This document shows positions 1 to 64,000 of a DNA stretch of 64,000 bases, piece by piece. Source of the stretch: Macrotis lagotis (lineage: Eukaryota; Chordata; Mammalia; Peramelemorphia; Peramelidae); NCBI RefSeq assembly GCF_037893015.1, contig NC_133658.1:59301818-59365817 (forward strand), in the 5' to 3' direction. A model generated the notes under the pieces. The model made no database searches, was not told the DNA's origin, and saw nothing but the letters and a program-made list of their open reading frames with translations. The position numbers and the translations under genes are program-made. Within the stretch, counting starts at the first letter, position 1. Each line of letters starts with the position of its first letter.

Positions 1-85
1 TTATTAAGTGTCTGAGGCTGGATTTGAACCCAGGTACTCCTGACTTCAGGGCCCGTGTTTTATCCACTGTGCCACCTAGCTGTCC
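1..85 (-). mobile_element. WSINE1-like SINE, cut by the window edge
   Basis: Reads GGATTTGAACCCAGGTACTC and GTGCCACCTAGCTGTCC, the complement of the tRNA-like head of the common short SINE in this window. The tail lies outside. Confidence 0.85.
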
Positions 86-249
86 TGAAAGGCAGTTTAT
101 TGGAACAAAGATGCTGACTTATTTCAGAGACTGGGTTCCAATTCCATCATTATCCGACTTCGCCCTTGTGAGTTGGTTTCTTGGTTTCTTGGCCAGTCTG
201 GTCCTTCTTTATCTCATATGTAAAATGGGTGCAGGAGCCAGCCAGATCC

Positions 250-394
250 TTTTTTTTTTAGTTTCAGTGTTTAGGGTTAAGTGGCTTGCCCAAGGCCTCA
301 CAGCTAGGTAATTAAGTGACTGAGACCGGATTTGAACACAGGTACTCCTGACTCCAGGGCTGGTGCTCTATTCACTGTGCCAGCTAGCCACCCC
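250..394 (-). mobile_element. WSINE1-like SINE
   Basis: T-run, then AAGTGGCTTGCCCAAGGC and a tRNA-like head. Flanked by GATCCTTT/GATTCTTT. Confidence 0.85.
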
Positions 395-1300
395 GGATTC
401 TTTATAAAAATCATCAGGCTGGTGTACAGAAAAACAGCTAGCAGTAGTGATGTAATGAGGTACCAGCAGAAAATGAGAAGAATAGCATTACCTTACCAGT
501 AAGAATCAAATTTCTTGTTAGAAATAAGAAGTGTTTGCTACTGTTTTAGTTATGTAGAAATTTTAAGTATTTTATAATAGAAAATATTTTATTCATTATA
601 ATGACTCCTTTGGTCAAATACTAATTGAATAGTTGGTTTAGTTGAATAATGTTTCATTTTGTGCCTATTTTTAGAAGTTTCAGGCTGATGTGTAAATAGA
701 TCTAATGGGGGCTTCCTGACACAGTCATTTTTATTGAATGAAGCCTCAGCACACTGAAAGACTTTTTTTGAAGCCAATCTTGTAATGGTTCAAAATACTA
801 ACATATCCATTGGTTCTATTTGTTGATAGATATCTAACTCCAGGGTGAGAAGTTGGTGTGATGTTCAATTTACATACATTTACTTTTTATAAACCTATTT
901 AGCAGAAAAGTGTGTTGTAGACAAGTGAGACTGTTGGTTTTATTGACTTAAAAGTATGCCCTAACTAGGGCAGTGACTTAACTCTTGTCCCCCATTATAA
1001 CCATCTGATGAATAGACAATTATCACTAATTGAACTATCCCAACCTTTTTAGATTGGGCCTACTTATTTTCCTGAAACCTTATGGTCACTGGGTGGGAGA
1101 AAAAGAGGACAGAATATAGGAAATCTGATGTGAGTTACCCTAGGGTGTGTGAAATATAAAGGGTTTTCCCCAGAAACCAGAGTTATGGGGTGAATGTATC
1201 GCTGCCTGCTGTCCTCTTCTTTGGGACTCCTGACAGATTTCAGAGTTGGGGATGTGGTAGTGATGATGACCTGGAAAGATTAACCCAATAAAGCCTTGAC

Positions 1301-1454
1301 ATTTTTTTTAAGGTTTTTGCAAGGCAAACAGGGCTAAGTGGCTTGTCCAAGGCCCCACAGCTAGGTAATTATTAAGTGTCTGAGACCGGATTTGAACTCA
1401 GATACTCCTGACTCCAGGGCCAGTGCTTTATCCACTACGCCACCTAGCCGCCCC
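1301..1454 (-). mobile_element. WSINE1-like SINE
   Basis: Full-length copy flanked by the perfect duplication AAGCCTTGAC. Confidence 0.9.
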
Positions 1455-1596
1455 AAGCCTTGACGTTTTAAGGTAGAATTCTGCCTTTCATTTGGGACCT
1501 CAACTTCCATTGTGAACTCTTCAAAGAAAAGAAGTGACTTCTTTGCCAAGTGATGGGAAGAAGTGGGGAGGCTGTCCAGAGCAAAGGCTAATGCAG

Positions 1597-1685
1597 GAGG
1601 CAGCTAGGTACAGTGGCTAGAGCACTGGCCCTGAAATTAGGAGGACCTTGGACAAGTCATTTAACCTCATTGCCTTGCAAAATAA
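1597..1685 (+). mobile_element. WSINE1-like SINE, shortened
   Basis: CAGCTAGGTACAGTGGCTAG head joined to a CCTTGGACAAGTCATTTAAC tail, missing the middle. Flanked by AAGCTAATGCA-type duplication. Confidence 0.75.
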
Positions 1686-1784
1686 AAGCTAATGCAAATA
1701 AGCTTTGTGTGAGAAACCTACCTAAGTAGTTATTAAGTCTATAAAAAATAAATCTGCAGTGGGAAAAGTGCTGCATTTGCATCA

Positions 1785-1920
1785 GGGCATCTTGGTGCAG
1801 TGGATAGAGTATCAGCCCTGGAGTCAAGAGGACCTAAATTGAAATCCAGCCTCAGATACTTAATACTTAACTGTGACCTTGGTCAAATCACTTAACTCCA
1901 TTGCCTTGCAAAAAAAAAAA
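1785..1920 (+). mobile_element. WSINE1-like SINE followed by a MIR-type remnant
   Basis: GGTGCAGTGGATAGAG head and a 3' A-run. A MIR-type stretch (AATGTAAAATGAGGGGAT) follows to about 2060. Confidence 0.75.
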
Positions 1921-2264
1921 GTTGAAATTCAAATTCTGGCTTAGATATTGGCTACCTGGTTAGCCTTTGTGAATTCATTTTTCTCCTATGGTCCCCTGTT
2001 CTCCCAATGTAAAATGAGGGGATCAAACTCAAGCCCCCTTTGGCTCTAAATCTATGATTCCACAAGTTTCTTTAACCTTTCTATATAAGGATAAGAGTCA
2101 GGAAAAGAGTATTTGGAAGGCCATTTCAAAATAGCCCAACATAAATGATAATTATCATCATGATTATTACTATTTATTATTATTATTAATTAACAACGAA
2201 TTCAGCTGAAGGATCAGTTCATTTGACAGAAGCCTGGAAAAATTTCATTAAGATTTTATGCTGT

Positions 2265-2425
2265 GGGAGTGGCTAGGTGGCGCAGTGGATAGAGCACTGG
2301 CCCTGGAGTCAGGAGGACCTAAGTTCAAATCTAGCCTCAGACACTTAATGATGACCTAGCTGTGTGGCCTTGGGCAAGCCACTTAACCCCATTGTCTTGA
2401 AAAAATCTAAAAAAAAAACAAAAAA
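2265..2425 (+). mobile_element. WSINE1-like SINE
   Basis: GGCTAGGTGGCGCAGTGG head and A-rich tail. Flanked by the perfect 16-bp duplication AAGATTTTATGCTGTG. Confidence 0.95.
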
Positions 2426-2838
2426 GATTTTATGCTGTGTTCGTTTCTTTTTACATCTTTTTAATGTATCTTCATCCAAAGCTCTCTGATACCTTAACCT
2501 GGTGTAGAGGTGACTTTAGGTTCCTTAAGTATATGTCAGTGGGGCAGCAGCTATTGCTAATCCTATCAAATTGAAAATAGTTTTAAGTGAGTCAGGCACC
2601 AGAATGTTGTACCAGGGCCAGCCTAAAGTGCAGAAAATTGATGACCAGGTAATAAACAATTTTTGGCACAGCAACTCATGAAAAACTTTCAAGGTACTGA
2701 CCTTAGGAGAAAAAGTTCCCACACTGACAAAACCATGATTATTTGATATACTGAAAAAATAAGTTTTATGGATGATGAAGTGCAGAATAAAGACTTTAGG
2801 TAGTGTGGCACCAAGGGCTTAATATAGTCTTAATATAG

Positions 2839-2973
2839 CAAAGCAAATGGGATTAAGTGGCTTGCCCAAGGCCACACAGCTAGGTAATTATTAAATGTCT
2901 GAGTTCGGATTTGAACCCAGGTCCTCCTGACTCCAGGGCCAGTGCTTTATGCACTAGTCCACCTAGCTGCCCC
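2839..2973 (-). mobile_element. WSINE1-like SINE
   Basis: Near full length. Flanked by CTTAATATAGTCTTAATATAG-like and CTTAATATAGTTTTAATG direct repeats. Confidence 0.85.
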
Positions 2974-3450
2974 TTAATATAGTTTTAATGTAGTCTTCAC
3001 CCCACCGCTCCAAAAAATACATTGTAAGCTCCTCGAGGGAAAAAAAAACATTTTTTTTTGCCTTTGTATACTCAATGACAAGCTCATATTAATGAATGCT
3101 TGTTGATTGAATTGTCATTAGGAACTCTTCATTTATAACAGGATTGATTTTTTTTTCAACCTTGACTAAAGACTGGGACCTTTTTGATCTAACAGGCATC
3201 CCATCTTTGAGTGAAGTTATAGGTTAGTTGTGTATTTATAGTAGAATAGATGACAAATACTAAGTCTTACTTTCTTGGGATTGGCTGAGATAAAAAGATT
3301 TGCTGTCAGCTGGCAATATCACCAGTTTGCTTAGTAATACCTTCTACCCAATTGTCTTAATCAACCACATGCGATAACGTTAAAGTCTTGTAGGTCAGCA
3401 ACATCTTAAGCTAAGAGGAACATCAGCCAGTGGAATCCAGAAGCAGCTTC

Positions 3451-3609
3451 TTTTTTTTGGGGGGGGGGGTTGCAAGGCAAATGGGGTTAAGTGGCTTGCC
3501 CAAGGCCACACAGCTAGGTAATTATTAAGTGTCTGAGGTCAGATTTGAACCCAGGTACTCCTGACTCCAGGGCCAGTGCTTTTTCCACTACACCACCTAG
3601 CTGCCCCCC
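3451..3609 (-). mobile_element. WSINE1-like SINE
   Basis: T- and G-rich tail complement, then the full body. Flanked by AAGCAGCTTCT/AAGGAGCTTCT. Confidence 0.9.
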
Positions 3610-3688
3610 GGAAGGAGCTTCTAAGCCATTCCAGCACAGGGCAATGAGAACTTGTACTATGATTCTCTCTAGATCAGATGAGATAAAA

Positions 3689-3960
3689 TTTGTTTGTTTG
3701 TTTTTCCAATTACATGCAAAAATAGTTTTCAACATTCATCCTTTTGCAAATTTTTCAGTTACTTATTTTTCTACCACTCTCCCTTCCCATGACAGTGAAC
3801 AATCTGATACAGGTTGTACAGATATACATTTCAATATTAGTCTTGTGAAAGAAGAATCATAACTAAAGGGGAAAAATGAGGAAAAATATGTTTTAAAAAG
3901 TGAACATAGTATGTTTTGTTCTGCATTCAGATTCTGTAGTCTGTTTTCTCTGTTGATGGT
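3689..3960. mobile_element. Fragment of a recurrent retroelement (non-LTR type, family uncertain)
   Basis: TTCCAATTACATGCAAAAAT to GAACAATCTGATACAGG recurs in diverged form at about 16290-16470 and 56545-56735, so it is an interspersed repeat. I believe it is a LINE 3' piece but cannot name the family. Confidence 0.5.
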
Positions 3961-3999
3961 ACCTTCTGTAACAGGTGAGATAATATTTGTAATGAGTTT

Positions 4000-5474
4000 A
4001 GCATAATGCTTAATACAAACTAGCCCCATAATAAATGTTTATTTACTTGTTTTTGGTGATAGCAAATGACACTTTAAAAAGTCATGATCCCCTGAGCAAA
4101 ATTTTTCTTTGACCAATAGATGAGTCAAACACAGATTTTGTGTTATATAATGGTTTTGTATTTTATTTGGGAAAAACCCCAGAAGTTGGAAAAACAAGCA
4201 GATTCATTAATGATACCTACAATATGCATGTATGCATAGAGTTCTGCAGCTGCCGGATTCCTTCCCGGCACTGGGGAAAGAGTTAGTAGTCAGTAAATAT
4301 TGTTTTTGAGAGACCCTTAGGGCAAACAAGAATTAGTTTAGGCATCATGCTGATGAGGGATGAATCTGATAAGAAAGGAAACATTTCTTGGATTTCAATA
4401 ATTTTCATCTTGTATTGCATCTCATTCTTTTGATGAGACTTGGGTAAACAGAGTTGTAACTGGCAGAGAGCCATTGGGACCCCAACTCAGTTTGCCCAAT
4501 GCAAGGGAACAGCCTCTGCCCATACTGCTGAATACATCCCTACTCCCTTACATCTAGGATGCCCACACCTTTGTAGGTCCTAGGTCATCCTGAGAATCCT
4601 GTTGTCAGATCTCTTCTTGGGCTGCCCTCTGCTCCCTCGTCAGTGTGACTGCAATTGGGGAGAATTATCACTCTGAATCTGGGAACCTGTGGGGTGTCTG
4701 GACACTTGCTGCCCTTCTCAGCAGGATGCTATTCAGGATTTCTGCCCCTTTCTCTCAAATATCAAGTCATGACTGATGGACCAATGTAAGTTTGTGAGAA
4801 ACTCAAAAAGGAATATGAGTTATTGACATGAATTCCATTTGCTGATTGGCCAAATCTGTCTGGAAAGAGTCCTTCACCTAAGATCACTTCTCTGCCTTGT
4901 AGGATTTTAAAGATTCACGAGTTAATGCCTGAAACGTTAATGCCTTGACTGCTGAGTTCAAGAAAAAATTGTGGGCTGATCATTGCATGATTATAGTCAG
5001 GCTCATTTTCTGGTGTGACATTTGATCACTGGCCATTTGTTAAATTACATTGCAGGTCCTGTTAAGGCTGACATAGTTCAAAAATCAATAGTTAAATTTT
5101 GTTTTTCATTGGCTGACATTTAGGATCACAGTTGGTACATGATGGTGTCTGCCACACTAGGCATTACATTAGCTTTATCTTCAGTTTTGGTACCATTTTC
5201 TGGTTTGATGAAGCATCAAGGCATTTCCAAATATTGGCATGATTTCTACCTTTCCAATTGGAAGAAGCAAGATGTTTAAGGCCATGAAAATAGGCCACAC
5301 ACAGCAATAATGCCGCTTTCATACTATAAATTAAGTTCAGTAAACAGAATTATCACTTGACTTTCTAGATTTGGGGGGCATTAACACTGTAAATGGAAAA
5401 TTGTTCAAAAAGTTGCAGATGTGTAGCTTTATACATGTGAAAACATTGATCAGATACTTTTTCTGCTCCCATAG

Positions 5475-5516
<42 letters not shown>

Positions 5517-6200
5517 ATATATATACATATGTATGTATATATATATACATATATATGTTTTAAAACCTAAATATACATAATATAATCAGTATTTTTTAAA
5601 AAACCTTAGCTATAAAAAGGACATCAGTAATGAGACATTTTCACAACTCTGGGCAATGTGAAAATACCTGCATTAATTCTATTGCTCATATATAAGATGT
5701 GAGTGTGAAGTCATGGGACAGATTTTTATTTTTAACAGATTAGAATTTACACATCCAAAGGTATAATGTTATCCCCTTCAAGGCAGTAACTGTGGGAAGC
5801 TACATTTGTGTTGAAGATACTGTCTTTGCTTAAAATATGTACACACTTTTTCTTTGGGAGTGAACTTCAAGAGTCAATCTATTTTGAGTTGAGTCTTTGG
5901 TAAGCAGAGCTGAAACCAGGCTCATTCCTTCAACATATCATCCTTTATTTTTTACCCAAATGGTTGTGTCCAGTTTGATCCCCTACTTCTGTCACCTGCT
6001 ATTTCCAAAGTTCAGATCCACTGTCATCAGACAAAGATTTGTCATCTTGGGGAAGAAAATAATGATTTTGGCTCTAAAAAGTAATTTTTAGAGGAACTGT
6101 CCCGAACAAGAAATAGTTTTGTAAATAGTTTCCCCATGAATGAATGGGGATAACACTTGCTTGGACATTCAACTTCTGTCTTTTTGAACCTTAGTCTTAT
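4000..6200. other. Intergenic or distal 3' UTR sequence, mostly non-repetitive
   Basis: No coding exon or transposon is recognised from about 4000 to 5470 or from 5560 to 6200. The low repeat content compared with the rest of the window is compatible with a long distal 3' UTR, but nothing in the sequence proves it. Confidence 0.4.
5477..5560. repeat. AT/ATGT microsatellite
   Basis: Pure AT run followed by TATG/TATA variants. Confidence 0.95.
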
Positions 6201-7177
6201 TTTATTTATATGTATATATATATATATATATATCATATATACACACACACATATATATATACATACACACATATGTATATGTGTAATATTCATCTGTGAC
6301 AGGCAAAAAGACCTTTGTAACCTGAAGCTTGATTCAAGTACTCAACTATTGAAAAAAGCTGGTTCAGTTAGAGGTTTGAGAGATTAGGTCTGAATCGGGG
6401 AATGGAGGGGTAAATGGGGGTAGTTAAAATAAGTCACATCATACTTTGTCCCTTTACAAACCTAATCTCCTTTGATCCTCAACACAAACAAACAGGGAAC
6501 TGCAGATTATCTCCATTTTACAAATGAAGCAAATGTGATTCATAGACTCCTTATGGCACACAGCTGACATATTACTTTGTAATGGAGAAATTGTTGTCTT
6601 ATCCGAACCAAACCAAAATTCCCCAGTAAAAACCCTATTGTGATGTTGAGTTGGGGAATTGTGTGTCTGTTTTTCAAAATATATGCTATGTATCAGTATA
6701 CCCTCTACCCAATTTGCAAATGGACTATTTAAAAAAATATTCTGTGTATTTCCTATACATGTATGGGGTTCTTGTTTTGGCTTCAATTCTAAAAAATTCT
6801 AAGCAGAGGGTATGAATTAGTTGGCTCAATGCTGATTTGTGTTTTGCTAATCGAAGCCAGAGATTTCAGTCATGCTAAATGGAGCTAAACCATAGTGATT
6901 TTTCAGTTCTGTTGGACAGCTGTTGGAGGCATGTACTTTCAAGTGTCTCCAAAGTTTAACCGTCTTATATTTTCAACAGTGAGAGAGATCCTGGAAAATC
7001 AATCCAGGGACCAGCAACAATCCTGGTCCTAACCAAGTAGCCAACTGGATGTGTCGATTAGAATCCCCAGTCCCTGAAATCTGAGTTGGCTGTAGAGCTG
7101 AGGCAGTCATGGTGGCTCACATCTGGAACGGTAAGGCTGACTTCCTAGGGAGCTTTAAGTCTCTTCACTTTCATCGC
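6201..7177 (-). other. Probable 3' UTR and 3' flank
   Basis: The sequence after the stop is free of recognisable interspersed repeats for several hundred bases, as expected of a 3' UTR. Minus-strand AATAAA polyadenylation signals lie at 6206-6201, 5949-5944 and 5730-5725. The first sits next to a TA/CA microsatellite. I cannot tell which, if any, is used, and the end given is only the nearest signal. Confidence 0.35.
6208..6285. repeat. TA/CA microsatellite
   Basis: TATATA run passing into ACACAC and ATGTAT; lies just beyond a candidate polyadenylation signal of the gene. Confidence 0.95.
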
Positions 7178-7311
7178 TTATAAAATTTCTTGCTTAGGAA
7201 TGATGGTCTGGGGCAGTATTTGAATGGACATCTCAGACCTTCTGGCAGGGTCCAATTTGTAATCTTCATTCCCAGGGCTTGTAGGAGAAGAGGCAGATGT
7301 GTCTGGAGACA
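7178..7311 (-). CDS. HNF4B: HNF4B-like coding exon 10: C-terminus and stop
   Basis: A strong acceptor (TTTTTCCTCTCTTCAG) opens a phase-1 exon. Joined to exon 9 it reads [20 protein letters not shown], then [17 protein letters not shown] and IPKQEIL, ending at TAA (7180-7178). [13 protein letters not shown] parallels HNF4A TPETPQPSPPGGSG, EDYKL parallels EPYKLL, and PKQEIL parallels the HNF4A end TKQEVI. This ties the exon to the gene despite low overall similarity. HNF4G ends differently (KQKQL). Confidence 0.9.
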
Positions 7312-10300
7312 CTGAAGAGAGGAAAAAGATGTTAGTGCAGATTCTTTTCTTTCCCAGTTAAAATGTAAACTTCAGAAACGCAGCAGAATGAGCATTTTGA
7401 CCAGAGTTCACATTTATCTGTTAGCTAAATTGGTTGACAAGTCTGACAATCTCAAATGCTTATTTATCAGACTTGGCTTCCCCCATCCCAAATCAATCAA
7501 TCATAGTCGAGGGTAATTAATATTTTTTTGGTTAATTTTCCCCTTTGTCAGATGGTAAAACTGTGGATCCCTTCTCAGAATAAAGTTTTTAAATGCATTT
7601 AATGCATTTAATTTAAATGCATAAAATAAGATTACAGCATAAAGAAAACCAATTATATTGAAAATGTATACTGTAAAATTCATGAATCCCAGGTAAAGAA
7701 CCTTTGCTCTAAGACATTAAAATATTTCCTGATACCCCTAATAGCTGCATCTTAGTCCTACAGGGCCTTGCTTCTAGCCACTTGCTAGCTAATCCTTGCT
7801 AAAGTATGACTTCCCATGAATATTATATAGGTTCCCCTCATCTTTTTTTTGGGGGGGGGTTTGAAAGGCAATGAAGTTAAGTGGCTTGCCCAAAGTCACA
7901 CAGCTAGGTAGTTATTAAGTGTTTGAGGTCGGATTTGAACTCAGGTCCTCCTGACTGCAGGGCCAGTGCTCTATCCACTGCATCACCTAGCTGCCTGCTG
8001 TGCCCCTCGTCTTTAAGCTCTCTGTCAGTCCCGAAAGAAACTCTAGAATGGAATTTCAGGAACCCTAATTACTGGCAAGGTTGGTTTTGGGGAGCAAGGA
8101 GCCCTTATAAAGCACAGCATAGGGACAGCAATTCTCTTGGAGACTGCCCTCCATATACTGGAAGCCCAATTATTCCAACTGCCCTTTTGGTTTTTGTAAC
8201 TTTAGCCCAAAAACCCCACTTGGTGTCCTCACCATGACCTTCTGTGAAAGAACAGTTCTGGCTAGGGCCAGGTGCAGCCTGGATCACCGAACTGAGGGTG
8301 TTAGGAAGGATGTGGCCTGTGACTGGCTCCAGGTTTAAGTTGGGCATCCCAGAATGATACTGGGGCATCTCTGTGGTGTTCCCTGTAAGCAAGCATAGAG
8401 GAGAGTTCTGGTCAAGACTGCAGCAAAGTGGATTTCATGGTCTATACATGGGCCTGGGCACAATGAGTTTAATGGAGGGAAAGAAAGACATAAAATCCAG
8501 TTGTTGGGATGAGGTTTTTTTTTTCCTTTTTCATATTTAAAGCCATGACTATACTGAGACAATTCAGTGGCTTCTGATTGTGAGAGAATTAGATTTAAAT
8601 CATGTAAAGGAGGATTTGTGATTTCATCACTGATGCAGATTGCTAACCCCTCTTAGCATTATTAGAGTGTGCTTTTGCTGTGGCCCCCCAAATTCCCTTC
8701 CTACGACCAAAATTCTGCTGACTTTGATTAGCCTTTGGTCTGTCCCAGGACCCATACTGGTATCTTTCTAGCCTGGTAGAACTTGCTCCCATTTGTGCCT
8801 CCAGCTAAGTGCTGCCTTTCTGAGAATCCAGGGGTCAGTTCTAACAGCAGCAGCACCAAAAAAAAAAACCCCAAAACAAAAACCGCAAAAAACATTAAAG
8901 GGAGAAGTGGAGCATTCAGCTGGAACATTCACTTTTTCAGTTAGAAAGTGATAATGTAAAACTTCACTTAGTTAATAACTATGAATAAAATCAAGTTTTA
9001 TATCATAGCTAAATTGGGAAAGGGAGAGTTGAAATTGCAGAGGTGGGGAACTATGACTGTAGAATATTGCATTTGCCATCAGACTCAGTTAAGGTGTTGG
9101 TGAGCTTTGCCAAACTCTTCTTTCTTTTTTTATTCCCTGATACAGTGGATGACAGGAGGGAAGGAGAATGTACCTGGAAACAGATGGTGATGTGAAAATA
9201 AAAGATAACAATAAAAATGTGATGTAAAAGACAAAAATGGAAAGGTAGAAAGTGTCAAGAAATGGGAAAAACAGGAAGAATAAAAACTTAATCATTCGCC
9301 TTTCCCCCAATTTCTTTGTATTCAAAGGGAGAATGGACAGCCAATAAAGTCTTAGACAAAGTGAACTGGAATTCTCCATTATTCACTTATTTGCGGACCC
9401 TATGCAAGTCCCAGGTTCTGTTTTGTCATCTGTAAAATGGGGATAATTTGATCTACTTCATGGGGTCATTTCAATGGAAAATTGTAGGTAACCAATGCAG
9501 GTAATCAAATATTACAGTTACTGTTATCATCAGCTGTTGGGATCCAACATCTGGGAGGGAAGTGGGTTCCACCCCTTTCCTATGGGGCCTGGGCTGGCTG
9601 GACCTCCACATTGTCCAGAGCCCCCTATCTCCCCACCCCAGAGTTTATTCTAGCAACACTGATGTAGCGGTTGGAAGACTGCAAAGCGCGTAACATACAT
9701 TGGCTCATATCTTCACAACCTCTCTGATTTTACAGATGAGGAAACTGAGGTAGAGATTTGAGTGACTGTCAGAAGTGTCAGAAGGGAGTTGAGCTGGGGC
9801 CTTCCGGACTAGCGCTCTAGCCACTGAATCATCTCCAGCTCTTCCATCTTAATGGGAACAAAGCATTTCGGGGGGACCTGGCCAAAAGTCACCCCGGAGC
9901 TCCCAGTGGCCCGTAGTCTGGCCACGGCTGACCCCGGCAGTCTTCTCAGCCTTGCGGTGATGACTGGAGGACAGGACTGAGAGGGAGGGAGGGGAGGCGG
10001 GGTCTCGGAGGGCCACTCGGGTGGGAGAGGGAGCCACATGAGGGGTGGGACCTCAGAGGGAGAGGGAGAGGCACCGGGCAGGCTTTGAGAGAGGGACATG
10101 GGTGGGGGAAGGACACCCAGGTGGGGCGGGGTCTAAGAGGGAGGGACACCCAGGTGGGGCGGGGCCTAAGAGGGAGGACACCCCCCAGGCAGGCGGGGCC
10201 TAAGAGGGAGGGACACCCAGATGGGGCGGGGCCTAAGAGGGAGGACACCCCAGGTGGGTGGGGTCTAAGAGGGAGGGACACACAGGTAGGCGGGGCCTAA

Positions 10301-13300
10301 GAGGGAGGACACCCCAGGTGGGTGGGGTCTAAGAGGGAGGGACACCCAGGTAGGCGGGGTCTAAGAGGGAGGACACCCCAGGTGGGTGGGGTCTAAGAGG
10401 GAGGGACACACAGGTAGGCGGGGTCTAAGAGGGAGGACACCCCAGGTGGGTGGGGTCTAAGAGGGAGGGACACACAGGTAGGCGGGGTCTAAGAGGGAGG
10501 ACACCCCAGGTGGGTGGGGTCTAAGAGGGAGGGACACACAGGTAGGCGGGGTGGGGCGGGGCCTAAGAGGGAGGACACCCCCAGGTGGGCGGGGCCTAAG
10601 AGGGAGGGACACCCAGGCGGGCGGGGGGCGGCCGGGGCCTGGCCCACCTCCCAGCAGCATCTCCTGCAGCAGGCTGTCGATGCGCGCCATGCCGAAGAGC
10701 TTGACGAACTGGATCTGCTCGATCATCTGCCAGGTGATGCTCTGCAGCGGGGGCAGCAGCAGCAGCAGGTCGCTGAAGCGGCCCCGCGACTCGTACTGCC
10801 GGTCCGTCACGTAGTCCTCCAGGTTCACCTGCACCTGGAAGCGCAGCCGCTTCACCTTCCCGGGGTCGCTCAGGCCTTTGCAGTCTGCGCCAGGGAGAGA
10901 GAGCGGACGGGGCGGTGGTCGTGGTGGCCCCCCAACCCCCCAGCCGCGGCGACCCCCCTAGGGCAGCATCCCCCCCGCAAAGAGAAAGGGCTCCTCATCC
11001 GGGGCGGTCCCCCCCGCCCCAGCGCCTTGGCTGCCTCCTTTCCTGGCCGAATCGGCCTTGGGGTCTTTGCTGGGCATCAAAGGCTCCAAATACCAAAGGA
11101 ATGGGCATTGCTTAGTCGGCTGGGCTTCCCAGGACCGTCTGAGGCGGCCTCGGCCTGTTTTTTCTGTCTCCGGGCCCCTGCAATGCAGGAGGGGAGAGGA
11201 GAGGGGAGAGGAGAAAGGTGGCGAGAAAAGGAAGGAAGGAAGGAAGAAAAGAAGGAAGACAAAAAAGGTAGGAAGGAAGGAAAGAAAATCGTAGAGAAAA
11301 AAGGTAAGGCAGAAAGGTCAGAAGGAAGAAAAAAGATAGTAAGGAAGGAAGAAAAAAAGGAAGGAGAGAAGAAAAAAGTAGAAAGGAATAAAAGGGAAGG
11401 ATGGAAGGAAAGAAAAGGGTAGAAGGGAGGGAGAAAAGGAAAAGAGGAAAGAGAAGAAGGAAGGGAAGCCTCAAGGGAGGAAGAAAGGGAGGAACTCTTA
11501 AGTGTTTTACAAATATTTCATTTGATCTTCACAGTAAGCTAAGAGGAAGGAATCCCAGCACTGTCCCCCATCTGACAGTTGAGGACAAGAGACAGAGGTT
11601 TAGGGGACTAGCCCAGGGTCACACAGCTAGCAGATTTGTGAGGCTGGATACAAATTCAAGTATTCCTGACTCCAAGCCTGGAGCTCTATCCACTGAGCCA
11701 CACTAGCAGGGAGCTCTAATGAAAGCGGCTATAGCAGAAGTCCTTAACCTGAGGCTTGTGCACTTAAAACATTCCATGCTGGGTATTTCAATAGTATTTG
11801 TTTCCTTTCTAACGGGTGCGGTATAGGAATTTACAAACATGTTGAGAAGGTGCCCATCAGTCAGAGGACCCCTGGCACAACAAAGGGTAGAATTTCTGCG
11901 GAGAGAATGAGGGCAGCTGATAGGGCCGGCTGCCTGATTCTGCTTCCCTCCTCGCCTTTACTACTGCTCTGGGTACACCAGTACACTGAGGCAGTCACCC
12001 TTGGCAACTGGGTATTTTCCAAATGTTTAAAGGGTTTAGTTGTAAGGGCAACAATTCATTCAGATTTTATTCCAATCAGTGTTAATCAATGTGATACAAT
12101 TCCATGGGAATTATCATGATAGGTTATGTCTGTTAGAACTCAAATCTAGGGGCAGCTAGGTGGTGCAGTGGATAGAGCACCGGCCCTGGAGTCAGGAGTC
12201 CCTGAGTTCAAATCCGGCCTCAGACACTTAATAATTACCTAGCTGTGTGGCCTTGGGCAAGCCACTTAACCCCATTGCCCTGCAAAACAAAACAAAACAA
12301 AACAAAAAAACTAAAAAAAAACTCAGAGCTATGAACTGAGATGACAAGATCACTTGTATAATCATAGGAAGCTAGCTAGAGGTTCTCCACCCTTGTTTTT
12401 TTCTTGTCTTTGTATCAAAGCCCAGTGTGGCAGAGGTGACTCAACTAAATGGAAAATCCTCCAGTTTATTTTTGTGACTGCCGACCATGAACAAGTGACC
12501 ACCTAGTCAATATGCATGGCTTGTACCATCTCCTCCTGCCTAAGCCAAGAAGGAGCCCATCCATCTTGTGACCACCTAGTCAATAGAGATAATCCTTGCT
12601 TTACCCAACTCATGACCTTAATGACCTTTGTTTTTACCTAGTTTAGCTTATGTGTCATATGTCAACCAGTGGAATTATTCTGTATTAGAAATAGCCTTTT
12701 TTTTTAATGTTTAGATTTTAATCCTTATAAAAGAAGGACCCTCCTGGAAGGAGAGGGCATCTCAGATTGTGAGGAAGATCTGAGGTCCACTTCATTAGAG
12801 GGAACCACGAACTCAGATCTCTGCCTCAGTCTCTTTTATTGTTGGTGGGACAAGTTTAGTCATTCCAACTAACATGATAATTGTGAATACACAAATTGAT
12901 CCTTGTTGAACAAGAGACATCCATTTTTCCAGGTGGTTTAGTGGGTTAGAGCCCTGGGCTTGGAATCAGGAAGTTCTGAGGTCAGACTGCTTCAGACCCT
13001 AACTAGCTGTGCGATTGGGCAAAATACTTAAGCTTTCCTCACAGGTAAGCCTCCAGGCTTTTTCCCAGTGCTGAAGCTAGGATCCTCTGATTTCTTCTAT
13101 TTAGAGAACTCTGGATGGGGAAACTCTGCCACTATCAGTCTTAGAGAGGTTTTCTGAGAACCACTAAGAGATCAAATGACTTCTCCAGGATCACAAAACA
13201 ATGAATAAGATATGAATCAGAGGCAAGACTTGGATGTAGGTCTTCCTGACTTGAAGGCTGACACTGGACCTTTCCTTCCTCAATGGTATTGTTATTCAGT

Positions 13301-16300
13301 CATGTCCACTTCTTCATCACTCCATCTGGGATTTTCTTGGAAAAGATCCTAGAGTGGTTTGCTGTTTCCTTCTCTAGTTCATTTGACAGATAAGGAAACT
13401 AAGGTAAATAGGATGAAGTGACTTGCCCAGGGTCGCAACAGCGATTAAATGTGAACTCACAAAGATGAGTCTTTCTGACTCCAGACCCAATTTACTCTCA
13501 CTGAGCCACTTAGCTGCCCTCCATAAATCCTTCTCAATAAAGCTTTGTAACCTCTGCTTTCTCCCCACCCCACCCGCTTTGATTCTAGTGTAGAAACTTT
13601 CTTAGATTTGGAAGGAACTTTTGAGATCATATAGACCAACCACCTATGTAATATATGAATCCTGCCCAGTGACAGGTCACTCATTATCTTACAAGACAAC
13701 AACCTATCACACACTGAGCTGTATTTCTTGCTGTCAAACTGGCTCCCTGCATTCCTTCCATGTGTCCCAGTTCTTCCTGCTGGGGCCAAGTGAAATGAGC
13801 CAAATCTCTATTATAAACCATATTAGAAGCCCTTTAGGTATTTAAAGACAACTGTCTGACTGAAAGATTTTTTTTTTTGACTTGGTTTCAAGTTTCCTAA
13901 CCATCACTGTGCCAAAGCAGTGACTCAGAGAAGCCAGAATTGGTTGTTCTCATGGAGCCTTGTCAATATTAAGGATCCACAAACCCTTCAGTTAGGTGGC
14001 ACATTGGATAAAGCTTTGGATCAGGAGTCAGAAAAGACCTGAGTTCAAATCTGACCTCAGACATTCACTAGCCGAGGGACCCTGAGCACCCCTGTTAATC
14101 TGTTTCCTTATCTGTAAAATGGGAATAATAATACCACTACTTCAAAGGTTGTGAGGATCAAGTTAGATAATATTTGTAAAGTGATTACCCAGTGTCTGGT
14201 ATACAGTAGTCACATAATAAATGCACCCCTTGGGTGCTAAAAGGCATTACTTAAGTACTTACTATTATTGCCAGACAGTATTCTAAACCTGTTTGGATGG
14301 GTAGGAATATCAATGTGCCCAGAGTATTTTCTATCAATTTTATACCAAAATGCTTTCCTTTTTCCTTCCCACCTTTTCCCCCTTCTCTTAGCTGGTTTCT
14401 CTTTTCTGTCACCCTGACCCATTCCTACTCTTCCTTCATTTCTCTTTCTCCCTCCCTCCCTTTCTCCCTCCCTCCTTCTCTCCCTCCTTCCTTCTTTCCT
14501 CCCTCCCTTCCTCCCTTCCTTCCTTCCTTCCTTCCTTCCTTCCTTCCTTCCTTCCTTCCTTCCTTCCTTCCTTCCTTCCTTCCTTCCTTCCTCCTTCCCT
14601 CTCTTCTTTCCTTCCTTTCTCTCTCTCCCTCCTTCCTTCCCCCTTCCTTTCTCCCTCACTCCCTTCCCTCCCCCTCCTTTCCTTACTTTCCTTTCCCTTC
14701 CCTTCCCTCCCTCCCTCCCTCTCTCTCTCTCTCCCTCCCTCCTCTTTCTTCTTTCTTTCTCTTTCTGTCTGTCTGTCTTTTCTGCCTTCTTTTTTCCTTT
14801 CTTCTGTTTGCATACCTAGCCAGAGTCAGAGACTAGTGACTTATAATTCTCTTACCTGGATCAAAGAATATAATAGCTTTAAGACAAGCATATTCATTGT
14901 CATCAATGTGGATTTCTCTCAAGGGCTTGACCAACTCGTCCAGTATTCTTATAGCTACTCGAGCAATTTCCAATTCTGGGCAGTGCATAGGAATAATGAA
15001 ATCATTTCCTGGGGAGGAGTGAGAACAGCTGTATCATCTGCAAGGTATAGAATCATTTGCATTGGATTCTGTCAACTGGTATACCTGACATGAATGCCTA
15101 TAGAAACATAAGAACCTGTCTTTTAATATATCTACAAGAAGATATATTAAATCTCTCCCAGATTAGGCCCTAGGAGAGAAGCTCATAGGTATGGTAAGCT
15201 TGTAAGAAAATGGCCACCTGACCTAAGATCCATTTTGAATGAATAAATCTTTAGCCATTTAAGTAATGATTATTAGGAACTAAAGCCTAGTTTTGGGCAA
15301 AAAACCATGGAGATAGCCAGCCAGTTCTTTTAACTCCTTCTCCACACTTCTTATGATCTGGTCCTTTCCCTTATAAACCTTCCTCTCAGGAAAGGCACAG
15401 AAAAATTCACTCATCTTAAAAGTATAATTATAAATTATTAATAAATCTTAAAATTCAATTAAAATCTCAATCAAATTAATTCAATTAAAAATCTCATAAA
15501 AACCTATAGAACTGACTCATTTATTAATCAAACCCAATCTTCTGATGGGAATTTGCAGTTTCATATAAGACTGAAGGCATACTATAGGGCAACTAGGTGA
15601 TGAAATCTAGATGAATTGAATGCCAGCCTTGGAGTCAGAAAGACCTGAGTTCAAATACTTATTAGCTACATGACCTTGGACAAGTCACTTCACTCTGTTT
15701 GCCTCAGTTTCCTCATCTGTCAAATGAGCTAAAGAAGAAAATGGCAAGTCACTTAACCCTGTTTGCCTCAGGTTCCTCTTCTGTAAAAAGAACTGGAGGA
15801 GGAAATAGCAAACCATGCCAGAGTCTCTGCCAAGAAAACTCAAAGTGGGTCATGGAGATTTAGTCATGACTGAATAACAACAACAGAAAAGTCTAAGGAT
15901 TATTAAGAATGTGGTATTGTAGTGGTCAAGTTTCAAGCATTATTTGGCTTAAAGAAGAATTACTGGGGTAGAGGATCCAGAGTTAATAATTCCATTATAA
16001 CACAATACAGGTATTCTTTCCCCATAGGATTGAGTCTAGCTCTTTGTAATACTGATAAGGAAAGAATTCATATTTAACAAGTGAATTTTGGTTTTCTTTT
16101 AAATCCCAACAAAAATCCCATCTTCTGTAAGAAGCCTTTCCCTACACCTCTTAATTCTAGTGCTTTCCCCTCTGTTAATTATTGCTTGTTTATTTTGTAT
16201 ATATCCTTGAAGCTAGGGACTGTCTTTTGTCTCCATTTTTTAATCCCTAGTTTTTAGCCCAGTGTCAAGCACATTATTATTATTATTATAATATAAATTT

Positions 16301-19300
16301 TGTTTTTCCAATTGCATACCAGGGTAGTTTCTACCAATCATTTTCTCTTGCAAGGTTTTGACTTTTACAATTTTTCTCCCTTCCTCCCTTCCCTCCCCCT
16401 TCCCTCAACCAAAGGCAGTCTGATATAGGCCTTACATTTGCAACCACGATAAACAGAGATTGAAACCGAATGTGCTGTAGCATATTTTATTGTTCTAACT
16501 CTGTGGCTTTAGTTTTGGAGTTTTCTTGGCAAAGATACTGAAAGGTTTTGCCATTTCCTTTTCCAGTATATCCCCACTTTACAGATGAGAAAATGAAGCA
16601 AATAAGGGTTTAAGTGACTTGCCCAGGGTCTCACAGCTCATAAGTGTCTAAGACCAGATTTGAACTCAGATCTTCCTGACTCCAGGGCAGGCGCTCTATC
16701 CACTACACTAGCTAACTACCCTCAACACATGGTACCTAGAGATAGCAGGCACTAAATGAATGTTTATTGATTGATTGGTAAAATCATTGTAGATGGGGAA
16801 AACCCTACTTGGACAATATAATAACTCTTACTGACAGCAGATGGTGCTGTAGGATATGCTCTGCTAATCTGATGAGCCTTGGAGACTTGTTGGATGTTTC
16901 ATTTTTCTCTTTAACTTTAGTCTAGCCTTTTTCCTTCCTTATTATGTTATGCAATTTAATTCCTTCCAAAATTCAAGTAAATCTCTTAAAATGAGATGGG
17001 CTTCTTTATTAAGGCAATGTTGTATTGTTGGGGGGTTTTGGTAAACACATGGAGTCACAGTTGTAGGCAGTTATTAACTGGTTTAACCAACAAAACTTCA
17101 TAAAGTGTTGACTGGCTCCTTAGCATTAAAATGGACTTTGTGAGGAGCCCGAGGATTCTATTTCACCCTCACCTCTTCTTTCTGTTTCCTATGGCCATTA
17201 CTCTAGTTGGACCCCTTATCACTTCTGAACTGGACTATTGTCATAACCTCTGGGCTGTATTTCCTCTCTCTAGACCCTCCCCACTTTAATCCATCATTCT
17301 TCTACAACATGAGTCCTTTTCTTATTCACTTCATAGTGCCTTTATAGCATCCCTGTAAGAACAAATACTTTCTACATACTTTGTATTGACTTATCTTTAT
17401 ATATATTATTCTTGGTCTTTAATATTGATGATTCTATGAATGTTGTATATTAAAATGCAATTTCCCTCTAGTATAGTGCTCACCAAAGTAGAATGCATCC
17501 TCAATATATATACAGTATGCAATAAAAAGGTAAGTAAATGCAAGATAATTTGAGGAAGGAAAGGGCTTTGACAACTGGGAAGAGCAAGGAAAACTTCATG
17601 GAATAGTTAGGGTGATAAGCATTCTTATAGAACTACAGAAACCTCTGGGTTGGAAGGAACTCAGAGGCCCACCACTTCGGTCCATTCTTGAACCAGAATC
17701 CCTGTACAGCATACTCAACAAGTGGGCATTCAGCCATTGCACGATGGTGAGAAAAATGATTATATCTCTTATATTAACAATGAATTATTGAATTAGGATG
17801 ATGATTTTCATTTTGTACTCCTCATTCAGAGTTCAGCCCCAGCAGATTATTCACCCATTTGTAATGAGAGGTAAAACTCATATCTGTTCAAAAGGTGAAG
17901 AAATTTTAATTTAAGTGAATTGATGGATTCCAGACAATTATAGATTACTCAGACATGTCTGAGATTTTGTCTAGATTACCCCAAAATATGGTTATGTGAG
18001 AATAGATAAATCTCTTAGACCAAGACTGAGGTTCCCCCAGACCTTCATTACAATTATATTCATTTTCTCATTAATTCTTGACTAATCGGAGTTTATTACC
18101 ACCCTTAGGAAAACTCATTTTTGTGAGAATATGTAAAGCCATGAGGGGTCTTTTACATTTGTGAGTGTCACTGACCATGATTAATTACTCAGAAACTATG
18201 TTTCTTGAACTTTTTGTATGTCACAAAAGTCTCCAAGTTAAAAGAGAACCCACCCTCTCCTGGAGCAGTGGGCCAATTCACTTTCACATAGCAATCAGTT
18301 CTCCCTTAGGTCAAGTTTATGTGTATCTTTTCACTGGTTCCATTCATTCCCTCAATGTTCCTTTTTCTTCTAATTGTTGGGGAAGACCATGGCCAGGGAG
18401 ATGATGTCATGACATACAAGGGCACTTTGGGGTCAACCAGAGCAAATCTCTCTTCTAAAGAAAAGTACATCAAATACTTAAATACTTAATTATGGTCAAA
18501 TACTTAAATATGGTCATAGAATCATAATGCTAAAGCTAGAAGGAAACTTTGAAGCTATTAAATTCATCCCAACCCTCCATTTTTATTTGAGGAAATAAAG
18601 ACTAGGGACAGTTAATTTACTTCCCTGAAGTCACAAAGGTCATCAGCATCAGAGACAGGTTTTGAATCCAGGTTACCCATGCTTTTGCTGCTCTCTTCAT
18701 CCTGTCATACGGCCCCCTAAGCATTCTTTCTTTTAGCTAAGCATTCCCTCTTTCTTTCAAATAGCCCCTTATGGCATGATCTCAAAGCTCTATAAACTCT
18801 TTCTGGATGTCCTTCCTGAAATGTTGAGTTCAGAATGAAGCTCAATACTCTATTTGGAGAAAGGGTGGCATAGAACCATCCTCTCCTGACTCCTAGACAC
18901 TACTTTGCTTGATGTACCCTAAGAATTCAGTAGCATTTTTATTTGTTTTTTTTGGGGGGGTAGGGCAATGGGGTTAAGTGACTTGCCCAAGGTCACACAG
19001 TTAGGTAATTATTAAGTGTATGGAGTCACATTTGAACTCAGGTCCTCTGGACTCCAGAGCCAATGCTCTATCCACAGTACCACCTAGCTGTCCCTTGCAG
19101 GAACATTTTTAGCAGTTATATCACCACATTGACTTAGGTTGAGTTTGTAGTCCATTATAATCTCATAGCTCTTTTTTCAGGTAACCTATCTAATTCTATG
19201 AGGTGGAGAGAAGGTGGGGTATGACACATGACGCCAAGTACACCCATCTCCTATAGAAAAAGAATCTTGGGCTTAGAGGAAGTAACCAAGGTCACCCAAG

Positions 19301-22300
19301 TCCAACGAGTTAGTTTTCAAACTCTGGTCTTTTAGCTACAAATCCAATGTTCTTCTTTCCTTTAAAAGAGATGTACTAGAAAGAAAATAATACCTGGGGC
19401 AAAGAGATTTAAAATCTTACACCTGGTTCAAAGAAATTAAAGTCAGAAGTAGAAGATAGGGAAGGCATGGTTAGGCAACAATTTGAAGAAGACTGGGGGT
19501 CTTAGTGGTCTGCAATTGCAAGCAAGAGTATGAATAGTCCAAGTGGTTAATGCAATCTTCGGTGACTTTAAGCAATAAGAAATGGCCCTACTATCCTTTG
19601 CACCAGTCAACATACAGTTCTAGGTATCATAGTTTAGGAAGAATATTGGTATTTAGAGGTGGACAGCAAAATTGGTGGAGGGTCCTGAGTCTATATCGTA
19701 TAAAGACTGTTTGAAGGAATTGTGGATAGAGGGTAGCAGCATAGTGTAAGGCAAAGATCACTGAATTTGGACCCCTATTTGAACCTTGGTTCTGCCACTT
19801 GGTACTTGTGTGACCTTCAGCAGGTCACTTAAATCTTGGAGCTTCAGTTTAGTCATATATAAAAAAATGAGGGAATTAAACAAGTTAAACTCTAAGCTTC
19901 TTTCTAGTTTCAAAACAATGATCATATGATCAGTGTTTAGCATTGGAAAGAGAAGATTCAGGAGAGAAAAGACAACTGTCTTCAAATACTCAAATGGCAT
20001 ATATGGAAGAGAGAATTGATGTGTTCTGTTTGGCTCTAAAGAGAGGAAGCTAGGGCACTGGATGAAAGTTACAAAGGGACAAATTTAGGCTTGATGCCAG
20101 AGTAAACTTTCTAGCAATTAGAGAGGTTCAACAATGGAATGGACTGTCTCAGGATGTAATGGGTTCTCCTTCCCTCGAGTTCTTCAAGCAGAGGCTAAAT
20201 GACCACTTGTCAAATATATTTGTAATAGGGGTTCTTATTTGGGGTATAGGTTGAACTGCAGTCCTTTCCGCATCTAAAATTCTGGGATTCTATGACTATA
20301 CACACAAACACACACACACCCCTTTAGCCATATTTGCCTAAATACACACAGACACACAGACACACAGACACACACACACACACAAACACACTTCTTGTCC
20401 TATTTGTCTCTATATATTTAGTTATCTTACACTCCAGAAATACCTTATTCCCTTTTCTCTTTCAACTTGAAGGTCTCACCCTCATTTATCACAGCCCAGA
20501 CTGGGTCCCTTGTCTCTTCCAAGTAACTTGATCTGGCTACTCCAGACAGTAACATTGGTCTTATCTACTGGCTACTCCACACTGTAACACTGGCCTTATC
20601 TATTGATTCTTCTTCTCTGTGGCCAGACTAATTAACTCCCATTTCAGTGCTGGAAGTTGAGGTGTCATTCAATATTAGTAAAGATCTAACGATAGATGTT
20701 GGAGCAGAGCAAGAAAAGGGAATTCTGGAATGTTTACTCGTTTTACCTAAAAGTAGGAAATCCGTATAGGGAATAGATCGTTTGGCAACTCCCAGAAGAA
20801 GGTGTTCCCCAGCGTGGGCTCTTAATAATGCCACCTGCAAGCCGCACATGAGAGAAAAGAATTGATTATATAGGTGAAAAAAGAACTAGAAGAGGTCTTG
20901 GAGATTTAGGACAATCCCTTCATTTTGCAGATGGAGAATCTGAAAGAAAAAAGTCATTGATTCAGTCAATTTTAACTTCTTAATTAGTTTTAGAATGTTA
21001 ATCTGCTCTCATTTTACAAGAATTTGAGGCCCAGAGAAAGAAAAGTAACTTCATCCTTTTCATACTGGTTAAAGCAGGATCAGGACTAGATTTTAGAATG
21101 CTCTGTCCATTTTTTTCCTCCCTTCTGAACCATGCTGCCTCTTCTTTTGGCTCAATAGCCAAGGATTCCTTTGGAGTTGGAATGAGACTATCTAGTACAG
21201 CCTTTCATTTTTACAGATGAAAAACCAAAACTTAGACAGGAGATTGGGTTTGTTTAAAGCCACACAGTTCAGAGCAGGGCTCGGACTAGAACCCAAGGAT
21301 TCTTGTACAATATTCTTTTTAGTTCCTAAAAAAGAAGGGAGTTTTATTTTGGTCTTTTGTGTTTGATGTATAATCTTTCCCCAATATTATTCCTCTTCCT
21401 TCACTCATATTCATTTTTTTTTTTTTTAGTTTTTGCAAGCCAATGGGGTTAAGTGTCTTGCCCAAGGCCACACAGCTAGGTAATTATTAAGTGTCTGAGA
21501 CTGGATTTGAACCCAGGTACTCCTGACTCCAGGGCCGGTGCTCTATCCACTGCACCACCTAGCTGCCCCCATATTCAGTTTTCTAAAAAAAAAAAAAAAA
21601 AAAAAGAAAAGAATCAAATAAAACTCAAGAAATCATAACTTAATAATCCTGGCAAACCTTGTACAGCTGTAAGATTCTTTCTCTTTTTTCAGAGGAGAGA
21701 AGGGAAATGTGATTCGTTGTCTTTTCTCTGGGATCAAGATAGAACAAAGAAAGGGAGTACTTAACAAAATTCATGGCTTAGCAAAATATTAGCACTGTTG
21801 CTTTTGTTTACATTATTATGACATTATGCATCTTTTTCTCTTGATTCTATTTTTTCTGTTCCATGTGAGTCCATATAAATTTTCTTTTGGCAACTAGATG
21901 GCGAGCATCAGACTTGAGTTCAGAAGATCTGAGTTCAAATTTGGTCTCAGATGCTTACTAGTTGTATGACCTGAGGAAATCATTCCATCTCTATTTGCCG
22001 TAGTTTTCTCATCTGTAAAATGAACATGATAATACACCTTCTTCCTAGGCTTGTTGCGAGAATCAAATGAGAAAATAATTATAAAGTGCTTAGTGCTATC
22101 TAGATGTTAGTTATTATTATTATCTTGGTCATTATTATGCCCCATAAATTTATAATTTTGCATTCTTTCTCTTGCAAGTCAACACTTATTTATTATTTAT
22201 ATTTAATTTTTTTGAAAGTCAGCACTTTTCATTTCTACTTTCCCCACGAAATTTATTTAGATTAATTCTATAACTTCTTGAAATTTTTATTGCTGTAGCA

Positions 22301-25300
22301 CTGAACCTGTAAATTAACTCAAATAATAGTGTCATTTTTATTATATTGATTCTGCCTAACCACAATGACTCCAATTATTTGTCTCTCTTTATTGCCATCA
22401 AGAATGATTTATATTTGGATTTCTATAAGTCCATTGAATGTCTTAGTAGCTTCAATTCCAATATTTTATTTTTTGAGTGGCAAATGTCATTTTCTCCTGC
22501 TTTTTTGGTAGCAATGATTAGAAATTCTTTTAATTTTTAATAGCCTTATTTTTAATAGCCTTTTTCATATTCTGTCTTTTTGCTAAAGCTAATAATCATC
22601 TTGATTTATTTCTTCACTGATTCTAAGGAATTTTCTGGCCTTCTTTCTTTTTGTCACATTTCCCCATCTACATATCTTTGCACTAGCCATTCCCCATGTT
22701 GGAAATGCACTCCTTTCTTACCCCAACTCAGAGAATCCCTCTCTTCATCCAAAATATTGATTTTACTATATGTATATATGTGTATATATACATATATTTA
22801 TGCATATATACTAAATATTTAATAAATAATTCTTAATTGATTGATAGATTTCAACACATTTTCAAATAGGAGTACTTTGGACTTATCTTTACTGATGTTT
22901 TTATACATTTAATTTTTCTCATATTGCAATGAGTGAAAGGCAAAGATGATCTAAGACAGAAATTATCAGTGATGGAAGGGCTTTTGGAAGGCATGCATAT
23001 TAACATTTTAGCAGTGGAGCTGTAAATTGGCCCAACCATTCTGAAAAGCAGTTTTTTTCTTTTAAAGGTGTTTAAAATGACTACATTTTTGACCTAGAGA
23101 TATCTTAGCTAAGCACACATCTAAGGAGACCAAAAATAGGAAGAAATATCCCATTTATATGTCATAGAACTTTTCATGCTATCAAAGAAATGAAAATGAT
23201 GATGTTTTTGTTGTTGAGTTGTTGCAGTTTGTCTGACTCTTTGTGACCCTATTTTGAATTTTTTTTTTGTCAAAGGTACTAAAATGGCATGGCATTTTCT
23301 TCTCCAGCTCATTTGACAGATGCAGAAACTGAGGCAAACGTTAAATGATTTGCTCAGGGTTGCCCCGCTAGGAAGTGTCTAAGGCTAAATTTGAACTCAG
23401 ATCATCCTAACTCCAGGCCCAATACTCTATCCACTGTGTCATCTAGCTGGGTTGGCTATCAGGACTATATTTGCCCCATAAAAGAAATTTGATGGAATGC
23501 CTCTTGCTCAATTATTGAGCCTCAACTCAAATATAGCAGAAATAGCATTTATTGCTGTTTAAATATTTGGTAAAATTATACTGTAAATCTATTTGAATGA
23601 ATAATTTTTCCCTCTTTGATATTCTGAGATTAGCTTTTTTCTGTAATTTGAGAATTTTTATATTTTTGTGGACATTCATACAATTTTTCCTTTAAATTCA
23701 CAACTTTCATGATTCAAAAGTGGGCAGAATAATTTCTGATAGTCAATTTTTAAAAAATTTCCCCTCTGTTCATTGGGAGTTTACATATTTATTTTTTTAA
23801 TTTGATAATTTGATATTTTAAAAATCAAATTGATATCTTATCATAATTAGTGATTTTCCCCTTGTTATCATTTTCTTAAGAATAACTATTGTTTCTATGT
23901 TTTATTCTTTGACCCATTTGCTGTTTAACATGCAGTTTTTGATCTCTTTTGAATTTATTATGATTTTAATTAAGCTTTTATTTGAAAAGTAAATTTATTA
24001 CTAATATTTTTATTTATTTTTCATTTCTTTATGCTTTAACACATCATCAGTTTTTGTAAAGGTACCCTCTGCTTCTAAAAATATTATGTTCTTTAATGTG
24101 CTAATACACAAATCACCAAAGGTCCTAAAATATTATTGTTCCATCATTTTGTTCAACTTATGTTTTTCCTAATCTTTTTGTTAGATTTATCCAGTTCAAG
24201 GAGCAGCTAGGTGGCACAGGATAGAGCATGGGCCCTGGAGTCAGGAGTACCTGAATTAAATTACCTAGCTGTGTGGCCTTGGGCAAGTCACTTAACCCCA
24301 TTTGCCTTGCAAAAATCTTTAAAAAAAAAAGAAAGAAAAAAGAAAGACTCATCCAGTTCAGTAAAGGAGTATTAATGTCTCCTTGCAGTGATTATGTTGC
24401 CATCAATACCCTTTTGCAAATCAATTTGCTTTTACTTTAAGAATTTAGAAGCTATCTCATTTATTGCATATATATTAAAATAAACTTTATTGATATATTT
24501 TTTGTCACCTAAATTTCCCCCTGCATGCCCCCTCAACCCCATCAGACAGCCATCCTTTAGAAGAAAGAATTTTTTTAAATAGGAAAAACAAGATCACCAA
24601 AACTGCTCAAAAAAAATCTGAAAATATTGCTGAATATATATTTAATAATAATGCTTCATTGTTTATGGTATCTTCAAGTTCATTGTAGTTTCTTAACTCT
24701 CTTGATATTATCCACCTCTCTCTCTCTTTTTTAACTGTCTTATCTTTTGGGTTATCTATGACTGCAGTTTCTTACTGTTTGAAGCTGCCTGAAGGATAAT
24801 AGATTTTACTTAGAAACTTTTTTTACTAGTATGTATGTCTTAAATGTTTTTCTTGAAGATACATATATATATATTTATACATATGTATATAAATATACAT
24901 ATATATTTATTTGCTTATTTGTTTTGTCTTTCTTTCACGCAACTTCTTTTCTTCTGGGAAAATGTAATTCACCCTTGTTTAGAGTTATAATTGTTATGTT
25001 TGTGTTTTTGTCCATTAAGTTAATTTTATGTCAATTATTCCACCTCAAGGTCCCCTTTCAAATGAGCACTTGGTCTCTGTGGTTTGCTTTGCTTACACAA
25101 ATCTGGTCTCTGTCTACTCAAACAGATTTCCTCTCTACAATTCAGCCAGTTCTCTGTTTGTGCTCATTCCAAACTATTGAAATTTATTTTGGTTGATATT
25201 TTATTTTTTAATTCAATTCAAATATTTATTAAACATCTATATGCAAGCCACTATGCCAGACCATGAAGATACAAAGAAAACCATGAAAAATACTTCTTAT

Positions 25301-28300
25301 CCTCAAGAAGTTTTTATTTTTACATCTAGTCTTCTGTTCCTGCATCAGGCTACCTGGCCACCAGGGCCTAGTTCTTTTAAAGCCTCTTGTCATCTGTCCT
25401 GTCCTTTCTCTTTGCCCAATAGAATATAAGCTTCTTGAGGGCAGGAACTATCTTTCTTGTTGCTTTTATATTTCTGGGTCTTAGAGCAGTACCCATCACT
25501 TAGAAAAGGTTAGGAAATGTTTGTTACCTACTTACCTATCCTTCCTATTGGGCCCTTTAGTCAATAGGTCCAAGACTCAAGCTTGACATGACATTTTCAG
25601 AGTTCAACTTTGGATTTCTCTCTGTGGATGATGCCCTCTGGATATTAATTATTTGAATTTTGCTTTCTTTCTGTTACATTTGAATAATTTTACCACTGCT
25701 TCTAGGAAATTTTCCTGGATTATTTTCTTATCTATGGTTTCATGCTTTTAATATAATTGTATTAGTCTAGATCAGTGGTATTAAGCTGAAATAGAAGTAT
25801 ATCTCTATAGGCAGCATATTGTTTTAGAAAATTAACATTATATTGTATTATATTGTATTGTAATTTTTAAAAATAATCCTTAATTACATTTTAATCTGGT
25901 CTGAGTTATTTCTTCCCTTCCCATTTTATGCAATTTCCACAGCTTATAGAATTTAAAATTTTGTTCCCTTTTTATTTTATCAGTTAGTTGTTCTTCTGTC
26001 TGCAGTTTTCATATTAAAGTCTGTAATCATTTCTTCTAAGTCCTTAACTCTTTTACTTGTTTTTTATTAACTTCTAGTTATTAGTGCTAATTTCACCCTT
26101 TTTTAAAATTTTAATTCTTCTGTTGATCATCTTAGCCTTTCTAGAGCTTCTTAATTTACTGTATTGCCATTTCTAATCTGGAAAAATGTATCAAAGAACT
26201 TTGCTCTTCAGGGATTTTTCTAGATCCTTTTCTTCCTTGTACCTGATCAATGTAATGATCCCTTTTTTGCATCACCTTGCTCATTTCTGTTACTTTCTCA
26301 ATTTCTATGTTAATTTTTTTGGGTAATACCCTTCCTTAATGGAATCTTTTTACTGTAAGCTTTTTACTGTACTCCCTTTTTCTATTAGCTATAGTAGGAA
26401 CAAGCCTAGCATCATTAGTTCCTTATTTTTTCTATATTGTTCAGTTGTTTCAATCATGTCTGATTCTTCATGACCCCATATGGGATTTTCTTGGCAACGA
26501 TACTAGAGCATTTTGCCATTTCTTTCTCAAGCTCATTTTAAAGATGAAGAAAATTGAGGCAAGCAGGGTTAAGTGGCTTGTCCAGGATCACACAACTAAG
26601 GCTGGATTTGAACTCAGGTCCTCCTGCCTCTAGGACTGGTGTTTTCTCTACTCTGCCTCCTAGTTGTCTTGTTTTTTTTTTATTTTAGCTATTATTTTTA
26701 TGCAAGAATTAAGGTTCTTGGGGAATGTTAAATTGAGATATAAGTTTTTTTTTTGTTTTGTTTTTACATTTTTTTTCAAGGCAATGGGGTTAAGTGGCTT
26801 GCCCAAGGCCACACAGCTAGGTAATTAAGTGTCTGAGGTCAAATTTAAACCCAGGTACTCCTGACTCCAAGGCCGGTACTCTATCCACTGTGCCACCTAG
26901 CTGCCCCTGTGATCTAAGTTTTAACAGTCTCTCTGCTCAGTCCTTAGCTTTGGGCTGGCCCTGGAATGCTTTACAGGGCTGTCTGTGATTTCAAGGGAAG
27001 GAATAAACACTTATTATGCAACTGCTGCATATCAGGCATTATCTCATTTGATTCTCACAAACACTCTGAGAGATAAATGGTCTCTTTATTCCCATTTTTG
27101 CAGATGAAGAAACTGAGGCTCAGAGAAGCTATAGAGCTTTGCCTCTCTGACTCCTGTTCTACTGATTTCCCCTGGGGTTGTTGTGATGGAGCCCAGGTGA
27201 GATGAGGAACATGGAAGCATGCTGTAATCATATTGAATTAATGCCCTTATTGTCCCTACCTGGTCATCCAGCGGGAGCTCCCAGAACACTGGGATGTATT
27301 TGGCCCATTCAACCAGAATCAGCAGCTGCTGCTTCATGGACTCACACACATCACTGATGGTGGCCACCTTTTTCGCAGCCACGTCGGTTCTATTCGTGGG
27401 GTTTATGGAGGAGTGCTGCCAAGAGAAGGAGAAAGGCAAAGGCTATCATTTAACTAGCTGTCCTGAAGAGGGAGCTTAGAGCAAAGTCCCTGTACCAGCA
27501 AGATGAGGACAAGTCTTAATTTTAAGGGAAAATACAGTATCAAATCATATCTGACCAAGATGGAACCTTAGAGATAATCTACCTCAGAGGTTTTTAGTGG
27601 GATTTGATATTTTTAAAAAAATATTTCTATACTTGTATTTCAAAGGCTTCCTTTTGTAATCCTATGTGGTTTTATTTTATGTATTTAAACATTATTTTGA
27701 GAATAGATCCTCAGGCTTCCCCAGACTGCCAGAGCAGGGCTATAATACCACAAAAACTTCAGAACCTCTGGAGTGGACAAGCTCTCTAATTTTACATGTG
27801 AGGAAACTGAGACTTTCCTCCCTTCCCTTACACTATCCTGCAAGTTTGAGAGAAATAGCTATTTAGTAGTTGTATTTATATATTGTTTCTCTTACACTTA
27901 TGCCCATGCTATGAAAGTTTAACAACTTATGTCCCATAAATGTAGAGCTGGCAGGGACCTCAGAGATCATCTAATCTCATCCCCTCATTTTACAGATGAA
28001 AAACTGAGGTAAGGAAGACCAAATGATTTGCCAAATTGGGAGTTGTGCCTGAGGAAGGACACAAACATTCTCGGTATCATTAAGTCCATAACCAATGAGA
28101 AAGACAGCTTGGGCCAACAGAGAAAGCTCAGAATTGGGAGTTAGGAGACTTGAATTCTAGTTTCTCATGTTGCTTCTGACTTTGGCTAAGTCACTGTTTC
28201 TCTCTGAACTTCAGTTTCTTATACTGAAAGATGTGGGAGTTGGATTGAATGACTCAAGGGCTTTATTTTAGTTTTTTTTTTCCAAGGCAAATGGGGTTAA

Positions 28301-28932
28301 GTGGCTTGTCCAAGGCCACACAGCTAATTATTAAGTGTCTGAGACCGGATTTGAACCCAGGTACTCCTGACTCCAGGGCTAGTGTTCTATCCACTGCACC
28401 ACCTAGCCGCCCCTTGACTCAAAGGCTTAAAAAATTTTTTCTATTGTTTCTTCTGCTTCCTGTCTTCTGTGTCTTTCTGAGTGTCTTTGTAGACTCTTTG
28501 TATCTCTTTCCTCCATATCTCTTTCCCTCTTTGTGTCTCTATCCCTCTGTGTCTCTCTGTGTCTCTTTGTCTCTGTCTCTGGATGTGTCTAATCTTTGGC
28601 TGGAAGACCAGAGCCCATGTAATACAAGCAGACAATTACTACTTGAAAGGACTCTGAAAGCCCATTCATTTGTGGTCAGTAGCCTGGCCACTCTATGCTC
28701 TGGGGAAGCCATACAAACTGAACAGGGCCAAGCCCCCCCTCAAACTTTGGGCAGACCTCCCAGATCAACTTGTGGTCCTCCTGTAAAACAAGGGGGGAAG
28801 GGGAATGTGCTTAGGCCTCTATCCCCTCACTGCCAAAAAGTCAATTTATTGGTGCTTTCCAGTGAGTTGACTAGGCAAGATTGTCAGACAGGGTTCCTGT
28901 GAATCAAATTATCTCTCTATCTCTCTATCATC

Positions 28933-28984
<52 letters not shown>

Positions 28985-31900
28985 ATATGCATATATACAC
29001 ACATATATATGTAATGTTTACTGTTGGTGCACCTAACCATTCAGAGATGTATATGATACCAAACCTTCAACTCCCTGAACTCCCTGAAGGTAGCAAAGAG
29101 AAGTAGCAAAGAACAAAGTAAAAGAATAACTGGTTTAAGGCTCACAAAATGCTTACCCCACCCACACCTCAATGTTGCAGTGAGTGACATTTTTATTATC
29201 ATTTTACACAAGAGGAAAATGAAATTCTAAGAAATGAAATAATTTGCCCAGAGTCACACAGACTTTAAGAGCTGGCATTCAATTTTCAATGTCTCCTGAT
29301 TCTAAATCACCTTCCTTTAAATCATGCTGATGATCTACCAACTGCTTCATAATGAGGTTGTCACCCATTTACTTAAGCTACAGCTGGAATGACTTGGACC
29401 AACCTTACCCACTGATGAAGCAGGTGTCATTTGTGTGATTGGCTGAGTGAGGAAGGTCCTAGGCTCTGGACTGTCTCTTGGGGATCCACAGGATCACAAT
29501 CCTACCATGGTGACTGGGCGTTCATCTCCAAAAGAGGCTTATTTCAACAGTAAATGTCACTTAGTAAATAAATTTGTTATCAACTATTTACCATCAGATA
29601 TGATGGAATTTATTGCTCTGCTCCACCTGAGGGTAGGGCTCTGAGAGAATGGAAATTTTGTGGGTAGTCAGGATATGGAGAGCATTTATTAGAGTACTTG
29701 CCACTTGAACTGACCCAGTTGGAATACCACACTCTAGGGTTCAGCGGGGGGGGGGGCAGGCCACAGTGACTGGAATGAGGGGGATTTGATTACAGAAGGA
29801 GAACGTCAGAGAGGGATGATAGCATGATGGAGTGAACAGGTCTGAGTCCATCTGCATAAGTTCTGACACTCAATACCTTATGATCATGGGCAAGAAATTC
29901 TATTTCTCTGGGCCTTAGTTTTCTTATCTGTAAAATAGGGACTATAATAATATAAATACTAGCATAAATAGGGATATATAAAATATGTGTCATATTATAT
30001 AATAGAATAAATAGGATACATAGATCATCCTTGGTTTAGCTCCCCCACTCAATGGTTGGGAAGAATTTTGTTAATCTCAAAATGTTATAGAAATGTGAGC
30101 ATTTATTAATGCAAAATGGAGTCAGAGAGTAGTAGAGGGCTCTGAATAATATCTCTTTTGGTAATTACATACTTAAAAAAATTTTAGTTATCTATGCATG
30201 TCAGGTCCCCACCACTAGACTGGGCAGGGTAAGGACATCAACTAAACCTCTTTATTTCATTTAATACCTATGGGAAGTCCCTGCATACATTCTGCAGGCA
30301 CTTGGTGAACGTTTGTTGGATTGAATTGAAAAACCTGACTCATATTGTCTGGTGCTTTAACAGTTCTGTGTCCTCAGAGTCAAACGTCAATTCAAGTCAA
30401 CCCAACAGATATTGATTCAATAGCTACTGTGTAGCAGGCACTATTCTAGACACAAAACCAGAAATGAATTAGCCCCTGCCTTTAAGGAGCATATACTCTT
30501 CTGGGATGGGGATGAAGGATAGAGATATAACATATACACCAGTCAGTAAATACAGAGCAACTTCAGAAGGGAGAGTATGCCAATAACTGGGAAAATCAGG
30601 AAAGGCCTGCTATGGGAGAGGGCTCAGGAAAGGCTCTTTGGAGAAAGTCAAGGAATCTTAAAAGGGAAGATGCAGAAGGATGTTTCAGACATGTAACAGC
30701 ACAATATGGAGATTGGAGATAGAGACTTGAACTAGGGTGGAAGTCATAGAGTCATCACATATCTAAGAGGCTATGTGAGTGGAGGATTGTTGTGAATGTG
30801 GGATTGATCATATTTGGCTTATTGCTGTTCTTCATTCTCAAAGACCATGCCACCAGGGAGGTGACATCGTGACATGCATGTGAATTGGATTTGAGTGAGG
30901 GGGTGCTGGGGAAAGTCACCAGCTTCATTTTCACCTCTGAAGCATCTGGGTCCAGTAGCCAGATGTGGAGCAGGATGACCAGAGATGGCCCTGGATATGA
31001 GACAATTGAGGTTAAATGACTTGCCCAAGGTCACACAGCTAGTAAGAGTCAAGTATCTAGGGCTGAATTTGGCATCTCTTTGAGGGTTGAGGAAGAACAG
31101 AGTGTTGAGAATGACTCAAAGTTGGGGGTTTGAGGAAGAACAAAGTGCTGAGGAGGACTCAAAGACTTTGAACTACAGTAATTGAAAGGATAGTGGTGCC
31201 ATTAGCAGAAATGTCAAAATTTGGAGTATGGTTGGATTTTGAAGGGAATATAATGAGTTCTGTTTTGGACAGGTGGAATTTAAAATGCTTGAGGGACAAA
31301 TCCACTGTTGATAGTTTGGAATTAGAGCTTGGGAAAAAGATGAAGGCTGGAAAATATATACATGGGAATTACCTGCATAGGGATAACTGAGTCCATTTGA
31401 GTTGATGTATTACCAAAAATGATAGTGTAGAATCAAAGAACCTTGAGGATGCCCACCTTTACTGGGCAAGAGGATGATTAATGATACAGCAAAGGAGACT
31501 AGTAAAGACTAGTCAGATAGGTAAAGCGAACTATGAGAATCCAGGGGAGAAGAGAATGTTGAACAGGAGGGAATAACTAAGAATGCCAAAAACCTTGGAG
31601 AAGTCAATAAAGATGAAGACCAAGGAAAAGTCTAAAGTAGTTAAGAGATATTAGTAATTTAGGAGAGAGGTTTCAGCTGAGTGGTAGGGCAGACGCCAGA
31701 TTGCAAGGGATTGAGATGTAAACAGGAAGTAAGAAAAGCATCAACAATTTTTTCTTGGAAGTTTGATTAAGTCAATTAGAAGAGATATAGGATCATAGCC
31801 TGAGAGAACAGAAAGACCAATTTTTAAAAATTAAATTAAATTAAAATTTTAGAATGAGGGTTATCTAGGAATATTTTTTTGTAGGTGACTAAAGTGACTA

Positions 31901-34900
31901 AAGAGAAATTAAAGATGAATGAAAAAGGTAATGATTGAGAGGGTAAGTTCCTAGAGACAACAGGAAAGGATGGGATCAAAGGAACACATAGAAAAGTTAG
32001 CTTTAGTAAAGAGAGGACTCCTATCTTTTTTTTTTTTTTTTTGGTAAGGCAAATGGGGTTAAGTGGCTTGCCCAAGGCCACACAGCTAGGTAATTATTAA
32101 GTGTCTGAGACCGGACTTGAACCCAGGTACTCCTGACTCCAGGGCCTGTGCTTTATCCACTGCACCACCTAGCTGCCCTGAGGACTCCTATCTTTAACAG
32201 TCTGAAGCAAAGACAAGAGCAAGGGTAATGAAGAATAATTTTGAGGGATGGAATTGGGAGAGAAGAGGGAGTTTGGAACTGACAGATGCCCTTTATTTCC
32301 TCAGTAAAGCATAAGGTGACAGCCTCTCCTGAAAGAAAGAGAGATAGAGTGGTTTGGGAAATGTAAGGAGAGAGGGGGATATTTAGAATAGCCACTATGG
32401 AGAGTGTAATAGAGATTACTGTTCAGGAGTGAGGGCCTATTTGGAATTAGATAACATATTTGTTGTGCATGATTTTCTCTAAGAGCATTTGGTAGTGAAT
32501 GATTAGGGATGGAGAGGCTAATTCAAAGGACTGTAGTAGCTGCTTCCAGAAGAAACCTAGATCATGTTCTTGGGGGGCTACTGCATCTGGACTCAACATC
32601 CATCTAAAAAGTCAAAAGCACCCTCGAACCACTTTCCTGCCATGGAAATCTGTTTTAAGTGCCTTCATTCAAGGTGAGGCAAAAGGGATCAAAAACAAAA
32701 GAGGCTGGGCTCCCTTCTAGGGAAATGGCATTTTTACATCCTGTTTACTGGTTTTTTGATTTGTTTTGTTTTGGCAAGGCAATGGGATTAAGGTCATACA
32801 GCTAATAAGTATCAAGTATCTGAGGTCAAATCTGAACCCAGGTCCTCCTGACTCCAAGGCTGGCATTCTATCCACTGCATTTCTCTGATTTACTTTATAC
32901 ATTTAAAACCTTATTTGGGGAGGAGGGGTACATTGATTCATCAGACTGTCAATGGGGTCCAAGACTCAGAAAGGTCATAGTGTCCAGAATTAAAGAAATG
33001 ACAGTCTCACTGTACTCTTCTCTGTTCTGATCACTTCTAGAGTATTATATTTTATTTTAGACATTGAATTTTAGCAGGGATGATGAAAAGATGGGGGCTA
33101 CCCCCAAAAAAGAACACAAGGACTAGACACCATGGTATATTGAGAACTGGATGAAAGAATTTGTGACATTTAGGATGAAGAGAGTAGTCGGATGAGCTGG
33201 TGGTAGAAGGGGGAGAGCATAAGAATTGTTTTCAAGTACTTAAAGGACTTTATTGAGGAAAAGACTTGTTCTTCTTGGTCCCATTGGCAGAATTGGATGG
33301 AAGGGGCAGAGGTAGATTCAGACTTGGTATAAAACAGGGGTGGGGAACCTTTTTTTCAGCCAAGAACCATTTGGATATTTATAGCATCATTTGTGGGTCA
33401 TAAAAATTAGCTTGTTATATTTGTTCAAACATTTAATTAATTCACCCCTAAAAAGATCCTAGATTTATTGAATTTTGAGTCCCACCCACAGTTGTCTTGG
33501 CAGTCCCAGACCAAATGATCTAGTGGGCCTGCGGGTTGGATGTTCTCCATCTCTGCTATAAGAGGAAACTTCCTAACAATCAGCACTGACTAAATGGAGT
33601 GAGTTGGCTCAAAAGACCTCTTTGGAGGTCTTGAAATAAAGGCTGAATAGGCACTCAGAGTATTATATAGAGGAGAGTTCTCAGGACAGAGTACAGGAGA
33701 GGACTTTTGAGGAACCTCCTAATTCTGAGTTTCTGGGAAATCCTTGAGTTAAGCAATGAAACTCAGATGGTAGAATTCTAGGCATCAGCCAGGAAAAAGA
33801 AGGAAATTAGAGCATCCAAATAGACCTTTACTGAAGGCAGATGCAATGTCCTGGAGATAGGTTCACTCATGCAGCTGGCTGGGATGACAACATGCTTAAA
33901 ACTTTCTTTTCAACTAGGGCCAAACTATTGTCAGAAACAGAAACAGTGAGCATCAGGCCTCAGTGGGATTCATTCTGATTCATTAGTGGGGCCTTCAGGA
34001 TGCCAGCCTGCAACAAAGGGCTAGGAAACCCCACCCTTCCTGTCAGGCTCCAGTGCCTTGGTCTGCCCCTCCTAACCCTTACCTGGCATGTTTAACCAAT
34101 TCTCTTGGAATCACTAGAAATCACTCTCAACTCCTGAGCAGACAGGACGGTTTCTCCCAGGGTCAGAGAGTGGAGAAGGCAACTCTCACATGATGATGAT
34201 GATAATGATGATGATAATGATGATGATGATGATGATAGCAATAATAATGATGGGGAGGAGAGGAAAGAGAAGAAAAAAAATAAGGAGGAGAAGATAAAGA
34301 TGAAGAAGAAAAAGGAGAAGGAGAAGAAGGAGGATGAGGAAGAAAAGGAAGGAGAGGAAGGAAAGAAAGAAATAGAAGAAGGAAGAGGAGGAGGAGGAAG
34401 AGAAGAAAATGGAGGGAAAGAAAATGAAGAAGAAGCATTTATATAGTGCTTCACAAAGTATATCTCATTTTATCCCTATAACAACCTTGGGAGATAGGTG
34501 TTATTTATCTCATCCTCCAGCTGGGGAAACTGAGGCAGGGGCTAATGACTTGCCCAAGGTCACACTATCAAGTGTCTGAGGCTATTTTCAACTCGCGTCT
34601 TCTTGTCCCTAAATACAGTATTCTGTGTACCTGACCAAGTTTGTCTGTCCTCCACTTCACGACCTTCAGAGATGGGAAACTTACTATCTTATGTTCACTT
34701 GGGCCAGCTCCTAAGTTTGTCCTTCCTCTAAGCTTGGTTGGCTTCTATGCAGGTTGCCCCAGTTGTTCCTAGTTCTGCCTGCTAGGGCCAAGCAGGATGC
34801 ATTGGATCCCTCCTTCCATATGTTTACTTAAAGAGGGATCCTACTGCCCATCCCTTTAGCATGGCCTCGGCTCTAATGAACAGCCTTGGCTTTGGGAGAC

Positions 34901-37900
34901 ATTTGCTAGCTTTCATCATATTACTTCTCTGTTCAGGGTTCAGGGCAGCCAGGCTGGGAACCCCATTCATTATTCTATTCCCTTGCATCCTATCAACACC
35001 TTTCCAAATACTTTGTTCCCCAAAGACAGTAAAGAGAGGGGTTAGAAAGGGAAAACTTACAAGGTATGTCACACATAGCAATACCTCAGTTATCTAAAAA
35101 GCAGAAGTGTCTGGCAATCACTTTTATGCAAAATGAACTGAGGATGAGGAGAGAAGGAAAAAAGACCTTTGAGCAACCAGAATGCTTGCCATAAAGTTCT
35201 CACTGCCAGACTCATGAATTTTACTTTTCTGGAAAGTTCTACTAGTCCTAATGAAAGCCTATTAATTCTTATTTTACACACAGTTTTATTAAACGCTATA
35301 TGGTTTTCCAAGCAGCAATATATTAGAAAAGGTAAATCAGAATGGGGAGGGAGCACTACAGGTGAGGACATTAACTACAGTGATCAGTGACAGCAGACAG
35401 AAAAAATGGAAGTCAAACCACCTCATTGAGTAAATCAGCTTTGTCACTGGTTAAGTCAATCTCCTCTCTGAGGATCTCTAGGGACCCTCCCTGTTCTGAT
35501 GAAATTTCTCTTTTCCTAGGGGTCTCCCAGCTCTGTCATTTTATGAGTCTATTCATTCTCTAATCGTTCTCTGAATATCCTGGAGGGCTAGGTTGTCAGG
35601 AGTGGAAGGCAATAATAATCCTGCTTCCCACTTTTGAGGCAGTTGAGACTTAAGACAAGGTTTTATACACAACAATCCACTGTGTTCAGATGATTTTTTT
35701 AAAACAATTTATAGAGGAAGATATTGGCACTAAAGAGTTTAGATGAATTTCTTAGCTGAGGATGATCAGAGCTCTTAAGAGGTGTCTAACCAACTCCCAC
35801 ATTTTACAGTTGAGGAAACTGAGGACCAGGAAAGCTATGATTTGCCTATATTTATACAGGTCATCCGATTCCAGGGTCAATGTTCATTTCTGTATCATGC
35901 AGCCTCCTCCAGGGTTAGTACATAACAGAGCCAGGATTGGAATGCAGGGTTTAACACTATTACTACTATTTAACACTGTGAGATAAAGGGATTGAATTCA
36001 AAATACACTGGGAGGTCTGACTCTTATTTTGTTTTGATCATTACTGTTTTTATGTTGGTAATTAAGTTGGTCTTGGTTTTTATTGGTTTTTTTTAATTTA
36101 ATAAAAATAAATAAAAAATAAAGCCAATCACTTCTTTCTAGGTTGGGCATAGGAGTTTAAATATTTACAAGTTTTTCCCAGAAAATATTCTTGCCCCATG
36201 ATTGATAGATAAATGGACAAAGTTACCCTTTGGATCTATTATCTTTGTAATGTGCAATGCATTTTGATGGCCTTCACTTCCCTTTACCCTTTTCTGCTTG
36301 TCCCCTTTTCCCCTATCCATTATCCTTCTAAGATAAAACTCTAATTTGATGGAGTAGAAAACTGAGGCCCAGAGAAGGGGAAAAGAAATCACTTCCCCGT
36401 GATCAATCACCTAGCTTAGGACTAGAATTCAGTCCCTATTTTATGAAGGAAAAACAGAACCCCAGAAAGAGAAAATCACTTCTTCATAGTCACCCAGCTT
36501 TGCTTAGGACTGGCACCCAAGTCTTTTCCCTCCTGGCCCCATGTGTTCTCTCCATTAAACTAGGCTGGCTCATTCACTTCCCATTTGACTGTTTAGTTTG
36601 GAGGCTACAGGCCCTTTTCTGTGAAGCAGCATCGACAGATTTATTGGAAATGTGAAATTCCATGTGTTTTTGGTCTCTGGTTACATTGTGACTTCCAAAA
36701 AAATGCCTTTAGTTGGTGGTGACCTTGGTGATTTGGTGCCCTGGCACCACTGTCCCCATTTCACAATGGTGACTACTGAGCGATTTATTGGTCAGAGCCT
36801 GTCCTTGGCAAGATGCGGCAACTTCTTCCTTGGTCCTTCTGTCCAAAATGTGGAGCAGTTTGCAAATCTCCATTTCACCCCCACTCCTCCCAAACGCAGG
36901 CTCAGAGGAACAACCCCAGAAACAAGAAACAACATAGTTGTGTGGCTAGTCGATTTGATACCCATAATCAAGAGAGGAAGAGACCCTACAGAGTCCCTCC
37001 TCTTAGGGATCAGCTCAGAAAAATAAATGACATTTGAGCTGAGATTGATGGTGGTTTCAGGAAAGAGACCAAGCTAGTCAGCAATTGCCAGACAGCCTGG
37101 TTTTTATTTTTTATTTTTTTTGACAGCTGCCTTAGACAGAATTCTCTATTCATGGTGGGGCAGGGATCAGCCTGCTTGTTTTGGTCATTTTACACATCTC
37201 CCTTGGGTATGTGGGTAGGAGTGGTAGGCAGCAAGAGGACCAGAGGATTCTGCTGGTGGAGGTAATTTTGGGGAATGACTCCAGATGTGGGCCAGGTTGT
37301 TACAAACCTGGGTTCCCTTTCAGTGGAGCTGCTGGCCCCATCCTTTTCTTCCTTCCCTTCTCTCCCATTCCAATTTCATCATGAGTGTCTATGATGATTT
37401 TATTGGGAGGAAGACTTCCTCTGGTTGATCCTCCATATTTCTGTAGGAGTTTGGGACTGGAGAGATGATGCTGGCGACATATTTGAACTGAGCTAGATTA
37501 TTCACAAGCTTCACCAGAGTCACTCGCTAGAACTGGGAAATTCATTATCTAGCCCTCAAATTCTATGATCCTATCATTTTATGATTTCTTAGCTGTCTTT
37601 CTGCTCCCCAGACTTTATTAATAAAATACATGAGACAATCTATATAAGCGTTTTCTAAATCTTAAAGTATGGTGGGGTAGAAAAAGCCCTGAAATTGACT
37701 CTGATATCTTTTGGACACTAAAAATTTAACAATTCAGGTTGAACTGGCCCTAGCATGCCCCTGAAATTTTCCTCCTGTGTGTCCTGTGAAGTCCCTTCCT
37801 CATGAAGCAAGCTTATCATCTGTCTTGAAATGAAAAGTATGAGGCAACATCTGATAATAATGGCCCCTGAAGGGGACTCTTTACCTTCTGCAGTCTCAAA

Positions 37901-40900
37901 CTCAATAAAGAGTTCAGGGTAGATGCTAAAGGGAGACTATGTCATTGGTATCCTTTCTTTTGAGATGTCTAGAAAAGTCTTAGAATCTCAGAATCTAGAA
38001 CCTAAGAGAATAGACAGTTCCTGCTTTCTTTCCCTCCTCTTACCCTTCTTCCTCTTCTTCTTTTCTCTCCTCTTCACCTCAACAACTACCAAATTTGAAA
38101 TCCAAAGTTAAGAAGGGGTGATAATAAGAGCATTCTCCTACCTGGGTTGCCATCACTTCTGCTTGGGTCAGGATGGCAATCGACAGGGACCCACTGTCTT
38201 CATAGCTGTTCCTGCGAATGCTTATACGGTCTCGCTCATTCTGTACAGCTTTGAGAAGGAGATACACACAGACAACTGAGTATTAGCAGGGCTCATTATA
38301 AAAATCATTCATGATCTATAACAGGTAATCAGCTACTTTTTGAATACACTTAATAGTCAACTAATAACCCACAGACAAAAATCTGTTGGGTAATGACTAT
38401 GTGCTAACTTTGAGATTGACTCTGGAAGGGATATGAAGAAAAATAGGAAAAGGTACCTGCCCCAAAGGAGATGATAGACTGGTTGGGGAGATCTTAGACA
38501 AGTGACTTACTTTTCCTTGGCCTCAGTTTCCTTTGTCACAAAAAGGAAGTCAGATTCAGTGATCTCTAATTTCCTTTTCACAAGCTTTATAATTCTACAA
38601 TTTCACTGCATGACTTGAGAGAAAGGTTCACAACTTAACATGGGAAATAACCTTGAAAGCCAAACTCTTCCATTCAACAGATGAGGAAACTAAGGTCAAG
38701 AGAGATGACTTGCCCATGGACATGTAGTTAGTAAGGACAGATCCAAGATTCAAACTCAAGTCATTTGATGATAAATCCAGAACTCTTTAAAATGTACCCA
38801 CACACTAAGGTCAAATAGGTGAAAGACAATATTTGATGATGATGATGATGATAATTCATGTTTCTAAAGAGATTTATGGTTCAAGTACCTGTCTCTCAAC
38901 AACCCTGTGAAGTAGGTAGGACAAGTATTATCTTTATTTTTTAGATGATAAAATAAGAATATTAGCTTCAATTTAGATGGCACTTAAATTTAACCCTTTA
39001 ATCTTTTGACCCCTAAATCTACATTTTTACAACATCCTATAATCTCACTGCATTCTCATAACAACCTTGTGAAGCAAGGATAGTGGATAGATTGTTATGA
39101 AGCAAGGATAGTGGATAGATTGTTATGAAGACCTTAATTCAAATCCAGCCTCAGACACTTACTAGATGTGTGACCTGGGCAAGTCATTTAACCTCTGACT
39201 GTCTTAGTTTCCTCATTTGTAAAATAGGGCTAATAATTGCCCTTCCCTCCCAGAGTTGTCGAGGATCAAATGGGTTAATATTTGTAAAGAGTTTAGCATA
39301 GTGTCTGAATCACAATAAGTCCTATATAAATATTAGTTATAATAATAATTCTTGAACAAGACCATGACATCAGGGAGTGATGCCATGACAAGCATATGTA
39401 CTGGATTTGAGTGGGGGGTATTGTGTTAAGTCACTAGCCTTACTTTCTCCTCTGGAACTATATGATTCAGTGTCCAGATATGGATCACAATGACTGGAGC
39501 TATTACTCTTGTTTTACAAATGAATAAAATTAACTAAATTAAGACTAAAACAGGTTAAGTTGACAAAATAAATACTGGAGGCAGTTGCAGAATCCAAAGC
39601 TCCCCCAATTCCAAGTTCAAGACTCTTTCCACCCTAACCATATTGTCTTAGAAAGTCAAGACCCAGCAAAGTTAAGTGATTTGCTGATGGCATATGATTC
39701 ATAATTGGGGCCAACTCTCAAATCCAGATCTTACTGTAATCTCCTTCTGCTACATCATAGAACCAGATCAAACAATCAAGCTTTAGAGGAATCAAAGAAG
39801 AGAGATCTAAGGTGATCAGTGAAAGCTTCACCAAGGAAGTAAGGGTTTGGGGGTTTGTGAATGGCAGAACAAATTGGAGAGTTGGATAGTAAACTCAAGA
39901 ACCTAGTTAATTATGATGGCATGCCAATGCCTTGCTATATCTTATCAATGAATAGGGTGGGTGTTGGTCATGCCTGGCTAAAATAAAGTGATGATAAAGC
40001 ATTATTAATATTCCTTTAAAGGGAAACATCTCAAGCTTTCCTAACTTATCTCAAGTTTCCAAACTGTTTATATGGTACATATTCTGATAAGATTAAATTG
40101 CCACTATGGAGCTGCTTCAAGATGATTTTCTCAAGGTGATTTTTTTTGTGATCACTACAATTTCCTTAGAAGTCAGGCTTGGGCCGAAACAGAATTGTTA
40201 ATGATTCACCCACCATGAAAAAACAGGCAAATTTTGCGTCCTCTAATGCTGCAATATTTATTATGTTCCTAAGTAGAGCAGAGGTTAGTTCTCATTCCAA
40301 TCTTGGCTTGGTTGTTGAAGGTTTGTCTCAGTCTTATATGAGACTAAGTAAAACTTCACCCCTGTCATTTCACCTGATATTTTAGTGTCCCCATCATCAC
40401 ATCTTGATGTCTTGCAGGGAAACTTGCTGGAGGTCTGATAGGCTCATCTTATTTCTCACTAAGCTTCCCAAAGAATTATCTCTTCCAGGCAGTTACTGTG
40501 CTACCCCCTCACACTCAAAACTCCACCATAACTGAACTCGATATCTAACCTGGTTCAGCTAAGTCCTAATTGTGAGATTTTTGGGGGGAAATCAATCACA
40601 GTTTCTACCTCTATAAAATGAAAGGTTTGAGATATCTCTAAGGTAACCTCCCCCCAACTCTATGATCCTTTGATCTTCCCTGCAAAATTTGTCTCTGCTG
40701 CTTTCCTCATTATTTATAAATGGGACTATCATACTCTTAGCTACCTAGATAGACATCTTTGACTTGCACCTCTCCTTTATTTCCTCCCTAGAGTGCTTCA
40801 CTAACCTCTAATGATTTTCCCCTCATGCATCCATTTCCTGCAGTCTCAGTTTCATTGGTTTCTTCTGTTGATTCCTCCACCATTGCTCTCATCCTTATAT

Positions 40901-43900
40901 TCTTGACCTACTGCCAAAGCCTCCTGACTGGAACCCCTGCCTCTAATCTCTGCCTCATCCATTCTTGACACTGCCCTACAATTTAAATCACCACTTTAAT
41001 TTTGTTTAAAATCTTTTAATGGCTTCCTATGGCCTTTGGGATAAAATCAAGAGTTCTTTAACGTGCCACAAATGGTTTTTCACAATCTGGACCCAGTCTT
41101 CTGGCCTTATGTTGCAAGTACTTTTCTGTTCCATTAAGATTAGTCACATGCTGTTTATGAAAGAGACACCAAGCTTTCCTTCTCACTTCCCCTGTTTTGC
41201 TTACACTATTCTCTATATCTAGAATCCCTCTCCCACTCCCATCTCTTCTTAATGAAATTCAATCGATGTGTGGGGGGGTGAGCTTTAGTTCTACTTCTTT
41301 GAGAAGTCTTCTCCTAACCATCCCAGTTCATTCTGTCACTTTTGAGTTCTTACCTACACCTTGGTTTGTCACTTAATTATTAAACAAGGTAAAACATGGT
41401 TTTGGTGTAAATAAATTCTCTTTAAAGTGATTATTAGTTTCTTCAGAGAGGAGACTGGACCTTATATCCCACCCTCAATAATGTACATTAATCGAGTGCC
41501 TATTTAATTGAATTCAACAAACCTTTATTAGCTGTAGACTTGGCACTCTGTCCACTCTGCCACCTGGCTTCTTCTAGTAAGTCTTATATTGTGGAAGTTT
41601 GAGGACAAGAGTCACACAGGATCTTGCCCACTACCATGGGTAGTTGTTTAAGCTCACGGTCTTTTTTTTCCTCTTCTGTACAAAGAAGAGGATTGGGTGA
41701 CATTAAGGGTTCCTTCCAACCCTAAGTTTGTGTATCTCTGATCAGGTGATCATGGAAGTGAATCATGGCTCTGTCACTTTCTGACCGTGTGATTCTGAGC
41801 AAATCACTTTATCTCTGAGTTTCATTTTCCTTATCTATAAAATAAAGATGATCAAATTTCTTGCTCTTTTTACCTCTTAAGGTTGCTGTCAAAAATGCCT
41901 TATAAACTTTATACTATGGAGATATGAGCTACTCCAGAGTATCAGACAGTGTAGTTCAAAAAGTATACGTGGTAAAGATTGAGAAATTGGAAAGAAGAGT
42001 GAAGACTGGAGGCCTCAAGGTAGACTTTCTGAAAGAAGATGGACTTGAGGAGGAACTTGAAAGATGGGGCAAGAATTGGATAAGGAGGGAAGAGGAAGAA
42101 GAGGCCTGGGGTACAAAGAGCCAAATCAAACCATACAGGAGAAAAGGAAGCCAAGTATGTCTCTTAACATGTTGTTTAAGGAAAGACAGGGCAATGAATG
42201 GAATGGGGAAAGCCAACTTGGGCAAGGATTTGTCATAGCCCAGCTGGACTTTGGTGGGAAGACATCCTCTGTTCTCAGTTGGTTGTGCCCTGATTGAGAC
42301 CAGGAGAAATCTTACACATTGACTAAGCAGATGGGTCTATCTCTTTGGTGTGAATTCAAGATTACCCTCTAACCTGGTAAGGCTCAAATCTCTTTGTTTT
42401 AGATATTTCTCAATTTAACCATAACCTCTAGTTCTTCCATCTCTCCCCATACCATATCCTTCCTTAACCTATTTTCCATGCTTACCATCATCTCCAATCA
42501 TTCTATTTCTTTTTGCTCTCATCAGTGTATTTTCTGATCTGTGAATATATTATAAACTTGCAACAGAATATAAGTTGCTTCAGGGTAGGTGCCATTTAAT
42601 TATGTTGTTGTATTTCTAAAATCTAACATGCTTAGTATACAAATGTCTTGACTTTTAATAGAGAATAAAGTCCTCTCTTCCATAAACAGAGATGAGGCTC
42701 CTACTGAAGCTGCCCTCTAGAAAAGATGTTTTTGGTTTAAATTCATCCTGAAAGGAATCTTTGCATCCAAGATCTTTTTTTTTTTTTGGTTTAAGGAAAA
42801 GGGAAAGAGAGAGAAAGATGGTAAGGGATGGGAGGGTACAATCAGGGTGTGGGGTGAAGAGGATTCTGGGAACTTAAGTCTTGGTCTCCTTTGCCACTTT
42901 GTTGTGGTTCAGCCCTGTCTGGGACTCTGAGGCAGCTGGAACTGTTGAATGCCCATTTACTGTGGCCCATTGATGAGTCTGTAGTTGCCTGTGGCCTTGC
43001 CATGAGGCACCAGTCAGGAAACACCAACCTAAGCAGCTTTTCTTTCCAGGCCAACATTCCCTTTCCCACTGCCACTTTTGCTGTTTTTCCACAACCTACA
43101 TATTTCTCAACTGCCTGCTCCTCCTCCTCCTCCCTTCCTAGCCTCAAAAAATTCCCCCAGGACCTTCAGTGATTGGTCCCCAGACAGTGGGTTTGACACT
43201 GGTGAGTCATGAAGACCAAAGCCCCCTTCTCTTTCCTCTCCTTCCTTATCATTTTTTCATGGAATCATCCATCATTGGATGAGTCACCCATGCTCTGAGC
43301 TACCCTTCTTCTTCACCTTCCATATCCAGTTGTCAAGTTGGGTGGATTCTTTCTCCACAATGTCTCTCCCATCCACATCTTCCTTCCACCATGACCCTTC
43401 TTTATCATTTTACAAATTGAAATAACTTTTGGTTTCAACCCCTTCCAAACTAAGTCATCATTGGCTTGTGGAATCAGAGGACCTGAGTTCAAATCCCACT
43501 TTTTATCTTTACTGGTTATGTGACCATGGGCAAGCTCCTTAACCATGCTAAGCCTCAGTTTCCACATCTGTAAAATGAGGGGAAGTGGACACACTGACTC
43601 CTGAGGTCGTTTCAAGTGCTAGTTCTGGGATATGTCAATGTTAAGCCAATAAATATTTATTAGGTGCCTACCACTGGTATATGCAAGACCATTGTGCAAT
43701 TCAGCAAAATGAGGAGGCTATCACAAAATGAGAAAAAAATTTTGCTACCACTGTTGAATTAAACTTCCTTTCTCAAAGATCATTAATGTCTCTCCATGAC
43801 TTTTAATTCTAGTCTGAGACATACTTACTAGCCGTGTGACTTTCCCATATACCTTGGTCTCTTCTCCCCCCACATTTATGTCTTCTACACTTTTGAGGCA

Positions 43901-46900
43901 CAGTTCTTTTCCCAACATGTTCCCTGAAATCTTCATGTATCATACCAGCTGACAGTAAAATTAACCTTTCTCCCCTTTCCTCCCCTACCATTTTCTGAGG
44001 CTCTTACTTGGTCCTGCTCATATACTGCCTTGTTCTATCAGATTTTTCATTAGATTGGTTCAATCATAGATCTAGGAAGAACCCAAGAACTCAGTTTAGC
44101 AAAATCTTCTCATTTCCCCCAAGGAGGAAAGTGCTCATGGCCAGAGCTGAGATTCAAACCTAGATTCTCTGATTATCAATTTTTTCTTATAGGTACATCA
44201 GTAAGGAGTTGATCAATCAATTAATCAATAAACATTTATTATATACCTACACAAAGACAAAAAATAACAATAGTAAGTATTTTCACTTTATAAATATTAT
44301 CTTATTTAATTCATACCATAAGCCTGAAAGACAGGCGCCATTGCTATCTTCATTTTACAGATGAAAAAAATTGAGACACAAAGTGGTTTAGTGATTTGCC
44401 CAGGCTCAGTCAGCCAGTAAATATCTTAGGTTGGATTTGACCCCAGGTCTGGCTGACCTCAGGTTCAGCACTCTATCCACTGCCCATTAGAAACTTATAT
44501 TTCATCAGTTTGATGAACTTTCAGCTAATATATTTTGCTTGGGATTTTGGATTGCATCTCCTATGGAAGATGTAGATCTACCTAGAGACAACTGGTGGAG
44601 AGACCTGAGGGGCAACAATTAGGCATGCTCAGCAACATCTCACTGAGGATGGGGATATGTCCTTAAGTCTCATTCACTGAGGATCAAGTAATTGACTTGG
44701 GTTGTTATGGGTTGGAGCCACCATTTTGTGCAGAACCTATAGAAGGGGAAAAGCTCAGTGATGGAGCTGACTCATTTCTCAGAGATGATTTGGGTGGATA
44801 ACCCCTTGAACTGTCATAAGGGATAGAGAGTGGATTTTTGCCAATGAGTCTTACTGCCCAAGTGAGCTTGGGCAGGCTCATTTTTCAATGACCCATACAG
44901 ATCTCTACACCATTTATTGAAGAGAAGTTGCCAACTTTTGTTGGCAGAGAGTGTGTTTCCTTACCTGGAAGATTTTGTCTAGAAAAAAAATCAGAACTTT
45001 GGTTCTGGGCTATGGATTACAAGTTCTATTTTCCTAATAAATTGTGTTCTTGATGGCAGGGATTTAAGCATCTCTGGTATGGCAGAGATCCCTAGGTCCT
45101 AAATTGAAAACTTATGCACATTAGGGATGGTGATTGGAACTGGACCTCTGATTCTATTAGTATAGTTTGAATTCCTCTCTCCCAGGTGGGGAAACTTATT
45201 TACCAATGCAAATTGACCTTCCTCAGTAAAACCTAAACTTCAAGAAGTGTTTGGAGCACTGAGGGATTAGGTAACTAACATAACCACTATGTGTCAGAGG
45301 CAGGACTCACATCCAAATCTTCATTTCTCTGAGGCTGTATCTTTATTTAGGTATTTAAATAGTAGGTAAAGATTGAATTATAAGTGCAATTTAAGCAGCA
45401 TTAGAATCATGACCATCACAACATCTAGAAAATGGAAAGAATTGAATTTTGGACCCACCTTCTTTCTTCATTCCAGCTCTAAAACATTTCCTCAGTCGAC
45501 AATATCTGCATTGATTCCTCTTGTCTTTGTCAATTATACACTGTCTGTTAAACCTGAGGGGGGAGAAGTGAAGGTTATTGATTTTTCCTTCTCCAGGGTG
45601 GGCAGCCTGTTTTCTGAGATCACTGTTTTTCACAACCCTAGAGACCGGGAAACTTGACTTATTCCTGGGGGCAAGGACTCCCCAGTTCCCAGAACCTTGT
45701 AGGTGTTATTAATTACTCCCATTTTACAGAATAGAAAATTGAGGCAGATAGAGGTTTTTGTACTTGGGTCTTTCAGACTGTAAGTCCTGTGCTCTATCGA
45801 CTGTGTTCTAAGTAAGCATTTCCTATATGTTTTATATACTTATAATTCAATTGAATTCAACCAACATTTATCAAGTGCCTACTATTTTCAAAGGTATCAA
45901 CATAGTGTTCTTGATGGAGTGTTGGATTTCAAGTCAAGAAGACTTGTGATCTGGTCATGACTTTGATATAAATGTTGTGGGACAATGGGCAAGTCCCACC
46001 TTCTCTGAGTCTCATACAAGTCTCTGAGTCTAGAGAGTTTGCACTTGACAAGACTGCCATGTTGGCCCACCAATATAGGTGTTGAGTATTGAAGGGGAAG
46101 GAGGTGGAATACAAATAGAGAGACCCACCCTGCTTTCAAGGGATTTCCATTCTACTAGGTATGTATGCATACAAATAGGAACATATATGTGTGTATATGT
46201 ATGCACCCAACTTTTAAACAGATAAACGTGTGTGATAATTTGAGGAGGGAGAGAACCATAGCAACCTAGTGGGTTTTGGTAGGTTGCTTGGTCAGTTTTC
46301 TAGGAGATAATGGAAACTTGAAGGGCCTAGTACGCTATATATGGTTCATGGGATCATGAAGACTGCATAAAAATGAATGAATGAACGATAAAAAACAATC
46401 TCCCAGAATTGTTGTGAGGATAAAATGAGATATTTATCAATTACTATGTCTTTGATCATTATATAAATATATAAAAATAGATATATATTTATATAATGAT
46501 CAACATATACATACATATATATATATATATATATATGAAGATGTTGAAATGACATGGTCAGACCTGTGCTTAAGGAAAATCACAGGCAGCTATTAGGAGC
46601 ATGAACCAAGAGAAGGGAAAGACTTAAGAAGCTCTTGCAATAATAGCAAGCGCAGTCAAGAGGTGAGGGGTACCTGAACCAGGTTGGTGTCTGTGTGAGT
46701 ATATGTAGAAGGGAATTTGTGTGAGAGATGCTATAGAGATAGAAGGTCAAGATTTGATGAATGATCAGAAATTTGGAATGAAAAGAGTGGAGAGGCAAGG
46801 ATGATATCAAAGTTGTGAACCAGGGAGATAGGAAGGCTGATGATGTTCTTCAAAGTAACAGAAAAGTTAAGTGGAGGCTTTCACTTTTTAAATTGGGGGC

Positions 46901-49900
46901 TGGGGAGTCATTGATTTGTTGTTCCTGTCTTTATGGACTCTGATTTTGGTGTGTGGCATATTCTAAAAGAGCAGCCTATGGGGGCAACTCTGAACAGTAT
47001 ATAATGAGTCACAATGAGAAACATAAAATTTACCTACAGGAGCAAAGCAACCCCTATAGAGATGACAATATTCCATTGCCTTAGCTCAGAGATGACAGTA
47101 TTCCAATGATTGGTTACACTAAAAAATTATTTGTTTCCAATTAACAAAATTTTATTTTATCTCCCTGGTTTTCTTCTTTATACTACTACAAATATGTAAA
47201 GCAAAGTTGGTCAAGTTCAAAATGCAGACTTAAGCCAAAACAGTCTGCAAAACACTGCTAGTTCTGACCATATTAAGAATGGCATCATTGTATGCCAGGA
47301 AATTACAAGAGTTAATAAAATGAATGATGCCATGCTTTCAGTGAAAGATGGGATGATCAGAGGACTGTCCTTGGCATCGTGAAGACCTGTGTTCAAATCT
47401 TACCTGTAACACATAATAACGACATACTGGTAGTATGATCCAGGGTAAGACACTTAACCTCTCAGTGCCCCCCTACCAACCCTCTAAGTCTCTGGGTTAT
47501 ATCAAGAAAGGTGGTTTCTAAATTGATTAAATCACATCAAGACCCTCCATCATTTCCCTTTCTTTCTGAAGTTATTCAAGATGATGGCTTTTGTTAATGA
47601 TTTGTCACCCAATAAACAACTTTCAAAAATATGCCCAGCTTAAACTATCCAAAAGGAGTTCTCTTTCTTATCTAATCTAACGTGCATGTATTATCATTAG
47701 ATCATAGGATTAGGACTGGAAGGGACATTAAAAAGACCATCTAGTCTAACCCCTTTATTTTATGGAATAAGATAAAGATTCAAGGATTGGGCATATCCAA
47801 CCCGTCTCTACCTGAACTTCAAAAGATCCACATCACTCTATTGGTCTGCTGTATATTTCAAACTGGTAGTTCCTGAAATATCTTAAACTCAATTTAAACT
47901 GAACCTATAAACTCCCCCCTCCCAAAGAAAACCCTTCCTTTTCCCTAAACTCCCCTATTTCTGTTGAAGGCACTATCATTTCTTCAACTTCCCAGGTCCT
48001 TGACCTCAGTGCTGTCCTGGACTTCTCATATCCCTCATCCCCCATATCCAGTCAGTTGCCAAATCTTACCATTCATATCTTTATAATTTGTCTTGTATTC
48101 TATCCCTTTTTGTCACTTACTCAACCACCTTGTAAATTTAAGCCATCATTCTCCTTGCTGTTTCTGCCTCAAAATTCTCCCCAGTTCAGTTCATTCTATA
48201 TGCTGCCGCCAAATAATTTACCTAAATTATAGCTCATCATGCCACTCCCTTACTCAGTCAATTCCATTGATTTCCTGTTACCTCTATAATAAATAACTAT
48301 TTTCTCTAACCAGAGTTTAAAGTACTATACTGCAAGGTCTCTACATATTTATTTTTCCAGTTTCATTGACCATTTTTCTCTTTTTTTGACTCTATGATTC
48401 AGACAAATGTTCTCTCTGATCTATACACACAACCCTCAGTCTTCCTACCTCTTTGCACTAGCTTTCCTACATATCTAGAAGGTATTCCTTCATTCCCTTC
48501 ACTTCGGTCTCTCTCTTCAAACTTCCCTTCCAGCTTAAGCACCATTTCTTTTTTTTTTTAGTTTTTTTTTCTTTTTGTAACGCAATGGGGTTCAGTGGCT
48601 TGCCCAAGTCCACCCAGCTAGGTAATTATTAAATGTCTGAGGTCGGATTTGAACTCAGGTACGCCTGACTCCAGGGCCAGTACTCTATCCACTGCGCCAC
48701 CTAGCTGCCCCTTAAGCACCATTTCAAGTATGAATCCTTTCCTATTCCCCTCAATTATTAGTGCTCTCCCTCCCAAACTATCTTGTATTTAGCTATTTTG
48801 TATATATTTGTATTTATTAACTTTATATCTATGCAATATATATGTATATATATATATATATTTATCTATATTACATACACAAACACATGCACGTTTCCCT
48901 TAGTAGAAAGTCAGCTCTTTATGAGTAGAGATTGTTTCATTCTTTACATGTGTATCCCCCTTATATGTGTATCAGAGGCTGGCATACAGTGGGTGCTCAA
49001 TACTTGTTGACTGATTGCTACCATTTATACAAGTGGCAAATTATCAGAGGTAGGATTTGAACCTAGTGCTTCCTGATTCCTAACTCAGTATTTGATCTGT
49101 TATATCATGCTGCTGCAAACAATTGTGCTGGGGTCATAAAGATAAAAATGAACAATGGTCTTTTCTCTCAAAAAGCTTACATTATATTGGGGTGATATCA
49201 TTTTCAGTTAGATCCCACTCTGCATGACTTCTTTTGAGGTTTTCTTGGCAACAGTGCTGGAGTGGTTTGTCATCTCCTTTTTCAGCTCATTTGACAGATG
49301 AAAGAACTGAGGCAAACAGGGTTAAGTGAATTGCCTAGGGTCACACAACTCATAAGTGTCTGAGGCCAGATTTGAATTCAAATTTTTCTGACTCCAGGCC
49401 CAGAACTCTATCCACTGTGCCAGTGAATAGCCTGGATTAATTTTTTAAAGTATTGATTGATTTGATCTCCTTGCTATCCAAAGGACTCTTAAAAGTCTTC
49501 TCTGTTGGAGAAGTATTGGTTCTATGACTCAGTTTTTTTTAATAGTCCGACTTTCACAACTATACATTGTTATTGGAAAAACCATGGTTTTGACTCTACA
49601 GACCTTTGTTGGTAAGGTGCTGTCTCTGCTTTTTAGGATGCTGACCAGGTTTGGCATAGCTTTCCTTTCAAGAAGCAAGTGACTTTTAACTTCACAGCTG
49701 CAGTCGCCAATCTGAAGTAATCTTTGGGCCCAAGAATATAAAATCTGACACTACTCCCATTTCTTGTTCCTCTATTTCCCAAGAAGTGATGGGATCAGTT
49801 GCTGACATATTAGTTTTTTTATGCAAGCTTCAAGTCAGTTTTTTTCACTCATCTTTTATCCTCATCAAGAGACTATTAATTCCTCTTTAATTTCTTCTAA

Positions 49901-52900
49901 TAAATAATGTATCATCTACCATCTGAGATTGTTGCTATTTCTACCAGTAACTTTAATTCCAGTTTTTGATTTATCCAGCCTGGAGTTTCACATGATGTGA
50001 TCCACATATAAGTTAAATAAATAAGGTGACAGTGTACAACCTTGTCATACTCATTTCCTAATCTTAAACCAGTCATTTTTCCATGTTTGGTTCTGTTGCT
50101 TCTTGACCTGCATACAGGTTCCTCAGGAGACAAATAAGATGATCTGGTACTCTCTGAGAACTTGTCGCATTTTGTCATGATCCACATGATCAAAGACTTT
50201 AGGGTAGTCATTAAAGTGGGAGTAGATTGATTTTGTTTTGGAACTTTCTTGCTTTCTCCATAAATGTTAGCAATTTAGTCTCTAGTTCATCTGCCTCTTT
50301 TAAAACCATCCTGTTCTTCAGAACTTCTTGATCCACATACCTTAAAAGCCTCACTTGCATAATCTTAAACCGCATGGTGCAGTGGTGCATGGTGAAGTGA
50401 GTGAAATTGTTTGGTAATTTGAACATTCTTTGACATTGTCCTTTAGGATTGAGATATAAACTGAGCTTTTTTAATCCAGTGTTTACTGTTGTGTTTTCCA
50501 AATTTGCAGGTATATGGGGTGCAACATATTATCTGCATCACCTTTTAGGGTTTTGCATAATTCAGTGGGAGATGTTCCCTCCCACCTCTGTCCCCCACTA
50601 ACTTTACTGTTAGCAATGTTTCCTAAGCCCCACAGTTTGTGTAGCCATGGGATCTATGTTGGGAGAGGAGATGTCCACAACAACAAAAACATGTTCATAA
50701 GAAAGTTTCTTTAATTAGAGAGCAGTAATATATGAAAAAGTCCTTGACTCTGAGGTCAGAGGATCTGGGTCCAGATCTTGCTGCTTATTCTTACCATCTA
50801 TGTAGCTTTAAATGTAATTTAACCTCTCCCTGGGGCTCAGTTTCTTTATGTAAAATAAAAGGATTGGACTAGATGGTCTCTGAAATCCTATTTAGCTTTA
50901 GATCTATGATCATATTGTTATTTATATATATTTTTTTGTCCCTCACAATACCTAGAGCAAATTGGTTTATTGATTTACTAAAAGAAGTCATGGTTAGATT
51001 TATTTGTAAAGTCATTCAGATGACTTTTCTGGGTTCTTAGCTTGTTCTGAATTGGGTGAGAAAACCTAAATTCTTGACATTGAGTGAGTCTAAACATGTC
51101 ACTAACCATTTTACTCACCCATTAATTTATTATTTTTTCCTTTAATTTATTCTATAAACTCTGTTGTGAGTCAAGGCACTATGGAAATACAAAGAAGGAT
51201 CAAACATGGTACCCACTCTCAAGAAGTCTACCGTTAGCAGGCATAGATAAACCAGTTTACTCTGGACAACATGTTTTTGCCATTAAAAGTTGGCAAATCA
51301 AGTTTAGTTGAATCATAAAGGCCCCCTGAGGAAAAGACTAGAGGTAGCATGTCCCAAGCAAATCATACTCCTATCACAACCTCGAGCACAACTCAAACCC
51401 TCATGGAGATAACTCAGAATCCTGAACCCCAGAACCTTGGGACTAGCAGTGTCCTCCAAACCATGACTAGTTTCTAACCCAGCTCTACAGCCATCACTGA
51501 GGGGAGAAATCATCATGGAGGAGGGGTCTATCTTCCTCATCCCCACATGCAACAACTGCTGCCCTGTGGACTTGGCAGTACACTACTAATTCCGACTCCC
51601 CTAATCTCAGACCACCAGTCCTTCCACACTAGCCCTCATGATCACCATCAACTTTTATAGAGAAAAGACCAGCTGTGTCCACTAGCTGCCAATCGTTCAT
51701 GTGGCAGGGGAGCCAGCCAAGCTAAAGCAGCTGGAATCACTGGGTTGGGGGGAGAGACAGGAGGCAGTATGTGAAGTTCAATCACTATTGCCACCTTGAC
51801 TGCCAGTTGTCCTTAGATTCTGATGGAGACAGCCTAGGATTCTGCAGAGCCCAAGAGTCTCATGAATAACACTGCTTCCAGTGCAGTAGTCAGAGTCAAT
51901 ATCCTGGGAAGCAATCTCCATGGTAACAAAGCTTTGCAATTGCTCCTGTAGATACTCCAGTCACAGCTACTGAAGATCCAGAAAGGAGAGTTCTTGCTCC
52001 CCACCCCTCAAGTTCCTGGCACTCTTTCAAATGATCAACAGCAAGAAGTGATATTTCCATAAGTGGAAATGACATTGAAGAAGAAGCATTATCATCTGCC
52101 TTATTTTCACTGTGTAAAGACCATGGACTTTTTAATTTGAATTGTGATGGAAACTTTCCATATGTACTATCTCCTACCATAAAATGTGAGCTACATGAAA
52201 GCAAGGATTGTTTTATTTTTCCATTTGTACAATTCTTTGCACATAGTAAGCTTATGCTAAATAAATGTTTTTTTCCATACTCATTCATTCACAGAACAAC
52301 AGTAACAACAAAATCTTTGTCCAAAATATTGGTTTTTGTGGCATTGTGTGAACCCAGTCCAAATAGTTAAGCAAGCTCTTTGGTTAATCCTTTTTTTCCT
52401 AAAGGAGGAAAGAGATTGTTAAGAAAAGTCATTCTCCAAGGAATAATTGTGATTCATCTTTGCAGTTCCCTTCTGCCCCATCAACTAAACAGAGTAGTTT
52501 ACATTTTACTAAAAGGCAATAGGGAGCTAATTGAATGAGCAAGGTAGTCATATGAAGAGAGCTGTGAATCAGGAAAAATGATTTGGTAGTAGTGCATATG
52601 ATGGATTGGAGTGAGAGAAATCTGAGGTAGGGAGACCAATTAGTAGGCTGCTATAATCAACAAGGAGGGAGGTGATGAAAACCTGGAGAGGGAGTTGTGT
52701 AAGTTGAGAGAATGGATTGCATTCAATAGATATCATGAAGCGTAGAAATGACAAGATTTGGCAACTGATTGTAGAGAATTGGGACCAATGGAAGTGTGGG
52801 AAGAGACAGGAGGAGGAAACTGTAGGTAGTAGAGTTCAATCAATCAGTCAATAAGCATTCCTTAATCATCTACTGTGTGGCAGACATTCTATTAAGAGCT

Positions 52901-53304
52901 GAGAATTCAAAGAAAGGCTCCTGATCCCAGAAGTCAACATTTTAATTTTAGATCAATTAAAGAATGAACAGAATTATGAAGTTGTTTAAAAAGAGACTGG
53001 AAAACTGTCTGCTGAGGCAGCTCCTTCACTGGGTGGCAAGTGGGAGCAGATAGCTTCTAAGATCCCTTCCAACTTGAAGAGCTCATGGTGCTATTATCAT
53101 ACCTGCAAGAATAGACATGGTTCTTGCGGACACTCCTCCGGAAGAATCCTTTGCATCCATCGCAGCTGGAAGCACCATAGTGTTTGCCCGTAGCACGATC
53201 TCCGCAGATGGAACAGAGAGAATTAATTCCATTACTCAGTGAGTTGCCCTGGCTGGATTCTGGTGATGTGACCTCTGGGGGGCCTAGCCCTGAGTCTCTG
53301 TGCC
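7178..53304 (-). CDS. HNF4B: HNF4-family nuclear receptor gene, HNF4B-like (coding exons 2-10; first exon not found)
   Basis: This is a ligand-binding-type transcription factor of the NR2A group, which binds DR1-type DNA elements as a homodimer in the nucleus. Nine exons were found by reading the minus strand. Their lengths (202, 95, 107, 156, 88, 153, 237, 150, 134 coding bases) and phases join without a break into 440 codons plus stop, and every intron is GT-AG. Domain order is A/B tail, C4 zinc-finger domain, hinge, ligand-binding domain, AF-2 (LLQEMLLG), F domain. As I recall human HNF4A, exon lengths match exactly for exons 3 and 4 and closely elsewhere. The family assignment is firm. 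The paralogue assignment is inference: exon 7 and the F domain differ from both HNF4A and HNF4G, which suggests HNF4B. No in-frame stop or damaged splice site is seen, so the gene looks functional. Confidence 0.93.
7312..8232 (-). other. Intron 9 of the HNF4B-like gene
   Basis: A 0.9 kb intron with donor GTGAGG and acceptor CTTCAG. One WSINE1-like SINE (7843-8002) fills much of its upstream part; the rest shows nothing recognisable. Confidence 0.85.
7843..8002 (-). mobile_element. WSINE1-like SINE in intron 9
   Basis: Full-length copy flanked by CCCCTCATCTTT/CCCCTCGTCTTT. Confidence 0.9.
8233..8382 (-). CDS. HNF4B: HNF4B-like coding exon 9: first part of F domain
   Basis: Follows the phase-1 end of exon 8 (G plus GG gives Gly) and reads [19 protein letters not shown], then [18 protein letters not shown] and [20 protein letters not shown] loosely matches the HNF4G F-domain string DPLTGQTILL. 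Acceptor TTGCTTACAG, donor CATG followed by GTGAGG. Both length (150 bases) and phase (1 to 1) agree with HNF4A exon 9, whose donor is also GTGAG. The F domain modulates coactivator access in HNF4A; its role here is inferred. The sequence is poorly conserved, so confidence rests on phase, splice sites and position. Confidence 0.87.
9660..9835 (-). mobile_element. CORE/MIR-type SINE
   Basis: CTCATATCTTCACAACCTCT, TTTACAGATGAGGAAACTGA and a diverged tRNA-like head; older than the WSINE1-like copies. Confidence 0.7.
10095..10625. repeat. 32-bp GC-rich minisatellite beside exon 8
   Basis: About 15 tandem units share a core of CTAAGAGGGAGG on the plus strand. Two alternating 32-bp variants (GGACACCCCAGGTGGGTGGG and GGGACACACAGGTAGGCGGG as distinguishing parts) form a 64-bp higher-order unit over much of the array. 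The plus strand is G-rich, so the HNF4B-like transcript is C-rich here. Open frames across the array are artefacts of the period plus lack of stops. Spacers and repeats are one continuous unit, so it is not a CRISPR array. Confidence 0.95.
10648..10884 (-). CDS. HNF4B: HNF4B-like coding exon 8: dimer interface and AF-2 helix
   Basis: Encodes [69 protein letters not shown] and SLLQEMLLG, i.e. the last ligand-domain helices. The AF-2 coactivator helix LLQEMLLG is intact. Private residues include [12 protein letters not shown] and PPLQ (HNF4A: INDRQYDS, GELL, PTLQ), so this is not a recent conversion from HNF4A. Acceptor CCTGGCGCAG, donor GGGAG followed by GTGGGC. By hand count 76 of 78 full codons end in G or C. 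A 32-bp minisatellite starts right after the donor. Confidence 0.97.
11170..11500. repeat. GGAA-rich purine tract (pyrimidine in transcript sense)
   Basis: About 330 bases of almost pure purine on the plus strand, built on GGAA, GAAA and GAGG units with interruptions. In the gene sense strand it is a UUCC-type pyrimidine tract about 290 bases before the exon 8 acceptor. Confidence 0.95.
11560..11706 (-). mobile_element. CORE/MIR-type SINE
   Basis: AGCCCAGGGTCACACAGCTA and GAGCTCTATCCACTGAGCCA. Confidence 0.7.
12132..12873 (+). mobile_element. Solo-LTR-like fossil with a SINE inside
   Basis: A segment starting TGTTAGAACT and ending CCAACTAACA has the TG...CA ends and short inverted termini of a retroviral LTR. 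A TATAAAA box lies near 12727. Two copies of GTGACCACCTAGTCAATA about 73 bases apart resemble U3 enhancer repeats. A WSINE1-like SINE lies inside. No flanking duplication is clear and no internal retroviral region is seen. Family undetermined; it predates the SINE insertion. Confidence 0.5.
12149..12320 (+). mobile_element. WSINE1-like SINE inside the LTR-like segment
   Basis: GGGGCAGCTAGGTGGTGCAG head and a CAAAA-rich tail. Flanked by AACTCAAATCTA/AACTCAGAGCTA, showing insertion into the older LTR. Confidence 0.9.
13285..13519 (-). mobile_element. Mar-type tRNA SINE
   Basis: GGGATTTTCTTGGAAAAGAT, AGTGACTTGCCCAGGGTC and CACTGAGCCACTTAGCTGCC; the longer SINE family, also seen at 16490, 23195, 26440 and 49195. 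Confidence 0.75.
13991..14225 (+). mobile_element. CORE-type SINE, near full length
   Basis: GACCTGAGTTCAAATCTGAC head, TTATCTGTAAAATGGGAATA core, TTGTAAAGTGATTACCCAGT and a CATAATAAATG end. Confidence 0.75.
14400..14810. repeat. CCTT-rich pyrimidine tract with pure (TTCC)n core (purine in transcript sense)
   Basis: About 400 bases of almost pure pyrimidine on the plus strand, with an uninterrupted TTCC run from about 14513 to 14590. In the gene sense strand it is GGAA-type purine, starting about 45 bases after the exon 7 donor. Confidence 0.95.
14856..15008 (-). CDS. HNF4B: HNF4B-like coding exon 7: ligand-binding domain
   Basis: Encodes [34 protein letters not shown] and [16 protein letters not shown]. 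This is the most informative exon for paralogy. NDFIIP-HCPEL resembles HNF4A (NDYIVPRHCPEL), but the one-residue-shorter ELEIARVA and CLKAI resemble HNF4G (EVEISRVA, CLKAI). VKPLREIH is in neither. Acceptor CTCCTCCCCAG, donor GATCCAG followed by GTAAGA. Only 17 of 50 third codon positions are G or C, against 76 of 78 in exon 8. About 45 bases past the donor the transcript enters a long GGAA-rich purine tract. Confidence 0.96.
15588..15895 (+). mobile_element. Mar-type tRNA SINE with an internal duplication
   Basis: The CAAGTCACTT...TTTGCCTCA...CTGTAAA segment occurs twice in a row (about 15675-15735 and 15745-15800). The element ends GACTGAATAACAACAACA. Confidence 0.75.
16085..16770 (+). mobile_element. 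L2 LINE tail split by another LINE piece and a SINE
   Basis: AAGAAGCCTTTCCCTACACC to TTTAGCCCAGTGTCAAGCAC is an L2 tail. It resumes at about 16724 with ATGGTACCTAGAGATAGCAG and ends GTTTATTGATTGATTG. Between the parts are a non-LTR fragment (about 16290-16470) and a Mar/CORE-type SINE (16490-16720). Confidence 0.6.
16490..16720 (-). mobile_element. Mar-type tRNA SINE
   Basis: GAGTTTTCTTGGCAAAGATA, TTGCCCAGGGTCTCACAGC and GCGCTCTATCCACTACACT. Confidence 0.75.
18941..19095 (-). mobile_element. WSINE1-like SINE
   Basis: Full body complement ending CACCTAGCTGTCCC. Flanks share an imperfect GCATTTTT/ACATTTTT. Confidence 0.85.
19905..20300 (+). mobile_element. CR1/L3-like LINE 3' end
   Basis: Contains ACTTTCTAGCAATTAGAG, AATGGAATGGACTGTCTCAG and TCTTCAAGCAGAGGCTAAAT, and ends at GGGATTCTATGA, the ATTCTATGA-type terminus of CR1-clade elements. 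No open frame remains. Confidence 0.6.
20298..20395. repeat. CA-rich microsatellite
   Basis: ACACAC and ACACAG units, interrupted by a short unrelated stretch. Confidence 0.9.
20747..20834 (-). CDS. HNF4B: HNF4B-like coding exon 6: ligand-binding domain
   Basis: Encodes [15 protein letters not shown] then [14 protein letters not shown], ending in phase 1. The Arg of KRS corresponds to HNF4A Arg226, which holds the fatty-acid carboxylate in crystal structures, and it is present. The preceding pocket residue, Ala in HNF4A and HNF4G (LLLGATKRS), is Val here. Acceptor GGCTTGCAG, donor TTTTAG followed by GTAAAA. The 88-base length fits the 29 codons seen in human HNF4A. Confidence 0.97.
21414..21569 (-). 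mobile_element. WSINE1-like SINE
   Basis: Full-length copy close to consensus. Flanked by CATATTCA on both sides. Confidence 0.92.
21886..22125 (+). mobile_element. CORE-type SINE
   Basis: GATCTGAGTTCAAATTTGGT, TCATCTGTAAAATGAACATG and TATAAAGTGCTTAGTGCTAT. Confidence 0.7.
22630..22850 (+). mobile_element. L2 LINE tail with TA repeat
   Basis: CTTTGCACTAGCCATTCCCC and AATGCACTCCTTTCTTACCC match L2. It runs into a TATG/TATA microsatellite (22764-22812) and a TTAATTGATTGA end. Confidence 0.55.
23195..23455 (-). mobile_element. Mar-type tRNA SINE
   Basis: TTTGTCTGACTCTTTGTGAC, TTTGACAGATGCAGAAACTG and CTCTATCCACTGTGTCATCT. Confidence 0.75.
24200..24346 (+). mobile_element. WSINE1-like SINE
   Basis: Short internal deletion in the head-to-tail join. 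Flanked by ATCCAGTTCA on both sides. Confidence 0.9.
25370..25540 (+). mobile_element. L2 LINE tail
   Basis: CTTCTTGAGGGCAGGAACTA and TTAGAGCAGTACCCATCACT are typical of the L2 3' end. Confidence 0.55.
26440..26670 (-). mobile_element. Mar-type tRNA SINE
   Basis: TGATTCTTCATGACCCCATA, GGGATTTTCTTGGCAACGAT and AGCAGGGTTAAGTGGCTTG. Confidence 0.75.
26744..26907 (-). mobile_element. WSINE1-like SINE
   Basis: Full body. Flanked by GATATAAGTTTT/GATCTAAGTTTT. Confidence 0.9.
27260..27415 (-). CDS. HNF4B: HNF4B-like coding exon 5: start of ligand-binding domain
   Basis: Encodes 52 codons: a variable [16 protein letters not shown] lead, then [26 protein letters not shown] and [10 protein letters not shown], i.e. 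the first ligand-domain helices. Pocket residues recalled for HNF4A (Val178, Ser181, Met182, Gln185) are kept. The near-invariant FCELPLDDQ of HNF4A and HNF4G reads FWELPLDDQ here, a Cys-to-Trp change. Acceptor TTGGCAG, donor GACCAG followed by GTAGGG. The exon is phase 0 at both ends, joining exons 4 and 6. Confidence 0.97.
28265..28414 (-). mobile_element. WSINE1-like SINE
   Basis: Full body. Flanked by GACTCAAGGGCTT/GACTCAAAGGCTT. It contributes part of a 217-codon chance open frame. Confidence 0.9.
28908..28982. repeat. CT microsatellite
   Basis: CTAT-containing lead-in, then a pure CT run ending at 28982. Confidence 0.95.
30822..31075 (+). mobile_element. Third SINE family copy inside an antisense L2
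   Basis: Starts CTGTTCTTCATTCTCAAAGA, then ACCAGGGAGGTGACATCGTG and a SINE-type GCCCAAGGTCACACAGCTAG. Relatives with a GACCATGACATCAGGGAG-type head lie at 39349-39490 and 59575-59730. Confidence 0.6.
32027..32179 (-). mobile_element. WSINE1-like SINE inside an antisense L2
   Basis: Full-length copy close to consensus. Flanked by the perfect duplication GAGGACTCCTATCTT. Confidence 0.93.
32748..32880 (-). mobile_element. Diverged WSINE1-like SINE
   Basis: GGCAAGGCAATGGGATTAAG then GACTCCAAGGCTGGCATTCT, missing part of the centre. Confidence 0.75.
33170..33740 (+). mobile_element. CR1/L3-like LINE 3' region, interrupted by a hAT-type element
   Basis: Resembles the 3' end of CR1-clade LINEs: TTTTCAAGTACTTAAAGG, then a purine-rich stretch, then AGGAAACTTCCTAACAATCAG after the inserted element. 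The same order of motifs recurs uninterrupted at 19905-20300. Non-coding and old. Confidence 0.6.
33335..33555 (+). mobile_element. hAT-type non-autonomous DNA transposon, copy 1
   Basis: A 221-bp element with imperfect terminal inverted repeats (CAGGGGTGGGGAACC at the left, GTTCTCCATCTCTG at the right) and no coding capacity. It is flanked by GTATAAAA and CTATAAGA, 6 of 8 matching, consistent with an 8-bp hAT target duplication. It interrupts a CR1/L3-like LINE whose sequence resumes on the other side. Confidence 0.75.
34181..34440. repeat. GAT repeat and GAA/GGA purine tract
   Basis: GATGAT units (34191-34238), then about 190 bases of nearly pure purine. In the gene sense strand it is a UCAUCA/UUCUUC-type tract in intron 4. 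Confidence 0.95.
34430..34625 (-). mobile_element. CORE-type SINE
   Basis: ATAACAACCTTGGGAGATAG, GGGGAAACTGAGGCAGG and TTGCCCAAGGTCACAC; abuts the GAA-rich tract. Confidence 0.7.
38142..38248 (-). CDS. HNF4B: HNF4B-like coding exon 4: hinge
   Basis: Encodes [20 protein letters not shown] and then [15 protein letters not shown], the hinge between the DNA- and ligand-binding domains. [11 protein letters not shown] is almost invariant in HNF4 proteins. The YEDS segment is HNF4A-like (HNF4G has TFDGSN), while ILTQAEV is between HNF4A LLQAEV and HNF4G LAQAEV. The acceptor is TTCTCAAAG and the donor is CCCAG followed by GTAGGA. The length is 107 bases, phase 1 to phase 0, as in HNF4A. Confidence 0.96.
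39071..39126. repeat. Perfect 28-bp tandem duplication
   Basis: Two identical 28-base copies in a row, each starting GAAGCAAGGATAGTGGATAG and ending ATTGTTAT. Confidence 0.97.
39130..39345 (+). mobile_element. CORE-type SINE
   Basis: CTTAATTCAAATCCAGCCTC, TCATTTGTAAAATAGGGCTA and TTGTAAAGAGTTTAGCATAG. Confidence 0.7.
39349..39490 (+). mobile_element. Third SINE family, partial copy
   Basis: TTCTTGAACAAGACCATGAC, ATCAGGGAGTGATGCCATGA and CTTACTTTCTCCTCTGG. Confidence 0.6.
40690..41370 (+). mobile_element. L2 LINE fragment
   Basis: Matches the L2 reverse transcriptase-distal region in sense: AATCTTTTAATGGCTTCCTA, then GGGATAAAATCAAGAGTTCT, CACAATCTGGACCCAG and CTATTCTCTATATCTAGAAT. Old, without an open frame. 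Confidence 0.65.
44262..44486 (-). mobile_element. CORE-type SINE
   Basis: TCATTTTACAGATGAAAAAA, GATTTGCCCAGGCTCAGTC and GCACTCTATCCACTGCCC. Confidence 0.7.
45459..45553 (-). CDS. HNF4B: HNF4B-like coding exon 3: second zinc finger
   Basis: Translates as FNRQC followed by [18 protein letters not shown] and FRAGMKKE, the second C4 zinc finger and C-terminal extension. It follows directly on the phase-2 end of exon 2 (AG plus G gives Arg). The acceptor is CCCCCCTCAG and the donor is GAAG followed by GTGGGT. At 95 bases it equals the HNF4A exon. CRLRKC has Arg where HNF4A has Lys, as in HNF4G. RQCII replaces RQCVV of both human paralogues, a conservative private change. Confidence 0.97.
46455..46538. 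repeat. TA microsatellite
   Basis: TATATAAA units and a pure TA run near 46514-46536. Confidence 0.9.
46550..46900 (-). mobile_element. Antisense L2 fragment
   Basis: ATGACATGGTCAGACCTGTG followed by a purine-rich stretch with GATGATATCAAAGTTGTGAA is the complement of L2 5' of its tail, the same family as 30370-32460. Confidence 0.45.
48000..49020 (+). mobile_element. L2 LINE 3' region, interrupted by a SINE
   Basis: L2-like order of motifs, ending with TAGAAAGTCAGCTCTTTATG, GAGGCTGGCATACAGTGGGT and TCAATACTTGTTGACTGATT. A WSINE1-like SINE at 48549-48711 splits it and duplicates TTAAGCACCATTTC on both sides. Confidence 0.7.
48549..48711 (-). mobile_element. WSINE1-like SINE inside a sense L2
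   Basis: Full-length copy flanked by the perfect 14-bp duplication TTAAGCACCATTTC. Confidence 0.93.
49195..49430 (-). mobile_element. Mar-type tRNA SINE abutting the BovB fragment
   Basis: GAGGTTTTCTTGGCAACAGT, GGCAAACAGGGTTAAGTGA and ACTCTATCCACTGTGCCAG. Confidence 0.75.
49455..50640 (-). mobile_element. BovB/RTE-type LINE fragment (reverse transcriptase region)
   Basis: About 1.2 kb on the minus strand matches, from memory, the reverse transcriptase region of BovB-type RTE elements, position by position over its full length. Minus-strand translation shows pieces such as [18 protein letters not shown] and [20 protein letters not shown], corresponding to the YAGQEATVRTGHGTTDW and GVRQGCILSPCLFNLYAEYI region of BovB. 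The catalytic YADD motif is not visible in an open frame and the frame is interrupted, so this is an inactive, 5'- and 3'-incomplete copy. It lies in intron 2 in the same orientation as the gene. Confidence 0.8.
52060..52290 (+). mobile_element. L2 LINE tail
   Basis: GAGCTACATGAAAGCAAGGA, TTCTTTGCACATAGTAAGC and a TAAATAAATG end match the L2 3' end. Confidence 0.5.
52500..52960 (-). mobile_element. Antisense L2 fragment
   Basis: AAGGCAATAGGGAGCTAATT to GGCTGCTATAATCAACAAGG resembles the antisense L2 body. An antisense L2 tail (CAATCAGTCAATAAGCATTC) follows at 52838. Confidence 0.45.
52985..53080 (+). mobile_element. CR1/L3-like LINE fragment next to exon 2
   Basis: A short remnant with GAGACTGGAAAACTGTCTGC and AGATCCCTTCCAACTTGAAG, like the 3' end of CR1-clade LINEs. 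It ends about 22 bases from the exon 2 donor, antisense to the gene. Confidence 0.45.
53103..53304 (-). CDS. HNF4B: HNF4B-like coding exon 2: A/B tail and first zinc finger
   Basis: The minus strand encodes 66 full codons. The first 28 form a Ser/Pro/Gly-rich A/B tail ([15 protein letters not shown]). Then comes zinc finger 1, with CSIC and CDGC as the zinc-binding cysteine pairs and the P-box in CDGCKGFF, which sets half-site recognition. It ends [12 protein letters not shown]. The donor is CTTGCAG followed by GTATGA. The acceptor follows a pyrimidine-rich stretch ending TTTTAAAG. The exon runs from phase 1 to phase 2, as in HNF4A. Two alternative AG acceptors in the same phase lie further in, so the start could be 10 or more residues later. 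With the chosen acceptor the tail is about 8 residues longer than I expect for HNF4A. Confidence 0.95.
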
Positions 53305-56300
53305 CTTTAAAATGAAGAAGAAGGAAATGAAATCCAAGCAACAGCAGCCAGACTTTTGGGTCCTGTTCACCCACCTAGGCTTTGTTCTTTATGAAAAATA
53401 TGGTCTGTCTTCTCTAGCAGGGTTCCCTATTTCAATTTACTCTTCAAAGAAACAACCTTGGAATCCTGGATTTTTCTCAGAGTAACCTGCAAAAGTCAAT
53501 GCAGCTCTTGCGTATTAGCAGAATCATTTTTTTTTCAATGCATAACCCTAATTGAATTACTAGTCTCCTCTCAAACCTTCAAGGCTCCCTATTGTAAAAA
53601 AGAATTAAGTCTGGTTGTATATAATGTAATGACCAATGGCTTATAAATTGTCTGCTTGGTCATAGCTTTGGACCCTGGCTCTGCTTAGGCCATCTTTCAT
53701 TCTTTGGACTGGGATCAGCTCCCTCACTTGCATTCATTCGGATAACCCTAGAGGCTTGGTTACTCTACTACAACTCAGAATTCTAGGGGGCAATCTTGGT
53801 ATGTGTGGAGAAGGAAACATTTCTACTTCAAACCATCATAGCTACTGAATCCCCACTGATGTATTTCCCATTTGGATGAAGTCAGTCATATTACCACCAT
53901 TGTCTCTTAAACATGAAACATTTTCTTAATAAGACAAAAGTGGAAATAATCATAACCTTTACCCAACAGGAGATAGAAGCAAAAAATAAATATAACATTT
54001 ACTAAATAGAAGGCAAGAAGAGGAATAATTAAGATATAAAAGTAACCTCAGAAACCTGGGTCATACTCTCTCATAACTATATACAGTGTCCATGGGAGGG
54101 ATGATACACACAGAAATCTAGCAAGGAGGGATATGAATAGGAAAACCCACTTGTGGGAGGTGGGAGGGGGAAAGTTTGCAAGTCTGAGTTGTAGTTCTTG
54201 ACAAAGCTGATTTTTTGCTATTCTCAGATTACTGAAGCATCAAAAAATACCACCACCACCACCACCACCAACAACAAATTCTTTTAGTGCATAGCCACCC
54301 TTGGCAGAGTGCTGAGAAAATGTTATGCTTCTTCAGTGACAAGCAGTTCCCTCGAACCAGAGAACTGCCAAACACCTCGAATCTACTTTGTGACTCTAAG
54401 GAAGAGTTTGTTCCTCTCAAGTTATAGGTAGCAACTGGACCATCCAGCCTTTTCCCAATTCTTTGTCCAATCAGGTTTCAGCAAACCAAATTTCTTCCCA
54501 TTGCAAAGCAGATTCAGAGCCTGTCCTTCCTTATCTGTTTTTTCCTCTCAAACTGTTAAGAGCTGAAAAAGGTCACCAGGCCCTCTGGAGAGGTTTCCCG
54601 CTATGGATTTTTCCCTTTCTCCCCGGAACTCCCCCCCCACCCCTTACTTATTCAATTATAAAATGAAGCTAGTAGTCAAGGCAACCTTGATCTTATCACT
54701 TTCCTTTGAGGAGTGAGATTTGTTTGCTCATCTCTGAGAACTCTGAAGAACATAATGGCCCAGAAGTGTGGTGTGTCCCCCTCACAGTGACCCCTGGACA
54801 AAGGTGTGACAGAGGCATCAGCCAGGGCCTGCTACAGCAAAAGAAAAGGCAGAGAGGTCTGGTTTTTCTCCTTTAAGGGTCAAACCTTTTTTTTTCCTTT
54901 TTAGTTATGACTGACAGTCTTAGAAAGTTGCCTATAAGGCAACTGCAGGGGCTCCTCTGATTGGGCATAAGGGACTCTGGAGCCTTCTCCCCAAAAGTGA
55001 AAAGTTCAGTTTCTTGCATGTTCCACTGACTGACTGTCCCAGTGGACTGACCTGACCTGTTCTCTGGGTGTCACCTTGGGCAGACCCTCTGTTGGCCTGG
55101 AGGCTTCTGTTCCAATAAAGCACAGAGCAGTGTCCATTCAGGAAAAACAGCCCAGCTCTTGTGGCTCAAAGAAACCTGCCAACCAAACTGTGCCACAAAA
55201 ACTCACTTTTCTTCCCCCACAAAAATGGGGAAAAGCCAAAATTCACAGCTCTAATTTTAGTTCCAAAATTGCCTGAGCACCTCTCCCAATTGCCGGGAAT
55301 TTGAGAGACTTGATCCAACCTCTGGTAAAGGTGATGGCAGAGAGGCTTCCATTGGCCTGGATGGTCTTTTAAAGATGCTAGCTAAGGAGACTGCACTTGA
55401 GTCTCTGTTGCTTTAGCAATTCAATTAAACAAAATACTTATTTATCAAAAAACTACTCTGTACAGTATACCAGAGTGGATAGGGAACTCACCTCAGAGTA
55501 GAGAAGACCCAAGATTGAATCCTGCCAGTGACTCATACTGATGGTGCCACCTTAGGCAAGTCATTTTGTCCTTTAGTTCTCTAGGCAAGTCTCTAAGGCT
55601 GAGTTGCCAAGAGTCAATATTAATTTGTATTGATTTTTTTCCATCTGCAAGTTGTCTATCAGTGAAATAGTCCTGGGATCGTATCAGCTTACTTGAACAA
55701 AGCAAAGAGGCTGACAAATATTGATGAATTGAGAGCTGGTCTCAAAGTCAATGATGAGCTTCAACTCATCCCTCTGACAGACACTGACTATGAGACCAAG
55801 GGGCTAGTCCCTTAACTTCCTCATTCTGCAGGTTACTTTCTAAGCCAGGTACTACTTATCTACCTCAGGGTTAAGAGTTATGTCATCAGAAGTGATTCAG
55901 TCCTCTACACTTCCTCCAAATGGTCACCATTTGGGTGATGAACCCAGGCTGGCCATACTTCATTCCCTTCATGGCTGAGCTTCTCACTCAGGACATGAAT
56001 ACCTTGACTCATCCACTTCTTATACTGGAACTTCTCTTTTGCAGACTTCTTTTTATGTGTTTCTCCCTGAATGAACATGTGATCTCCAAGAGGACAGGGA
56101 TTACTTTTCTTTCTTTTTGCTTGTATCCCCATTGGTTAGAACAGTGTCTATATATTGTAAGTGCTTAATAAGAGAACATTGCCTGTTTGTATACAAGGAT
56201 CTGGGCTTGATTCAGGGGTTGCAGAAACTGTGGTGGCCTAGTATTAGGCCTGTCTCAAATCCCAGCCTGCTTTGACCTTGGCTAAGGACTGTCTCGTCTC

Positions 56301-56544
56301 TGGGTCCGCATTAAAAATGAGATGATTAAATTAGATGAACTCTAAGATAACTTCTGGTTCTGCTACTCTGATTTTATGACATAGTCCTATCCTCAAAAAG
56401 CTTACAACCTATTAGGTAGCCATATGAGCCTATTATGTTTGTCCAATCACAGTAGTCAAAAAAATACTTGTCTATTTCTTTACCAATTAAATTCAACATT
56501 TTTTTTGTTTCTTCCCCCACTGGATTAATTCCAGTCATCTTTTT

Positions 56545-56735
56545 TAAAAAATGTGTTTGGTATTTTATTTTTCCCCAGTTACATGTAAAAACAATTTTTA
56601 ACATTCATTTTTAAGCCTTTGAGTGCCAAATTCTTTCCCTTTCTCCCTCTCCCTCCTTTTCCTCCATTGAGAAGGCAAGCAATTTAATATAGGCCATATA
56701 TGTGTAATCATGCAAAACATTTCCATAATAGTCAT
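56545..56735. mobile_element. Fragment of the same recurrent retroelement
   Basis: TTACATGTAAAAACAATTTT, TTTCTCCCTCTCCCTCC and GCAATTTAATATAGGCC parallel the copies at 3689 and 16290. Confidence 0.5.
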
Positions 56736-56749
56736 TCAACAAATATTTA

Positions 56750-57400
56750 TTAGGCCAACATATTAAGCTCTGTGGTAGACAGTGGGGCAGTCAGTCAGCC
56801 AATAATCATCTAAGTGCCTCTCACGTACCAGACACTGTATTAAGCACTGAGGGATGCGAAGAAAGGCTAGATGATGCCTCCCTTAAAAGGAGCTCACAGT
56901 CTGATGGGGGAATACAAGGATAAAAAAATCACAAGAGACCTAACCCTCAAGGAACTTACATTCCAGCATACTAGAGGGAAAATGACATGCCCGCTTTTAA
57001 GTGTGGCACAAAATAGAAAATAAGTAGGCAAAGGAGAGAGAACAAAATTGGAGGAGGGAGAAAACACTTTGATTTGGGCATGTGGGTATATACAGTGGTG
57101 TGCCAGGGAAGGCTTCATAGAGGAAGTGGCACCTGAGTTGGACCTTGAAGGATGGTTTCTATAAGAGTGAGTCTATTCTAAGCTTGGGCAACGACCTACA
57201 TAAAGTCAGGAAATGACAGGATGAGTTTGATTGCAACATAGAGTCCATTCAAGGGAGTAAAATGAAGCAGAGCTGAAAAAGGTAATTGAGAGCAAGAACA
57301 TGAAGGACTTCAAAAACCTAAGGAGTTTACATTTTATACTTTGGGGGAAAAAGATCCTATAAGAAAAATGGGAGTCATTGAAGATTCAGGGGACATAAAA
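56750..57400 (-). mobile_element. Antisense L2 LINE 3' region
   Basis: Starts with the complement of the L2 tail (GTACCAGACACTGTATTAAG and AAGGAGCTCACAGTCTGATG) and continues through GGGAAGGCTTCATAGAGGAA and GACCTTGAAGGATGG. Confidence 0.6.
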
Positions 57401-57639
57401 TCATAGACAGGCCTTAAGGATTTCATCCTTCTTTTTTACTGAGACCCAGTGAAGTCAAATGATTTATTTCAAGTCTCATTGCTAAGAAAGGACAGACCTA
57501 GGTCCAGGTCTCCTTACTCCTAACCCAGGGCTCTTTCCTTAACCTTTTTCTCACCCAAAGTTAGTCAGAGAATTTTCCTATGGGAATGTAGAGCCGGTTT
57601 TATCATTTAAGTGAAGGGGAAATAAAGATTTGTCCAAAA

Positions 57640-58400
57640 CTTAATTTTTCTGGACTACGTCTCTGTCATGGAATGAGAGTTACCTGCATACAGCTGTTGC
57701 CAGATGTTTTTCCTAGAAGAGGATCCTATTAAAAATCCAAAGCCCTACCCAGACAGAGTCCCCAGGCTCCCATTGCTTTTCTTCCCTTCAAAGAGACACT
57801 GTCAAACAGAAGCTGCAGGATGGGGGAGGGGGTGAAGTGAGTGGAGGTTGCCTAACCTTAAGCTTCAAAACAAAATCTAATAGGAAATTTCCAAGAGAGA
57901 CCCTTCTTTCCCCTCCCCTTTGGCCACCCCCTCCTCCAACCTGCCTGAAATCCAAAGTCAAACAGAGCTTGGCCCTTGGAGGAGAATCAAACTCTAAGCT
58001 CAAAGAATGTTGTTTTCCTAGCCAAGCCCAAAGAGCCCAGAATGCAGGGGATGTTGGACAAAGGGAACTTGGTTTCAAATTTTATTTTGGCTTGTGAATT
58101 GCAGGCTGTCATTACAAACCTGGAGAAATGATTTAAAATGCTTCTTTACTTTGATAATGGCCCTTTAAATTCTCTCTTGAAGCCCAGGTCCACCCCTAAA
58201 CAACAGCTGGTTCCTGCCACTTTGAAAGCCCTTTGAGTAGCAGAGGATTTCTGCTGGGGTAATTGGGTCAAGGGCTTTGAAATAGGTATGTTCCCATCAG
58301 GCCTGAGCAAATGGAATGCATCTTAGCTGCTCATCTGTTCCCATGTGCCAGGTGGTCTTCTTAAATATGGCAGCTTTTTGAAATATGCTTTGAAGCGAGA
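57640..58400. promoter_or_regulatory. Repeat-free block with HNF4/DR1-like motifs (candidate regulatory element)
   Basis: This stretch lacks recognisable transposons and carries two inverted, related motifs: TGAAAGCCCTTTGAG (about 58222) and GGGTCAAGGGCTTTGAA (about 58266), similar to HNF4/DR1-type sites. It lies upstream of exon 2. No coding exon is evident. The regulatory reading is inference only. Confidence 0.25.
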
Positions 58401-59251
58401 TGTATGTTCTGAAAAATCAAGCCTGTTTTGTTTACAGCATTACTACTTTAAAAGTTAGAGGGCTTGTGTTTGAATCTAGGTTCTTCTACTTTTTGGATAA
58501 GCCTTTTGGGATGTGGGAGTGGAATTCATTTCTACTTCTCATTGGGGTAGTGCTTGAGCCCCCATTAGTGTACTTACTATTTACTCAAAATCAGTCACAT
58601 TGACACCATTGACCCTCAAACAAAAGACATTTACTTAATGATAAGGCAAAAAGAATAATCATAACCTTTACCCAATGAAAGGTAGGAACAAGAATGATCA
58701 CAACATTTACTCAGTAAAAGGCAAGGGGAGGATTAATCAAAAATAACAGTGAAGCCACTAGAAATCTCTTTCCTATCTAGCCCAATCCCACCATTTTTTT
58801 TAGATGAGAAAACTGACATTCAGGGAGGAGGAAAAACTTTCCCAAGGTTACATGTAATAAGTGACAGAATTGATGACCCTACTCTACCACACCAATGATC
58901 CAAGGTCTCAGAAGTAGCAAGCAGGAGAGTTGACATTAGAAGCCAGGTGATCTGATATCCTCTTTCTTGGCTTCATCTACAAAATGAAAATAATAATTCC
59001 ATGGATAAACCATTTTATACAAATGAGATAAGAATCAAATGAGGTAATAGCCATAAAGACATTTGTAAATGTTATAAGGGCTTTCAAGGTATTATATAAA
59101 TATGTCTTCCTGAAGTGCTTTGTCTGAGTTTTTCCTTTTAAACTACATTCTATCCTGTATTATATTTATTTGGATGGAAATTGATATATCTTCCCCCAGT
59201 TGACTATAAGCTCCTAGAAAGCAAGGGCTATATAATGTTTTATATTTATAG

Positions 59252-59290
59252 TCTTTTTTTTTTTAGTTTTTGCAAGACAATGGGGTTAAG
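59252..59290 (-). mobile_element. Short WSINE1-like tail fragment
   Basis: T-run followed by TTTTGCAAGACAATGGGGTT; only the 3' tail end of the SINE remains. Confidence 0.6.
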
Positions 59291-59574
59291 TATATTTATA
59301 TTCTTAACAAAATAAGTGTCTATTAAAAGTTTGTTAAATTGAATTGAATCAACAATTTTCTCCTCCCAGGATCTCCCTTTAGGGAATTTGGGACAAATAT
59401 ACTGTGTGAGCAGAGCTATGCCTAGGAAAAATATAGATAGGGGTCCAAAACTATTTCTAGGGTGCAAAGAATTGTTAACGTTTGTATCTGAGGGAATTTG
59501 ATTAATTTTTTTAAATGTTAGGTGGAAAAGGACCCCTAATCCAACTCCCCCTCATTTTTACAGTGGGTAGATTG

Positions 59575-59730
59575 TTGTTGTTTGTTCTTCATTCTAGAAG
59601 AAGACCATGACATCAGGGAGATGGTGCCATGAAATGCAAGTGAATTGAATTTAAATGAGAGGGGCTATGTAAAGTCATCAACCTCACTTTCTCCTCCAGT
59701 TTCATAGGGAATTAACATCAGAGCCTAGAC
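59575..59730 (+). mobile_element. Third SINE family, partial copy
   Basis: TTGTTCTTCATTCTAGAAGA, GACCATGACATCAGGGAGAT and CCTCACTTTCTCCTCCAG; parallel to 30822 and 39349. Confidence 0.6.
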
Positions 59731-60114
59731 AGAACTTGGGTCTCTTGAGTCCAAATTTAATCTCTTTTCCATTGTTCCACATGGTTTTCTCAATACTAAT
59801 TTTATTATCTTGTCCAGAGCTAGCCCTGAAGGAATAGAATGTATACTCCTGGAACCACTTCTCTAATATTTTAGCCAATTAAGTTGGATAATCAGTTGAG
59901 ATCAACCAATTGTGATTGGTTCATTTTTGATAATGTCACCAGATATCACATATTTGATATGAGATAGGGATTTTGATGACTTGTTCCTCTTTGGGGATCT
60001 GTCTTCCTTTTTGCTTTCAAAATGGACTTCAGATACATTCGGTTTCAAATTAGAGCCCATTCCATACAATGACAGAGTATGAAAGCCAGGAAAGCTCTAA
60101 ATGATCATCTAGGT

Positions 60115-60298
60115 CAGGGTTGGGGAATGTCCAGTCATAGAAGGCCAAGAAATCATGTGATCTGGTGCAGCCAAGGCAACTGCAGGCAGTACTTAAAATA
60201 CAATAAATTGAGGAGCTTTTAAGAGAGAAATTAATTAAATGTTTGATCAAAAATAGCAAGTTTTGTCCTTTGTCAAGAAAAAAGTTTCCCCACCCTTG
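60115..60298 (-). mobile_element. hAT-type non-autonomous DNA transposon, copy 2
   Basis: Reverse-orientation copy of the element at 33335. Shared internal stretches include CAAACATTTAATTAATT and TTGCCTTGGC/TTGTCTTGGC. It lacks about 40 internal bases present in copy 1. Flanks ATCTAGGT and ATCTAGTT match at 7 of 8 bases, a clear 8-bp target duplication. Confidence 0.75.
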
Positions 60299-60344
60299 AT
60301 CTAGTTCAACTCTTTCAATTTAGAGATAAGAAAACTAGAAGTGA

Positions 60345-60588
60345 TTCAGGGCACCTAGAAGGTACAGTGAATAGAATTCTAGACCTAGAATCAGGAAAAA
60401 CCTGAGTTTAAATCTGATCTCAGAAACTAACTGTGACCCTTGGCAAGTCACTTAACCCTGTTTGCTTCAGTTTCCACAACTATAAGATAAATAGGAGAAA
60501 AAAATGGCAAGTCACTCCTGTATTTTTGTCAAGAAAACCTCAAATGAGGACATGAAAAGCTTTAAATGACTGAACACCACCACCACCA
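60345..60588 (+). mobile_element. Mar-type tRNA SINE
   Basis: GAAAAACCTGAGTTTAAATC, CAAGTCACTTAACCCTGTTT, and an end of TGACTGAACACCACCACCA. Confidence 0.7.
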
Positions 60589-60741
60589 ATGTGATCCTCT
60601 TTTCCTGTTTTCTTTCTGCCTACCATTGCTTCTTTCTCTCTACTCTGAAAATCTTATTTCCTTGACAAACGACAACCTTGAAAAGTTATTTTTCCATGCT
60701 ACAGGGAATTCAATTGATGGACTGGGAGTCTAAATGATAAT

Positions 60742-60950
60742 AATAGCCAGCATTTATATATAGCCTAGAGCTCTTTATGATCTCATTTTATCTTCACAAC
60801 AACCCTCTTGTTATCCCTATTTTTACAGAAGAGGAGACTGAGGCAGACAGATCAGTTGACATGCTCAGACTCACAGAGCTATGAAGTATTTCAGGCTGAG
60901 TTTGAACCTATCTTCTTGTCTCCAGCTGGGGAGCTCTAACTGTGAGATTC
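60742..60950 (-). mobile_element. CORE-type SINE
   Basis: TTATCTTCACAACAACCCTC, TTTACAGAAGAGGAGACTGA and CTGAGTTTGAACC. Confidence 0.7.
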
Positions 60951-61344
60951 TCTGCAAGTCCCATCATCTACCTGAAACTCAACTTCCTCATCCTAAAAAT
61001 GCCACTTTCACTTCCTTCCTTAGGTTTCTGTGATGGAAATATTTTGTAAAATGCAAAGTTAACTAGAAACAGACTTGATTCCATGATCACTGGGCCTGGT
61101 CCTTCTTTCTCTACTGATTTTTTTCTTTATTTTTTTAATGTAAGTTTCTTTATGCAAATTCTAAAAAGACAAAGCAATTCTAATTGATATCATTTTGAGG
61201 ATCTTATCCCAGTCTCTTTAAATCTCAAGAGAAAGAAAAGAGGATGTGCCATTTTAGGTTTTGAGACCATTTATGCTAATAGCTTGAGATTCTAAAATTC
61301 ATTTTTCAGACAAGTGAATGTAAGGAAAATAGCAAAACCTTATC

Positions 61345-61705
61345 AGCTTGTATAATGGGTTCTGGATCTGGAGTCAGAAAGACCTGAGTTCAAATTCTGC
61401 TTCAGACATTTACTTGTATGATCCTGGGCAGGGCATTTTACCGCCCCCAATCCTGATTCCTCATCTGTAAAATGGGAATAATAACAACATCTACTTACCT
61501 ACCTTGTAGGGTTTTAGTGAAGATCAAATGAGAGAATGTGTATCTATATTATGAAAATATCTATATACACATAGATATGCATATAAATATGCATATACAC
61601 ACATATGTATACATATTATGAAATAACCCTATGAGATACATGGCGTGTGTGTGTGTGTGTGATGTTTTGCAAATCTTAAAGTGCTACATAAAATTAGTTA
61701 TTTGT
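61345..61705 (+). mobile_element. CORE-type SINE with a microsatellite inside, followed by an L2 tail
   Basis: AGACCTGAGTTCAAATTCTG head and CATCTGTAAAATGGGAATAA core. AT/CA and GT repeats (61560-61662) expand the 3' part before AATCTTAAAGTGCTACAT. An L2 tail (AATGTAAGCTCTTTGAGGAC) follows to about 61858. Confidence 0.7.
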
Positions 61706-62609
61706 TTCTTTGCATTTCTCATCTGTGTAGAAGATAGAATGTAAGCTCTTTGAGGACAGGGTCTGTTTCATTTTTTCTTTTTATCTCTAGTACCTGGTAC
61801 AATACCTGGTAAATGATAGGGGTTTCATAAATACTTTTCAGTTGATTGATTATATTAATGGTGGTCAGTGGAACAGTCTGCCATCTTTTCTATGAAATAT
61901 CTTGAGAAATTCTGTGGTCAAATAGAAAGGGAGGCACTGGGGTGGGGATATCCTTTTCAAGGTTTGCCCCTGTGCTCCTCTCTACCTTCTGCTACCTAAG
62001 CTGGAAGACCAGGGAGAGTGAGGATGCAAAGGGAAAGCCAACCAGCAGATCACACACCTGATTCAAACCAGAGAGTCAAAGGATCATGGAATCCCAAACT
62101 TTTCTTTGGGAAGAAGGCTTAAACAATCTGTGTAGCTTAGGGGGCTCACTCTGCTCTCTTGCAGATCCCCTGTCCTTAATAGTCTATGACACATCATCAG
62201 GATATCCAGTGTGGAGCATTGACCTGGCAGTCATTCCATCTTTGAGGTATCCTGAAAGGTTCTGGCACTGCCCATGTTACCCCAGGCAAATTGCCTCCAC
62301 TCTATGAGTCTCAGTTCTCTCATCTATAAAATGATGTCAGTGAGTCCTGCCCTTCCTGCTTCACAGGGATATTATTAGGATCCAGTTCAATAAACATTTA
62401 TTGAGCACCTCCTTATATACGAGGCAAATAAAGATAAAATGGGATCATGAATGTGAAAGCTGCTTATAATTGATAACGGGCTGTATAAGAAACCATAGCC
62501 AGAAAGAACCTTGGAGATTATCTAGCCCTACAGTTCTTATCTAGTTTTGTGTCTGGGATTCTGGTTATGGATTCCTTTGTAGAATGTTTTTAAAAATACT
62601 TGGAAAGAA

Positions 62610-62610
62610 A

Positions 62611-62680
<70 letters not shown>

Positions 62681-62692
62681 GTGTGTGTGATA
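62610..62692. repeat. Long AT microsatellite
   Basis: An AT run of about 60 bases followed by GTATGT and GTGTGT. Confidence 0.95.
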
Positions 62693-64000
62693 TATATAGT
62701 CAATTAAGCTGAAATGTGGTTCTCATGTTTTTAAAGACAAGTTCATGAACCCCAGTTAATCTAGTTCATCTCTTTCATTTTACAAAGGAAGAAACAGAAC
62801 TAGAGAGAGGAAATTACTTTACCAAGGGCATTCAACTCCATTGTGGCAGAATGTGTATGTCTTGACTCCATTACTCCAACTCCCCAACTGGAAGGATGGA
62901 AGACTATTGTCAAAAGAGCCTTGGTCTGAAAGGAAGGAGGCCTGGTTTCCATGTTCTAACTTCCCTTTCTATTACACCAATTCATTAGTCAGTCAATAAT
63001 AAATATTTATGAAGAACCTTTTATGTAACAATCACTAGGAATATAAATAAAGGTCAAAGACTTAAGGATGAGGTAACTGTTCCAGTTTCAGTCAGATCAC
63101 AGATGGAGGTTGACTTGGGAGGATCCTTATTGGTGTATAGTTAGTTAGTGAGAGAACCCAAACTCTTTGGCTCCTATTTCAGGGTTCTTTCCCCTACCCT
63201 GTACAGATCTTTCCCCAAAAGATGGTCCTTTGATCTGCTTACCACTTTTAGGTGGCTTCTGCTTCCTGCTTCCCTTTCTCATCTCCCAGAGGAAACCTTG
63301 CGAGAAGAGACCTCACCTCAGACCCATACTCTGGGAAGACTGAACTATCTTGGCCATTTTGGACAAGTTTACTCTTCTGTGAAACAAGAGGGTTGGTTCA
63401 CATTAGATTAGAGGCATTACATCCCAGTGCTGCCCAAGCAGATTAAAGTATACTTGGAAAATATTGAACAAAATAAATAGAAACATAATAGAAGATAGAC
63501 AATGTTAATATGTGGTTTTCTAAGTCAATATGTGGCCACAGGGATCTTTACGTAAAGCTTAGTGGCACTATCCCTACTTGGGTTTGACACCACTAAACTC
63601 TATTCCATGAAAAGCTAATGGTGCTCAACAAGATCCCAGGAAACAGTGTTCTGGACTCTACAAGAGCAATTACAAATTGCCAACACATCTGGATGAGGAG
63701 CCAGAGTATAGTTAATCACCCAGAGATCTGGACCAGAGAATATCAAAGACCTGGACATTCAGTTACATTCCCTCCATCTCCCCTGGGTGACATCTGGCCC
63801 TGTATCTACCAGTTCAGCTGGTGACCTCTTTAGGCTTGGGGAGGGGGAAGGAGAGAACCAGTAGCCACAGAGGACTTATGGAATGTCAGTCAATCCTGAG
63901 ACCCTGGCAGTGGGACCTGTGGAAAGTTCTTTTTTTAAAATGTTGGACAAAGATTTACTTCAGCTAAAGGGAGACCTTCATGACTTTTTAGCAGATCCCC

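Follow-up and report, generated by a model that had tools for sequence, protein, structure and literature searches.

An apparently intact HNF4B-like third HNF4 paralogue in the genome of the marsupial Macrotis lagotis

Main

Mammals are described as having two HNF4 genes, HNF4A and HNF4G (excerpts of PMC5495071 and PMC10438950). A third gene beside these two, HNF4B, has been described in Xenopus, zebrafish, grass carp and birds, according to the portions of the literature cited here, in which higher vertebrates are stated to be without hnf4b (excerpt of PMC10450339) and Hnf4b is called absent in mammals (excerpt of PMC12425335). A literature search returned marsupial HNF4B in no title or abstract among the matches listed; the gene may already figure in automatic public annotation. 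Here, we describe a gene from the marsupial Macrotis lagotis that is likewise a third gene beside HNF4A and HNF4G. Unlike the HNF4B of frogs, fish and birds it sits in a mammal, and it is likened to that gene by position and age, not by sequence alignment.

Gene structure

The window, by which we mean the whole stretch of 64,000 nucleotides that was analysed (C1:59301818-59365817), belongs to a genome searched here as 3.66 Gb in 607 contigs. Nine minus-strand exons, running from 53304 to 7178, join in phase into 439 open codons and a stop codon when the DNA is read, and splice sites and translation give AG/GT and a phase-preserving join at every junction. The conserved exons were located by tblastn with HNF4A and HNF4G sequences and their boundaries were set by reading the DNA; exon 9 was missed by tblastn and was picked up by following the reading frames between exons 8 and 10. 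Positions are those of the window unless a contig is named, and the evidence for each exon is given in brackets.

Exon 1, C1:59370006-59369892 (window-equivalent 68189-68075), minus strand: start exon, beyond the window (HNF4-type translation)
Exon 2, 53103..53304, minus strand: end of the A/B region and first zinc finger (tblastn, splice sites, translation)
Exon 3, 45459..45553, minus strand: second zinc finger (tblastn, splice sites)
Exon 4, 38142..38248, minus strand: hinge (tblastn, splice sites)
Exon 5, 27260..27415, minus strand: hinge and start of the ligand-binding domain (tblastn, splice sites)
Exon 6, 20747..20834, minus strand: ligand-binding domain (tblastn, splice sites)
Exon 7, 14856..15008, minus strand: ligand-binding domain with the pi-turn motif RILDE and the private VKPLREIH (tblastn, splice sites; pi-turn as in an excerpt of PMC8092661)
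Exon 8, 10648..10884, minus strand: dimer helices and AF-2 helix, LLQEMLLGG (tblastn, splice sites)
Exon 9, 8233..8382, minus strand: first part of the F domain (frame reading, splice sites)
Exon 10, 7178..7311, minus strand: end of the F domain (...IIPKQEIL), stop codon TAA at 7180-7178 (splice sites, translation)

The original prediction had placed nine exons with an open HNF4 frame at these sites and on this strand, and the structure was recovered as described. The translation likewise has the PKQEIL ending, an exon 7 of mixed character and, within it, VKPLREIH as a private motif. Its protein of 440 residues is indeed an open frame, but one of 439 residues plus a stop, the stop evidently having been counted. 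That the gene is intact held in so far as there is no internal stop and the stop codon is kept, whereas the nine exons contain no start codon ahead of the DNA-binding domain (DBD), and the frame of exon 2 reaches an upstream stop without a methionine.

No convincing first exon came out of the window itself, whether by tblastn, by BLOSUM window scans that used the first exons of HNF4A and HNF4G as well as P2-type ones, or by a search for an ATG paired with a donor. The start exon was found in the adjoining 8 kb, about 4.2 kb past the right end of the window. It opens with an ATG, its translation begins MKIHETIMDMDMPDYS and it ends in a phase-1 GTGAGT donor; the HNF4-kind first-exon translation, from C1:59370006-59369892, is MKIHETIMDMDMPDYSVSLDASYTMLEFENLRVLPTNS. 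With this exon the coding sequence of ten exons comes to 1437 nt and 478 residues with 0 internal stops.

Two exons offer a choice of splice site. In exon 2, an alternative in-phase acceptor would move the start to 53274 and drop a 10-residue insert that is absent from HNF4A and HNF4G, and exon 9 has two in-phase donors 6 nt apart, ending it at 8233 or 8239 within the F domain. All four splice combinations are open (4/4), the alternative sites giving 466-476 residues. The F domain of human HNF4A is also alternatively spliced (excerpt of PMC10438950).

Family membership and conserved residues

The joined protein matches human HNF4A (4iqr) with a phmmer E value of 4.6e-173, which excludes chance resemblance. 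Among the best 60 of 123 phmmer matches to solved nuclear receptors, HNF4A and HNF4G take the top eight places and RXR comes next, and the Pfam families zf-C4 (3.9e-30) and Hormone_recep (1.1e-42) both score above their cut-offs. The HNF4-type pi-turn RxxxE (here RILDE) and the HNF4-specific dimer tryptophan (W349, in SITWQ), both named in an excerpt of PMC8092661, are kept. So are the equivalents of R226 and G237, the pocket arginine and the AF-2 helix. Of 18 positions assigned to the fatty-acid pocket, 13 are the same in HNF4A, HNF4G and the window protein, four match one of the two where these differ, and one, where V stands in place of A223, differs from both. A position assigned to a dimer salt bridge has changed from E to D. 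Unusual residues occur in the exon 4 hinge and in exon 5 (LSIA, FWELPL). Four scans of viral and prokaryote collections returned no HNF4 relatives.

As a side observation, exon 4 (38142-38248) encodes isoleucine (ISIRR) at the position of T139 in human HNF4A, at which HNF4A and HNF4G of the same genome have threonine. The type 2 diabetes variant rs1800961 is T139I in human HNF4A (excerpt of PMC11193738).

HNF4A and HNF4G elsewhere in the genome

Whole-genome searches with the window protein, human HNF4A and human HNF4G, in which the best 125 of 148, 91 of 163 and 95 of 158 candidates, respectively, were scored, found HNF4-grade loci at three places, namely in the window, at C1:248249439-248280854 and at C9:400903372-400923575. 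The rest of these best candidates are less identical and correspond to other nuclear receptors. Assembled from its exons, the locus at C1 248.25-248.28 Mb is identical to human HNF4A at 307/319 positions from DBD to ligand-binding domain (LBD), and the locus at C9 400.90-400.92 Mb is identical to human HNF4G at 306/318, that is, 96% in each case. The genome therefore has both a separate HNF4A (C1, 248 Mb) and a separate HNF4G (C9, 400.9 Mb).

Over the same region the window protein is only 76-79% identical to any of these genes (246/318 to marsupial HNF4A, 242/318 to marsupial HNF4G, 250/318 to human HNF4A and 242/318 to human HNF4G), in keeping with the earlier claim that it fits neither mammalian paralogue. 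It resembles both. Against human HNF4A, 65/71 DBD and 159/198 LBD residues are identical, and the order and joining phases of the exons are common to the window gene and the displayed HNF4A exons of its own genome; against human HNF4G the corresponding counts are 65/71 and 153/198, and exon 9 is similar (EPVTGHIL versus DPLTGQTIL). However, just 20/38 residues of the N terminus and 26/89 of the F domain are identical to human HNF4A, these being the most divergent parts of the window protein among those compared. The LBD differs from that of human HNF4A at 39-40 of 198 sites (20%). Between fish and mammalian Hnf4a, 28 substitutions and one deletion are reported for an LBD taken somewhat longer (excerpt of PMC12425335), and with 39 changes in 198 the window protein is thus farther from HNF4A than is a fish orthologue.

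Neighbouring genes

On the plus strand, ZDHHC7 exons lie at C1:59279571-59297729, and about 11 kb separates the last of them from the stop codon of the window gene. Two LCCL exons lie on the minus strand at C1:59.503 and 59.523 Mb, the nearer one about 133 kb upstream of exon 1. The second-LCCL exon there is 86% identical to a CRISPLD2 fragment, versus 58% for its counterpart near HNF4G, while the first-LCCL exons (68% versus 65%) do not discriminate. From these likenesses, we read the LCCL exons 0.13 Mb away from the window gene as CRISPLD2, and those 0.8 Mb away from HNF4G as CRISPLD1. A CAP-domain search gave five matches, all on C2 and none near any HNF4 locus; as CRISPLD2 itself was missed, we take the search to be uninformative where exons are split.

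Junctophilin exons were found at C9:402.7 Mb (near HNF4G), C1:248.5 Mb (near HNF4A), C1:54.9 Mb (at a distance of 4.4 Mb to the window gene) and C4:181.9 Mb; which junctophilin is which we infer. CRISPLD and junctophilin paralogues are thus found near HNF4G, and a junctophilin near HNF4A. The window gene lies in a block paralogous to that of HNF4G and in part to that of HNF4A, as expected from the pattern of the early vertebrate genome duplications. In the window flanks, 12 frames contained 0 Pfam families, over a range that excludes the introns, 62320-64000 of the minus strand and 53320-54299 of the plus strand, and Rfam at gathering scores and ARAGORN gave 0 matches. In human, CRISPLD2 and ZDHHC7 are adjacent on 16q24.1, and the interval separating them is not known to contain an HNF4 gene, so that a loss there would be in place.

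The junctophilin exons near HNF4A are doubled (C1:248.487-248.752 Mb), about 210 kb apart and with equal scores, which points either to a recent duplication or to a haplotype left unmerged in the assembly. At C6:137559199-137560067, ZDHHC7 matches extend over most of the protein in less than 1 kb and include internal stop codons; this stretch is probably a processed pseudogene.

Position among the HNF4 genes

Trees combined the window protein with marsupial and human HNF4A and HNF4G in sets of 7, 6 and 5 taxa, the last with no outgroup. The best topology tested places the window protein outside both the HNF4A and the HNF4G clade. A position beside marsupial HNF4A in the HNF4A clade is rejected by the AU test (p = 0.0022, 0.0038 and 6.2e-5 for 7, 6 and 5 taxa), as is one within the HNF4G clade (5.4e-5, 7.8e-4 and 1.7e-6). 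The more lenient SH test excludes the HNF4G clade only (0.008-0.014) and does not reject the HNF4A clade (0.067-0.108). By AU, then, the protein does not group inside mammalian HNF4A (p <=0.004) or HNF4G (p <0.001).

The deeper order is less sharply drawn. A sister position to the whole of HNF4A (AU 0.15, 0.17) or the whole of HNF4G (0.06, 0.18) is not rejected, and quartets with human HNF4A, human HNF4G and either fly or RXR are near-star, with the branching order not separated. When RXR is the sole outgroup, the window protein falls with HNF4A in the best quartet, though not to a significant degree. The free 7-taxon tree draws RXR beside HNF4G, which we take for a long-branch effect. Over 318 columns the window protein differs from human HNF4A at 67 and from human HNF4G at 76, versus 52 between HNF4A and HNF4G. 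Its branch has about twice the length of the HNF4A branch, and 15 sites common to HNF4A, HNF4G and fly are changed in it. When residues are polarised by a fly sequence, it shares 0/11 G-derived and 4/10 A-derived residues.

These results bear on the possibility that the gene is a fast-evolving, marsupial-specific or therian duplicate of HNF4A or HNF4G. The shared A-derived residues, the slightly greater nearness to human HNF4A than to HNF4G (250 versus 242 of 318) and the leniency of the SH test towards the HNF4A clade are what such a duplicate might show. However, AU rejects both clades, not one G-derived residue is shared, and the gene has flanks of its own (ZDHHC7 and CRISPLD2) whose block has counterparts of CRISPLD and junctophilin near HNF4G, which is unexpected for a recent copy. 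We hold a duplicate of this kind to be highly improbable.

Another reading is a fourth vertebrate HNF4 paralogue, distinct from HNF4B. Two genome duplications could leave four copies, the branching is near-star and the comparisons took in no HNF4B sequence; but only three HNF4-grade loci were found among the best genome candidates scored, and the excerpts of the cited papers name no fourth kind, which makes this reading exceedingly improbable. An HNF4B-like third paralogue, as originally proposed, is supported by the separate HNF4A and HNF4G, the AU tests and the paralogous neighbour block. Orthology to the HNF4B of frogs, fish and birds is the best reading of the sequence, and it is drawn from position and age rather than from a tree.

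Coding potential under neutral decay

An HNF4B that died recently could still look open, and the unusual LSIA and FWELPL of the exon 4 hinge and exon 5, together with a branch longer than that of HNF4A or HNF4G, would suit such a gene. A random point mutation of the coding sequence creates a stop in 3.2-3.9% of cases. In a simple decay model with 34 splice bases, which leaves out exon 1 and does not count indels, the probability that no stop arises and the splice sites are kept under neutrality falls from 0.022 at 0.05 substitutions per site to 5e-4 at 0.1 and to 1e-10 at 0.3. Had the gene been functionless since the marsupial-placental split, breakage would therefore be expected. However, the start codon, the splice sites of all ten exons and the stop are intact, and the neutral probability is already as low as 0.022 at 0.05 substitutions per site before indels are considered. 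Recent death is thus very unlikely. With high confidence, we read the gene as a functional HNF4B, the third vertebrate HNF4 gene (NR2A), retained complete in a marsupial.

Discussion

From what is general in the family, the HNF4B product would act on HNF4 (direct-repeat-1) elements as a nuclear, constitutively active homodimer whose pocket is occupied by a fatty acid. Its targets would be expected to overlap those of HNF4A and HNF4G, and it would differ from these chiefly through its F domain and N terminus; given that these are its most divergent parts, cofactor choice is the likeliest special property. In zebrafish, hnf4b and hnf4a are reported to act together when yolk lipid is mobilised (excerpt of the review PMC10450339). 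On the strength of that report, the likeliest special role of the marsupial gene would be lipid handling in the oocyte or yolk sac. Marsupials have a yolk-sac placenta. Marsupial HNF4B might be a working regulator of the supply of yolk and yolk-sac lipid, its in-place loss in placental mammals having followed the loss of yolk dependence, with marsupials as the intermediate state; we offer this as a tentative idea that is rather unlikely to hold.

The loss of HNF4B was probably confined to the placental lineage, where its absence is taken from the cited excerpts and from the human gene order; the gene would have been lost in place, between CRISPLD2 and ZDHHC7. An intact marsupial HNF4B moves the loss to the placental line and offers a mammal in which the third HNF4 gene can be studied. 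It opens two questions to testing: whether HNF4B disappeared in step with yolk, and which of its tasks passed to HNF4A and HNF4G. Its neighbours also point to the human interval (16q24.1) in which a relic of HNF4B can be searched for.

Base composition and repeats

Third positions are 97% G+C in exon 8, versus 33-73% in the remaining eight exons of the window. A minisatellite with a 32/64-base unit (10106-10640) comes to within about 8 bases of the end of exon 8 at 10648; the region 10106-10884 has the look of a local GC-biased hotspot. A CCTT/CTCC tetranucleotide array of about 300 bases (14448-14744) follows about 110 bases after the exon 7 donor. Four marsupial SINE motifs, the basis on which the sequence itself was assigned to a marsupial, gave 18 matches, versus 0 for the reversed controls, and two platypus SINE motifs and one Alu motif gave 0.
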